Positions 1-64,000 of a stretch of DNA of 64,000 nucleotides are shown piece after piece; positions within the stretch are counted from its first letter, which is position 1, and each line of letters begins with the position of its first letter. The DNA is from Tetradesmus obliquus. Its lineage: Eukaryota; Chlorophyta; Chlorophyceae; Sphaeropleales; Scenedesmaceae. The translations under genes and the position numbers were made by a program. The notes below the pieces were generated by a model that worked only from the letters and a program-made list of their open reading frames with translations, was not told the DNA's origin and made no database searches. The stretch lies in the NCBI GenBank assembly GCA_030272155.1, contig CP126203.1, positions 2,046,001 to 2,110,000 of the forward strand. Reading direction: 5' to 3'.

Positions 1-3000
1 CGCCTCAGGCTGCCAATTTGTCTACCAGCAACTGCTGAGTAAGGCACACACCTCAACCTGCTGTGCTGCTTCATCCAGCCACGCCTGCTTCTGCAGCTAC
101 TGCTATATGAATCGCTAGCTACATGCAGCATATAACCTCACGCACCTGCTGCTGCAGCTGCTGCAGTGCGCGTGGCTCCAGCACCGCCAGCACCTGCAGC
201 AGCGGCCTCACGCGCAGCATGACGCCGTGCAGCTTGGCACGGTCCGGCGGGGACACCTTGCTCCACCCTGGCAGCACAGAATACAGCAGGAGAAGGAGAA
301 ATGCTTTGTCAGTCAGCCGGCGGCAGCAGGCTTGCTACACCCTGACAGCACACACAGCACAGCAAAAAAGAAAAGCAGCAGCAGCAAAGCAAAAGAAGAC
401 AGCACGAGAAATGCATTGTTTTTGAACTGGGTGCAGAGCCACCAAAAAACAGTATGCACAACAGTGTTTGCCTAGACATGTTTGCCAGCCTGCGGGCAGT
501 CATGCTGCCCACTGGAAAGCAAGTAATGATGATCTGTTAGCGGTAGATGTCCCACTGTCGGCATGCCTGCTGCTGCCCTGCATGGCCCCGCCCATGAGCT
601 GCAAGGAGCGCACCCATCAGACAGCATATTAAATCATAAAGAACTATATTCAACACAGTTTGCGCCACTCACTTTCGCTGTGCCTGGCACCAGCCTCCAT
701 GGCCTCTCCCATGAGCTGCAAACAGTGCACCCACTTGAGAGAAAGTGAAGCCAGACAGCAAAACACAACCTTTATCTTGGGTCACTCACTGTCGCTGTGC
801 CTGGCACCGGCCTCCATGGCCTCTCCCACGAGCTGCAGCCAGTGCACCCACTTGATTGCAGTTTAAACATGAAAGAAACTAAGCACATCATTTGCGCGAC
901 TCACTGTCACTGTGCCTGGCACCGGCCTCCATGGCCTCTCCCATGAGCTGCCCCACCAGCCCAGTGATGAAGCCCACAGCAGCACCCACAAAGCTGCGGC
1001 CAAGGTTGAGAATTGAGAGCAGCAGCAGCAGCGTCAGTAACAGAACATGCCATGCGGGGAGCAGCGTGCAGAGGACAGCCTTTGAAAGAAAGTTAAATCA
1101 TGACATGCATCGTACGCTGCAAGCACCTTCAAACTGGACCGGTAGCACCCACCACTGTTGCAGGAATACCTGTGCCCGCACAATGTGCTGCAGTTGCAGA
1201 CGGCTTTCTCTTTTTGAATTCCACAAAAAGCGCAAATAACATAAACTGGAGCAGGTGTTAATCTACCCTATCCTCACCAATGCTGCCCCCTAGATTTGGG
1301 TAGAACCACCCAAACCGCTGCTCACCGTGAGGCCAGCTGGTGCAGGCGCGCCTGTGCCTCCTTGCCCCCCCGCCATCTGAGTCAGCAGCGGGTTGAGGCC
1401 GCTGCAGCAAAACCTTGAACTCAACCCTAACGGGCTGGTGCTCAGCCTCCCCAACTTCTGTCCAAATTCGCTGCTGACCTGTCCTCAAAGCAGCTCACAG
1501 CAACACACGCTGCTGCAAAGAACCCCTGACAGCTCAAACTCTTCTCTTTCGCAAGCTCACCGTGAGGCCAGCTGGTGTAGCCGTGCCTGTGCCTCCTTCA
1601 CCACCCGCATCTGAGTCAGCAGTGGGTTGAGGCTGTCAGGGGCGCCGCCTGCCAGCCAGGTGCGCTTGGCATGCAGCTGCCAGGCAGCAGACACAGCAGG
1701 GGCAAGCCTGCAGCAGCAGCAACAGCAGCAGTGATAAGAGCCAATAGAGCCTGCAGCAGACACCACAAAGCACAGCATCCGCTTGATCTCAGCCGTCGCG
1801 TCTCCCTGCCCAAGGCAGCATAGCTTAAGCCCTAAAACCTCCAACCCTGACCTTAAAGCCCTGGCTTCAAACCCTTCCGCCCACCGGTCGAGCTTCAGGT
1901 CTGGCGCCTCCAGGGCAGCTGTCAGGTTCCCATAAACGCCCAGGCCCCCCAGCAGCTGCTGCAGCAGCCGCAGCAGCATCTCTAAACACTTGAAGCTCTG
2001 CCCCACAACCCTACATGTTACAAAAAATCTGAAACCCCGCACCTGTCCAGCTTGAGGTCTGGTGCTTCCAGGGCAGCTGTCAGGTTCCTGTCAACGCCCA
2101 GGCCCCCCAGCAGCTGCTCCAGCAGCCTCACCAGCATCTCTAGCACCTCAACCCCAAACCATAAACCCTACATGACACATAACATGTTACAAAAGATCTG
2201 AACCCCGCACCTGTCCAGCTTGAGGTCTGGTGCTTCCAGGGCAGCTGTCAGGTTCCTGTCAACGCCCAGGCCCCCCAGCAGCTGCTGCAGCAGGCCTCAT
2301 CCGCATTTCTAAACACTTGATGCTCTCCCCGAAACCCTACATGTTACAAATAATTTGAACTCCGCACCTGTCCAGCTTGAGGTCTGGTGCTTCTAGTGCT
2401 GCTGTGAGGTTCCTGTCAACGCCCAGGCCCCCCAGCAGCTGCTCCAGCAGCCTGCTGAGTGCTGTGTTGTGCCTTGCTTGGCGCTCCAGGCTGTTGTTGC
2501 TGGCCTCGATTGCTTCTATATCATCACGCATGTGGCGCAACTTGAAGTCAAAGACCTGCGGCACAGAACGGAGCAAAACCAAGTGAATCAAACATGGTGG
2601 TGGACTGGCCACCACCAGTCAAGTGCCTGCGGCAGGTGAGGTGCAGGGAAGCAGAAAATCAGGGTGATTGAGTGCTCCAGGCTGTCGTTGCTGGCCTCAA
2701 TGGCTGCTATGTCGTCACGCATGTGGTGCAGCTTGAAGTCAAAAACCTGCGGCGGCACAAAGCATGGCCAGGGTTGATCTGCAGCACATGAACCAGCTGC
2801 TGTTGCTGGCTCATTTGCTACTATGCCATCGCGCATGTGGCACAGCTTGAAGTCATAGACCTGGCAGCCGGTTCAAAGTCAACTGTCAGAAGCACACACC
2901 CACAACTCACAATCTCAGCATCACACCTGCAGGCTCTGGTCCAGGTCATCGAGCACCCGCCTGCAGCTGCCACTCAAACCTGACCTTGCAGAAGATGCAA

Positions 3001-4250
3001 GCATCAACAGCTGTATTCACACCTGCAGGCTCTGGTGCAGGTCATTAAGCACCGCCTTCCCCCCACGTACACGCACACACACACGCACACGCACACGCAC
3101 ACGCACACACCTTCATCCCCCCCCCCCCCCCCCCCCCCACGCCCCCCCCCCCCCCCCACACACATGCACGCACTTCTTTCCACACACCTGCAGGCTCTGG
3201 TCCAGGTCATCAAGCACAGCCTGCAGCTGACTTTGGATCACGCCCATTGAACAGCAGTAGACAGCAGTAAACAACATAACCAGCGTGACATAATCAACAA
3301 AGCACACCTGCAGGCTCTGGTCCAGGTCGTCAAGCACAGCCTGCGTGTGCCGCAGCTGCCCCAGCACGCCCTCCACAGCAGGCCCACAGCCCAGCAGCGC
3401 AGCAACATTGGCAGCCTCCAGCGCGGCAGCCTCCTCCTGCAGGGGCGAAACAGCAAGACAGTAAAACACATAGAAACTGGCCATCAGCGCTGTCAGGCCC
3501 AGCGCTGCCCTGCTTTGAATAAGCCCCGTGTACCTGCACATGATTGCCAAGGCAACAGTCAGGCACAAACAACAACAGCACAGCCGCAGCTGCCCCAGCA
3601 CGCCCTCCACAGCAGGGCCACAGCCCAGCAGCGCGGCAACATTGGCAGCCTCCAGCGCGGCTGCCTCCTCCTGCAATATGGCAACAGACAATTCAGCGAG
3701 CAGGGTAACATGCAGGATCAAACGATAAGACACTGTGGGAGCAAGGAAGTAACAGACACGGCATAGTAGGAGCTCGGCAGCCGCCTCCTGCAGCAATTTC
3801 AAACAGACCACCACCCAGACATGCAGGAGCCTGCAGCACTGCAGGGCCTGCTGCATGCGCGCCTAAACAGTCACAGTGCAGAGCATCACGGCACAATATG
3901 ATAACAACCAGCACATACTTGCAGCGCTGCTGCGAAGGCGTCCGCCTCCCCCAGGCCCATGTCACAGCTGGCATCGGCCATCTAACCTGAAGATCCGGGT
4001 TCGATGCCCGGCCGCCTCACTCCGTGGTGAGGGTAACAAACATGGTGTTTTGTGCCATATCTGCCGCACAACAGGGTCACAACCGCTTGGCTGGCCAAAA
4101 CCAAAACGCCCACCTGCAGTGCTGCCGCAGAAGCGTCCGCATCTCCCAGGCCCATGTCGAAGCTGGCCAGCAGCTCCGTGAGGTCTGCCTGCCCTGCCCT
4201 GCCCAGCAACAACCCCGCCATCATGCAACCGCTGCTGCGCAGGCCTCCTA

Positions 4251-4290
<40 letters not shown>

Positions 4291-5793
4291 GCCCTGAAGC
4301 GTGATGAACCCTGGTCACCCTGCTAAATTGTCCCCAGAAAACCCCAAAAAAACCCCACCTGCAGCGCTGCTGCGAAGGCATCTGCCTCCCCCAGACCCAT
4401 GTCGAAGCTGGCCAGCAGCTCCGTGAGGTCAGCCGCCTCCTTGGCTGACATCAGCACGTCAGCAGCACTGCTGTCCTCGGGCGAGCGCCCCACCTGCGTC
4501 AAGCGTAAGACACAGCAGCAAGCAGGGGCACGCATGGAGAGATTGAGGTCAGCCGCCTCCTTGGCTGACATCAGCACATCAGCAGCAGATGAGTCCTCCG
4601 GCGAGCGCCCAACCTGCGGCAAACAGAAAGAGTGTTAGGGTTTTTGCTTGCTTGGGCATGCACAAATGTGGTGGTGCGTATGCTTGGTGCGCATCAGCGA
4701 ATCAGCAGCAGATGAGTTCTCGGGCGAGCGCCCCACCTGTGGAAAGCATGAATGTATTGTATATAGATGATATTGACAAGTTGCAGAGTTTGCACACATT
4801 GCACGTGGATACATATCATACACTTGGCGCGAATCAGTACATCAGGTGCACCGTCTCCCAATCCCTCCGTGCCACTGCCCCTCTCTGCCCTTCTCTTCCC
4901 AGCAGCAGCAGCGCACCAGTACTGCGCCGGCGTCACAACTTCCAGCGCAGATTAGGACAGCCCTGCGGTGACTTCCTCCTTGTGGCTGGCCCACCAAGCC
5001 AAACATGGCACACCCAACACACACAAGCTATGGAACCCCGCTCAACAAGCACACACATTTCTCCCGTCCCTTTCTGCCTTCCCCTCTCCCTCACACCCCG
5101 ATTACACAACCGCTACAACCCTGCCTCACCAATATTGCGCCTGGCGTCACAACTTTATAGCGCAAACGATGACAGCCCCGCAGTGACCTCCTCCTTGTGG
5201 CTGGCCCACCAGGCGCGCAATGCCAAACATGCCACACTCAAAAGACACACACGTGCTGCAGCTCCATCCCAATCAGACACTCTGTTTTCTGCTGTTCCTC
5301 CCCCTGTCACACCTCGCGCTGCCTTTGTATGTTCTTTTCCCCCAAAACACGCACCAGTATAGCTCCTGGAGTGACCACCTCCAGCGCAAAAGATGACAGG
5401 CCTGCAGTGACCTCCTCCTTGTGGCTGGCCCACCAGGCGTCCAGCCGCTCCATGGTTACACCAGCAATGCTCGGCAGCACCGCATCCTGGTGCCTGCAGC
5501 AGCAGCAGCAGCAGCAGCGGCAACAGGAACAATATGTGTGTGATTAACTGCCAGTGTTTGTCGCTGGCCCACCAGGCATCCAGCCGCCCCATCGTCACAC
5601 CAGCAGTGCTCGGCAGCACAGCATCCTGGTGCCTGCAGCAGCAGCAGCAGCAGCAGCAGCAGGGGCAGCAGCAGCAGCGGAGGCAGGAACAATATGTGTG
5701 TGAATACATGCGAGTGTTGTCGCTGGCCCACCGGGCAACCTCCCGCTCCAAGGTCACACCAGCAATGCTCGGCAGCACAGCATCCTGGTGCCT

Positions 5794-5837
<44 letters not shown>

Positions 5838-5971
5838 GGCAGCAGCAGCAGCGGAGGCAGGAACAATATGTGTGTGAATACATGCGAGTGTTGTCGCTGG
5901 CCCACCGGGCAACCTCCCGCTCCAAGGTCACACCAGAGATGCTGGGCAGCACAGCATCCTGGTGCCTGCAC

Positions 5972-6032
<61 letters not shown>

Positions 6033-7386
6033 CATGTCAATATGTGACTGACACCACAACACAACAGCAGGAATGTTTGAACGACAGTCTGCACGCTGCA
6101 GCAACACGCAGCATCACCCTAACATAACACAATAACACCTGATACATAACACATGTCATGTGGTGCGTACCGCAGCAGCTGCACCGCCAGGCTGGCGAAG
6201 AACATGGCAGTGTGGCCGTCAGGCAGCAGGTACTGCGCACGGTGCTCCGGCTGCGCATGGTGGCTGGCGCATCGCAGCTCCAGCACCTGAGCCAGCAGCA
6301 GCAGCAGCAGGAGACACAACCAACTGGTGACGAGCTGCATTAGCAAATGTTCAGACATCTATTGAACATACACCTCAACCTGCTGCCAGCCTGCAGACAC
6401 GTCATTCGAAACCCATCAACTGTAGTTCCAGATCACCCCACCTGCCGTCGCAGCGCTGCATCTCCGCCTGCCACTTGGCCCAGCAGGGCCGCCTCCGACC
6501 TATCTGCGGCCCTGCCTGGAGCACAGATAACATCCACAGCCCTGACACGGCAACCCCTATGCCCCACAACAGGGTCAAGGACACATGGCCCCATGTGTCC
6601 AGTGGCCGCAGCGTTAGTCTTGTCAGCCGCGTTACGACAGCATTACAAAATTTTCACCCTCCCACCTGCTGCCGCCGCAGCGCTGCATCGCCTGCCCCCT
6701 GGCCCATCAGCGCTGCCTCACTCCTGCCTGAGGCTCTGCCCGGGGAGCTGAGGCGCATGTCGTGCAGGCTCTTCAGGGGGTAGCTTTTGCGCAGCTGCAG
6801 ATGGTAACAGGCACAGGCACGAAAGCAGCACGTGTACATGTCATCTTGCTACATTGAATGAAGCGACAAGGTGACTGTGACGTACCCCTGTCTGCCACAA
6901 GGTGCGCGCCTGATGCACGTCCTTCAAACCAACTTGCTGCACAAATCACTGCACAACCGTATGTTGCATCACTCATGTTATAGCCAGCGCACCTCGAGCC
7001 GTGGGTTGCCCCCTCCATCATCGCTGCTGCTGCGGGTGCCGCCCTGGCCCAGCAGCAGCGGCCGCGCAAAGTGCAGCCAGTACTACGCACACCAATCCAC
7101 TGACCATCGCAGAACACTGCGGCCTATCACTAGCGCGTCCGCACAAGCAGAACGTCCTCGACTGCGTGATGTGCTGTGCACGTCCACTGCGCAAAGCAAA
7201 TGTCACGTGAACGCACCTCGAGGCGTGGGTTGCCGCCGCCGTCATCGCTGCTGCTGCGGGTGCCGCCCTGGCCCAGCAGCAGCGGCCGCGCAAAGTGCAG
7301 CGCCGCCTGGAAGCCCCTGTCTGCCAGGCTGCGCTTCACTGTGAAAATGAGCACCACGCTGCGCAGGGCTTCGCGCGCAAAGGCCT

Positions 7387-7432
<46 letters not shown>

Positions 7433-8636
7433 GGTATTCAGCACCTTGAAGCGCAGCGCGTCATGTGCAAAACACCCGCAGCAGCAGCAGCAGCAGCGCA
7501 ACCTGCGTGGCATAAATACTTGCAGCATGTTCAAGTGCAGTGCCGCCTGGAAGCCGCGGTCAGCCAGGCTGCGCTTCACCGTGAACATGAGCACCACGCT
7601 GCGCAGCGTCTCGCCCGCAAACGCCCGCAGCAGCGGCAAGGCCAAATAACTCAGGCATTGCATATGCCATTGCATATGCTGATAGGCACACTGAACACTG
7701 CAGGCTGTGTCAGCTGCACTGCGCCCGTCACCAGCCACAGCCTGCTGCTGCTGCACTTTGGTGCGCACTACATGCTATGCAGTCTGCTGGTGGCAGTCCG
7801 CAGCTATCAACCTGCTGCCAGCTGCGGCTCTCTCTCTCCTCTCCTCCGTGTGTGGCAGGCTAATTGCACTGTTGGACATATGACCAGCTGCCTGCTGCGG
7901 CGCTCTTTCTGCTCACCTTGCCGCCAAGTGCTTTGAGCAGCTGTGCGCCTGTTGACTCCGATGAGTGGGACACCTTGTGAGCCTGCAGGACAGCATGGTT
8001 CACGCCCCGCCAAATACAACAATATACAGTGGGTTGGCATGTTGGACTAGTTGCAGCACAGGGCATGCCTCGCTATGCGGCGCTGATGTGTGATTCAGAT
8101 GCTTGGCATGCTGCAGCCATTGCCGATTTGACCCATCTGCTTGGCATGCTGCAGCCATTGCCGATTTGACCCATCTGCTTGGCATGCTGCAGCCATTGCC
8201 GATTTGACCCATCTGCTTGGCATGCTGCAGCCATTGCCGATTTGACCCATCTGCTTGGCATGCTGCAGCCATTGCATAGGTGATTAAGGCTTTGAAAGCC
8301 TAGCACCCATCTGGCCCACAGGCAAGACAGCAGCTCGGAGCACTTCACCCGCTGATGCAATGCAGCAACACACCATACGCCTACTCCTCAATGACATGTT
8401 GCAGGTGTTGAATGCTGCATAGCTGCATAGTGCTGCACAGGGCCCAGGCAATGGCAGTGGCAGTGCACCTGCATACTGAGCATCAACTGCTCAATTAGGC
8501 ACTACACCGCTGTATGCTGCCTGCTGCTGCACGGGCCTACCTCGAAGGCAGCAACAACGATGGATTCACTGTCAGCAAAGAGCTCCTCCACGCGAGCAAG
8601 CAGCTGAGCAGCACTCCTGTGCGTGTCTTGGTCCAT
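1..8636 (-). CDS. SEC3: Exocyst complex subunit SEC3 (EXOC1), N-terminal part, gene continues beyond left edge
   Basis: SEC3 is the exocyst subunit that helps tether secretory vesicles to the plasma membrane. Twelve exons can be read: 8636-8541, 7982-7917, 7384-7217, 6794-6666, 6286-6171, 5493-5355, 4493-4359, 3436-3308, 2555-2368, 1707-1561, 993-905 and 267-146. They sum to 508 codons with every phase matching. Exons 3-5 fall in the N-terminal PH-like region (KSYPLKSLHDM). Exon 7 has ELLASFDMGLGEADAF, exon 8 ALEAANVAALL, and exon 9 FDFKLRHMRDDIEAIEASNN. Exon 10 carries LLTQMRVVKEAQARL and exon 12 SPPDRAKLHGVMLRVRPLL. These follow, in order, the plant SEC3A protein as I know it. The start is the ATG at 8636, followed by a 32-codon exon with a clean donor. 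Nearly every exon is accompanied by partial copies in its flanking introns (separate entries). The C-terminal half should lie to the left of the window. Confidence 0.88.
555..855 (-). repeat. Three 3'-partial copies of SEC3 exon 11
   Basis: Segments near 783-855, 665-735 and 555-605 repeat the end of exon 11 (GEAMEAGARHSDS in translation). Two of them keep a GTGAGT donor and the leftmost has GTGGGA. All lie downstream of the full exon (905-993) in the sense direction. The leftmost copy is the most diverged. They read as intronic debris or as alternative exon ends. Confidence 0.8.
1325..1396 (-). repeat. 3'-partial copy of SEC3 exon 10
   Basis: Repeats the last third of exon 10 (LNPLLTQM...HQLAS) with its GTGAGC donor, downstream of the full exon. 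Small indels around an internal G run break its frame. Confidence 0.8.
1893..2861 (-). repeat. Partial copies of SEC3 exon 9 on both sides of the full exon
   Basis: The full exon is 2368-2555. Two 5'-half copies (about 2668-2749 and 2812-2861, beginning FDFKLHHMRDDIAAIE or a decayed form) lie upstream. Three 3'-half copies (about 2209-2294, 2044-2125 and 1893-1970, GNLTAALEAPDLKLD) lie downstream. The two nearer 3' copies are nearly identical to each other and keep the GTGCGG donor. The outer copies are more diverged. Confidence 0.85.
2926..3800 (-). repeat. Partial copies of SEC3 exon 8
   Basis: The full exon is 3308-3436. A near-complete 5' half is repeated at about 3589-3674, with a short remnant near 3778-3800, both upstream. 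The 3' end (AVLDDLDQSLQ then a GTGTG donor) recurs at about 3188-3232, 3021-3056 and 2926-2970, downstream. Confidence 0.8.
3066..3162 (+). repeat. (CA/CG)n tract followed by long poly-C runs in a SEC3 intron
   Basis: An alternating ACACGC tract is followed by two C runs of roughly 17-22 bases separated by ACG. On the sense strand of SEC3 these are G runs, so the intron RNA could form G-quadruplexes. It lies between 3'-partial copies of exon 8. Confidence 0.9.
3917..4855 (-). repeat. Partial copies of SEC3 exon 7
   Basis: The full exon is 4359-4493. 5'-half copies (VGRSPEDSSAADVLM) start at 4613 and 4736, with a faint remnant near 4820-4855. 3'-half copies (LLASFDMGLGDADA) lie at about 4113-4180 and 3917-3970. 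The last copy is cut at 3970/3971, where a tRNA-like sequence begins. Confidence 0.82.
3971..4019 (+). pseudogene. tRNA-Arg-like 3' half (anticodon arm, T arm, acceptor 3' strand)
   Basis: A perfect T arm is visible: stem 3995-3999 pairs with 4007-4011 around the loop TTCGATG. Before it are a 4-nt variable region and an anticodon arm (3974-3978 with 3986-3990, one mismatch) whose loop reads CATCTAA, giving a UCU (Arg) anticodon but A at position 33 where U is expected. After it come a 7-nt acceptor strand CCGCCTC and a discriminator A. The D arm and 5' acceptor strand are absent: bases left of 3971 belong to a SEC3 exon-7 copy. I read it as a truncated tRNA or the head of a tRNA-derived SINE. 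Confidence 0.6.
4920..5965 (-). repeat. Partial copies of SEC3 exon 6
   Basis: The full exon is 5355-5493. Three 5'-half copies (HQDAVLPS...) start at 5965, 5791 and 5632. Each follows a (CTG)n tract ending in an acceptor-like AG, but the outermost copy ends in GTGCAG after an extra GC. Two 3'-half copies (SHKEEVTAGLS...) lie at about 5150-5215 and 4920-5010. The three upstream copies share flanking intron sequence, so exon and intron were duplicated together. Confidence 0.82.
6441..6520 (-). repeat. 3'-partial copy of SEC3 exon 4
   Basis: Repeats the end of exon 4 (6666-6794), with the DAALRRQ-coding segment and a GTGGGG donor. It is noticeably diverged and lies downstream of the full exon. 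Confidence 0.7.
6991..7632 (-). repeat. Partial copies of SEC3 exon 3
   Basis: The full exon is 7217-7384. A 5'-half copy (LRSVVLMFTVKRSLADRGF) lies upstream at about 7530-7632. A 3'-half copy (ARPLLLGQGGTRSSSDD...LE with its GTGCGC donor) lies downstream at about 6991-7069. Together the two halves would make a second complete exon split around the real one. Confidence 0.85.
8101..8277 (+). repeat. 38-bp minisatellite in SEC3 intron 1
   Basis: Four and a half near-identical copies of a 38-bp unit beginning GCTTGGCATGCTGCAGCC, within the first SEC3 intron (7983-8540). The period is not a multiple of three, so the open frames across it are incidental. Confidence 0.95.
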
Positions 8637-10202
8637 GCTGCCTTGCTAGGTGCTGCTTCTGCTGCTGTCTAACTGCACGTCCTCCCAGCCCGAGCTGATT
8701 GCTTTACATACTGCACACTAGATCCTCCATTCAATCGTGATCGGTGCTATCAGGGGCCAAATCCAGTGGTAAGGCGATGTCTTAGGCAGGCAGCAACAGA
8801 TAGTGTTCGGGTACTGTGCTGCTTGATGCAATCAAATCCCAATGGCGATCGACGCGTCATTTAAGCTTCAAACGTACTTTTTCGTGTCACATTTATTGAA
8901 CGTCACGCAACGGCGGTTCTCGCTCCGTTTGGACCGGAGTCAAGTGAAGATGAGCAGTCAGGCAGTTGAGGTGGTTCACATGTGACAGCGTTTGAATGTG
9001 GCCGTCCCTGATCAACGTGCAACTTCGCCCCAGCTAATAGTTGGTTACTGCATAATATGTTACATGACCCAAATCACAACCAGCAGGGTTTTTTAGGGCG
9101 TTGTCCAGTGCTGGGGGGCGGTTTATCTGAGACTGAGACACCGAGTTAATGAAAACGGGCCTAACATCGCTTACCCGGGGTGGAGCAACTTGTACCCATT
9201 TGCCTCAATCGCTTACCGGGGTCAAGCGTGTGCCGCATGTTCCGAAAATTCGCTTGCTGCTCCCCCCCCCCCCTCGGAATTTTGTGCTTTGTGCAATGTT
9301 GTTTGCTTCATTATCTGCCTTGTAGAACACCACATCAACGGCTGTGGACGTCAGTGTAGCAGCAGTAGTAGCTAGCAGCAGCACCAGCAGCAGCACCAGC
9401 AGCAGCAGCTGTTGCAGCAGGGCAGCAGCAGCAGCAGCAGCTGTTGCAGCAAGGCAGCAGCAGCAGCAGCAGCAGGCTCTGCTTCTAATTGGGATAATAT
9501 GCAGCAGGCTGACGACGAGGCCGTCTTGCAGCTCAGTGCACGCAACGTGGCCAAGAGTGAGTTGCCTACCCCAGCAGAGCAACCCAATGCTCACATGCTC
9601 AACAAGAGGTCCAGTGACATTGAACGCTTGGTTCAAAACAAACCAGGTGCGACCAGTTACTGCTCCGTGGTGTGTGGTGTGTATGATTCAGGTTGGACGG
9701 TTGAATGTGGACACAAGTATGTCGGCTGCTGAGACACAACCGTCTGTTCTTCTGTTCTTACCTGCACAACTAGTCTAGAGCTTAGCTCTGTAGTACAGCA
9801 GATGTTTGCTGCTTGTGTTGCTTCTTGTAATCTCACCTCAGAGCACTCTTGTTGTCCTCACTTCATGATGCTGCACCGACAGTGTGTCTAGTGTGGTGTC
9901 AAGTGCACCTGATGCAGCCTGGGCCAGGCAGAGACACAATTGTGCAGCACACTACTGGACCCTTCCAAATGGTAATGACACGTAAAGAGAGCACGAATGA
10001 GTGCTGTGCTCACAGGACCGGGCCCGCAAACACGTGCCTGTGCATGCAGCACTGGCTGCTCCTGCAAACCCATGCTCCTGCTGCTCAACGCTTTGACTGC
10101 TACGAGCCATCAGTGTGACTGGGGGAGCCAAATCAGCTCCCCAACAGGCTATCCGTGTCCTTCAAAATTCGAAAAGATATTTGCATGGTGCTTTTCCACA
10201 TC
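8637..10202. other. Intergenic region between SEC3 and the Cys-rich gene
   Basis: Presumed SEC3 promoter side (8637-about 9150), followed by a CAG/CTG-rich stretch (9357-9480) and unique sequence. Open frames exist on both strands (9205-9636 -, 9344-9778 +) but consist largely of triplet-repeat translation and lack supporting splice structure. A 3' exon of the neighbouring minus-strand gene near 9888-10060 cannot be excluded. Confidence 0.5.
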
Positions 10203-10335
10203 AGCCTACAGCCCGCACAGCCCCCGAATACCCCCAACTTGCTGCTGCACCACCCGCACAGCAGCAGGCAGCCTGCCTGCCTGCCTCCAGGTCGAGCCCC
10301 TCCACCAGCTCAAGCAGCTGCTGCTTCCACCGCTG
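10203..10335 (-). repeat. 3'-terminal partial copy of the Cys-rich gene's last exon
   Basis: Repeats the end of the exon 10450-13563 (WKQQLLE.VEGLDL then VRVVQQQV and RGLCG followed by TAG), with a GGCA-repeat insertion that shifts the frame. Both the original and this copy end in the same in-frame TAG, which supports a real C terminus rather than a splice donor there. Confidence 0.75.
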
Positions 10336-10449
10336 CTGCTCAACCCTTTGAACTGCTGTAAGCATGTCACTGGCCGAGCCAACGGCTCCCCAACAGGCTA
10401 TCCGTGAACTTTCAGAAACACAAGAATCATGCATAGTGCTGTTGCAGGC

Positions 10450-11762
10450 CTACACCCCGCACAGCCCCCGCATCCCCTCCACTTGCTGCTGCACCACCCG
10501 CACAGCAGCAGGCAGGTCCAGCCCCTCCCCAAACTCAAGCAGCTGCTGCTTCCACACCCTCGCCATGCCCAACCTGTGCATGGCTGCTCGCCCAGCAGCA
10601 GCAGCAGCACTGCTGCTGCTGCTGTCACTGCTGCTGCTGCTGCTGTCTGGCCAGTGCAGCAGCAGCAGCGCAGTGCCTTGCACCAGGCCAGCTGCCAGCT
10701 GCAGCTTGAGATTGGTGATGCTGGTGGCCGCTGCTGTAGGCTCTGCTGCTACTGAAGGATCCGCTGCTGCTGCTGCTGCTGTCGCAGCTGCGACAGCGCT
10801 GGCAGGCTCTGCTGTGGCTGCAAGCTGTGCTGCTGCAGGCTGTGCTGCAAGTTGGGCTGCAGGCTCTGCTGCTGCTGCTGCTGCTGCTGCGGCAGCTGCT
10901 GCTGTGTCGGCGACGGCTGCCTCAGCAGCTGCCGGCTGCCAGCACTGCACCAGCAGCGCCAGCAGCAGCACACACGTGCCAGCAAGCACCTCACGCACAC
11001 TGCTGCTGCCGTTGCCTTGTGCTGCTGCTGCTGCTGCTGCTGCCGCGGCTCCTTGCAGCACCTCGCAGCCGGTCTGCTGCACCTCTGCCAGCCAACTGAA
11101 CAGCAGCAGATCCAGCAGCATGCAGCTGCCACCGCCGCTGCTGCCGCTCCTGCCAGCCGCCACACCTGTTACGTTGTCACTAACACTGTTACTTCCACCA
11201 CCATGTGACACCTGCGCCCCGCCAGGAGCCAGCTCTGCTGGCAGCGGCTGCAGCAGGCACTGCGCAAAGTCTTGCTTGCTGCTGCTGGCAGGAAGGCTCG
11301 ACAGTGCTGTGGCGATCTGTGACAGCATCTGCAGCCCCTGCCAATCCAGTTTGTTTTTACTAGCCTGCCAGCTTGCAGCCAGCTGCTGATGCCGGGCCAC
11401 GAGGTGCTGCAGCAGCTGCTGCAGGTGGGAGGCTGGCTGCAGCTGCATCGGCTGACTATAGAGCTGCGGCGCAGGAGCCGCAGCAGCGGAATTGCTAGGA
11501 CTAGGCCTGCTGTGCTTGCTACTTCTGTCTGTACCATTGCCTGCTGCTGCTGCTGCTGCTGCTTGGCTAGCATGTGAAACGCAGCCTTCTTGCAGTTCCG
11601 GCGTTGGTGGCTGCTGTAAACAGCCGCCCACCTGCTGCTGCTGCTGCTGCTGCAAGTGCTGTTGTGGCTGCTGCTGTGATGACCAGCCATGTGGCAGCTG
11701 CTGCTGATCATGTCGCTTCAACGCCGGCTGCCTTTCCACTACTCGCACAGGCTGCTGCTGCA

Positions 11763-11811
<49 letters not shown>

Positions 11812-12017
11812 GTGCTGGTGCTGTTGCTGCTGTCGCAGCTGCTGCTGTAGCTCCAGGTGCAGCTGCAGCTGTTGCTGCTGCCTCTGTGCACGTTTGTATT
11901 GCGTGTCTGCCTGCAATGCCTGCTGCTCTGCCCTGCTCACTGCTTCCTGCAAGCTGACAGCCAACAGCCCATCAGGACCCAGCAGCAGCCAGCCAGCAGC
12001 AGCAGACACTGCGCCAC

Positions 12018-12048
<31 letters not shown>

Positions 12049-14212
12049 ATGATCCAGAGGCATCTGCTGCACCTCAGCCTCCTCTTGCACTTGCAGTGCA
12101 AGGTAGCCAGGTGGCATCTGCAGCTGCCTGCTACTGGGCGGTTGAACCAGCCGCCAGCTGCATCTGCTCAGGCCGACCCCGCTAGGGCAGCTCGGCTGGC
12201 AGGTCAGCAGCAGCTGCTGCTGAGGCAGCGTGAGCGGCACACCGGCAGCAGCAGCCGCTTCTACATCTGCTGCTGTCGCTGGCCCTTGCTGCCATGCAAA
12301 CAGCCCGCTGTTGCTGCTGCTGCTGCTGCTGCTGCAGCAGCAGCTGGCAACAAAGGCTTGTGCATCAGCATGATCCTGGCACCACATGCACAGCCCGTGG
12401 GGCCACGGCGACGCAGCAGCTGCTGCTGCTACTGCTTTGACCCCTGCTGCTGCTGCTGCTGCCGTTGGTGCCTCATACTTGGCAATGCAATTGATGCACA
12501 CGCACACTGTGCAGTAGCTGCAGCCCCGCAGCTGGGCGCTGTACTTCAACCCCCTTAGGCCGCCAGGCGACAGGCCGCACCGTGCACACACTTGCACATG
12601 CGTGTCAGTTATGAACGGCTGCTGCATTGCTGCCTCAACAGCTGCCAAGCTGCGGATGCCTGCGCGGCTGAGCAGTGCTGGCACGCGTTGAGGTGGTAGC
12701 AGCTGGCTGAACACAGGATCACCTGACAGCAGATCTTCCAGCAACGCACCAGCGCTGCCGCTGCCGCTGCTACAGAGGATGCTGCGATCACCAGCTGTGA
12801 TGCAGCTGCAAGGTGTCACTGCTGCTGCTGCTGCTGCTGCTGCTGCCTGCTGTGCAGCGCGTTCACACGCATACCTCTTCAGCAGCACAGCAAGCTTCTC
12901 CACCACAGCCTCTGCGCCCTGCTGAGCTACAGCAATATACGGCGGCTGCGTTATAACATCCAGCAGGCTAGCACGCAGCTCTGCGCCACCACCACTGCTG
13001 CCGCTGCTGCTGCCATTGTGCAGCCGCCAGCTGTGCAAGCTGGGCCTCAGCCAGTCATTGACAGCAGTGATGAGCTGTGTGTCGCTTGTCAGGCAGCTGA
13101 TGGCCCAACCGCGCCATGGCTGCAGCTCTGCTGCTGCTGGCATGGGTGCCAGCGATGCAGCATCACATGCTGCTGCTTCTGCTGCTGCCGCTGCTGCGGT
13201 AGGTTTGAACTGACTGTCTGGCTGTAGTTGCTGCTGCTGCCCAGGCTGTGTGCTAGCAACAATATGCAGCGCTGCAAGTGCTAGTGCACGAGCCAGCACC
13301 TGCACTATGCTGGCATCAGCTGCAGATGCCTGCGCCTCAACATTTGCAGCTGTACAGCTCAGCTCCTGTGCCACATACTGCAGCAAGTTGCTGCACAGTG
13401 GTGGCTGCTGGCTGGCTGCAGTGCCGCTAGCATACAGGCGGCTGCGGTTGCTGCTGCTGCTGTCGCTGCTGATCGCATGTTGCTGCGCGTACTGCAGTGC
13501 CTGCTGCTCATTAGCCAGGGGCGGGCTGTTACAGCCGCAGCCATGGCAGTGCACAGTGTAGCCCTGCACCCACAGCAGCACAACAGGTATGAACATCTGT
13601 GTCGGTGGTGTGTTTTGCCGCTTGCGTAACATGGTTGTAAGAGGAACTGAGAAAACAGCAGTCTGCCGATACATTGCAGCATTGGACATGCATTAGCAGC
13701 AGCAGGATGTCCAGCCACAACTGGATCAGCATGCAGCAGATCAATTATAAGAAGCAGGCTATTCGTATCCTTCAGATCACGCTGTTTGTGCTGTATCGAC
13801 CTAACCTTGGAGGCGGTGGCCGGATTGGTGCTGTTGAGGCGGTGCCAGACAGTGACTGACCGCAAAGCACTGCTGCTGCCAGCGGCTACACGCGCTTCAA
13901 ACGTAGCATGCGTAAGATCCGGCCCCCTGCGCTGCTTGTGGCTGCTTTGAGGCTGAATAAGCTCAAGGCGCAGGCGATATGTCTGCTGCAGCGGCAGCGC
14001 GCATCACAGCAGTAATCAGCACAGCAGTAGCAGCAGCTGGGGCGCCCTGAAGCACCTGCAGCAGATAGCTAGCCCTATCTTAGCTTTGGATCAGACTTAT
14101 AGTCGGTTACCTGCGTGAGTGTGCTGTCCGTGGAGCTGCAGAGGCCGGAAAGGAGTGCAGCAACTGCATCATCGAGAGAGCTGCTCCTGAACGTGTCGAT
14201 CAGCACCAGCAT
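10450..14212 (-). CDS. Unknown Cys-cluster, Gln/Ala-rich protein (about 1131 aa)
   Basis: Three exons fit: 14212-14111 (34 codons from ATG), 13985-13806 (60 codons) and 13563-10450, all phase 0. I do not recognise the family. Visible features are a Cys cluster just after exon 3 begins (VHCHGCGCNSPP) and a second possible zinc-binding region in mid-protein (CARCG, later CSYCTVCVCINCIAKYE and CMWC). These are separated by long Gln, Ala and Ser runs, with a Gln-rich coiled-coil-like stretch of more than 60 residues in the C-terminal half. The end is the TAG at 10450. The gene is divergent from the RRM gene at 14738. A role as a nuclear or regulatory protein would be only a guess from composition. 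Confidence 0.65.
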
Positions 14213-14737
14213 GCGAGAGGTTTACAGCTTAAGCGTCGACGTTGATGGTGACCTTGAGATTCGCAGCCGCAGCGCTTGAGTTGGGTGCTGTACGTCGCCA
14301 AAGTATTCTGCTGCTGTACCAGCATTGCCAGTGATCGATGAATGCTGCACAACTTCACAAGATGTTTCACAGTTGTTGTACGAAATAAGTGGGACAGCAG
14401 CTACGTGGGAGCATGGGCGTCATGGTACATACTGGTTGCCGGGCTGTCACCTCCGGCAGTGCACTCTACCGGTCCACTGTGCAGCTGCTTCGCTGCTACA
14501 GCCAAGTCACTAGTCTCCAATGCCACCGGTGAACAGCCTTTAGTTATTTAAACTATATTAAGGCGATACATTTAGTGCTTTACATAGCACTTTAAGCGTC
14601 AGCGGCCGACTCGAGTGGCTGTAGCTTAAAAAAGTGACAAGTCACTACCACATAGGCACTTTGTAGCAGGCAGGGCAGCGCATACACCAAAAGAGCCTTC
14701 AAAGTGGTTTAACACACCTTCTTTCGTCAAGTAAAGC
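14213..14737. promoter_or_regulatory. Divergent intergenic region, probable shared promoter
   Basis: 525 bp between the start codons of two divergent genes. It is less triplet-rich than the genes. No specific TATA box or operator could be assigned, so the promoter role is inferred from gene orientation alone. Confidence 0.45.
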
Positions 14738-17017
14738 GTGACTACTTGTTTTCTTTACTCTTCACGAAACGCTGTTGAGATGTCTCTTACAACGGTCTTT
14801 CATGCTCTCGAACTGCTCGCGTGCCTGTTGTGCCTGATAACGTCAATTTCAGCTAGTTTCATGTCTTTTCGCCGGTTTGTGACTGAGCTGAGGCGCCCAG
14901 ACTTTACGAACACTCTCGCCAAGATGGCCATGGCAACTTGCGACTCCATTGAAGCCCTCGCCATCAACCACTTCCCTATGCCAGTGGCTTGCAGCTTCAA
15001 ACCTAGTCTCGTGGCATTCACCTTTGGTCTGGCGGCCGGCGCAGCGCACTACACCAGCAAACGTATCGCCGTGGCATGCCAGCACAGCAGGACATCGATC
15101 AGCAGCCCTGCCAGCGCGCACAGCCCTGCCATCCAGAACTCTATCCGGGCTTTTAAGTTGTTCCTGGCGAGCCAGTGGCGCTTCACCGGCAACATCAGCA
15201 GCGCTGGCGGGAAGGCAGTGCAGCAGCTGGCTCACCTGGCGCTGTACTTCGCCCGCCCAGCATCTGCCTACCTTGTTCGATTCGCAAAAGCATCATGCAG
15301 GCGAGGATGATTCACTTGCAGCAAATGCAGCAGTGCTGAGGTGCTGCTTGCACAGCCTGGCAGTGTTTTTGATGTGATGATTTCAAATTTCGAGTTGAAG
15401 CAGCAGCACTGCCCACTGCTGCAGATGTCAGGCTGCATGCCTTGCTTCTCTTTGCTTCAGACTAAGAACATTGCAACCCGAAAAGGCTCCATAACCTATC
15501 ATCTGCGTGCTGCTTTGTTCATCCCTGCTGCCTTACACAGGTGGTGTGCTGCGTTCAAGGATGCTGTGCTGTCCTCTCTGCTGGCACCCCGCTCGCCCAG
15601 CAACAGCAGCAGCAGCAGCCTTGCCCTGACCAAGACAGCTGAGCCCAACACCTTTCACACCTTTACGGCTTTCCCTGCTGTGACTGTTTCAGCTGTGGAG
15701 TGCCCAGCCAGCCAGCAGCCTGCCACCACCACCATAGCTACCACAACTACCACAACTACCACCACCACATGGCTGTGGTGCACCACACGCACCACAAGCA
15801 CCACCACAACCGTCACCACCATTGGCAGCAACACCATGAAGGCCATTGCTGCTCCAGTTGGCAGCAACAGCCTGCCCTATCCAGCCACCTCCAGCAGCAA
15901 TGCAGCAGCAGCAACCCTGGCTGCCAGCAGCACCAAGCGCCCCACCACCCCTGCCCCTGCAGCAGATAACAACCTGTGCGCTGCTGCAGACGCTGAGCTG
16001 CCAAGCACCAACCTGGAAGACAGCTCCTCATGTAACAGCCACGAAGCTGACGCGATCGTGCACCTGATTGCATTGCCTGCCCACGGCGCCAAGGCCCCTG
16101 CAACCAAGGCATGGAGCAGCTTGGTGGACAACAGCAACGACAATGCTAGCAGCAACAGCGCCAGCAGCAGCAGCAGCGGCAATGCCCCACAGGCTGAGGT
16201 ACCGCAGCAGGGCCAGCAGGGCAGCCGGCAGGGCGCGCCACCCCCTGGCAGCCACCACCCCAGCAGCGCTGCTGGCGCCAGCGCATCACCCTACAGCCGC
16301 AACCGCAGCCGCTTCAGCTTCGCCCAGGGCGGCAGTACAGTGGCAGCAGCAGCAGCAGCAACAGCAGCAGCACAGTACGCGCAGCCAGCATCACTCCTGC
16401 TGCTGCAGAGCAATAACAACAGCAGCAGCAGCGGCAATGCCAAGGCGGCGCAGCGCGGGGAGCCAGCAGCAGCAGGCAGCACGCGGCCGCGCAGCCCCAC
16501 CATTATCAGCAGCAGCATTGCACCCGCAGCCCACCCGGATGCAGAGTCCAGCCCGTCACACACTGCAGCAGCAGCAGCAACAGCACCAAGCAGCAATGGC
16601 GGCAGGACCGCGGGCCACCCTGCAGCGGGGGCTGCTGCAGCAGCGCTCAGGCCCTCACACGCTGCAGCGGCACACGCACGCAGCAGCATCGGCAGGACCG
16701 CGGGCCACACAGCAGCGGGTGCTACTGCTGCCAGCAGTGCAGCAGCTGGCAGTGCGCGCCGTGCTGGCGTGTATGTGGGCAACCTGCCAGGCTTTGTAGA
16801 CGAGGCCGCGCTGCTGCAGCTGTTTTCGATCTGCGGGCGCGTGCACAGTCTGTGGATTGTGCGCAGCCCCGCCACCAAGGCGAGCCTGGGCTACGGCTAC
16901 GTGGTGTATGACGCAGGCTGCGGGCAGCGGGCGGTGCAGCGCGCGGTGCGCAAGATCAACGGCCAGCTGCTGCAGCAGCAGCCCATCTGTGTGCGCGAGT
17001 CCAGCCGCGCCTTTTAA
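14738..17017 (+). CDS. RRM-domain RNA-binding protein with hydrophobic N-terminal exon (about 679 aa)
   Basis: The C-terminal 85 residues form an RNA recognition motif with RNP2 (VYVGNL) and RNP1 (LGYGYVVY), ending at TAA 17017. The middle is Ser/Ala/Thr/Gln-rich low complexity, including an uninterrupted Thr run. Exon 1 (14738-15300) has a strongly hydrophobic start (LELLACLLCLITSIS) that looks like a membrane anchor or signal. A second ATG at 14780 is an alternative start. The join 15300/15541 restores phase exactly but needs a GC-AG intron (CAG|GCGAGG ... TTACACAG). If that intron is wrong, these are two genes. A membrane-associated RRM protein would be unusual; the RRM itself is clear. 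Confidence 0.65.
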
Positions 17018-19070
17018 ATAAGCGTTGATTGTTGTTTGATTTCTGTGCATTGTATGCGCGCAGTGAGCTGCTGCCTGAGAAACGGCGGCAGCAGCAGCAA
17101 ATGAGGATTCTGAACGATTGTGAAGGCTTGATTGATGAATTGCACTGAAGGACGAAATGAGCTGGGAAATGATTTAGTGATGTATTCTGAACGTGTCAGG
17201 CCATTCCTGTGTACTGTTGTTATGGTGTTCAGTACAGAATATCAAACAGCAGCAGCATATGATGTTGTGATTGAATTGGCAGCCGACAGTCGTTTCAGCT
17301 GTACCGGTACTTTTTCAACTGTCCTGCCCTTGCAGCCTAGCCCACCCTACCTCAACCAGAAACCACTGCTTGTATGCACGACTGATGACCAGAGGTGGCA
17401 TTGCCGTGAATGCTCAGTTATTATAATTGAACGCGTGCTTGCAGATATTTCCTGCAGAAGGAATGCAGATAGTTTAGTTGCTATTCTGTATTACAGTCAG
17501 CCTCAAATGCAGCGGTGATCTGTGTGTGTTGTGCCGACGCTATGGTCTGCTGATCTTTGGCTTGATTACACATGTGATCTGTGTGGGTGATGTGATGTCA
17601 TTGACTGTCAGAGCTAGGGAGAATCTGATCACAGAAACAGTACTCCTGTGGATCGCATTGATGCCACAATGTTGCGGCTGAATCGGCTGATGTCAGGGTC
17701 AGGTTACTCTTTTGAGATGTGCAGTGGTTGTGTTTTATTTGAGTGTGCGTGCAGCTGATTGTGCCCTCTCGTGCAGCTTGTCGTGATATCTTCCATGTCT
17801 GGCCTTGCCAAGGCAAGATTCAACCACTTGGTTGCAACCACTTGGTTACAAAGCAAGTGCGTGAATCGCAGGTCGCAGGTTTAGCAACTAGTACCTGGCT
17901 TGACTGACTGTGGCACTTTGCTTCGTGAGGAACAGTCCTGGGTATGTGTTGTCAAGACTGCAGACATCTGCCTACACATGTGTGCTCCTGTGAGCACCGG
18001 CTGTGAATGCTGCTGAACTGACTATTGTTATAGCTTGCAAGGATTAGCAGCAGCTGGCCAGCTGCATCATGTCAAGCTGTGTTGGCCTGCCTGAGCTGCG
18101 GCGCAGATTTTTTTAGCAGTTTTGGCGTTGCAAAAGCTGTCATAGCACTGTGCAGCACGTCCAAGGGGTTGCAGTGAGTACTCACTGCACTATATTGCAT
18201 GTTGAGGCCTAAGTCCATAATTCATTTACACCTGTGCCATGGCTCAGGCTACGCAGTACTTACTTTGGTCGTTGGTGCCTTTGGTAGTTTCGGATACTTG
18301 ATGCACGTCAGAGATGTCTGTAGATGCAAGTGTGTGTGGCTGTGTGCATGTGCTGATGGCTCAGATGTGGAGACAAGTGTTAACAACGTTGCACATGCCT
18401 TGATGCCTGTGCTAGTGGTTGAGGCAGTTTCAGGTGGCTGTTCTGGCTTATGCCAGACAGGCATGCATGCCATGGGCGAATGCCAAACCTGACACAGCCA
18501 TCAGGCTGTCAATCGCTATGTGTAACAAGCGCCCTGCTTCCTTACTTTGATTCCAGGTACGAACAATTACCGGTGCGAACTGGAATAACAGACCAAGTGC
18601 AGTCAGCTTCCAGTATCAAAGGCACTTGCACGATAATGTCAAAGAAATGCCCACAGAAGTTACTACTGCCTACTAGATCTATCGGCAGACACCACACTGC
18701 CGGGGCAGGCTGCCATTGTGCTGCCCCCTGCCTTTAATACCCACTCGAGAACATGTACATGTACAGCAGCGACTGGCCGCCACAATGACGGCAGACAGAA
18801 GCAGCACTAGTTGTCATAGTAGCACACGTGCCACAGCAAAACTGCAACCTCAATGAGTGCCACTGACGAAATCGTATCGTCCAACATTATTGCCTGGGGC
18901 TGCTCCATGTGGCCGGCACAGTACGGAGACCTCCACACAACGACCACACCATACATGGTGCAGCAGGCAGTGGCAGTGCACTGCCTGTACAGGCCATGTG
19001 CGCTAGCGCTGCCCACCACTACTGCCGCATACACAAGCTCAGCCTTGCTGCTCAGCACGACCAGAATAAG

Positions 19071-19113
19071 GAATTGCAGGGAAGACGATACATGCTGCAA
19101 TAGCCGCATGCAA
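19071..19113 (+). repeat. Dispersed 43-bp repeat, copy 1
   Basis: Matches 28398-28440 at 40 of 43 positions (GAATTGCAGGGAAGACGATA at its left end). The flanks are only weakly similar, so the unit looks like a conserved end or core of a small mobile or regulatory element. Confidence 0.7.
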
Positions 19114-19637
19114 GAGCACGCCTAGGCCTGCTGATCAGCATGGCGGGTGCTTGAGAGAGCCTTGCTTTGCGCACTGTGCGCACGGTCATATTCACTGCAA
19201 TTGGTCTTCCAGCAAACAGACCCACAAACATGCTATGCAGGTCAGCAGACCTGCAGCTGTGCCGCGGCACTGCAGTCCCACCACATACAGCTACTGCAGC
19301 TGTTGCAAACGTCCACAGCGCTTCCCTAAACTGGCAATTGCCGGCTGAGGGCACAACAGCAAACTGTTGCTGCCTGAGGACACAATTCCAGAATGCAACC
19401 GCATGCTGTTGCGCACCCCGCCCTTTTCCTGCTGCAGGACCACCGGATGCAGCAACATATGTGACGGCAGGTGTTTTACACGCCTGCAGCTGTTTTGCCT
19501 CACACACCCCTGCAGCTGCTACGCCGCTGCAGCTGCCACACCCATGCAGGCGTCAAGCCACTGCAGCTGCACCTACAGCTGTGCCGCTGCTGCAGCTGCC
19601 TCACGCCCCTGTATCAGCCCACATACATACATATAGC

Positions 19638-19889
19638 GATGTGACTGCAGCTGGCCCACACCCTTGCATCTGCAACACATAGACGTTCCATGTGACTGCA
19701 GCTGCCGGCCGCCACTGCATCTGCCACTCGTGGATGATCCATGTGACTGCAGCTGCCAAACCATTGCATCTGCCACACATACTAATAGCCATGTGACTGC
19801 AGCTGGCCCACACCCCTGTATCTGCCACACATGGACATTCCATGTGACTGCAGCTGGCTGCCACCACTGCATCTGTCCACACACATGTA
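19638..19889 (+). repeat. About 51-bp minisatellite, five copies
   Basis: Diverged copies each begin CATGTGACTGCAGCTG (GATG in the first), followed by a variable middle and GCATCTGCCACAC-like segment. Confidence 0.85.
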
Positions 19890-20388
19890 AAAGGACGAAT
19901 CTAAACGGCTCCAGGATCCCAAGGGACCGTGGTAAATGTGTAGCTGCGCACCTTCAAGCAATGCTGACATGTGCTAGCCACATGACTGCAGCTGCCTCAG
20001 CCCCCCGTGTAGCCGCAAACATACTACGCATAATAGGCTACCCTGCTGACTAGGCACCCAGCCGCTGCAGCCACATTACTGCTGCTACGTCAAGAAATTC
20101 TAGAATGCAGCGTCGCAATCAAATACATGCTTGCAGCCCAGTCACCCAAGGCATTGCTGCTGCATTGTGTAGTGCTGATCATCACCCACAACCAACTGCT
20201 GCAACCCAGCGAAAGATCAACTGAGGGGAATATGCCACTGCGGCACAACATACCAACCCGCCAACCCACAAGAGAGCAAGGATATGCGCAGCAACAACCT
20301 CCGTGTGTGTCAATGAGTGGGCATGCACTTGCAGCCAAAGTTGATGGTCATATAACAAGTGGCTTTGAGAGGTCCCAACAATGGTGGC

Positions 20389-21050
20389 AATGAAATGTCA
20401 TATGCACCAATAAGGATGCAGATCACCGTACACAGGCACATGCCTTCAGCTGGCAACTGAGTTCAAGGAACACACAGCAACACCAACAGCAGTGGTGTCG
20501 ATTATCACACCATCACACCATCACAGAAGCAAGGTTGCAGACAACAGCGGGTTACGTCCAAGTATTAAGGCGTGTCTGATCACACCACCGCCACACCTAT
20601 GGTGGCAATGTCACGTCACATGCACCAATAAGGATGCAGATCACCGCGTGCTGTATGGCCAAGTCACGTCACATGCACCAATAAGGATGCAGATCACCGC
20701 GTGCTGTATGGCCAAGTCACGTCACATGCACCAATAAGGATGCAGATCACCGCGTGCTGTATGGCCAAGTCACGTCACATGCACCAATAAGGATGCAGAT
20801 CACCGCGTGCTGTATGGCCAGGTCACGTCACATGCACCAATAAGGATGCAGATCACCACGTGCTGCCAACTGCTGCATAAATAACGATGAAGATCGCCAC
20901 GTGCTGGTGAGTGCTGCAATGATAAGAATGCAGATCACTACGTGCTGGTAAGTGCTGCACCAAGAAGGATGCAGATCACTGCGTGCTGTGTGGCAATGTC
21001 ACATCACATGCACCAATAACGATGCAGATCACCGCGTGCTGTGACCTGCT
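20389..21050 (+). repeat. 53-bp minisatellite array with degenerate edges
   Basis: Near-identical 53-bp copies (core CACATGCACCAATAAGGATG, then CAGATCACCGCGTGCTG) run from about 20603 to 20870. Diverged relatives lie before (20389) and after (to 21050), which suggests expansion from the centre. Confidence 0.9.
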
Positions 21051-21751
21051 GTGTTCGTAGTACGCACATCTCACTGTCAACAATGCGGCCGGCATCACAG
21101 CACACATGGGCGATCGGCAATGCAAGTGCCGGTATTCAACAGTCGGGAGTGCTGACCATGCGTACTCAACCCACCAATGCTGGCATTCCAGTGATGCAGT
21201 GCAGAGCATTCCAGCCAACGACACACCACACACACACGCACGCACACAAGAATCTGCAAACTACAGCTGATGTTACGGCCTCATCAACATTGCTAGCTGC
21301 TACAAGACCAAACATTGCGCAAAACCAACCACGGTCGCCCTCCCGGACCGCTGCAGCGTGCACAAGTGAGGGTGAGGCAGGATGGCCAAGCAAGGCGCAT
21401 GTGCAGCTGTGCAAATGCCAGCCAGCGATTGCTGCTAAGAGAGCACTGTGTTCACACCCCGCAGCACTGCAACGACAGCATGCTGCGGGCGCTCAATAGC
21501 GGACAATCATTGACAGAATCGGTTGAGTACTGGAGCCTATACCTACACACTTATGCAACAGCTGAGACACACCTTATTCATCAGCAGAAACACACTTGTG
21601 CATCAGCTGAAACCCGCCTATTGCATCAGCTGAAACACAGCTACATGAGACTGCCACAGCAGAGCAGCATATGCGCTGCTGAGAGAGCTGCCACCCTGCT
21701 GCGGCAGCAAGTGCTGCACCACTGGCATGTGCACGATGGTACAACCTACAA

Positions 21752-21962
21752 TGATGCATGCTGTGAGCAGGATGCATGTGCAGTCATGCATGCTGTGAAC
21801 ACAATGCATGTGCAGTCGTGCATGATGTGAACACAATGCATGTGCAGTTGTGCATGCTGTGAACACAATGCATGTGCAGTTGTGCATGATGTGAACACAA
21901 TGCATGTGCAGTCGTGCATGCTGTAAACACAATGCATGTGCAGTTGTGCATGCTGTGAGCAG
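21752..21962 (+). repeat. 32-bp minisatellite, about 6.5 copies
   Basis: Unit core GTGAACACAATGCATGTGCA followed by GT(C/T)GTGCATG. Spacing of the GAACAC core is 32 bp. Confidence 0.9.
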
Positions 21963-23542
21963 AATGCAGCCGGTCTCTACCTGCAGCAGCATGTGCAGTT
22001 CTATGCAGCCCTGTACAGCAGCAAACGTAGCCGTAGCTGCGTGCATAAGATGAGATGCACGTCCAACACAACACCAAACACACCGGCATGGGGATTCATG
22101 GGCAGTAGTCAACGTCTTTTGGGCCCAAGCATTCGCCACACACCTGAACAGGGCAGCTGCAACAGCTGTGCATCAAACAACGCCTTGCTGCACTCACTGC
22201 TCGGATCAACAGAGTGCATGTTGGCCCATCAGCAGGCTGATAAGCCTTCAACAGACGCGTCAGCAAACTGCTGGATAAGCAGCAAACTATTGACCAGGCA
22301 AGAGTGCATTCGACTGCACCAGGGAGCTGCCGGTGTCAGCTACACCTGATGTTAGTAACAGCCGTTATAACAAGGCACTGCGAGCACAGGTGGAGCACAG
22401 GTCCCGTCTGCAATGCACACAAACAGCATGCAACGTGCATTGGTGCTGGGACACCATACATCTGGCAACAGCAGCAGCAGCAGCAACAAGTGTTGTGGTG
22501 CAACACGGCGCTACGCTGCTTGAAGAGGCACCGCAGCTTGTAGGCCGTTCAACAGTGCAGAATGATGCGAAAACACGCCATCACCACCAACACTACGGAA
22601 CACCGCTGTGCTGTCAAGTGAAGCATCCAAAGCAGGCCGCCAATTGCACCTGCAATATTGTGTACTGGATTGGCAATGCAGCTGTTGGATTCTAGAGTAA
22701 AGCTTGCTGCCGATCCCCCGGGTACGACTATCGTGCACATGCTGTTGCTGCTGCCGGCAACTGTAACTGCGCAGCAGACTGAGGTACACAACCACAGCGG
22801 CTGCTGTTGGCAAGCAGCCGTCAGCAAGCGGTGTATATATACCTGCACTCTACATACCGTCTGAGATGATGCCAGGACCCACACACAGCTACCCTCTCTC
22901 ATACAACCCAAAGCAGCAGCAGCAACAAGCCCAGCACAGCTGCATACATAGCCAAGCCTTCACATACATAAGCCTACAAGTCTCCAAACCATCCTAGGCT
23001 ACCGACTAGCCCTGATATTGCCGAACCCTTATACATCAGCCAGCCCTCTACGCAGACCAGACTTTGCAGAACCCACCCGCCCCAGTCCCACCAGCCCGAA
23101 AACCCACCAGCCCTAAAACCCACCAGCCCTGAAACCAACCATTGGTCGCTAGCCAGCATGCTGCTGAGCCCTAGCAACCCAACAATCACCCAAAGTACTT
23201 CTAAACCCAACACTTCCAAAGGCAACACTTGTGTTAGCAACACCTGGCTGAGGCGCTGCTCACTCTTGCTGTGCAGGCATGCGGCAGCTGCCAATCTCCA
23301 GTGCCATCAGGCATGGCAATGCAGTGCAAACAGGATTTGATACCAGTATCAAGATCAAAACTCTGTGCCTGCCACAACCTGTTGCACTGCAGCACTAAGT
23401 TGCAGTGCAGTTCTGTGACAACACGCGGCTGTGCCAGCTCAATCAGCGGCTCGCTTGCAAGCTGTTAATGCTGCTGCAGCAACCAGGATGGACTATGTCC
23501 TGTGCTAGCAACAGCAGCAGCAGCAGCAGGAGGTGGCACGTC

Positions 23543-24252
23543 CTATCCTGGTGGCCTGGTTAGAAGGTATCCATGCTGCTGCAGCAATGCAGCAAGCGCT
23601 GGAATCGCACCCAACTCCTCATCCACCGCAGCTGGCTGCGCTGCTGCTGCTGGTGCTGTTGCTGCAGCTGCCTTTGCTCTCTTGCTGTCTTTGGGCCCTG
23701 CCGCGCCCCCGCTCCCTGCTGCTGCCGCACCGCTGCGGACTTCGGAATCAACCCCAGACGCAGACGTAACATCTGCTGTCGCTGCTGCTGCTGCTACTGC
23801 AGGCGGCGGTGGCGGCTCCAGAGGCCGCTTGCGGGGCCGGCCCCTTTTGCGTTTTGGCGGGATCACAAGGTGTGCCAGCGGATCAGGCGCATTAAAATCC
23901 AGATCCAACGCCTCATCCGCTGCTGCTGCTGCACTGTGAGGTAGCGCGTGCGCGATTGGCTGCTGCTGCTGCTGCTGCTGCTGCAGTGCGGCATTTGCAC
24001 TGCTCTGAGGAGGCAGGCCCCATGAGGCACTCACACTCAGCCCCTCACCATGCAGCAGCAAGCCCGACAGATGCGGCTCAACAGCGCTGATCCCAGCAGC
24101 GGCAGCAGCAGCAGCAGGCAGGGCTGGGCTGAAGGGGGCAGCTGCAGCAGCAGGCAGGGCTGGGCTGAAGGGGGCAGCAGCAGCAGCAGGCAGGGCTGGG
24201 CTGAAGGGGGCAGCTGCGGCGCTCGCAAATGGACCTCCAGCCAGCAAAGCCA

Positions 24253-24283
<31 letters not shown>

Positions 24284-25081
24284 ATTCACTGATGTGGCAC
24301 CCAGATCTCGCCCTATCTGAGGCCCTGGCAGCAGCCAGCTACTGTTCAACACCTGCTGCTGCTGCTGCTGCTGGGGCCGTAAGCTCGGCTCCTGCATGTT
24401 GCTGTGTGCTGCTTGCTCCAGGGCAGCTGCTACTGCCTGCGCTGCCACAGCAGCTGCCATGCCCAATGCACTCCCCTGCGGCTGCTGCTGTGTGACTGCT
24501 CGTGCTTGCCTGAGCAGCGGTTCCAGTGCTGCTGCAAGCGCCAGGTCACTCTGCCCGGCCCAAGGCTGATTTTGCAGGCCCACACATCCTGCGCGTGCTG
24601 CTGCTGCTGCTGCTGCTGGAGGTGGTGGTGGCAGCAGAGTGTTTGGGCTGGTTCTGCTCTGCAGCAGCATTTGCTTGAACTCCTGCTTCACAATTTGCCT
24701 GCAGCAGAAGGCACCAGTCATGTTGTTTTGCATTTCACGTCATTGCATTACAAGGCATTGCATTGCATTGCATTGCATTGCATTGCATGGCATTGTATGG
24801 CATGCCATTTTATGGCATTACATGGCATGCCATTTTAGGGCATTACATGGCATGGCATTGCATTTCATGGCATGGCAATTCATGGCTTTGCGTTACATGG
24901 CATTGCATTCCATGGCATGGCATTGCAATTCATGGTGCATTGCATTGCATTGCATTGCATCGCATCACGCGACAATCCAGCCATGCAGGCAGCATGCGCA
25001 GCACAGCTTGAAGTGCAGCGCTGCTAGCTGTGCGGCTGCTGCGCTTGCAGCGCCTTGGCATCTGGCACAGCGAGCCTTGAA

Positions 25082-25113
<32 letters not shown>

Positions 25114-25452
25114 GTTCTGCATCTGTCATTTGCGGCGGCGCCGCTGCGCCACAAACCATGGCCACCCTCCCCTGCTGCCGCTGCTGCTACTGCTGCTGCT
25201 GCCTGCTGCAGCAGCAGCAGCTGTACGCACCCCAAATGAGGGACAGCTTGTGTCGAAAAGTTGTGCTGGCACCACTGATGAGCATGTACACGTGCTGCTG
25301 CTGCTGCTGCTGCACCCCACCTGAGGCGCTCCTTCAGTCGCGCCTGCGAGTCTGCAGGCAGCTGGCTCCTGCGAGTGTTAGCCCCTATGCTTGCCTCTAG
25401 CCTGCTCAGCAGCAGCAGCAGCAGCAGCAGCGGCAGCAGCAGCAGCAGCAGC

Positions 25453-25492
<40 letters not shown>

Positions 25493-26715
25493 GCGGCAGC
25501 CTGTGTTAGCTGTATGTGGACTGAAGGCCAGCCAACACCCCCAGGCAGAGTTGCAGCACTCGCCGTTTCGCTGCTGAGCACACAGACTGCCTAATGCAGC
25601 TAGAGCAGCAGGTGCTACACGCCATATGTACATCGCTTGCAGCACATCGCTACACCACATGCGTTTCGTCACAACATCATACAATATCGCTCAAAGCCCG
25701 CCGCTCGCACCTTGCCGACACTTCATCTACAGCTGCAGGGTCCATAGCGCCGCTGCTGCTGCTGCCGCCCGAAGGCTCTCTGTCAAGACTTGGTGCAGCA
25801 GCAGCAGCAGCAGCAGCAGGCAGCTCAGGGGGACCTGGGGAGGCAGAGGTCCTCAGGCGCTGCAGCACAGCCACTCGAAGCTGCTGCAACAGCTGCTGCT
25901 GCAGCTGCGCCGGCCGCTGCTGACCTGTTGCATTCTGCTGCTGCTGCTGCTGCTGCATAAGGTGCCGCTGCTGGTCCATTGCAAGCTGCTGCTGCAGCTG
26001 CTGCCTCTGTGGCGACATGGCGGCAGAGATTGCAGCAGCAGCAGCTGGCAAACTTGGTGAGGATTGCAGCAGCCGCAGCTGCGGCTGCTGCTGCCACGCA
26101 GTTGCACCAGCAACAGCAAGCGGCTGGGCTGCTGCTGCTGCTGCAGCTGGTGCTGTGCTTGCATCATTCGCTGCTGACAGCAGCGTTGTAAGCTGCGGGA
26201 TGAGCTGCTGATCCTCCTGCACCCGTGCGCGCAACTGCTGCAGCAGCAGCTGCACCAGGTGCTGCTGCTGCTGCTGCTGCTGCGGCAGCTGCTGCTGCTG
26301 CTGGTGGTGGTGGTCTTGAAGTAGGGCGAATACCTGCTGGCTGATCTTTTCGATAAGCTGGTCACGCAGCGCTGCAGGTGGGCGCAGTGGCAAGTGCAGG
26401 CTGCTGCCAGCAGCTGGTGACAATGCCAGCAGCTGCTGCTGCAGTGACTGCATGTTGCTGGCAGTGAGCGATGTGCCTGTGCCAGCAGCCGGTGACACAG
26501 CCAGCAGCTGCTGCTGCAGTGACTGCATGTTGCTGGCAGTGAGCGATGTGCCTGTGCCAGCAGCCGGTGACACAGCCAGCAGCTGCTGCAGTGACTGCAT
26601 GTTGCTGGCAGGAAACGATGATGGCGATGCACCTGTGATTGACCCGCTGCGGGCTTCCTGCAGAGTGTGACTGTGCGGGCCGGCACCCTGCGCAAGCTGC
26701 AGCAGCTGCTGCTGC

Positions 26716-26751
<36 letters not shown>

Positions 26752-27224
26752 GGTTGCGGCTGCAAGCTCTTCAGCTGCTGCATTGCCTGGCGCATTTTGG
26801 ACTCTAAAGGGTCATCGTCAACAGGACCTGGCAGGGCCTGCATTGCTGCCTGCAGCTGCCGCCGCAGCTGGTCCTGCTTGGCCCTCCGCTGCAGTGCCTC
26901 TTGTGCTGCTTTCTGGGCGAAGCTTTCGCCTCGGCGGGGCTGCTGCAAGGAGCTGTGTGCTGCAGCCACATCGCTGTCTGCTGCTGTGTCAGCGGACGCA
27001 GCTGTGGGCTGCGGCACGCTGGGGCTTGCTGCTGCTGCTGCTGCTGCTGCTGGTGTGGATACGGTGGAAAGTATGCCAGCTGCTGCTGCTGCTGCTTTCG
27101 TGCCTGCATCAGTGCTGTTCACATCCTGCTGCTGGCGCACATCGCCCTGGCCACGGCCTGGCATCTCCTGCCCTAGCACAGCTCGCTGCTGCTGTGCTGA
27201 TGCCGTGTCAGGGCGAGGAGGCAT
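23543..27224 (-). CDS. Gln-rich AT-hook nuclear protein, one internal exon unresolved
   Basis: Exons: 27224-25711, 25401-25321, 25274-25231, an unresolved short exon between about 25220 and 24700, and 24698-23543. The last exon encodes an AT-hook (KRKRGRPRKRP), and a second basic stretch (KDSKRAKA) could be a nuclear signal. Exon 1 holds long Gln tracts, a charged segment (FAQKAAQEALQRRAKQDQLR) and a three-fold repeat of about 23 residues. Exon 2 reads LEASIGANTRRSQLPADSQ. This with the Gln-richness faintly recalls the KIX region of plant Mediator subunit 15, but the match is too short to assign. Acceptors lie directly behind (CTG)n tracts. Known: AT-hooks bind the minor groove of AT-rich DNA. 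Inferred: a chromatin or transcription factor. Confidence 0.55.
24118..24221 (-). repeat. In-frame repeat APFSPALP in the AT-hook protein
   Basis: Three tandem copies of a 33-36-bp unit encoding (A)nPFSPALP in the last exon. Units differ only in Ala-run length, and the reading frame is kept throughout. Confidence 0.85.
24746..24960 (+). repeat. TGCAT/GCATGG pentamer-hexamer array in intron
   Basis: Starts and ends with pure GCATT pentamers. The middle has degenerated into ATGGCATT and ATGGCATGCCATTTT units. It lies immediately upstream (in the minus sense) of the last exon's acceptor. Confidence 0.9.
26400..26615 (-). repeat. In-frame repeat NMQSLQQ...SPAAGTGTSLTAS, three copies
   Basis: Units of 66-69 bp encoding about 22-23 residues in exon 1 of the AT-hook gene. 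The two central copies are nearly identical at DNA level, so the expansion is recent. Confidence 0.85.
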
Positions 27225-29024
27225 GCAGGGCAGCTTCTAGCCAGCCCATGACGGGAAGAAATTCCGGCCTGTGAAGCAGCGCGAATGGTTTGCAGCAGCA
27301 GCAGCGAAGATCGTGCATGGCTGTACACGGACGGATGGTCCCCGCTACGCTGCTGGGAGGACTCAGGCGGAGGTGCTTGTTCGTGCGTGTGCAGAGTCTG
27401 ACTCAGCGCATCTTTGTACTGAATCAAGCAATTTGCGCTGCCACATGTCTCAACAGGGAGCACGAACACCAGCACCCTTCACTCACCAAAAGGACTGCGC
27501 ACCTCAAGCAGCAGCGGCCGAAGCCCAGCAGTCAAAAGACTGCGGAGTGAACGCAAAAGGGGTACGATAACCTCAAGCCTTCATCTGCTGCGTGCAGCCT
27601 TCACTGAGCAGCAACTTTGATGAGCAATGTGGCTGTGGTTGATCAATACGTACTGTTTGATCATCTGAATACGTAGAGGTAATAAGAAATACAACAAGCT
27701 GTGCCCAGTGCGTACCTCAGCAGTCTTGAGCCTATGGTACCGTCAAAGCTGGAGCAGGTTTTGCTAATGGAGAGCGGCAAGGCCAAGAGCGAAGTTTTTG
27801 AGCCACAGTTTTTCAACTATAACAAAATAAATACAAATGCCGCGCGTGCGTTCCACAATCATTACTGTAAAGTTCAGATCTTCCTGAGAGGTCCGTCAAT
27901 CCTCGCCAATCACCTGCAACGCTTCCTGATTCAATGAATAATATTTGAGGTGTGAAGTGAATGGCAATGTACTGGCAAGAGGAGACAACAATCGTCACCA
28001 TCGTAAAGTTGACGTCCCTTTTATATGATTCCTGCATGGGACCAATGCGGTTCAACGACATGTTTGTGTACGATACAAGTTTCACCTTGATTTGAATCAA
28101 TCGCTTCTGGAATGTCGTGTGATACCTGAGTTTTCACCGCGATCTACTGCCTGCATGCATGGGGGTACAGTACACACAAGCTGCGCAAACTTTGAATTAA
28201 ATTTGTCGGCCCAGTCAGCAAGCTGATACCCTAGGCTGTGTGAGTGCGCCCTCCTTGCGTTGCTGCGTATCATGCAAACTTTGATTAAGCACCCAGCCCT
28301 GGCAAGACAGACACCGTCACTGGGAGCAGTGTCAAAGGCAAGTTGCATGCCGCCGCACGCTATGCTGATGACAGCAGCACACCACAAACTGTATAAAGAA
28401 TCGCAGGGAAGACGATACAATCTGCAATAGCCGCATGCAACATTTTGCTCACTCACATATCTAGAAGGCCCCCCCCAAAGGCACCATGGCTGAGGCTCAG
28501 TGCGCTGTACTCGGACACTGGAAGTGCAGCCAGCAGCACCTGTACTTACACAATGCAGTGATGCCAAGGACGAGGGCTGCTGCAGATCAGACTGCCAATC
28601 ACTGCACACCCCTTCGGGATCGGGTCCTTCGGGATCCTGGAGCGTTACAGATTCGTCCTTTACACCAGTGGTGGCTGCAGTGCGCTGCAGCCAGGCCAGC
28701 ACATACATAGCACATTTGCTTGACAACAGCCAGAGAAGCAGACACCATACAGCCGCAGCACCACGTCAGCTGTGGGCACACATTAGGAAGCCTCACCACA
28801 CAAAACATCCTGCAAGCATTGCTTAAACTACCGCCTCGGGCCACGTTTTTAAGCTGAGCAACGGAAACACAGCCGGTTTTCAAGCCAATCACAGGCTCAT
28901 TGGGCAACCACCGAATCAGAGCACCACCTGCTCCAAAACATCCCCGAAGCCCCACCACATGAAACCTCGGTAGCCTCACAAACACAAAACCCCAGCTGCT
29001 GACACCACCGCCTGGGACAACCAC
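27225..29024. other. Intergenic region between two minus-strand genes
   Basis: Upstream region of the AT-hook gene and 3' region of the NIPA-like gene. Open frames at 27701-27937 (+) and 28097-28726 (-) show no recognisable domain. It holds the second copy of the 43-bp repeat. Confidence 0.5.
28398..28440 (+). repeat. Dispersed 43-bp repeat, copy 2
   Basis: Near-identical to 19071-19113, three mismatches, same orientation, 9.3 kb apart. Confidence 0.7.
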
Positions 29025-31729
29025 CTACTCCAAAGCATCCACAACCTGCCTGGCCCTAGCCAGCACTGCAGCAGTGCTGTCAAACTGCCCCGGCCGCGGC
29101 ACACTCCCTAGCTGCCCAGCAGCAGCAGCAGCCTCCTGTTGCCCCTGCCTGCCTGCAGCCGCCAGCTGCTGCTCCTCCAATTGCTCCTGCAATGCAAGCA
29201 GTGTGCTGGACCAACCTAGCGCCAGCGCAGCTGCTGCTGCTGCTGCTGCTGCGCTGTTTGGTGCTGCTGCCTTTGCTGCTGACAAGTGCACCCAGGGGCA
29301 CCACACCCTGTGCTGGGAGACAGGGTTGAAGCAGCGGCTAGGGCCAGCATCGTGTGATGCTGCTGCTGCTGCTGCAAGCAGGCTAGGCTGCCTCATGAAA
29401 CTCAGCGCACCACCAGATGCTGCTGCTGCTGCATTCTCCTTTGCTTGATGTGCATTTGGGTCGCCTACATTTGCACCTGTGCCTGATGCGTCAGCAGCAG
29501 CTGGTGCCGGCGACGGCGAAGACACAACAGCAGCCGCAGCAGCAGCGCTGGATGATCTGCGCCGCTTGGTGCGCTGCTCCTCATCCTTCAGTGCCCCCAG
29601 GCCAAAAACAGGTGCAGGAGAGCCAGCCTGCGCTGCTGCTGCTGCTGCCGCTGGAGGCCCCGCCGCGCCTTCAAACACACTGGCAGCAGCAGGAGAACCC
29701 GCCATGCAAAACAAGCTGCTGCTGCCAGCAGCACCATCAGCACCGTCCTGCCGATCTGCGCTGGCACGCGCAGCGGCAGCAGCAGCAGCGCTGCCAAATG
29801 CAGGCACAGGCGGCGACCCAAACGGCCCTGAGCCACCCATTGCTGCTGCTGCCGGGACAAGAGCAGCCCCGGGGCTGGCCCTGCTAGGGCTTAGCAGCAT
29901 GCCGCTGCCGCCAGAACCCTGCCTGCTGAACCCTAACCCTAAGCCCTGGCCGCTAGCACCCGGCCCAAAGCTGCCGCCGCCGCTGCCTGCACTGGCGCGG
30001 CCGAATAGCCCTGCAGCAGCAGGTGCCAGGAGGGACCCTCCGGCAATGGTGTGGAACAGGCTGCTCACAACAGCATCAGGTGCTGCCCCTGCTGCTGCTG
30101 CTGCTGCATCCAAACCTTGCTGCTGCTGCTGATGGTCGGTTTCCATGTCAGCTGCTGCAGGATGTGACAAACTTGCCCCTGGGCTGCCAGCCCTAGCTGC
30201 TGCAAGCGGCCGCCCTGCTACTTCAGCTGCTGCTGCTGCTGGCATGTCTGCCTCACCTCCCTGCGCTACACCTGCTGCATCTGCTGCTGCAATTGGCTCC
30301 ACATGTCTCACTGCTGCTGCCTCTGCAGCACTCACCAGTGCAGCTGCCTTGGAAGCAAGCTGGGCAGCATAAAAGGGCCCGGAGCAGCAAAACTGCCACA
30401 GCCCAACACGGCTGCCACACAGCTCACAGTCTAGCACTGCATGCGCACTACTGATGCTGCTGCTGCTGCTGCCATCAGCTGACACGGCACCAGCGCCAGA
30501 TCCTGCTGCTGCTGAGCTGCTTCCAGCACTGTGGCGGCGGCTCGGCAGCAAGTGCGACACTCCGAATGCGCTGCCAGTAGCGGCGGCGTTGCTGGTGGCC
30601 GAATGCTGTGGCAGCAGCTGCTGCACTCTCCACCCGCACAGCGCTAGCAGCACCGCTGCCTGCTGCCTACTTAGCAGCACACCGCTGCTGCTGCTGCTGC
30701 TGCGGCCCGCAGCACAACTTGCTGCTGCTGCTGCTGCTGCTTGCTGCATTGCCTCAAGTGGCATGTGCATCTGTGCAGCCAGTGCCTGCAGCAGTGACGC
30801 ATCCTGCAGCTGCAGCACTGCTATTCCTGCAAGCTGTGACAGCGCTGCCTGCGGCACTGCCGGCAGCTGCTGCAGCCGCTGCAGTTCCTGCAAGCGGCTG
30901 GCGTAACTTCCTGCAAGCCGGCTGCTGGGCAAGATGGGGAACCGCAGCTGGCTTGCAGCAGCAGCAGCAGCAGCAGCAGCTGAGGTGGGACCCGGAGTAC
31001 TAACAATGCTGCTGCTGCTGCTGCGGTGAGGGCAGCAGGGGTCATGGCCCTGCGTAAGCTGCTGTATGAAGTCACGCACAATGCCTGCGCCGCTATCTGT
31101 GAGCGGGTTTGCCGGCAGCTTCACCCACACCTGCAGAAAAAGGCGGCAACGGTGTGCAAGCGGTTACGCAATGCTGGCACAGTTGATTGTGCAACGCCGG
31201 GATTGCAGCCCTTGCTGATCAATGTATAACAGTTGCATCTGCCCTGCCAGAATGCAGCAAAGTTTTTGGTGAGTGCAGTGTTGATGATTTACCGCTGCAC
31301 GCTCAGCTGTATCAGGCTAGAGACCACAGACAACAGGCATCAGGCAAGCTGCAGTGCTGCACGGATCATGCCCGCACACTCCAGCAGCTATGCACAATAG
31401 AGTAAAACGGATGAGGCGACATCAGATATGACTTGGTAATGTTGGGCAAAAACAATCAAGCGTACCTTGCAGCCGCAAGAGTCACATGTCAGCACATCAG
31501 GCCCTGTGTTGCGCCAGCCCTTGACTGCACACTCTACAGCAGACAGCCCAGCAGGCTTTCCGAACCAGGTCGTAACGGAAAACGACTGCAGCCTGCTGAA
31601 CAATGCCTGTTGCTCTAATGGGATGATTGGCGCCTGCTGCTGGGCTGATCTTGCAGTGCCATTGGCGCCTGGGGGTGCATACACGAGCTGATCCAGCAGC
31701 TGCTTGGCCCTGTTGTAGGCCTCAGACAT
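29025..31729 (-). CDS. NIPA/ZC3HC1-type C3HC zinc-finger protein (about 789 aa)
   Basis: Two exons: 31729-31466 (88 codons) and 31130-29025 (TAG), joined in phase 0 by an intron with a strong CAAG|GTACGC donor and TTCTGCAG acceptor. The join rebuilds a C3HC zinc finger: TTWFGKPAGLSAVECAVKGW and CDSCGCK from exon 1, then QLTQGHDPCCPHR from exon 2. A second Rsm1-like half follows, with CELCGSRVGLWQF and, after a long Ala/Ser/Gly-rich spacer, QHRVWCPW. The spacer has a KRRR nuclear signal and many Ser/Pro sites. In animals ZC3HC1/NIPA and in yeast Pml39 are nuclear-pore-basket proteins; a similar location is inferred here. The start at 31729 is preferred over 31747 because both are in frame and the downstream one resembles family N termini. 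It is much longer than human NIPA (about 500 aa) because of the spacer. Confidence 0.85.
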
Positions 31730-32164
31730 TGCCGATGGCGGGTGCAAGAAACGGGCTTGCTTGCCAATGCAGAATCAGGCTTCTTTTCGACTGCAGCAGA
31801 CTGCTGCTGAGTCACTTGCAGAACAGCAGCTCGACAGTCCTCTCAATCGATAAAAAGAGAAATTAAACGTTCAAGGTAATGATGGACAGTGTGGGGGACC
31901 GTACCGAGATCAGCTGTGATTATGGCATGTTTCGTCTGTTCAGTTGCCGTTCGAATGGACTTTGAGCAGTAAGCACAAGGAGCAACACGTGTACACAGCT
32001 GATGTCATTTACAGCAGTCCGAAACGATCAGCTGCCGACGGCCCTGTGCAGATAGATCACCCCCGGGCGGGCGCTTCTTCTACTACCGTACACGTTTGTG
32101 CTGATCACTTGTGATACTTGCAGGACATCACCATTACCTTGTTTAAGCAGCATGGTGCACCAGC
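31730..32164. promoter_or_regulatory. Divergent intergenic region between NIPA-like and mitoferrin genes
   Basis: 435 bp separate the two start codons. No specific promoter element could be picked out. A shared promoter is inferred from the head-to-head arrangement. Confidence 0.45.
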
Positions 32165-35100
32165 ATGGCGCCTGAACACAACACCGCACACCACGTAGCA
32201 GTGCCTTCAGCAGTAGCAGCAGCAAGTTGCGTGGAGGCCGCAAGCAGCGGCATCCACGCGACTCTGGGTATAGAGCATAGAACGTTTCATCCAGTCAACA
32301 TGGACCAGCACGCTCAGCTTCGCAGGACAGCTGACAACCTGCAAACCCCAGAGGCGTCATCCTCATCTATTTCAGACGGGCGCACCTTTGTTGCTGTGAG
32401 ACAACACACGCAGCAGCTGACCCCTCTACTCTTAAAAACTGCTTGTCAGCATACTGGTACCTGCAGTGCATATCCTTGTTGCAAGCTGCCTCAGAGCTAC
32501 ACCAGGCAGGCCATGTTACCTCCCTTAACACGGGCTCAGGCTGCAAGCCAAATCCTCTCTCCTGTCTTACCTCAGCGCAACTGCTTGCCTGTGCATTAAA
32601 AAGGCAGAGTGTACCTGTACTGCTGCCTGCAGCACATGCTGGCTGGCGCTGCTGCTGGCATCACAGAGCACACAGCCATGTATCCAGTGGACACCATAAA
32701 GACGCGCATGCAGGCACTCAGCCATCCAGGCCAGCGGGTGAGTGACGCAACTAGGTCTTTCCTGCAAGCACTTTCCTGCAAGTGCTTTCCTGCAAGCGCT
32801 TTCCTGCAAGTGCTTTCTTGCAAGCGCTTTCCTGCAAGGGCCCGCCAGCAGCGGCAATACAAAATATATGCAGCTGAGCTTGTTGGAAGCATATGTTTGA
32901 TGGCTTTTGGTGGTTGCTGCAGTCAAGCTGCTGGCATGCAAGGCTTGGCAACTGCCATGCGATGGTTAGGCGGGGAGGTCGGCAGCATCTAAGCCTGCAC
33001 AGCAGCTTGCACAGCAGCAGCTGCTGCTGTGGTAGCTGGTGCGTGGTGTGCCATCAGTTGCCTCCACAGGCAAAATCACCAGCAGCAGACAGCGCTGCAG
33101 CCGGCTCCCACCGCAAGTAAGCGGAGCTCTGCTGCCGCTCTGGTGTTACCAACATGCTCATCTCAATGTCGTTTTGATGTCGTGCTTTTGCAGTTGCACG
33201 GCTCTGTGGTGCGGGCGCTGCGAGCTGTCGTGCGGCGAGAGGGCGTGGCCGGGCTGTACAGAGGTGTAGGAGCAGTGGCCTGGGGCGCAGGGTGAGTCAG
33301 CAGCACACCAATGGGCATGACAGCGTTAGTAACATGTTACCAGGCTCGCGGCTAGGTACAGCGCGCAGCACACCAACGGGTGCTGATGATAGCGTTGGTA
33401 ACAGTGTTACCAGGCTCGCGGTGCTCACGGTGCTGTCAGCAGCAGTAGCAGCGGCTGGTGCAGGAGGACGCTGCAGGCTCGTAATGGCAGCCGTGCAGGC
33501 CATGAGCTCTCCTTCCTCACGCATGCATGTTGCAAAGCCCTATGTGGAGCACATGTGCTGCCTGCTGGTACTCGTTGCAGGCCAACTCACGCGATGTACT
33601 TTGCAACCTATGAGCAGGCCCAGCAGCTGCTGGCATGCTGTCATAATGCCTTTTGTGTGTGTGCTGCACGTGCTGCTTGCAGGCCGGCGCACGCGATGTA
33701 CTTTGCAACCTACGAGCAGGCCAAGCAGCTGCTGGGCGGCAACCGGGCCGGCTACCAATGGCTGCCCACAGCAGCAGCAGGCGCCATCGCCACCATTGTT
33801 AATGACGGCTTCATGACGCCTGTTGATGTGGTGAAGCAGCGGCTGCAGGTGGCCCACAGCCCGTACAAGGGTCTGGCAGACTGCACGCGGCAAATACTGC
33901 AGCACGAGGGCGTGGGCGCGCTCTACAAGTCGTACAGGTGAGTCCATGCAGCGATCAAGGTTGTTGTAGCTGTGAGAGCTGCCGCCAGCGCTACACGTCA
34001 GCAGCAGGGAACAGGGTAGTTACAGCATCCGCTTGAGCTGCTGCTCGCAATTCCTAGCGGCTCTGTACAGCTGCCTTGACATAACACCCTTCTACTATCA
34101 GTCGGTGACAGCGTGCCTGGCACGGTCTTGCATATCTGTGTCTGTCATCTTCCGCAGTTCAAACATTGTCATATGTCATGTTATATGTTACATCCGCAGG
34201 ACCACGGTGCTGATGAACGTGCCCTTTACGGCCATGCACTTCTCCGTGTATGAGGCAGCCAAGAAGTGGCTGCTGCATGTAGACAATGAGGAGGCAGAGG
34301 AGCGGCTGAGCGTGCAGCTGGTGGCAGGTGGGTTGCGGTTTGTTGTTGATCTGTTGATCTGTTATGGTTTGCAGTGCTGCACTCGCATTTGACGTTGTCT
34401 GGCCGCGACAATGGAGCAGAGGAGCGGCCGAGCGTGCAGCTGGTTGCGGGTGCGGCGCTGTCGGTGGGCTCTCTTGGTATTGTTGCAGCTGTTTGGGGTG
34501 GTACAGCATTGTAAGAGGCGGCCAAGAAGTGTGCTGCTTGTAGACATTGAGGTGGCGGAGGAGCGGCTGAGCGTGCAGCTGGTGGCAGGTGGGTTGCGGT
34601 TTGTTGTTGATCTGTTGATTTGTTATGGGTTGCAGTGCTGCACTTGCATTTGACGTTGTCTGGCCGCGACAATGGAGCAGAGGGGCGGCTGAGCGTGCAG
34701 CTGGTGGCAGGGCGGCTCTGAGCGTGACCTGTCGTGTGTTTGGGTTGCCTGGTGCACCTTGCCGACTGGTGTCTTTTTTTGTGACATTGAGGAGGCAGAG
34801 GAGTGGCTGAGCGTGCAGCTGGTGGCAGGTGCGGCGTGCTGCTCTGCTGCATGCTCCTTGCATTGTGTGTCCTGCGCAGCTTGTCGCGCCCCTTCGCGCA
34901 GCGGCGGCGGCTTCATCTCAGATGCGCACCTGACTCTCGCATGGATTACTCTTTATGATTATCGAGTCTGGCTGTGCGCTGCTGCAGCCAACAGCACTTG
35001 CGTCATGTATCCTGACCGATTGGCTGCCTGACTGCCTCCTTGCTGCTGCTGCACCGCGCTGTGCACGACAGGCGGTCTGGCGGGCGGCGCTGCAGCGGCA

Positions 35101-35813
35101 GTGACCACGCCGCTGGACGTGGTCAAGACGCGGCTGCAGACAGAGGGCGTGCACTCCAGCAAACGATACGGCACCACAGCGGTGGTGAGCAACGCAGCAG
35201 CAGCAGGGTCAGCAGCGGCGGCAGCAGCAGCAGCAGGGACAGCAGCATGAAAGCAGCTGGAAGCTGTTGGTGCGCGTGCTGTGCGGTGCGCTGGTGGTTG
35301 TACTTACACATCATGCAGTTGCCAGTGCTGCGACGGCTGGCTGCAGTCATATTGTGCGTCATGTTTCCCTGCTTTATGGCGTTGCCGCCGCCGCAGCTGC
35401 CTCCTAGCCTGTCCTTTCTGTCTGCTGTTATGCGCAGATGTGGCGCATCACCTGTGCTGCATCATACGTTTTCTTGCTGCTGCCACTGCAAGTACATCCT
35501 GTTTGCCATGTCTGTTGTGCTGCTGCAGCTGCCGGTGCTGCGCCGCATCATCCAGGAAGAGGGCATGGCTCTGTCGCCACTGAGCACATGCCCTTTCCTA
35601 CTGCCACACTAAATAAATGTATTGTACCATGTGCTCCTGCAGCTGCCGGTGCTGCGGCGCATCATCCAGGAAGAGGGCATGGCCACTATCTGGAGGGGCA
35701 TGAAGCCGCGTGTGCTGTTCAACGCGCCCGCAGCAGCAGTGTCCTGGGGCACTTACGAAACAATGAAGGACCTGCTGCTGGGGCCTGAGGCACAGGGGCA
35801 CCACCACCACTGA
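32165..35813 (+). CDS. Mitoferrin-like mitochondrial carrier (SLC25 family), 366 aa
   Basis: Exons 32165-32395, 32633-32737, 33194-33291, 33683-33937, 34200-34327, 35072-35184 and 35643-35813 total 1101 nt with all phases matching. Three carrier repeats carry the P-x-D-x-x-K/R motifs: [20 protein letters not shown] and [10 protein letters not shown]. Mitoferrin hallmarks include [20 protein letters not shown] and [12 protein letters not shown]. Mitoferrins import iron across the inner mitochondrial membrane for haem and Fe-S cluster synthesis; substrate here is inferred from family. The first 85 residues are Ser/Ala-rich and weakly conserved. The C terminus ends in four His. Its introns hold several partial copies of exons 4, 5 and 7. 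Confidence 0.87.
32758..32842 (+). repeat. 14-bp tandem repeat in mitoferrin intron 2
   Basis: Six copies of TTTCCTGCAAGYRC, starting 20 bp after the exon-2 donor. Each copy contains a pyrimidine run plus CTGCAAG, resembling a weak acceptor. Confidence 0.9.
33581..33636 (+). repeat. 5'-partial copy of mitoferrin exon 4
   Basis: Behind its own TTGCAG acceptor it reads [17 protein letters not shown] in the same phase as the true exon (33683), then runs into intron sequence without a donor. It may compete as an acceptor but cannot complete an exon. Confidence 0.85.
34408..34828 (+). repeat. Four 3'-partial copies of mitoferrin exon 5
   Basis: The end of exon 5 (GAGGCAGAGGAGCGGCTGAG..., [14 protein letters not shown]) recurs near 34408-34450, 34542-34588, 34668-34711 and 34784-34828, all downstream of the exon. 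Part of the following intron is duplicated with them. Donors are intact in some copies (GCAGGTGGG) and altered in others. Confidence 0.85.
35319..35571 (+). repeat. Two 5'-partial copies of mitoferrin exon 7
   Basis: 35529-35571 repeats [14 protein letters not shown] behind a CTGCAG acceptor. 35319-35336 is a shorter, decayed copy. Both are upstream of the true exon at 35643. Confidence 0.8.
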
Positions 35814-35871
35814 GGCTTTAGGTCGTTAGGGTTCAGGGTTTTGTTTGAGGGCTGCTGAACCTCAGGTGCAG

Positions 35872-36038
35872 ATGAGGACCTGCTGCTGGGGCCTGAGGCG
35901 CAGCAGGGACACCACCACTGAGTTTTAGGTTTTAGGGTTGTGTTAAACAGCAGCAGCAGGTGCTGAACCTCAGGTGCAGATGAGAACCTGCTGCTGGGGC
36001 CCGAGGCGCAGCAGGCGCAGCAGCACCACCGCCACTGA
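35872..36038 (+). repeat. Two tail copies of the mitoferrin C terminus in the 3' flank
   Basis: At 35872-35921 and about 35980-36038 the segment coding LLLGPEAQ...HHH-stop is repeated with its TGA. Shared spacers contain CTGAACCTCAGGTGCAGATG. Length differences sit in the CAG run. Confidence 0.85.
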
Positions 36039-36314
36039 CGCTATAAGGTTTAGTTCAGCAGCAGCAGCAGCAGCAGCAGCTGCTGCTGAGCTGCAGTGGA
36101 GGTTGCTCCCTGTCAGCAGCAGATGCTGCTGCAACTGCTGCTGCAGTGTGCTGTGGCATCACGTGTGTGCAGTACCAAGTGGCCAGCATACAGCGATGCT
36201 ACAGCCACAGCAGCCTCCATAGCTTGGCAAGACATAAGCAGTTGTTTGACAGCAACAGCAGCAAAGACTGCTGACCCAGCAGTGCAGCAGATGCTGAATC
36301 AATGAATGTAGATG

Positions 36315-36346
<32 letters not shown>

Positions 36347-37896
36347 AAGGCCTGTGCAAGCAGTGCTAGTGGCGATGTGGCACTCCTCCTGTTCCAAGGC
36401 CGGCTGTATGTCTGTTGTTGTCATCTGGCGTATTGTATTTGCAGCCCGCAGTGTGTTCAAGCATGGCATGCCAGCACAAGCAGCAGCTGTGGCAGGTTGC
36501 AGCAGCTGCTGTAGCTGGCTGTAGACAGGAGTGTTGAATGGGTGTGCTATCCAGCAGCAGGTTTTTGGGTGCGTTATTTGGAGCTAGCAACAGGGTGAAC
36601 TGAGTGCTGATGGCCACTGCTGCTGGCAGGGATCTCAGCAGCCAGGCCTGTGTTGCCTCTTTTGGCATGTATATGCCGATGTGTGGCATGTGTAATTGCA
36701 TGCAGCTGATGTGTGAGCGCGGCAGGCGCATGTTTGCTGCTGTTGTGCGCGGCGTCTACAGCAAGCGCATGTTTGCTGCTGGCAGGCTTATACTGGCTGT
36801 TGCTGCAGGCTTGCTGCGACAGCTCGTCATTGTTGTTGCTGTTTTGGCAGAATGACGCAGGCATCTGTGCTGCTTGCTGCTTGCAGTGTTTGGTGTTCGG
36901 TGCCCAGCGCTGCATTGTGCACAGTGTAAGTACCAGCGCATCTTTTCTTGTGATCAAGTTGATCACTGGTGCTCTGCAAATCATCGGGATGTGTGCGGAG
37001 TGTGTGTCACCTGATGTGTGATAATGCGGTCAGGAGTGCTGGCATGCCAGGAATTGCACAACGCGGTGGTCATGAAGTGATCGAGTTGGTCAGCCGTTGT
37101 TGTGCCGCTCATGGGCTGGCAAGACGTGCAGCCTGCTACTAGTTTCAGGCCGCCACGTGGGCCGTGGTTGCTCATTGCTGCCACAGTAAAGCTTGACCCG
37201 GTTGCCAGTCCCTTTGTGCATGTCATCGGGCAGGCTGTGGCTTATGCGTGATGCGCAACAGCATGCAGGGGCAAGCCACGCGTATGGGGCGTTCCTTTTG
37301 TGCAATGATTTGTATGACAGTCTGATGGCGAGTCCAGGTGAATGAGCTCTGCTTGAGACGTGTTGCCTGCCTATGGTTGTTTCTGGCGACCGCTAAAAGT
37401 CGAGCAGCAGCGCATGGAACGTTCACACTTTGGTGCTTGGCAGCATGCATGAGAGCAGCAAGTTCCTGCAGGAGGTAACCACGTGTTCACGCACTCAACC
37501 AAAGCCAATGGCAATGCAATGGACGTGATTAAGCTCCTGAAAGATCAGGGGCGCTGCGAACGTGGTGTGACAGCAACCATGGGCGTGCGGGCTAGCAATC
37601 ATCGACGAGCCTGCAGGGCCAGTGGGCATTGAGGGTGGTGAGTGGGTATAATCGGGGGTGGTACACCACCGTTTCAAGAGGATCGAAGTGTAAGATTATC
37701 CAGCACTACGTTAAGCTATAGAAATGAGCACCGAACCAGCAGTTTAGTCGAGCAGTACACAAAGCGCGGGAAGGAGGGCCACCAGAGCGTCCAGATGAAA
37801 GTGAACACAGCGAATGATGATGAATATAATTATGCTGTCTGAAAGTGTTAGATGTTGAATCGAGAGCCCCAGGCAGCTTCAACGGCATTGAACATT
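36039..37896. other. Intergenic region
   Basis: Contains CAG/CTG tracts (36059-36090, 36310-36350) and a short direct repeat of GCGCATGTTTGCTGCTG near 36727 and 36766. No convincing coding structure was found on either strand. Confidence 0.5.
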
Positions 37897-40061
37897 ATGC
37901 CAGTGAGAGCTCGTGGCGCGCTGGCTCTCTACATCGTAGCACTATGCGTTGCCGGACAAACAGTGGCAGCAGAAGCTGCCAAATCAACCACGCTATCGGG
38001 TGCGGCTTGGTAGAGCAGCGAAAGCAGCGTTCAGGAGCTGGGAACTTACTGCATTGACATCATCATGCATGCACAGCAGCAGCTGATACATAAAGATGGT
38101 GGTGCCAAGCATCCACATCTTCTTGCCTCAAGCACATGCCTTCTGTCGATTTGCAGTCACGTTCACCAACGGCACTAAGAGGATGCTGCAGTACCAGCTG
38201 CCATCGCCAGACAAACGCAAGGCAGCAGCAGCTTCAGCAGCAGCAGGAGCAGGATCTCCAGCAGGCCCCAGCGCCTGCTGCAAGCCGCTTGCAGGAAAGG
38301 TTGCCAGCTTCAGCAGCGGCTTTGCCATGTTCAGCAGCAGCAGCTGTGCGGCAGCAGACAAGGTCTGCAGCTTTCCTGCAGCAGTGATGTCTGTGTGGGT
38401 GTGCGGCTGCCCAGGTGGCAAGTGCTATGGTGAGCCATGCATCAAGTGCTTGAAAATGAAAGGTGTAACACAACAGAGCCTTGCAGTGCCTTGCTGCATG
38501 ACTGTATTGTGAGCCTACTGCAGTAAGGATTATGCAGCACAAGCAGGAGGCCTGCGTGCCAGGCAGTAAAGTAGACTATAACCGCGTGTACACACCCTGG
38601 TAGCGCAGGCAGCGTCATGCTGAGGTACTTTGATGCCATGTTTATCATTTTAAACCCTCACAATGCCACTTGCAGGAAAGAACAATGTGGAGTCAAAGTC
38701 TGAGCTGATCGGTGCATCAGGCTTGGGGTCAACCGTCACACTTAGCTCTGAGTCGCTCTTCAAGCAGTTCAGCTACCCAACAGCCATACGCATCTTCACT
38801 GACACCAGCAGCAACAAAAACAGCAGCAGCAGCAGCAGCAGCAGCGTTGGGCTGTCGCCTTGCAGCATCAAGGGCCTCACATTGGAGTACAGCGGGGGTG
38901 TTGCAGCAGTGGGCCAATCCGGGCCCAGCCTTGCAGAAGTGCAGCTGGGGGGCACAGCAAAGGACCCCGTGGTGGCTGTTGCCTACCAGCTGAGGAGGTG
39001 AGGACTCCATGCTAAAATGACAATGCAATGCACTACACTGCACTCCACTGAATCGTTTGGTGGAATGCCTGATTCTGTTGGTTTGAAATGCGCTGCTGCC
39101 ATCTTGATGTGCTTCGCTGCACTGCATTGCTGCCTGACTGCAGCTGCTTGCACTACTTGGAACCCACCACAAGGTCAGGCAGGGTGGTGCACTGCATCTT
39201 GTATGGCGTGCAATGCATCTTGTCGAAACTTTGTGTTTCGCTGACTCAATGCACTGCACTGCACTGCTTGGCTGCAGCTGCCTGCACTACCTGGAGCTCA
39301 CCACGAGGTCAGGCAGGGTGGTGCATTAAAACGTCCAATTCCCTAGTTCAGGACATCATGCCTCTGCCACCTCCACGCACCTCACTGCTCTGCCCTGCAT
39401 TGCACTGCACTGCTTGGCTGCAGCTGCCTGCACTACCTGGAACTCACCACCAAGTCAGGCAGGGTCGTTCACGCTGGCAGCTACAACAGCTCAGCAGCGC
39501 TGGTCAAACAAGCAGGCCGTGCTGCAGGCAGCAGCCTGGCAGCGGTAGCAGGAGTAATGCGGGCGTCAAGTGGCAGCAACAGCAGCGCAGCAGTCAAGGA
39601 GCCGTTGCAGGCAGTGCGGCTGCTATGGGGCTACAGCCATTGCCCGGCTGTGTTTCGCAATAAAGCGTCGAAAGCATCAGACGGCAGCAGTGGGAGCAAA
39701 GTCAGCAGCCAGGACGTCGCAGTAGCAGCAGCAGCAATGCCGGTAGCTGACCTACAAGTAGCTTCTGCAGTGTCAGAACCTCTGCTGACACCTTCTGTGC
39801 AGCCGGATGCTCCACTACCGTTCACTAGCTTTGCCAGCTGCGGGGGTTCAGATCCAACCTGCTTCACAGAAGATGACTGCTACTGCCAGCTAGCACACGG
39901 CACGTACGCTGCTGCTTGTCCAATGTATGGCACTTGCTTTGGCGCTTGCTGCGCAACCACTGGCGTGTGCCCTGACCGCATGGGATATGAGGATCCAGCC
40001 ACCCGAAAGCAGACGGTGCTGCTCCCGAGGACATGCAGCGACTGGGGTTTGGATCAGCAGG

Positions 40062-40106
<45 letters not shown>

Positions 40107-40396
40107 GAGCAGAGCCTGCGCAAAGTGGTGTGAAAGCAGCGGTTGCGCCAGCAACAGGGCAAGCGCTTGGAGTTGGTATGGAGTGCAAGATGCCGAAAGG
40201 CAGGGCTTGTGACCCAAGCATACCAGGCACGTTATGCATGGGCTACATGAGCTGCAGAGGTAGTGAGGGTTGTGTGGGGCAGCTGAACGGGGCGATGTGT
40301 GTGTATAAGCCGGACAACTCCTTGAGGTTTGATGTCTGTTCTTGCATGCCAGTGTATCCAGCAGTTGAGCTTGTGGATGGGGTGGTATCTCTGTGA
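37897..40396 (+). CDS. Secreted Cys-containing protein, family unknown (556 aa)
   Basis: Four exons: 37897-37999, 38157-38429, 38676-38997 and 39424-40396, 1671 nt, phases 1-1-2. Exon 1 encodes a clear signal peptide (MPVRARGALALYIVALCVAG). The mature part starts with a VTFTNGTKRMLQYQL segment, then an Ala/Ser spacer with a Cys cluster. A segment follows that may be beta-rich (IKGLTLEYSGG, and YLELTTKSGRVVHAGSYNSS across exons 3 and 4). The C-terminal third has about 20 Cys (CFTEDDCYCQ, CFGACCATTGVC). An Ala run encoded by CAG interrupts it. This suggests an extracellular or cell-wall protein stabilised by disulphides. I do not recognise a named domain. The neighbour at 40819 is also a secreted protein of similar size, but with a different sequence. 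Confidence 0.75.
39142..39330 (+). repeat. Two 5'-partial copies of exon 4 of the secreted protein
   Basis: At about 39142-39195 and 39277-39330 the acceptor and first approximately 45 bp of exon 4 (CTGCAG then CTGCCTGCACTACCTGGA) are repeated upstream of the used copy at 39424. The used copy alone continues into the long open frame. Confidence 0.85.
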
Positions 40397-40818
40397 CCAG
40401 ACACGTAACTTACTTAAAATTTCCAACAACTTGTATTCAACTAGATGGCACCCCTATAGCACATTGAGCGTGCCGATTGTCTGCATGCACATTGGCTCCA
40501 TATGGCATATGCCCAACAGCACAAGGGCTGCACTGCTGCGTGGTCAGCCTTTTTACGGCAACCCTGGATGCTTGCGCGTGGCAAAGCTGCAGAACATGTT
40601 TAGATTCGTCAATGCGTTAAGCAAGTTTAGCTGCATGGCAAGCGGCTGTGTTTTGTGCCACCACTCTTTCGGCGCGGAAAGTAACCAGAGCTCACGCGGG
40701 GATAGCTGGCCCTGATTGCAGCTCATTGGCTGCATCGTAGCCGAGTGAGTCTCCGACGAGCATTCATCTATTTGAATTTTCTTGGCACGACGAGTTAGTC
40801 TGATGCACGCGAAGCAGT

Positions 40819-41127
40819 ATGCGCGCAGGACCGTGTACCGCCAGTGGTGCGATACTGCTGGCGTGTCTGCTGCTAGCTCTTTCGTGCAGCAGCCATGCTC
40901 AGTTCAGTCCGGAAACGCAGGCTGTGCTTCAGCTCGTGTCAAAGCTTGGAGCCGGCAGCAACCCGTTCAAGCTGCCCAACTTTGTGATGCCCAACCTGAA
41001 TGCTGATGGCAACACAAACACAACCACCAAGGCAGACAAAAGTGAGACATCTGAAGAACAGCCAATGCTCTAGTTTCTATTCCTGGGAGCTGCAGCAGCA
41101 ACAGCAACGCAGCAGCAACACCACCAC

Positions 41128-41158
<31 letters not shown>

Positions 41159-42780
41159 CCACGAACCAGGCAGCATCTGCATGAAGCAGCGGAAGCGCTT
41201 ACAGCACCTTTGACAAGCAGCATCAGCGACGAATCATGCTCACTGTACACGCACCCTGACCCCATGTTTGATGTTACAGCACTAGCAAAGCAGCTTATCT
41301 GCAGCTGCGAATTGGGTGCCATTGCTCAAGCACTTGCCCAGCACACCTCATCGAACTGTGGAAGTAAGCCGTGGCAAGCAAGCCACATCAGCAGCAGCAG
41401 CAGCAGCAGTTGCAGCAAATGCATTGGCAGTTGCATGTTGACTTCTGTGTTTCAGTGTCACAGTGCTCTGCCAACAGCACCTTGCCGCGCTTGCTGTCAC
41501 ATTCAGGTGCATGGCGCTTTGTGTTGGCTTGCTCCTCCAGCCAGATTGAGGCCACCAAAGGCGGCTTTGCTTCGAGCTGGACTTACAGCAACGCCAAAGC
41601 AGTGAAGGGAGCAGCAGACACGTGTGCAGATGCTGTGTCAGACGCCTTCTCACAAACCTGCAGTAAGGCCAACGGCGTATCAGCAGTCTCCCTGGCGGCA
41701 GAGATATGCGCCAACACCATTGCTAAGCTCTACGTGTCTACTACAGTGAAGCTGAATGCATCAGAGAACGCCAGGGTGTGTGCCAACTCCTGCGCCATAT
41801 CTCAGTCAACGGCTTCTGCTGTGGCTGCAGCAGTGGGCCAGGCGATTACTGGAGCTATCACACCCTGTGCAGCAGTCGTCACTTTTGTCAAATCCAAGTC
41901 ATTTGTGACGTCGATGACGCAGGCAGTTGCAAAGTCCTTCACGACAGCGTGTGCATATGGAGAAGGACAGGCCTACACGCAGGCTGCAATGATGTCTGAA
42001 TCATTGGCAACAGCGTATGCGAAGACGTTCAGCAGCGCAATGGGCAAGGCTTGCTCCTGCAGCAACTGCGGCTGCGCCAACATTGGCACAGGTGACTACT
42101 CGGACGATACCTTTACAGACACATCAGCAAATGTGGTGTCTGGCAAGTATGCGCTGACAACTGCAGTTGCGAATGCTGCGCACAAGCTGTGCAACGGGGA
42201 TTCAGTTGAGAACTCACTCAAGAATGTGGTCAACGCCCTGGTCAAAGTATGGGTTGACGCCAACAACGAGATCGAGATTGACGCGAACGCCACAGGCAAG
42301 GCGTTTGCGTGTGCGATGACAACAGCAAACATAAAGCAGCGGTCAATGGCGGAGGCTGCAGGAGATGCTTTGTCAGCCGCCTTTGCTGCTAACTTCAAGT
42401 ACAAATGCAGCGCAGCAGTAGCAGCCTTGCAGGAAAGTGTGACAACATCGGACATTGGGGATATGCTGCTGGAGGCGATTGCAGCAACGTGCTCTGTGCC
42501 TTCTGCAAAGGGCAACATGACAAGTGCCAGCTACAGCAATGTTGTGCAGTATGTCACGAACAGCCCGCTGGGAGATGCAGTGCAGCACGCGCTTGCAACA
42601 GTAGCAGAGAAGTGCGAGTGCGAGGGCGACTGTTGGTGCAGCACTGATTGCAAGACCATGCTCGACACATGCCCACTGTTCAAGGACAGTGCTGGCCCGG
42701 GTGCAACTCCTTCTGGGGCAGCTACTGGATCTGGGGCTCTGTATGCGACGCCCACTGCTGTTGCGGGAAAGCAGCGATAG
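40819..42780 (+). CDS. Secreted Ala/Cys-containing protein, family unknown (551 aa)
   Basis: Three exons: 40819-41041, 41205-41363 and 41507-42780, 1656 nt, with phases matching. The signal peptide is strong (GAILLACLLLALSCSSHAQ). The mature chain is rich in Ala, Ser, Thr and Val with regularly spaced small residues and helical heptad-like segments (QAVAKSFTTACAYGEGQAYT, AKTFSSAMGKACSC). Cys pairs are scattered through it (CSCSNCGC, CECEGDCWCSTDC). N-glycosylation sequons occur (NAS, NMT, NAT). This composition is seen in algal extracellular-matrix or spidroin-like proteins, but no named family is recognisable. The exon-2 acceptor at 41204 was chosen because it alone combined an acceptable AG with the right phase. 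Confidence 0.72.
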
Positions 42781-43808
42781 CAATAGTTTTGACAGCACGT
42801 ATGCCAGCGCAATAGCAGCGATTGGCGCTTAGCAGCAATTGGTGCGGCATGTTCATGTGCACACTTGATTGATTGAACGAGTCATATGCACAAGCCTGCT
42901 CTTACTGCCTGCGAGAAAGCATCAAGCTAGGATGCTGGGGCAGTTCAGCTGTACATTAGATGTGCATGAATGTGAGCCCAACACAATTTTAAGGAGTGCT
43001 CAGCATTGCTGTGTTGAGCTCAATATGGCTGTTTGAAAGGTTGCTGTAGCACCAGTGACCACCAGTGACCAGTCACCAGCAGTACATGTGCTGATGGTTC
43101 CTGCAGCCAGTACTGGCCACTAGTGGTCACCAGGCTGTGGTTGTTGCTGCTACCAATCACATCTTTGATCTCGTTGTGTTGGTTTTGCTTGTATAGGTTG
43201 GCGCTGGCACGGCACATCCCGCTTCATCTTTTGGTTGTCCATGGTTTACAGTAACGCTCACCCACCCAGACATGGTAAACAGCGATTGCATCAGCATGTG
43301 TGCAGCTGCAACGCTTGGGTGTGAGAACCACTGCTTTCAAGCTTGGCTGCATATGCTTTGACCTGTGCCAGCTGCTGGAGCACTGCTGCACCTGAGCAGC
43401 CTGTCCCTAGCCCTAGCCTAGGGCCACGCGCACGTGACTAGCAGAGGGTGTGGCTGGCAACACGCCTGCTATGCATTGATGGGTGGCGACTAAAAGATAG
43501 AGCTGTCAATGGCATCACCTGCAAGTGCTGCCACTACGGTTAGGTCGGCTTTCAAAAGGCGTGCAGACAGCCGTGAATCCGAGTTTACAGGCTAACCACG
43601 AAGCCGCGTGAACACTTTCCGTGCCTTGCAGCAACCAGTAAGGTAAAATTCATCTCAGAAATAAGAATGGCACTTGCAGACCGGGGCATGGCGCATGCAG
43701 CGAAAATGGGGCTTTGACACCGCTGTCGCCAGGTGACTTCATAGTGCCGGGGGCTCGTCACACACATTCACATTAAAGTCGATTTCCGTTTGGGTCTACA
43801 TCTGTGTA
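42781..43808. other. Intergenic region
   Basis: No coding structure. A short direct repeat with a partial inverted relationship (CACCAGTGACCACCAGTGACC near 43050 and CCACTAGTGGTCACCAGG near 43117) is the only local structure seen. Confidence 0.5.
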
Positions 43809-46247
43809 ATGCTTGCCGCACAGGCGTGTTCTTTGAAGCATTCTCATCTGAATAGTCCCAAGTTCACTTTGCCTGTAAGGCCATTAGACGTGCCTCGAAT
43901 GCACACCCTAAAACAACAACATGTAGAGATGCACAAACAGAAAGGCAGTCCTGTTCTGCCGCTATGGAAGCCAAGCGACACCAACACGCTGGTGCAGGCC
44001 CACTGGTAAGCGGCACAGCTTTACGCAGAACAAGGTACTTGTGAGGTAACGTCTTGATCATGCGTCTGGTAAGGGTTAGGGCTGCCTGCCCTGCCGACCA
44101 ACCTCCTAGCCGGTGCCAACGTCTACCTGCTGCTCTGCTGCCTCCTCGTTGTCTGCATCCTGTGCTGCAGGCACCCCAGCAGACAGCAGAGCAGTTGTCA
44201 GCCCGAGCTGGAAGGTAAGCCTGGCAGCAGCGCTGGCCAGCCACAGCAGCAGGCACTAGGGCTTGGCCCCAACTGACTTTCGCTGCCCTGCACTCGCTGC
44301 TGCTGTGCAGGCCAGGCAGAGGTCTTTTGGCTGCAGGGCAAGCGCTTGTCGGTAGTAAGAGATACACATGGGCTGCTCTTTGAGCAGCTAGATAAGCGTG
44401 GCCGTTGGCCTTGGCAGCAGCAGCGGGAACGAGATGATGCTGTGGGCGCTTCCACCACCCTGCAGTATGGTGAGCATGCTAGCGTGGCACCCTGGAATTG
44501 AAGCAGCAACCACGCAAATACAGAGAAACAGCAGCCGGCAAGGTGACGGTGCTTGCAGGAACATACCAGCAGCAGCGGCGCATGCTCCCCGGGCGACTGC
44601 AGCTCGTCCGCCAGTGCCGCCCGCTGCAATCTTGATTTCCACGTTCTCCTGCAAGCACCGCTCAGCATTTCAGCGCCACAACCCAGAATCTGCTGCACAT
44701 CACCACAGTGTATCACAGTCAAACCATTCAGTGCTGATGTTGCTGCTGTGATGCTGCTGTGTATGCTGTGCAGTGCCGTACAGTGAGATCTTGTCTGTGC
44801 GCTACCTGCCCATCAAGCGCTACTGCTTGGCGCTCACGCGACAGCAGCGCAAGGTACTAGCTGCCAGCGCAGATCAGCAGCTGATGCATCTCAGAAAAAT
44901 GGTCAAACGGCAATTGCAAAGCAAGTAGACAACCACAGCAGCGGTCCCCAGCTATGGCAGTACTGTGGTGTCAAGTGCTCTGTCTGCTAGCAAGCAGCAT
45001 CTTGCCCCATAGCAGCACCAGTAGCAGCAGCAGTAGCAGCACCAGCACCAGCAGCAGCAGCAGCAGCAGCATCAGCAACATATGTCACGCCAGCAGCAGC
45101 AGCAGCAGCAACAACAGCCAAGCCAGCAGCAGTGCCTGCAGGACCGGCGGGCAGGTCCATTTCCCGAGCCTGCCACCTGCATATACATACAGCCATGTCC
45201 TGCCTAGCAGATTTCCTACTGCTTCTGCAGCTACCGCATATTTTTGCTCCTGCAACCTTACCTCCGCACTCTCGCTGCTGCTGCTGCTGGTGGTGGTGTT
45301 TTCGTGCTTGCAGCACCACTTTTTCGAGCTGCAGGTGCTGCGGCGGCACCCCGGCAGGCCTTGGCAGTGGGGCTTGAGCACGATGCAGCTGTCCTGCGAG
45401 CAGCAGGGCGTGGCCAAGGCCTGGGTGCAGCAAATCCAGGCGGCGCTGCAGCAGCTAGACAGCAGGTGAGGGCTCCAAATGTGTTTGTAAGCTGCGCACC
45501 TGAGCTGCGCGTTGGTGAAACTGTGCCAGTTGAAGTAGAGGCTGGCACGGGTGATTTGGCAGCCAGGAGAAGCCAGAGCAGCCAGAACAGAGCTTCCCAG
45601 CCTGTTGAACAGTCAACGTTTCACCCAGTCACCCAGTCAAGGTTTTTATCCTTCTTCCTCCAGCACCCCACAATTATGATCTCAAATATGCTGCTGCTGC
45701 TGCTGCTGCTGCTGCCGCTGCTGTTGCTGCTGCTGCCGCCACGCCAGGCCCAAGCACCTGCTGGTGTTTGTGAACCCGTTTGGTGGGCGCAGGCAGGCGC
45801 CCCAGGTGTGGCAGCGCGTGGCAGCGCCGGTGCTGGCGGCGGCTGGCACGCAGTGCGACGTGCTGGAGACAACTCACCAGGCAAGCCGCAGCAGCAGCAG
45901 CGGCACCTTACTGCAATAGCTATGGCCTCAACCTCACTTTGCTTTGCCACATGTATTGTGAGTGCTGGTGCCAGTGGCGCTGATGTGAGCAGCTCATGGT
46001 AGTGTGCCCACACTCCCGAGCTGCTCACATCAGCGCCACTGGCACCAGCACTCACAGTACATGTGGCAAAGCAAAGTGAGGCTGGTCACATGCTGCAGCG
46101 GCTGCCAGCTGCATCGTCTAATGCCTGCCATAGCACCTGCTGCTGTGCCGCTCTACGACACCTTGCGTTCACCTTGAGCTGCCCACACCCAAGTTTTTGT
46201 GCACACTCATTAACATCAACGATAACCACACGCCTGAACGTCACATG

Positions 46248-46308
<61 letters not shown>

Positions 46309-49300
46309 GCTGCTGCTGCAGGGCCACGCCGAGTCAGTAGTGCACAGCCTGAGCCAGCAGCAGCTGCAGCAGCTAGATGGTGTAGTGGCAGTGGGGGGTG
46401 ATGGCCTTTACAGTGAGCTGCTCACAGGGGTGCTGCAGCACCCGCATGCTGCTGCTGCGCTGCAGCTGCGGCTGGCTCACATCCCAGCAGGGTCCACAGA
46501 CGCAGTCGCATGCACGTGAGTGTGCGGGGTTGCTGCTGATGCTGGGCTTGTTTGGTGCAACTTGTGGTTCTGAGGCAGCTGTGTGAGGCCCAGCAGATGC
46601 GGCTGGCTCATACGCGCGCTGTCCTGCAACCATTGCAAGCCCTGCATGCACGTGCGGCGTAGTCCAGGTCGTGCGCTTTCATGCTGTACATGCACAGCGC
46701 TTGACAATTCTTTCTTCTTCCTCCTCTGCTGCTGCTGCTGCTGCTCCGCCGCTGCTGCTGCTGGCTTTGCAGGCTTCATGGCACGCGCGACCCCCTGACT
46801 GCTGCGCTGCACATTGCCCTGGGTGACTGCACTCCCCTTGACGTGGCTCGCCTGGTGACAGTGGATACACAGCCGGCAGCAGGTGTAGCACCATCAACAG
46901 CAGCAGCTCTGGCAGAACCAGCCGCCACAGCAGCAGCAGCAGCAGCATGCGCCGCATCCTTTGGTGCTTCCTTTGGTGCATCTGCTGGCGAGGAGACAGA
47001 ACTGCTGAGGGCTGGCAGGGCAGCGCCACAAGCAGCAGCAGCAGCAGCAGCAGCTGATGCAGCCACAGCCCCACCCAGCAAGCAGCAGCAGCAGCAGCAG
47101 CGGCACACGCGGCGGCGCCAGCAGCAGCACAAGCAGCACGAGCGGCGGCAGCAGCAGCAGCAGTTTGTGCCGCTGCTGCGCCACTTTGTGTGTGTTGCCA
47201 GCTATGGCTTCCTTGGGGATGTCATGGAGGCCAGTGAGAAGCTGCGCTGGATGGGGCCGCTGAGGTAAGTGTTGTATTTGTATTGTATCTTGTGTGTGCT
47301 GGTGCATTGAACCACGCTGTTCGAGACTGTGCAGGCTGTACATTGTGTTGGACTGTCACGTCATGCTGTGCTGTGCTGTGGGCGAGTGAGAAGCTGCGCT
47401 GGATGGGGCCGCTGAGGTAAGTGTTGTATTTGTATTGTATCTTGTGTGTGCTGGTGCATTGAATCACGCTGTTCGAGACTGTGCAGGCTGTACATTGTGT
47501 TGGACTGTCACGTCATGCTGTGCTGTGCTGTGGGCGAGTGAGAAGCTGCGCTGGATGGGGCCGCTGAGGTAAGTGTTGTATTTGTATTGTATCTTGTGTG
47601 TGCTGGTGCATTGAACCACGCTGTCGAGACTGTGCAGGCTGTACATTGCGTTGGACTGTCACGTCATGCTGTGCTGTGCTGTGGGCGAGTGAGAAGCTGC
47701 GCTGGATGGGGCCGCTGAGGTAAGTGTTGTATTTGTATTGTATCTTGTGTGTGCTGGTGCATTGAATCACGCTGTTCGAGACTGTGCAGGCTGTACATTG
47801 TGTTGGACTGTCACGTCATGCTGTGCTGTGCTGTGGGCGAGTGAGAAGCTGCGCTGGATGGGGCCGCTGAGGTAAGTGTTGTATTTGTATTGTATCTTGT
47901 GTGTGCTGGTGCATTGAACCACGCTGTCGAGACTGTGCAGGCTGTACATTGCGTTGGACTGTCACGTCATGCTGTGCTGTGCTGTGGGCGAGTGAGAAGC
48001 TGCGCTGGATGGGGCCGCTGAGGTAAGTGTTGTATTTGTATTGTATCTTGTGTGTGCTGGTGCATTGAACCACGCTGTTCGAGACTGTGCAGGCTGTACA
48101 TTGTGTTGGACTGTCACGTCATGCTGTGCTGTGCTGTGGGCGAGTGAGAAGCTGCGCTGGATGGGGCCACTCAGGTGGGTCTGGAATGCCACGCTGCGCT
48201 GTGCTGTGCTGTGCTGTGGGGTGCTGTGCTGTGCTGTGCTGTGCTGTGCTGTGCTGTGCTGTGATGGAGGCCAGTGAGAAGCTGCGCTGGATGGGGCCGC
48301 TGAGGGGGGTTGATGATACTGGCCCTGTGGCCGGGCTGTAGCTGATAGCAGCAGCGGCACTGTATGTCGTGCTGCGCTGCGCTGCCACAGGGCCAACACG
48401 CATCTGTTTGTTTTGTTGCGTGTAGAAAGTCAACAGCTGCTGTTCTGCCTGCAGGTATGACGTGGCTGGCGCGCTACGCTTTCTGCTGCTAAAGGGCTAC
48501 GATGCAACAGTGTGGTACAAGCCAGCAGCAGCACCAGCAGCACCTGTAGACGACGAGGATGTGGCCAGTAGCAGCAGCAGCGTGGCACCCTGCGGTCACT
48601 ATAGCCAGCAGCAGCAGCAGCATGGCCTGCTGGAGCCGCTTGTTTCATCTGCTGCACTGTCGCCGCTGCCACACCATTACACGCCAGGGCTGCATGTAGG
48701 CCAGCCAGCCTACAATCACAGCCACCAACAGGAGCAGCAGCAGCAGCAGCAGCAAGGCTGCAGCAGTGTCCGCAGCAGCAGCAGCGTGCGGGTCAGCTTT
48801 GAATCACGCAGCTTACCTGCAGCTGCCAGCAGCAGCAGCAGCAGCAGCAGCCCGGTGCATGGCAGCAGCAATGCTGAATACCTAGCTGCTGTGGATGCTG
48901 CAACAGCAGCACCCCCTGGCAAGGCAATTGCACAGCAGCATGGCTACCCAGCAGTCGCAGCAGTGCATGCGAGCGCAGGCAGCATCAGCAGCAGCTGGGG
49001 CAGCAGCAGCGCAGCAGCAGCGAACGCAGCATCGCAACCTGCCGGCAGCATTGCCGGCAGCATCGGCAGCAGCAGTTACTGCCGCACTGGCTGTGCGCTG
49101 TGTGGTGCAGCGGCACTGCAGCGCAGCAGCAGTCGCAAATCTTTCACACAGGAGAGCCAGCAGCAGCAGCAGCAGCAGCAGCAGCATGCACACTCCATGC
49201 CAGCAGCCACCACTTTTCCCCCAACACAAGCAGGTACTCAAGCAGCAGCAGCAGCAGAGCAGCTGCCGGGAGCGGGCTGGGTGAAAGTGGAGGGCCGCTT

Positions 49301-50201
49301 TGCAAGCATCATGGCAGTTGTGACAAGCTGCCGCAGCGGCAAGAGCAGGTCCGGGGTGTGCCCTGAGGCGCATCTAGCAGATGGCAGGCTGGTGCTGGTG
49401 CTTGTGGAGAAGAAGGGCAGGCTTGCTTACCTGCGGTTCCTGCTGCAGCTGGCCACCCAAGGGGTGGTGCCTGGCGCGCTGCCATTTGTGCGCGTGGAGC
49501 ACGTGACTGAGGTGCAGGTGAGGGGAGGGGCTTGTCACGTTGTCTTGGTTACTGCTTTGCAGACTTGCGGCTGTGAGGCTTGGTGGTGCTGTTTGTGCGC
49601 GTGGAGCATGTGACTGAGGTTCAGGTGAGGCCGCATGCCAGTGAACCACAGGCTGTGATCGGCTGTGGCATGGGCTGAGTACAGCTGGTGGGATGAGGAG
49701 CACAAGCACACGGCAGCATGCAGAGAAGCCTGGACCATGCTGCAGTTTGCAAACCGGCGGTTGTGAGACTTAATGGTGCCATTTGTGCGGGTGGAGCATG
49801 TGACTGAGGTGCAGCTGAGGGGGCAGCTGCTGCTGCCTGGGCAGGGCAGGGCCTGTAGGGTGTGATGTCTCAAATTGAGGGGTAGCGGTCTTCTTGCCGA
49901 TGGTGTGAGCGCGTCATTTGGCAGCCATGGATCTGCACTTCCATCGCTGCTTGCAGTAGTTACCTGCTGCGGTTGGCGCAGCTCTGCCAAAAAAAAATTG
50001 CTGCGCCCGCTGCTGCTGCTGTGCTCGCTGCTGCTGCTGCTGCTGCTGCTGTGCTCGCTGCTGCTGCTGCCGCAGGTGCATGCGCGCGGCAAGCAGAGCA
50101 GCTGGAACGTGGACGGGGAGCTGCTGCGGCACCCGCGCGTGCACATCGGCGTGCATGCAGGGCTGGTGGACGTCTTTGCCCGCGGCATCGAGCAGATGTG
50201 A
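43809..50201 (+). CDS. Ceramide kinase (CERK/ACD5 family), about 879 aa
   Basis: Ceramide kinase makes ceramide 1-phosphate from ceramide and ATP. Ten exons: 43809-44005, 44171-44214, 44311-44469, 44774-44853, 45314-45465, 45748-45880, 46322-46515, 46773-47264, 48455-49517 and 50076-50201, 2640 nt, all phases matching. Residues 1-200 form the variable N-terminal PH-like region. The diacylglycerol-kinase fold begins with KHLLVFVNPFGG (about 213-224) and has the catalytic GGDGLYSELLTG (from 280) and IPAGSTDAVACTLHG. CERK-specific blocks are YGFLGDVMEASEKLRWMGPL followed by RYDVAGALRF, and the C-terminal SSWNVDGELL with GLVDVFARGIE. Two long Ala/Gln/Ser insertions (exon 8 and exon 9) explain the length; human and plant enzymes are about 540-610 aa. 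Intron 6 has a GC donor (CACCAG|GCAAGC). The first ATG is uncertain. Confidence 0.9.
45932..46081 (+). repeat. 64-bp-arm inverted repeat (hairpin) inside ceramide kinase intron 6
   Basis: Arms 45932-45995 and 46018-46081 are complementary with a single mismatch seen by eye. The 22-nt loop itself can pair GTGTG with CACAC. In the pre-mRNA this would be an almost perfect 64-bp RNA duplex. No terminal target duplication was noted. It could be a foldback mobile element or a small-RNA precursor. Confidence 0.93.
47234..48300 (+). repeat. Eight copies of the end of ceramide kinase exon 8 with its splice donor (151/152-bp array)
   Basis: The segment GTGAGAAGCTGCGCTGGATG starts at 47234 (true exon), 47386, 47538, 47689, 47841, 47992, 48144 and 48274. 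The first six are followed by GAG|GTAAGT. The seventh has CTCAGGTGGG, and the eighth has lost its donor (GAGGGGGG). Unit lengths alternate 152/151 because of a one-base indel (TTCGAG or TCGAG) and linked substitutions, a small higher-order pattern. The array lies in intron 8. Confidence 0.93.
48197..48262 (+). repeat. GCTGT pentamer microsatellite
   Basis: About 13 GCTGT units with one GGGGT interruption, expanded from the short GCTGTGCTGTGCTGTG present in each unit of the surrounding array. Confidence 0.9.
49590..49814 (+). repeat. Two 3'-partial copies of ceramide kinase exon 9
   Basis: About 49590-49624 and 49776-49814 repeat the FVRVEHVTEVQ-coding exon end. The first keeps the donor (TTCAG|GTGAGG) and the second has lost it (GCAGCTGAGG). 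Both lie downstream of the exon. Confidence 0.85.
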
Positions 50202-50654
50202 TGCAAGCAGCAGCAGCAGCAGCAAGTGGCAATATGCACTGCGAGCAGTGCAAGCAGTGGCGTGCCGACAGGGCTGGGGGGATGCGTGCAGACACACAGG
50301 CATGCCACGCAACAGGCGCCGCAGGAACAGGCACCGCAGGAACAGGCAAGGCTGCCAATCATGTGTGTGTACCCTTTACTGTAAGGGGCAGCAGGGCTGC
50401 TGTCAGGACATGGAATCCATGTATGCCTTTCGGTTTGCGCTGTGCTCAATTAGCGATGAGCGAGACCATCAGCAGGAGTGGTGAGTCGCAAATTGCATCA
50501 GCAGCTGCAGCCAGCTGCTGTGAGTCTGCAGCAGGGTTTGCACAGGCAGGGAAGCACTTAACACTGTTCTGCGGCAGGTTTTGTCCTATTGATGCTTTGG
50601 GGTCATCATTTTGCTTGTGTGTGTTGGCATTAATTGCTACACATGCGCATGGCT

Positions 50655-50689
<35 letters not shown>

Positions 50690-51678
50690 ACAGCAGCAGC
50701 AGCATTGTTGGCAGAGGTGGGCTCGCGCCAGATGTTGACGCTGGGACAGCCGAGCTTCTGATCACTGTGTACTTGGCAATGTGTCTTTTTTTGTGTTGAT
50801 TGGGATTCGTTCACAGCATTACTTGGATAGGTAGGCAGCTGCATCCAAGCTGCTTCATGTTGAATTTAGTGGTTTGCAAGTGCAGAACTGAACTGTCTAC
50901 GCTTCTTGGCAATGCGCATGCTGTACAGGTGTAACTGGGTCTTGCAGGATGCAGCGTGCAGGATTGTTGGTTTGTGCACCATGTGTGCAATGAGGAGATC
51001 AGATCTCATCAAAGCGCATGCACTGGCAGGCTGTCCAATACTGCTGCATCCTTTGAGCGCTGTCTGCTGTACAGCTGCAACCCAAAAGTTGCAGTGAGGC
51101 GTTTTGATTGCACTGAGGCAGGGTCTGTGCAGCATGTCTAAGGGTTTGTACAGTGTGTTAACATGGAGTTTGCATAGTTTTGAAGCATGTGTGTACATGT
51201 GGGTGTTGCTTGTACTGCATCGTCACTGTGTGTAGGATATCTGTTGGCAGCGGGATTGCATGTGCATGCATGCAAGCAGGATGGCAACCGCGTTGTTGTT
51301 GCGCCCTGGGTGTCTTCTGTATCGCCAGGGAGCTGGGGATGCCAGCCCTCACATTCCTTTTTCCAAGCGGCAAGTTGCCGCACATGTGCCATACATGTGC
51401 CACGTGGCACACACAGCCGTGTGTGCGCACACGGCCCATGCAGTGCTGGCAGTGCAGCAGGCATCATGGCTGAGGCTGCACTTTCTCAGCGTAGGGTGTC
51501 ATTGGGCTGAGCGTATGTACAGCAAGCCTTTACAGCAGAGCACCACCTCAGTACGTCGGCATTTGCAAGCCGGATTGCAATTTTACCTTCTGTGTTTGGT
51601 GCCTTTTTGTGCTGAGTTTGTCATCACTGGCAGCGGCAGTCTGCTGTTCTTTGTTGTGCATCATCATCATGTTACCAT
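50202..51678. other. Ceramide kinase 3' region and intergenic DNA
   Basis: A TGTAA motif at 50380-50384, about 180 bp after the stop codon, could be the polyadenylation signal used in many green algae. The rest has triplet tracts (50655-50705) and no convincing gene. Open frames near 51180-51680 lack recognisable domains. Confidence 0.4.
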
Positions 51679-53540
51679 TTAAGCCATAGCAACGTCGCCA
51701 TCGGCCCCGCGCCCCACAGGAGCGGCTGAATGAACAGGCGAAGGGGGAAGGGGAGGGAGCACTATTTCATTATCCCGCTTGCAGACATTCCTGTGATTCC
51801 AGGCAAGAACAAGGTAGTCAGCAATCAGCCGAGCAGCCAACCTGCAAACACCAGATCCACCCCAAACATCGTCAGAAACAAAACGCAACACCATGGCAGA
51901 GGGGTCAGTCATGGCCAATAAAGTGCGCAGTTTTTCAGCGCAACCTGGCAGCCTTCGCAGCTCTGCGTACATAGATTCCCTCAAATCAGCGGTATCAGGA
52001 CACCCCAAAACAAAGTGGGACAAAGTCTCAGTAGCAGAACCGCATGCAGGACAGACAGTGGTAGGATTGGCCCGACGGCCACCATATTTGCTTGTACGTG
52101 CATGCACACACAAGCAGCGCAGACGAACTCGCATCAGGAGCTCGATACCACGTGAAGGACAACCTGAACACAAAAATGGCCTAGGTGCCTTGAAACGCAT
52201 AGAATCAACATGAGTTTTATGCACGTGAGTGACGTAAGTACCGAAAGTCGATTTCTTGCTGGCCGCATCAGCCGCCACATCAGCGTAGATGGATGCCACC
52301 TGCCGCCTAATGTGATTCTTGCACTCCTTAGCCGACCCGGACGCAACTGCAACAATGACACCATATTTGCACAAAAGGCTGTGTACATTCTTTTGCCAGC
52401 CGGTTAGCAGCGTAGCACCGCCCTGGGCCCTCCATTCTGCAGAAACAACCTGCTTAGGCAATCTGGATACAGGCATACGCTGTACCCTGAAGTAATACTC
52501 CACTGTGCGCTGGTGTAGCCACATATGCAGCGGCTTCACACCCCATTCAGCTAGCAAACCCGGTACGGCTGGGTTCTCTTTGCCACACCGCATAGCACTC
52601 CTGATGATATCAACCTGCAACTTGTCAATCTTGCCCAACAACACCCGACCACCAGACAGCGGAGGGTACCAAACTTCAGCACCATACTCCACGATTGGTC
52701 GAACACACGACAGCAACACAATACGCTTCACCTCCACACTTATGCGCCGACTTTTCCAGATCGGCATAAGGCTAGCAGACACACGTGCCGCCTTTTGCAA
52801 CATTTTGGTGATGTGTGTGTCCCATGTGCATGCAGTATTAAACCATAAGCCCAGATAACAATACTCAGAGACCACGGGCACGGGTACGCCATTCCACACA
52901 ATGCCAGAATCTGTTAACTGGCTGCGGATGTTGTTTGGAACTACATGCATAACAGCAGACTTTAGACTGTTCAACTGAAAGCGCCACTTGCAACTGTAAG
53001 CGTAAACAGTCGCAGCTACTGCTTGTGCTTCCTGCAGGGAGTCACACACGGCAACAAAGTTATCAGCTTGCATGGCAGCCACAACTGAAGTAGCTGGCTC
53101 ACCACAGGGGCCGAGAAGCGTGACACCTGGGTGCTTGGCATGCACTTCCTGCAGCAAGTCATCAACGAAGAACAGGTACAGTGTAGGAGAGATCACGTCA
53201 CCTTCATGTAGGCCAAGGTCACAACTGAAGCTGTCTGTGACCTCACCCTCATGCGAAACCAAACGCCGGGATCCTTGATATAGATTGTACAACACACGGA
53301 ACATCTTGCCTCGCACACCCTTCTCCCACAACTCATGGAACAACCCATCAAGCCACACAGTCGGGAATGCCTTGTAAGTGTCGACAAACAACAAGAATGA
53401 TTCTTTGCAAAGAATCAAAGGCAATTGCCCTCTGCCTGTCGCCCGCTCAACACTTCACTGAGCACCAGCTGATGATCCGCACAGCTACGCTTGGGCCTGA
53501 AACCATTCTGGCTCTCATGCAACAGGGGTGGCGTAGCTGC
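51679..53540 (-). mobile_element. Non-LTR (LINE-type) retrotransposon fragment: reverse transcriptase and C-terminal Cys/His domain, 5'-truncated and frameshifted
   Basis: An open frame at 53424-51679 (581 codons) has reverse-transcriptase landmarks in order: VDTYKAF (motif A), LGLHEGDVISPTLYLFFVDD (motif B region), a QADNF motif where YADD is usual, and the thumb. It then has a C-terminal C-x2-C-x7-H-x4-C finger (CPACGSATETLSHFVLGC) typical of LINEs. The upstream landmark GFRPKRSCADHQLVL is in another frame and is separated by a stop near 53410, so a frameshift breaks the domain. No endonuclease domain is visible upstream of about 53540. With one catalytic Asp replaced and the frame broken, the copy is probably dead. 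Confidence 0.85.
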
Positions 53541-54276
53541 TGGGGACTCCTGCTGCGACACTGCTGCACGCACAGGGGTTCTTTGTTGTGCATGTGTCAT
53601 CCAACTGCTGCCAGTGGGCCACCAGTGGCTGCTGCAAACCGACCATGGTAAATGCTGAACCGACACAATTGGGAAGCGACCATCATGACTATCGTTCCAC
53701 AGGCAGCCAGACACCGCACCGTCATTCCTGACCTTCTTCACTATGGTCACCGAGATGTCCAGCTGCATGTCCAGGCATGTCCAGTCGCACCAAATCGTGT
53801 CCAGTTGGTGGGTGTGCAGGTCCAGTCTCATGTCCTGTGCGCTTTGCGACTGGACATGTGCTGCTGCTGGAGCGTTGACTTGTGATACATGGCCTGAAAG
53901 CAACCTACAACGTATTTAATCTGTGTTTATACAAGCTCACCGCATATATATGCTCTAAAGGACGCCTGCTGTAGGGTTTGTCAGACCATGCGGGGTCTCT
54001 GTTCTCTGTACAGCTGAATATTAAATTATTGCTTTAGAAGTTGAACCAGCGTCTTTACTATGGCAACATGCGCGACAGTGCTTACCGTGTCATGTAACCA
54101 TCAGTGCAAGCGATGTGTTGTTGATCGGACAACGCATTGGCTGTTTCCCAGATTGCTCAGTACAATAACATAGATTTTAAGGCCGTTCAGGTTTCACTGA
54201 CAGCAGTTCGGTCTGCCAGGCCTGCAGTATCATTCACGGCCACCTCCGCTGAGTGGTTGCCCGGATGAAGTGATAC
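53541..54276. other. Spacer between LINE fragment and transposase gene
   Basis: Contains short repeats of the type TGTCCAG/CATGTCC near 53755-53835. No convincing coding sequence. No CACTA-type terminal inverted repeat was recognised here. Confidence 0.4.
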
Positions 54277-57200
54277 ATGCCTAAAACCAAAGTTAAACGT
54301 CCTAATGCTTACCACGACGCGCCTACGCGTCCATCAACGCTCCAACCTGAGACGGTGGAGAGGCAATGCCCCCTCTGCCGCAAATGGGAAGACTGCAGCT
54401 ATTCCTCATGGTACAAAAAGCATGGGCCTGAAAAATGTCAACCTGCAAACACACAAGCAGATGCCACGGAGCGCCAGGAACTCGCAGGTACCGTATGCAC
54501 AGATGCAGTGACACCTGCAGCTGTCAGCCAGCTGTCTGGCCTGCAGGCCCATGGCCAGAAGAAGTTGCCTGCCCGCCATTTTCCATGAACATTCACTCAC
54601 CTGCTGGCATATCATGTGGGCTGCCTGCCTCCTGTTGCAGGTGTGCTGCAGCAGGCTGCAAGTGGCGGACAGCACACTGCAGCAGCAGCAGCCGGAGCAG
54701 CAGCTGCAGCAGCAGCAGCAGAAGCAGCAGAAGCGGCAGCAGCCGCAGCAGAAACCGCAGCAACAGCAGCACCAGCACCACCATCAGGAGCAGCAGCACC
54801 AGCACCGCCGCCAGCAGCAGCATCGCCTGCAGCAAGTGGATCACTTGGAGATGACGCTGGCGGATCTGCCTCATACGAGCAGCAGCTGCAGCAGCAGGCT
54901 GCTGATGTGGCTGCTGCTGATGATGATGGTGATGGTGATGCTCAGGCTGCTGCTGCTGCTGCTGCTGCTGCAGCAGCAGCTGTGTCAGCCAATGGCACCC
55001 CTGCAACCGCTGCAGCAGCAGTGCATGCAGCTGCTGGCGAGCAGGTGGTGGCAGCTGCTGCTGCCGACATTCGTGCAGCACGCGCAGCGGTCGCAGCTGC
55101 TGTGGCAGCCGGGGCTGTCAGGCTCGGTGCTCGCGCAGTCTGCAGTGATGATGACGACGACGACGAGCAGTTGCAGCAAGTTGACCTTGGGTCAGAGCTG
55201 GAGTCTGGTATTCAGCAGCAGCAGTTCACACCTGGTCAGGAAGCGTGGGTGCGCCAGCTGGCGCAGCAGCATCTCCAGGAGCTGGACGACCTGGATGTTA
55301 GCAGTGAGCCTGAGGAAGACGAGGCAGCGGGAGATGATGAAGCCGGTGGTGCCGATCAACCCGGGCAAGATGCCGCAGCTGCTGTTGCCGCTGCTGCTGC
55401 CGCGGCTGGTGCTGGTGATGCAACAGTAGCTGCTGCTGACGGGGCAGCAGTGACGGGTGGTGCATGTGAAGCTGGAGCAGCAGGTGGTATGCGTACTCCT
55501 GCTGCTGCCGCTGCTGCTGCCTCCGCTGTTGGTGATGGCGCTGCAGCAGCAGCAGCAGCTGCCACTCCTGGTGATGCTGCTGCGTCTGCAGCTCGGGCCA
55601 GCATGTCATCTTCTGGCTTTTTTTGGGATCACCCCTCTATAACTGCCAAGGACTACGCCAGGCCAGAGGACATGCCACGCTGCCTGCCCAAGCACACTTG
55701 GTGGCAGGAGCATGCTGACAAACCGCTGTTCCCAGGAGCACGTGTCAACAACATGGATGCTGTCTACAAGTTGATCTCCATCTGGAATGAGCACAGCATG
55801 ACCAATGCGGCTTTCAACGACATCCTTGGTTTCATGACTGAGTTTGCGCTGCCTCAGGTGAGAGCTGCTGCATTGGAATGCTCTTTGCTGTCGTGACATG
55901 TATATTGTGAGGCAAGGCATACATATCAGCATGTGTGCAGGTGCTAGCTAGCGCTGGCTGGTGTTGTTGATATGGTATGCACAGCTGTAAGTAACAGTAT
56001 CGACATTGATGTGCACGCGGATTATGTTGGCTCAGTTACTGCTGGCATGGTGCCGTGCATGCGGTGGTGAAGCTCTGTTGTCTTCTGCTGCAGGACCACA
56101 CGCTCCCCAAGAGCCTGTACATGATGAAGAAGGTGCTGGATGTGGCGCCTGCCAGCAAGTACGAGTGGCACTCCTGCCTCCTGGGGTGCACCGGCTGGCC
56201 CCCTACCCCGCACTCCGAGTGGAAGGCTCACCGGCATGACTGCTGCGGCAAGTGTGGAGGCAAGCGCTTCAACATTGTGCTGGGCAAGGAGGTGCCTGTG
56301 AGGGTGAGTGAGCAGGAGGGTGCTTGACAGGGCTGGTGGTGTCTCGGCAGATGCTCTGGCCATAAGTCCTCCAGCTGTGTGAGTTAATCATGGTGCACTC
56401 TTGATGACGCCGCTTGACGCGAAACAGTCCAGGACACGGGCTAGCATTTTGCCTGATTCTACGCAGGCATTTCATAACGCCAGCGCCTAGGGAGGCTGAC
56501 TAGCAAATCAGCAGCAGTGTCTTGCTGCCCTGATGATTGTGACTGTTTGCTTGCAGAGGTTTTGGTACATCCGTCCACAGGAGTCCATCAAGGAGCTGAT
56601 GATGGACCCAGACTTCGTGGTAGCCATCAGGACCGCCAAGGCCAAGGTGGTTGGCTCCCTCTGGGCCTCACCAGAATGGGAGCGCGTTAACAAAGCCACA
56701 GGTGGTGCGGCAGCTGGACCAGGCCATGGCGTGATCGCAGTGGGCGGCGACTTCTTCCAGCCGTTCAAGAACAGACAGTGGTCCACAGGCGGCATTTGGT
56801 GGAGGTATGTCAGGGTCGCAACCATAAATACTAGCGCTGTGTGTGGCTGAAGTTGATGAAACACAATGATGCTTGCATGCTGGAGAAGAGCGCTCTAAAT
56901 AAACATTCTGTGGAGCCACAACTGTGTGTCGGCATGGCGCAATGCTAACACCACTGCCGTTGCCGGGCTGCAGGTACGAGTGCCTTCCTGATGGCGCGTC
57001 AGCATGGGCGGAGTGGCATTCTCTCACGGTGCTGATCGAGGGCCCGACAGAGCCCACAGTGATGGATGCCTTCCTGCAACCACTGACGGCGGACATAGTG
57101 CGGCTTGCGCCACCTCAGCCCACAGGTACATAACACGTTTTGAACGTGCATGTTGGATTGCATGGTTTGATATGCACTGCTCAGTCTTCCAGCTGGTGCT

Positions 57201-60200
57201 TGTTCCACGCTAATGCATTGCTAACGCTGGCGCGTTGTGTCCGTCTCTGCAGGTGCGCCGGCTGCTGCGGCTGCTGGTGGTGGTGCTGCTGCTGCTGCTG
57301 CTGCCGCTGCTGCTGCTGCTGCTGCTGAAGATGACAGCATTGCCTCAGATGCCGCAGGTGCGCGCAGCAGCGTGTAGCGGCATTTATAAGCATTTGTGTG
57401 ATGTGCAATTCTGCGCTGCTTTGCATGGCATGCTCGCAACAGGTGCACAGCCGGCACTTGTTTCTCTTTCAACCCGGTGTGCTGCTGCTTGGTAGGCATG
57501 CATGCAGCGATGACGCTGGCGCGCTGTTTGTGTCTGCAGGTGCTGGTGATGCAGCTGCTGCTGCTGCTGAAGATGGAGGTGGCGGCGTCGCGTCAGATGG
57601 CGCAGGTGCGCGCAGCAGCGTTGTGTAGCGGCATTTGGAAGCATTTGTGTGATGTGCAATTCTGCGCTGCTTTGCATGGCATGCTCGCAACAGGTGCACA
57701 GCCGGCACTTGTTTCTCTTTCAGCCCGGTGTGCTGCTGCTTGGTAGGCATGCCTGCAGCACTGACACTGGCGCGCTGTTTGTGTCTGCAGGTGCGCCCGC
57801 TGCTGCTTGTGATGCAGCTGCTGCTGCTGCTGAAGATTGTGGTGGCGGCGTTGCGTCAGATGGCGCAGGTGCGTGCAGCAGCGTTGTGTAGCGGCATTTG
57901 GAAGCAGTTGTGTTATGTGCAGATCTGCGCTGCTTTGCATGACATGCTCGCAACAGGTGCACAGCCGGCACTTGTTTCTCTTTCAATCCGGTGTGCTGCT
58001 GCTTGGTAGGCATGCCTGCAGCGCTGACGCTGGCGCGCTGTTTGTGTCTGCAGGTGCGCCCGCTGCTGCTGGTGATGCAGCTGCTGCTGCTGCTGCTGCT
58101 GCTGGAGGTGGCGGCGTCGCCTCAGATGGCGCAGGTGCGCGCAGCAGCGTTGTGTAGTGGCATTGGGAAGCAGTTGTGTTATGTGCAGATCCGCGCTGCT
58201 TTGCATGGCATGCTCTCAACAGGTGCACAGCCGGCACTTGTTTCTCTTTCAATCCAGTGTGCTGCTGCTTGATAGGCATGCCTGCACACTGGCGCGCTGT
58301 TTGTGTCTGCAGGTGTGCCCGCTGCTGCTGGTGATGCAACTGCTGCTGCTGCTGCTGGAGGTGGTGGTGTCGCCTCAGATGGTGCAGGTGCGCGCAGCAG
58401 CGTTGTGTAGCGGCATTTGGAAGCAGTTGTGTTATGTGCAGATCCGCGCTGCTTTGCATGTCATGCTCAACAGGTGCACAGCCGGCACTTGTTTCTCTTT
58501 CAATCCGGTGTGCTGCTGCTTGATAGGCATGCCTGCAGCGCTGACACTGGCGCGCTTTTTGTGTCTGCAGGTGCGCCCGCTGCTGCTGGTGATGCAACTG
58601 CTGCTGCTGCTATTGGAGGTGGCGGCGTCGCCTCAGATGGCGCAGGTGCGCGCAGCAGCGTTGTGTAGCGGCATTTGGAAGCAGTTGTGTTATGTGCAGA
58701 TCCGCGCTGCTTTGCATGTCATGCTCGCAACAGGTGCACAGCCGGCACTTGTCTCTCTTTCAATCCGGTGTGCTGCTGCTTGGTAGGCATGCCTGCAGCA
58801 CTGACACTGGCGCGCTGTGTGTGTCTGCAGCTGCGCCCGCTGCTGCTGGTGATGGTGGTGCCGCAGGTGTTGTGTTACGCAATATATGAAGTACTTGCTG
58901 GCGCGGCTGCTGCCGCTGTCGCTGCTGCTGCTGCTGCTGATGCTGCTGATGCCGCTTTGATGATGTTCTCATCAATATCGGCGGTATAGCGGCAAAACAG
59001 GCATGCTGTATACTTGTATCCATTACTGAGTGCTGCTACTGTTCTGCACATGACTGCTGCTTTGTCTGCAGGTGGTCATGGCGTGTATGTCACTCCTGCT
59101 GAGCGGGACCCCAACACGTCCGCCATCTTGGCAGGCACAGCCTTCCTGCACTTTGCTGTGCTGGGGGCTGTGTATGCGGACTCCCCTGCGCGTGCCAAGT
59201 TGATGTACACTGTGGCTTCCTGGACAGCGTACCTGGTTTGCCCCTTCTGCATCATGGTGGGGACCAAGGTTGATGACGTGGTGCGGTATCTAGGGTATGG
59301 GCATGCAGTGGCCATCACCAAGGGCTACGGAGCAGGCAAAACGTGCAGCATGACTGCCGGTGGCGATGACCGCTACGTGGATGAGTTTGTGAACCGCGTG
59401 CGCGCGCATGTTGCAGAGCAGTACCGTGTTGCTGGTGTGCAGCCTCCTGACAACTCCCCCTTCAAGGGGCTGAGCCCTTTCCTCAGCGAGGATTTGTACT
59501 GGGTGGATGCCAACCGGTTGTGGATCGTGCCCTTCTGTCACGCGTTCTTCCTGGGCGTGTTTAAGGACTTTCTGGAGGCCATCTTTGCCAAGGGAGCGGC
59601 AGCACAGGTGAGCAAGTGTCACAAACTGTTCTGTGTCCAGCTAAAAACCTTGCGCTACACCACAACGATATGTGTACACACACGCATTTGCATATTATGC
59701 AGTGTAAACTTTGCAGCATGTCATTAGTTCAACCAGCATGCGCTCAGCATGCTTGGCAACTCAAAGCGGTGTTGTTGTACATGCCCAGATTTAGATGTCA
59801 TCTGCTAGCAGGCTTGCTAGCTGCCACCTTTGTTCTCTCTGCGTTTAGTGCACGTCTCAGCATGACATGCCTTTCTGCTTTCCGTGTTCTGCGCACTTCT
59901 TGTTTTGTCTCTTGCAGGAGAGCAAGGTGCCGCAAGTGCCCAATGAGTCCAGGCGCATCATCAAGGGCCGTGTCCGTGGCCTTGGCATTGGCCTGCACCC
60001 GAACTTCAACAGGCCCGCCAGGGATGTGCTGAGCAGCAGCAAGGGATCCTGGCAGATTGAAGATTTTGCGCGGGCCCTGGAGTGCTTCCTGCCGCTGCTG
60101 TTCCGTCCGCATCGCAGCGGCAACACCTCTGAGGAGGTGCTGCAGCCGGACATTGTCAAGAAGAGCTTTGGTCACCTGCGGCGCTTTGGCTTGTTCCACA

Positions 60201-61487
60201 TGACCCACCACTCCTTTGACAGCGAGGACCACATGCTGCTAGCTGCGATGGAGGCGCACGAGGAGCTGTTGGCCTACTGCAAGGCGGCTGAGGGGGTGAG
60301 CTTGTTATGCTGCACTGCATTACGTTTTTGATCAAGCATTGCATGTGAGGTTTTCCGCTTTGGTGCTGTAGCAACCATCGTGTGGCATGCGAGGATGCAG
60401 CCGACAACAGTTTGTTTTGGTCTGTTGATCTTTTCAGTTGGCATGCATGTCTCAGTTAACGTAGGCTGGCAGGCATTGTGCAGTGGTGCATGGTGCTGCT
60501 GCTGCTGCTGCTGCTGCTGTGCGGCTTCCTCTCAAATGACATCCACCTGGCTGATTCAAATTTACCATGCACTGTCTGCAGGAGCTTTCGGGTGGCAAGC
60601 TGTGCACCTTCAACCTCCACTTGTTGGCTTGTCAACTGCTGATGCAAGTTGCATCCCGAGGCCTGACTGCACCCCTGGGTGAGCTCTGGATTGAGCGGCT
60701 GGTCGGCGGCAAGAAGGGCCGCTCTAAGGGTGGCACCAAGTCGCACCCAGAGGTGACGATGATCATTGATGAGATGGTGACCAGGGCGCTGCGCAGGGCG
60801 CGGCTCAAGTATGCACACCTGAACCTGCAGACGTGGCAGGAGCATGTGGGCAGGGATGCGCCACTGGGTGTTCCGCGCAGTGTACTGCGGGCTGAGGGGC
60901 ACCTCATGGGTGCGCCAAAGCCGTTTGGGGCTGAGGCTTGGGGCACTGTGAAGGACCTTGTTAGGGAGAAGCTGCGCATCAACCTGACGCAAGCTGAGTG
61001 GCAGCGGTGGAGTGGCAGGTGGGATGAGGTTGTGGTGCAGCAGTACCAGCGTGCAGTGTTGCCAGGGGGCACTTATGCGACGAGCACGCTGTACCCACTA
61101 TCGCGCAGTAGGGACGGTACATGGGTGATGGTGCTGTACATGGAAGGTGCTCAAGTCAAGCCGTACGCTGCGCGTGTGAAGTACTACCTGCGCTTGTCGC
61201 TGCCGGCAGCTGCCGGTGAGCAGGTGTTGCGCTTGGCAATGTGTGACTTCCTGCCGTACCGGCAGCCATTGACTGACCCTGACATCTGTGATCAGGTGCT
61301 GTTCAGCACTATGAGCAGGGACAGCAAGGGTGGCATTTTGCAGTCCTCTTTCACTGCAGGCCAGAACTATCCTGTCCTGCTGCAGAACATAGCAGCTCCG
61401 CTGTTTGTGCACGCATTCGAAGAAGGCAAGAGCCTAGCTTTTGTGCCATTCCGCTTCACAACTGGTGGGGCCGGCCGGCTGCGCTAG
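54277..61487 (+). CDS. CACTA/EnSpm-superfamily transposase (TNP2-like), 1457 aa, 15 exons
   Basis: Exons: 54277-54487, 54641-55857, 56094-56303, 56557-56804, 56974-57125, seven linker exons (57253-58866), 59072-59607, 59918-60295 and 60582-61487, 4374 nt, phases consistent. Exon 1 has a C-x2-C...H-x4-C motif (CPLC...HGPEKC). Exon 2 is largely Ala/Gln with acidic runs. The core matches the TNP2/Transposase_21 layout: LPKSLYMMKKVLDV, Cys pairs (CCGKCGG), a candidate first catalytic Asp in GGDFFQPFK (about residue 611), LTVLIEGPTEP...FLQPL, ADSPARAKLM with the likely second Asp (about 888), CPFC, HAFFLGVFKDFL, and a C-terminal CTFNLHLLACQLL block like DUF4218. The frame is intact throughout, so it is either a recently active element or a domesticated gene. 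No terminal repeats were found. Confidence 0.85.
57253..58866 (+). repeat. Tandem array of seven phase-symmetric linker exons in the transposase gene
   Basis: Exons 57253-57357, 57540-57605, 57791-57868, 58054-58134, 58313-58387, 58571-58645 and 58831-58866 (35, 22, 26, 27, 25, 25 and 12 codons) each start after TGTCTGCAG or a close variant. The first six end before GTGCGC and the last before GTGTTG. All are phase 1-1. Each encodes a variant of GAPAAAGDAAAA...GGGGVASDGA. Repeat length is about 230-290 bp, the intron part being as conserved as the exon part. Any subset can be skipped without frame change. Confidence 0.88.
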
Positions 61488-61571
61488 GTGTGCAAGCAGC
61501 AGCTGTACATCGGTGGAGGCGCTGTGAGCGCCGCTTGTGACCATTGTGGCATGCACAGTGCATTGAGCTAG

Positions 61572-61799
61572 GTTTGCATGTCAGCGTGTGTTTGCTTGGT
61601 GCGTGGGTGCTGCTGCAGCTGGTTCAGGGCTTACATGGCAGCGCGTGTCTGCCTCGTGCGTGTGCGCTGCAGATATTAGTTCAGGCCTTACACGGCAGCG
61701 CGTGTCTGCCTGGTGCGTGTGCGCTGCAGATATTAGTTCAGGGCTTACATGGCAGCGCGTGTCTGCCTGGTGCGTGTGCGCTGCAGTATCTGGTGCCAC
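61572..61799 (+). repeat. 57-bp tandem repeat, four copies, 3' of the transposase gene
   Basis: Unit core GGCAGCGCGTGTCTGCCTGG, followed by TGCGTGTGCGCTGCAG. The 57-bp period (19 codons) keeps a frame open, but there is no start context or domain. It begins about 85 bp after the stop codon. Confidence 0.9.
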
Positions 61800-61984
61800 C
61801 TGCAGTGCAGGGGCTGCTGCATGCCACCTACCAGTAGGTGGAGTACTCCACATCTGTGGTTCCTTTATGTGAAAGTTTGCTGAGCGTGTCATGTAATGAC
61901 TGTGTTTGAACCATGAACTATGTGTACATACGCGTGCTGGTGCGCGCTGAGCTATCATAGCTTGGCTTGTAGTCAAGGGCTTGA

Positions 61985-62072
61985 GAGCGCAACACCAAGA
62001 AGAGTCAGTCATTGCCAAAACATTGCGCTGCTGCTCAGGCAACCTGGCAGGCGTCTCAACTCTGCATACATA
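61985..62072 (-). mobile_element. Relic of the same LINE C-terminal region
   Basis: The minus strand codes MYAELRRLPGC followed by decayed sequence. DNA similarity to 51880-51975 continues over about 90 bp with indels (shared CAACCTGGCAG and TACATAG blocks). It is too short and broken to be functional. Confidence 0.75.
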
Positions 62073-62388
62073 GCTTTCATAGCGGCCAATGGCTATTGAC
62101 GTGCAGTTCAGCACTTGAGCCGGCACGTCATACAGCAAGCTGGTAGCAACGCTGCTATATCAACACATGCTAACAGTCATGATCGTGCTGCACGGTCACA
62201 ATATGCAAACCAGCAATCAAAGCACACAATGCAGGTGATGTATGGGCCAGCACAGAACCATTCTGCGTGGTGATGCATAGCACATGCACATATGGTAAAA
62301 TTGTGCATAACACCTGCAGGTGCACTGCATTTGATGCAATCTGCATCAACAGCACTGCAAGACATTGTTAAGAGACAAGACTGCCATA

Positions 62389-64000
62389 GCATGCTTGTAG
62401 GGCTATCGCAACAAGCCTTCAACTTGAAGCCTGGCAGGTGCCGCTCACAAGAAAGCGCAAGTTGCAGCCGTGCTGCGCAGCGCGTGCTCCTGTTATGCCT
62501 GTTGAGAGCAGCGCGGATCAGCCGTGCTGGTGAAGGAGGTGCCATCGCAGGCCGGCAGCTGCTGGCGGCGTGCACGCTTGAACACCGCTTGCTTACACAT
62601 GCCCCTGCCACCTGCTGGCGTTGCGCAGCAGCTGCAGCGGCAACACTGCATCCACAGCACTGCTAGACACTCTTAGCACACCCGGCTGCCACAGCATGCA
62701 CGCAACAAGCCTCCAAACAGGTGCCGCTCACAAGAAAGCACAAGCTGCAGCCGTGCTGCGCAGCGCGTGCTCCTGTTATGCCTGTTGAGAGCAGCACGGA
62801 TCAGCCGTGCTGGTGAAGGAGGTGCCATCGCAGGCTGGCAGCTGCTGGCGGCGTGCACGCTTGAACACCGCTTGCTTACACATGCCCCTGCCACCTGCTG
62901 GCGTTGCGCAGCAGCTGCAGCGGCAACACTGCATCCACAGCACTGCTAGACACTCTTAGCACACCCGGCTGCCACAGCATGCACGCAACAAGCCTCCAAA
63001 CAGGTGCCGCTCACAAGAAAGCGCAAGCTGCAGCCGTGCTGCGCAGCGCGTGCTCCTGTTATGCCTGTTGAGAGCAGCGCGGATCAGCCGTGCTGGTGAA
63101 GGAGGCGCCATGCAGGCCGGCAGCTGCTGGCGGCGTGCGCGCTTGAACACCGCTTGCTTACACATGCCCCTGCCACCTGCTGGCGTTGCGCAGCAGCTGC
63201 AGCGGCAACACTGCATCCACAGCACTGCTAGACACTCTTAGCACACCCGGCTGCCACAGCATGCACGCAACAAGCCTCCAAACAGGTGCCGCTCACAAGA
63301 AAGCGCAAGCTGCAGCCGTGCTGCGCAGCGCGTGCTCCTGTTATGCCTGTTGAGAGCAGCGCGGATCAGCCGTGCTGGTGAAGGAGGCGCCATGCAGGCC
63401 GGCAGCTGCTGGCGGCGTGCGCGCTTGAACACCGCTTGCTTACACATGCCCCTGCCACCTGCTGGCGTTGCGCAGCAGCTGCAGCGGCAACACTGCATCC
63501 ACAGCACTGCTAGACACTCTTAGCACACCCGGCTGCCACAGCATGCACGCAACAAGCCTCCAAACAGGTGCCGCTCACAAGAAAGCGCAAGCTGCAGCCG
63601 TGCTGCGCAGCGCGTGCTCCTGTTATGCCTGTTGAGAGCAGCGCGGATCAGCCGTGCTGGTGAAGGAGGCGCCATGCAGGCCGGCAGCTGCTGGCGGCGT
63701 GCGCGCTTGAACACCGCTTGCTTACACATGCCCCTGCCACCTGCTGGCGTTGCGCAGCAGCTGCAGCGGCAACACTGCATCCACAGCACTGCTAGACACT
63801 CTTAGCACACCCGGCTGCCACAGCATGCACGCAACAAGCCTCCATACAGGTGCCGCTCACAAGAAAGCGCAAGCTGCAGCCGTGCTGCGCAGCGCGTGCT
63901 CCTGTTATGCCTGTTGAGAGCAGCGCGGATCAGCCGTGCTGGTGAAGGAGGCGCCATGCAGGCCGGCAGCTGCTGGCGGCGTGCGCGCTTGAACACCGCT
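62389..64000 (+). repeat. 282-bp satellite array, continuing beyond right edge
   Basis: Units start (CTGCCACAGCATGCACGC) at 62686, 62969, 63251, 63533 and 63815, with a diverged first unit from about 62389. The spacing is 283 then 282, 282 and 282. Units become more alike toward the right edge, the first being clearly older. Small open frames recur on both strands at the unit period, but they are a by-product of the repeat. Confidence 0.95.

Follow-up and report, generated by a model that had tools for sequence, protein, structure and literature searches.

Internal gene duplication is reportedly ubiquitous and common in eukaryotic genes, a view attributed to Gao and Lynch (2009). The duplications described here are likewise intragenic. 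Tandem duplication has been reviewed as a route to new introns (PMC3443670). In the Rogers model and Hellsten et al. 2011, as described in PMC3443670 and PMC4974935, an AGGT-bearing exon segment is tandemly duplicated and an intron is gained. The duplications analysed here resemble that model in that short intragenic tandem duplication multiplies splice sites, whereas they differ in that the units cross existing exon edges and leave the exon unchanged, instead of comprising an exonic segment that yields a new intron. In the potato RdRp gene, according to Ma, Lan and Niu (2016; PMC4974935), one tandem genomic duplication crosses an intron-exon boundary, and from the duplicated sequence an additional intron and exon arose, whose splicing is supported by RNA reads. 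That case concerns one gene; here many units occur in many genes, the outer copies are apparently incomplete exons, and they are known from DNA alone. Searches of one open-access library turned up no genome-wide description of such a process, which is not proof of absence. The assertion of an earlier, sequence-only reading of this DNA that no described process has this signature was too strong, given the potato case (PMC4974935). The kind of duplication is already known; its density here is unusual.

The window, that is, the whole 64,000-nt stretch of DNA analysed, corresponds to G000:C13:2046001-2110000 within a 17-contig assembly of 104.66 Mb. The DNA is eukaryotic; its composition and the style of its genes hint at a green alga, which is a guess. 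The sample used for wider counts comprised 284 kb from six contigs, namely the window plus 200 kb and 20 kb from five further contigs. Figures described as genome-wide cover these 284 kb of 104.7 Mb and depend on gene models from our own self-trained finder, built without RNA evidence. The finder supplied strand and frame and was run for three self-training rounds from fixed splice-site starting profiles; free self-training over six rounds was dropped when the models drifted to tiny exons. From the sample, 165 consecutive pairs were kept, 148 of them inside genes (114 gapped and 34 tandem).

Self-comparison of 264 kb yielded 307 direct and 2 inverted repeat pairs at distances of up to 2 kb, the direct, adjacent arrangement expected of boundary-crossing tandem duplication. 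Repeat density was uneven: clusters per 10 kb numbered 4.4 for the window and 0.5, 1.5, 4.5, 2.0 and 10.5 for five 40-kb chunks; self-comparison of a 20-kb chunk found no repeat pair. The densest sampled stretch, L025-L028 (c15a), holds 42 local direct-repeat clusters per 40 kb. Unit lengths fell between 100 and 160 nt in 58 of 114 gapped pairs and 19 of 41 tandem pairs, and the two classes overlap in unit length. The pattern is real: a dense, uneven set of probable boundary-crossing tandem duplications. A rule that copy distances are multiples of three was rejected: many SEC3 distances fit it (for example 120, 234, 285 and 381) but the sample does not, the start offsets of gapped pairs leaving remainders of 0, 1 and 2 in 81, 72 and 65 instances. 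Two further arrays were observed in the window. One, at 57286-58834, has about six copies of a unit of about 263 nt and belongs to a gene with a weak Transposase_21 match in its upstream part (E 0.0048, which does not reach the curated cut-off), and at 62435-64000 an array of a 282-nt unit with 99% matches continues past the window end.

The exons and their partial copies in four genes of the window are collected in Table 1. SEC3, on the minus strand at 555-8636, was identified by a match to Sec3_CC (E 7.7e-17 over three joined exons). The others are a carrier spanning about 32.6-36.1 kb (match to Mito_carr, E 1.8e-78; named mitoferrin in the sequence-only reading), a protein at about 38-43 kb with no Pfam match, and ceramide kinase (DAGK_cat, E 2.8e-14; CERK_C, E 2.1e-12). 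Upstream copies in SEC3 start at the acceptor and stop within the exon, and downstream copies start within the exon and end at the donor. The SEC3 exon part at 7212..7301 and its copy are 96% identical, with four differences, all silent. The ceramide kinase array at 47229-48176 is young and consists, at 98% matches, of 6.2 copies of a unit of 152 nt that joins an exon end and intron; the copy at 49777-49822 of the same gene carries CT instead of GT at the donor. For a hand check in the window, 12 of 13 reference peptides were located and exon edges were set by reading splice sites. Seven of 43 rows were dropped, their reference being the second perfect ceramide kinase copy at 48264-48305, which left 36 copies. 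Across the 12 stretches, the 11 upstream copies all have the first base of their exon stretch as their start, and of the 25 downstream copies 24 reach to within 1 nt of its end (3' edge or stop codon); the single exception stops 31 nt before it, where the alignment has a gap. It had been proposed for five genes, one of them referred to as the Cys-rich gene, that copies of the 5' part lie upstream of the full exon and copies of the 3' part downstream, and these counts bear this out in four: SEC3, the carrier, the 38-43 kb protein and ceramide kinase.

Table 1. Exon stretches in the window and the positions of their partial copies.
Feature	Position	Strand	Copies and remarks
SEC3 exon 3' part	7212..7301	-	downstream copy with donor 6988-7077
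SEC3 full exon stretch (HQDAV...)	5352..5492	-	hand-set reference
HQDAV... exon, upstream 5'-part copies	5891-5967, 5717-5793, 5558-5634	-	
HQDAV... exon, downstream 3'-part copies	5159-5215, 4912-4996	-	
SEC3 full exon A (VGRSPED...)	4359..4493	-	hand-set reference
Exon A, upstream copies with acceptor	4692-4739, 4544-4622	-	
Exon A, downstream copies with donor	4109-4189, 3920-3972	-	
SEC3 full exon B (EEAAALE...)	3308..3436	-	hand-set reference
Exon B, upstream copy with acceptor	3583-3675	-	
Exon B, downstream copies with donor	3183-3224, 3018-3057, 2922-2956	-	
SEC3 full exon C (VFDFKLR...)	2367..2555	-	hand-set reference
Exon C, upstream copies	2796-2863, 2674-2753	-	
Exon C, downstream array of 3'-part copies	within 1882-2297	-	
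SEC3 exon 3' stretch (DSLNPLL...)	1563..1637	-	hand-set reference; downstream copy with donor 1320-1399
Repeat of SEC3 exon 3' part	659..951	-	period about 117
Carrier exon	33684..33746	+	upstream copy with acceptor 33575-33633
Carrier exon	34234..34326	+	downstream 3'-part copies 34416-34452, 34543-34591, 34677-34711, 34783-34831
Carrier exon	35643..35699	+	upstream copy with acceptor 35516-35569
Carrier terminal exon	35763..35810	+	downstream copies 35875-35939 (with stop codon), 35961-36015
Exon of 38-43 kb protein	39428..39487	+	upstream copies with acceptor 39118-39191, 39250-39325
Ceramide kinase exon 3' end	47224..47265	+	downstream array of donor-bearing copies to 48176, period 152
Last copy of the 47224..47265 exon end	48264-48305	+	perfect copy, donor lost
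Ceramide kinase exon 3' end	49479..49517	+	downstream copies 49592-49630, 49777-49822

Within genes of the sample, a splice site shared at one end was seen on the gene strand in 66 of 114 gapped and 25 of 34 tandem pairs, against 12 of 114 and 0 of 34 on the opposite strand. One splice site was shared in 89 of the 148 pairs, both in 2 and none in 57. The side on which copies lie was scored from the coding continuation past the inner end, with frames from both copies and an absolute difference above 2 taken as decisive; 48 gapped pairs were for the rule and 9 against (n=64), and 15 tandem pairs were for and 7 against (n=25). Several of the pairs against the rule appear to be noncoding or copy-copy pairs. 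A cleaner set of 71 splice-edge pairs, in which the frame was read from whichever copy the rule designates as full, slightly favouring the rule, gave 53 that fit, 1 that breaks it and 17 undecided. The proposed association between side and splice-site type is thereby upheld in the 284-kb sample, which covers the window and stretches outside it. In one c15a pair (14137/14337) the donor is probably false, as the exon appears to continue past it.

The side rule is a consequence of geometry and not a new law, and no further process is needed. Because any tandem duplication across an exon edge produces it, it is not an independent signature; the tandem-duplication origin proposed with it is well supported by the direct orientation (307 to 2), the unit lengths and the 28 of 71 pairs that share co-duplicated intron. 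When units of the observed lengths are placed at random, 34% of them cross a single boundary, or 48% without units wholly inside exons, and the observed proportion of single-boundary pairs (89/148, 60%) lies above this range. The modest excess may reflect the longer detectability of exon parts. Whole-exon pairs are rare, with both sites in 2 of 148 pairs against 8.6% of random non-exonic units.

That recurrent short tandem duplications across exon edges explain the exon-end copies is assigned a probability of roughly 80%. The rarity of whole-exon pairs and the overlap of unit lengths between the two classes also speak for it. Against it count the 43 of 71 pairs with no more than 20 nt of alignable intron, an omega lower than simulations of copies dead from birth produce, the 9 of 57 decisive gapped and 7 of 22 decisive tandem pairs that contradict the side rule, and the surplus of single-boundary pairs over random placement. 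On this explanation, short tandem duplications, most often of 100-160 nt and some of 200-280 nt, would keep arising in genes. A unit crossing an acceptor must leave a partial copy, consisting of the 5' part and the acceptor, upstream of the intact exon, and a unit crossing a donor or stop codon must leave one downstream. The putative duplication step would probably be tolerated, because it does not disrupt the exon and adds the second splice site beyond the exon's limits, where the spliceosome would presumably neglect it. Repeated rounds would produce arrays and longer introns, and the intron part of a copy would lose recognisable similarity earlier than the exon part.

Two features were overlooked in the sequence-only reading: the intron parts are mostly unalignable, and the differences are mostly silent. 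With respect to the first, the length of intron homology beside the splice site is most often 3-18 nt, reaches about 190 nt at its longest, and extends no further than 20 nt in 43 of the 71 splice-edge pairs; the 28 counted above as co-duplicated exceed 20 nt. Divergence per nt was 0.068 in exon and 0.101 in intron over the 36 alignments with enough intron. Most gapped pairs have unlike flanks on both sides: on the splice side, z was 1.8 for A copies (n=30) and 1.2 for D copies (n=32), whereas simulation at 0.15-0.25 divergence gave 4.6-7.7, although choosing pairs whose alignment ends at the edge biases towards unlike flanks. Such flanks would suit a break-repair process that copy-pastes exon ends into introns as templated insertions. 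That process should also give inverted copies, and on either side; it is very improbable here because the orientation is direct-only, and the side rule holds. Unlike intron flanks were also considered as an exclusion of tandem duplication, an argument that was withdrawn, forward simulations having attributed them in part to the selection of pairs by alignment end. When sequences intervening between copy and exon were compared against the 284-kb sample, 25 of 64 matched at E 0.01, many within their own local array and some short or of low complexity, and no introner-like repeat family was seen.

The inner ends of the copies carry no splice site above background. Among 30 A copies, a lenient cut-off gave 5 (2.6 expected) and a strict one none; among 34 D copies, the lenient cut-off gave 16 (13.9 expected) and the strict one 4 (5.4 expected). 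Therefore, the copies appear not to be complete exons. The idea that they are complete alternative exons with acceptor and donor was rejected on these values and on the scarcity of pairs with both sites, and the suggestion that the process is a source of new exons is unsupported.

Copy-exon differences in the 71 pairs (39 families) comprised 210 silent and 164 replacement changes, an omega of 0.29 (family bootstrap 0.21-0.36) that depends on short alignments and on gene models from our own finder. The copies appear less decayed than dead DNA should. Diverged-allele joining, or use of the copies, could cause this silent excess. Continued use as alternative exons or splice sites under purifying selection is consistent with the mostly silent differences, with stop codons at 2 of the 1321 codons in the copies, and with splice scores alike in copy and exon (acceptor 4.85 and 4.83, donor 6.11 and 6.26), in pairs preselected above a score threshold. 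It is nonetheless unlikely, given the background-level inner ends, the predominance of frameshifting indels (10, with 1 in-frame) and the replacement-rich far copies. In the 16 of 42 triples that passed filters, unique silent and replacement changes numbered 19 and 9 in the full exon, 14 and 11 in the near copy, and 24 and 41 in the far copy.

Duplicates were also evolved forward in simulations and compared by the same procedure as the real pairs, for which the corresponding values were an omega of 0.27-0.33 and 61% of pairs without alignable intron (class 1; 43/71). Copies dead from birth gave an omega of 0.53-0.65 and 20-24% class-1 pairs, so that, within these simulations, simple decay does not fit. 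Always-constrained copies gave 0.14-0.16 and 56-69%. A two-phase history, which lets copy and exon both function for an initial period, gave 0.17-0.24 and 76-91% with a pre-divergence fixed at 0.3, and 0.24-0.31 and 53-62% with a pre-divergence spread over 0-0.5. Of the simulated models the spread two-phase history fits best, with 0.03-0.06 class-1 exon indels per substitution (observed 0.028), despite excess silent divergence in class 1 (0.29-0.31 against 0.22). Recent pairs (intron difference below 0.08, 11 pairs) differ by 0.140 at silent sites and 0.027 in introns, which runs opposite to simple decay but is confounded by arrays.

Such a history would arise if duplications joined, or later exchanged with, a diverged functional version such as the other haplotype; from the outset the copy would then differ from the exon at silent sites, and also in its intron flank, and would decay only later. 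This would add to tandem duplication rather than replace it, and we consider it less likely than not. The near agreement of the spread model in class-1 fraction, omega and indels per substitution speaks for it, as do the changes in triples and the frameshifting indels, which are expected of a late neutral phase. Against it stand the silent overshoot, the surplus of class-1 pairs at a fixed pre-divergence of 0.3 and the very high allelic diversity required; a search of the assembly with 2 kb of SEC3 also gave no second version at another place. A 12-kb window query for a paralogous second version gave matches read as simple-repeat-like, the best at query positions 2761-2847. Cis gene conversion between copy and exon was set aside by argument. 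The fuller proposition is more doubtful still, namely that the copies were not dead at birth but came from, or exchanged with, a second functional exon version, largely through inter-allelic duplications in a very diverse population, with introns as a patchwork of allelic exon ends.

Differences of a two-version appearance, together with 2500 N inside one sampled stretch, could also point to assembly error, for example two haplotypes written in series. This is the least probable explanation: single exons have several copies at differing divergence, far copies contain many replacements, frameshifts are present, classical multi-unit arrays occur, and the pattern is repeated on other contigs.

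If recurrent tandem duplication across exon edges holds genome-wide, this lineage would allow intron growth and splice-site multiplication through ordinary short tandem duplications to be followed at a range of ages within a single gene. The silent excess, if confirmed, would mean that the copies have a functional past, tying intron growth to allelic exchange or copy use.
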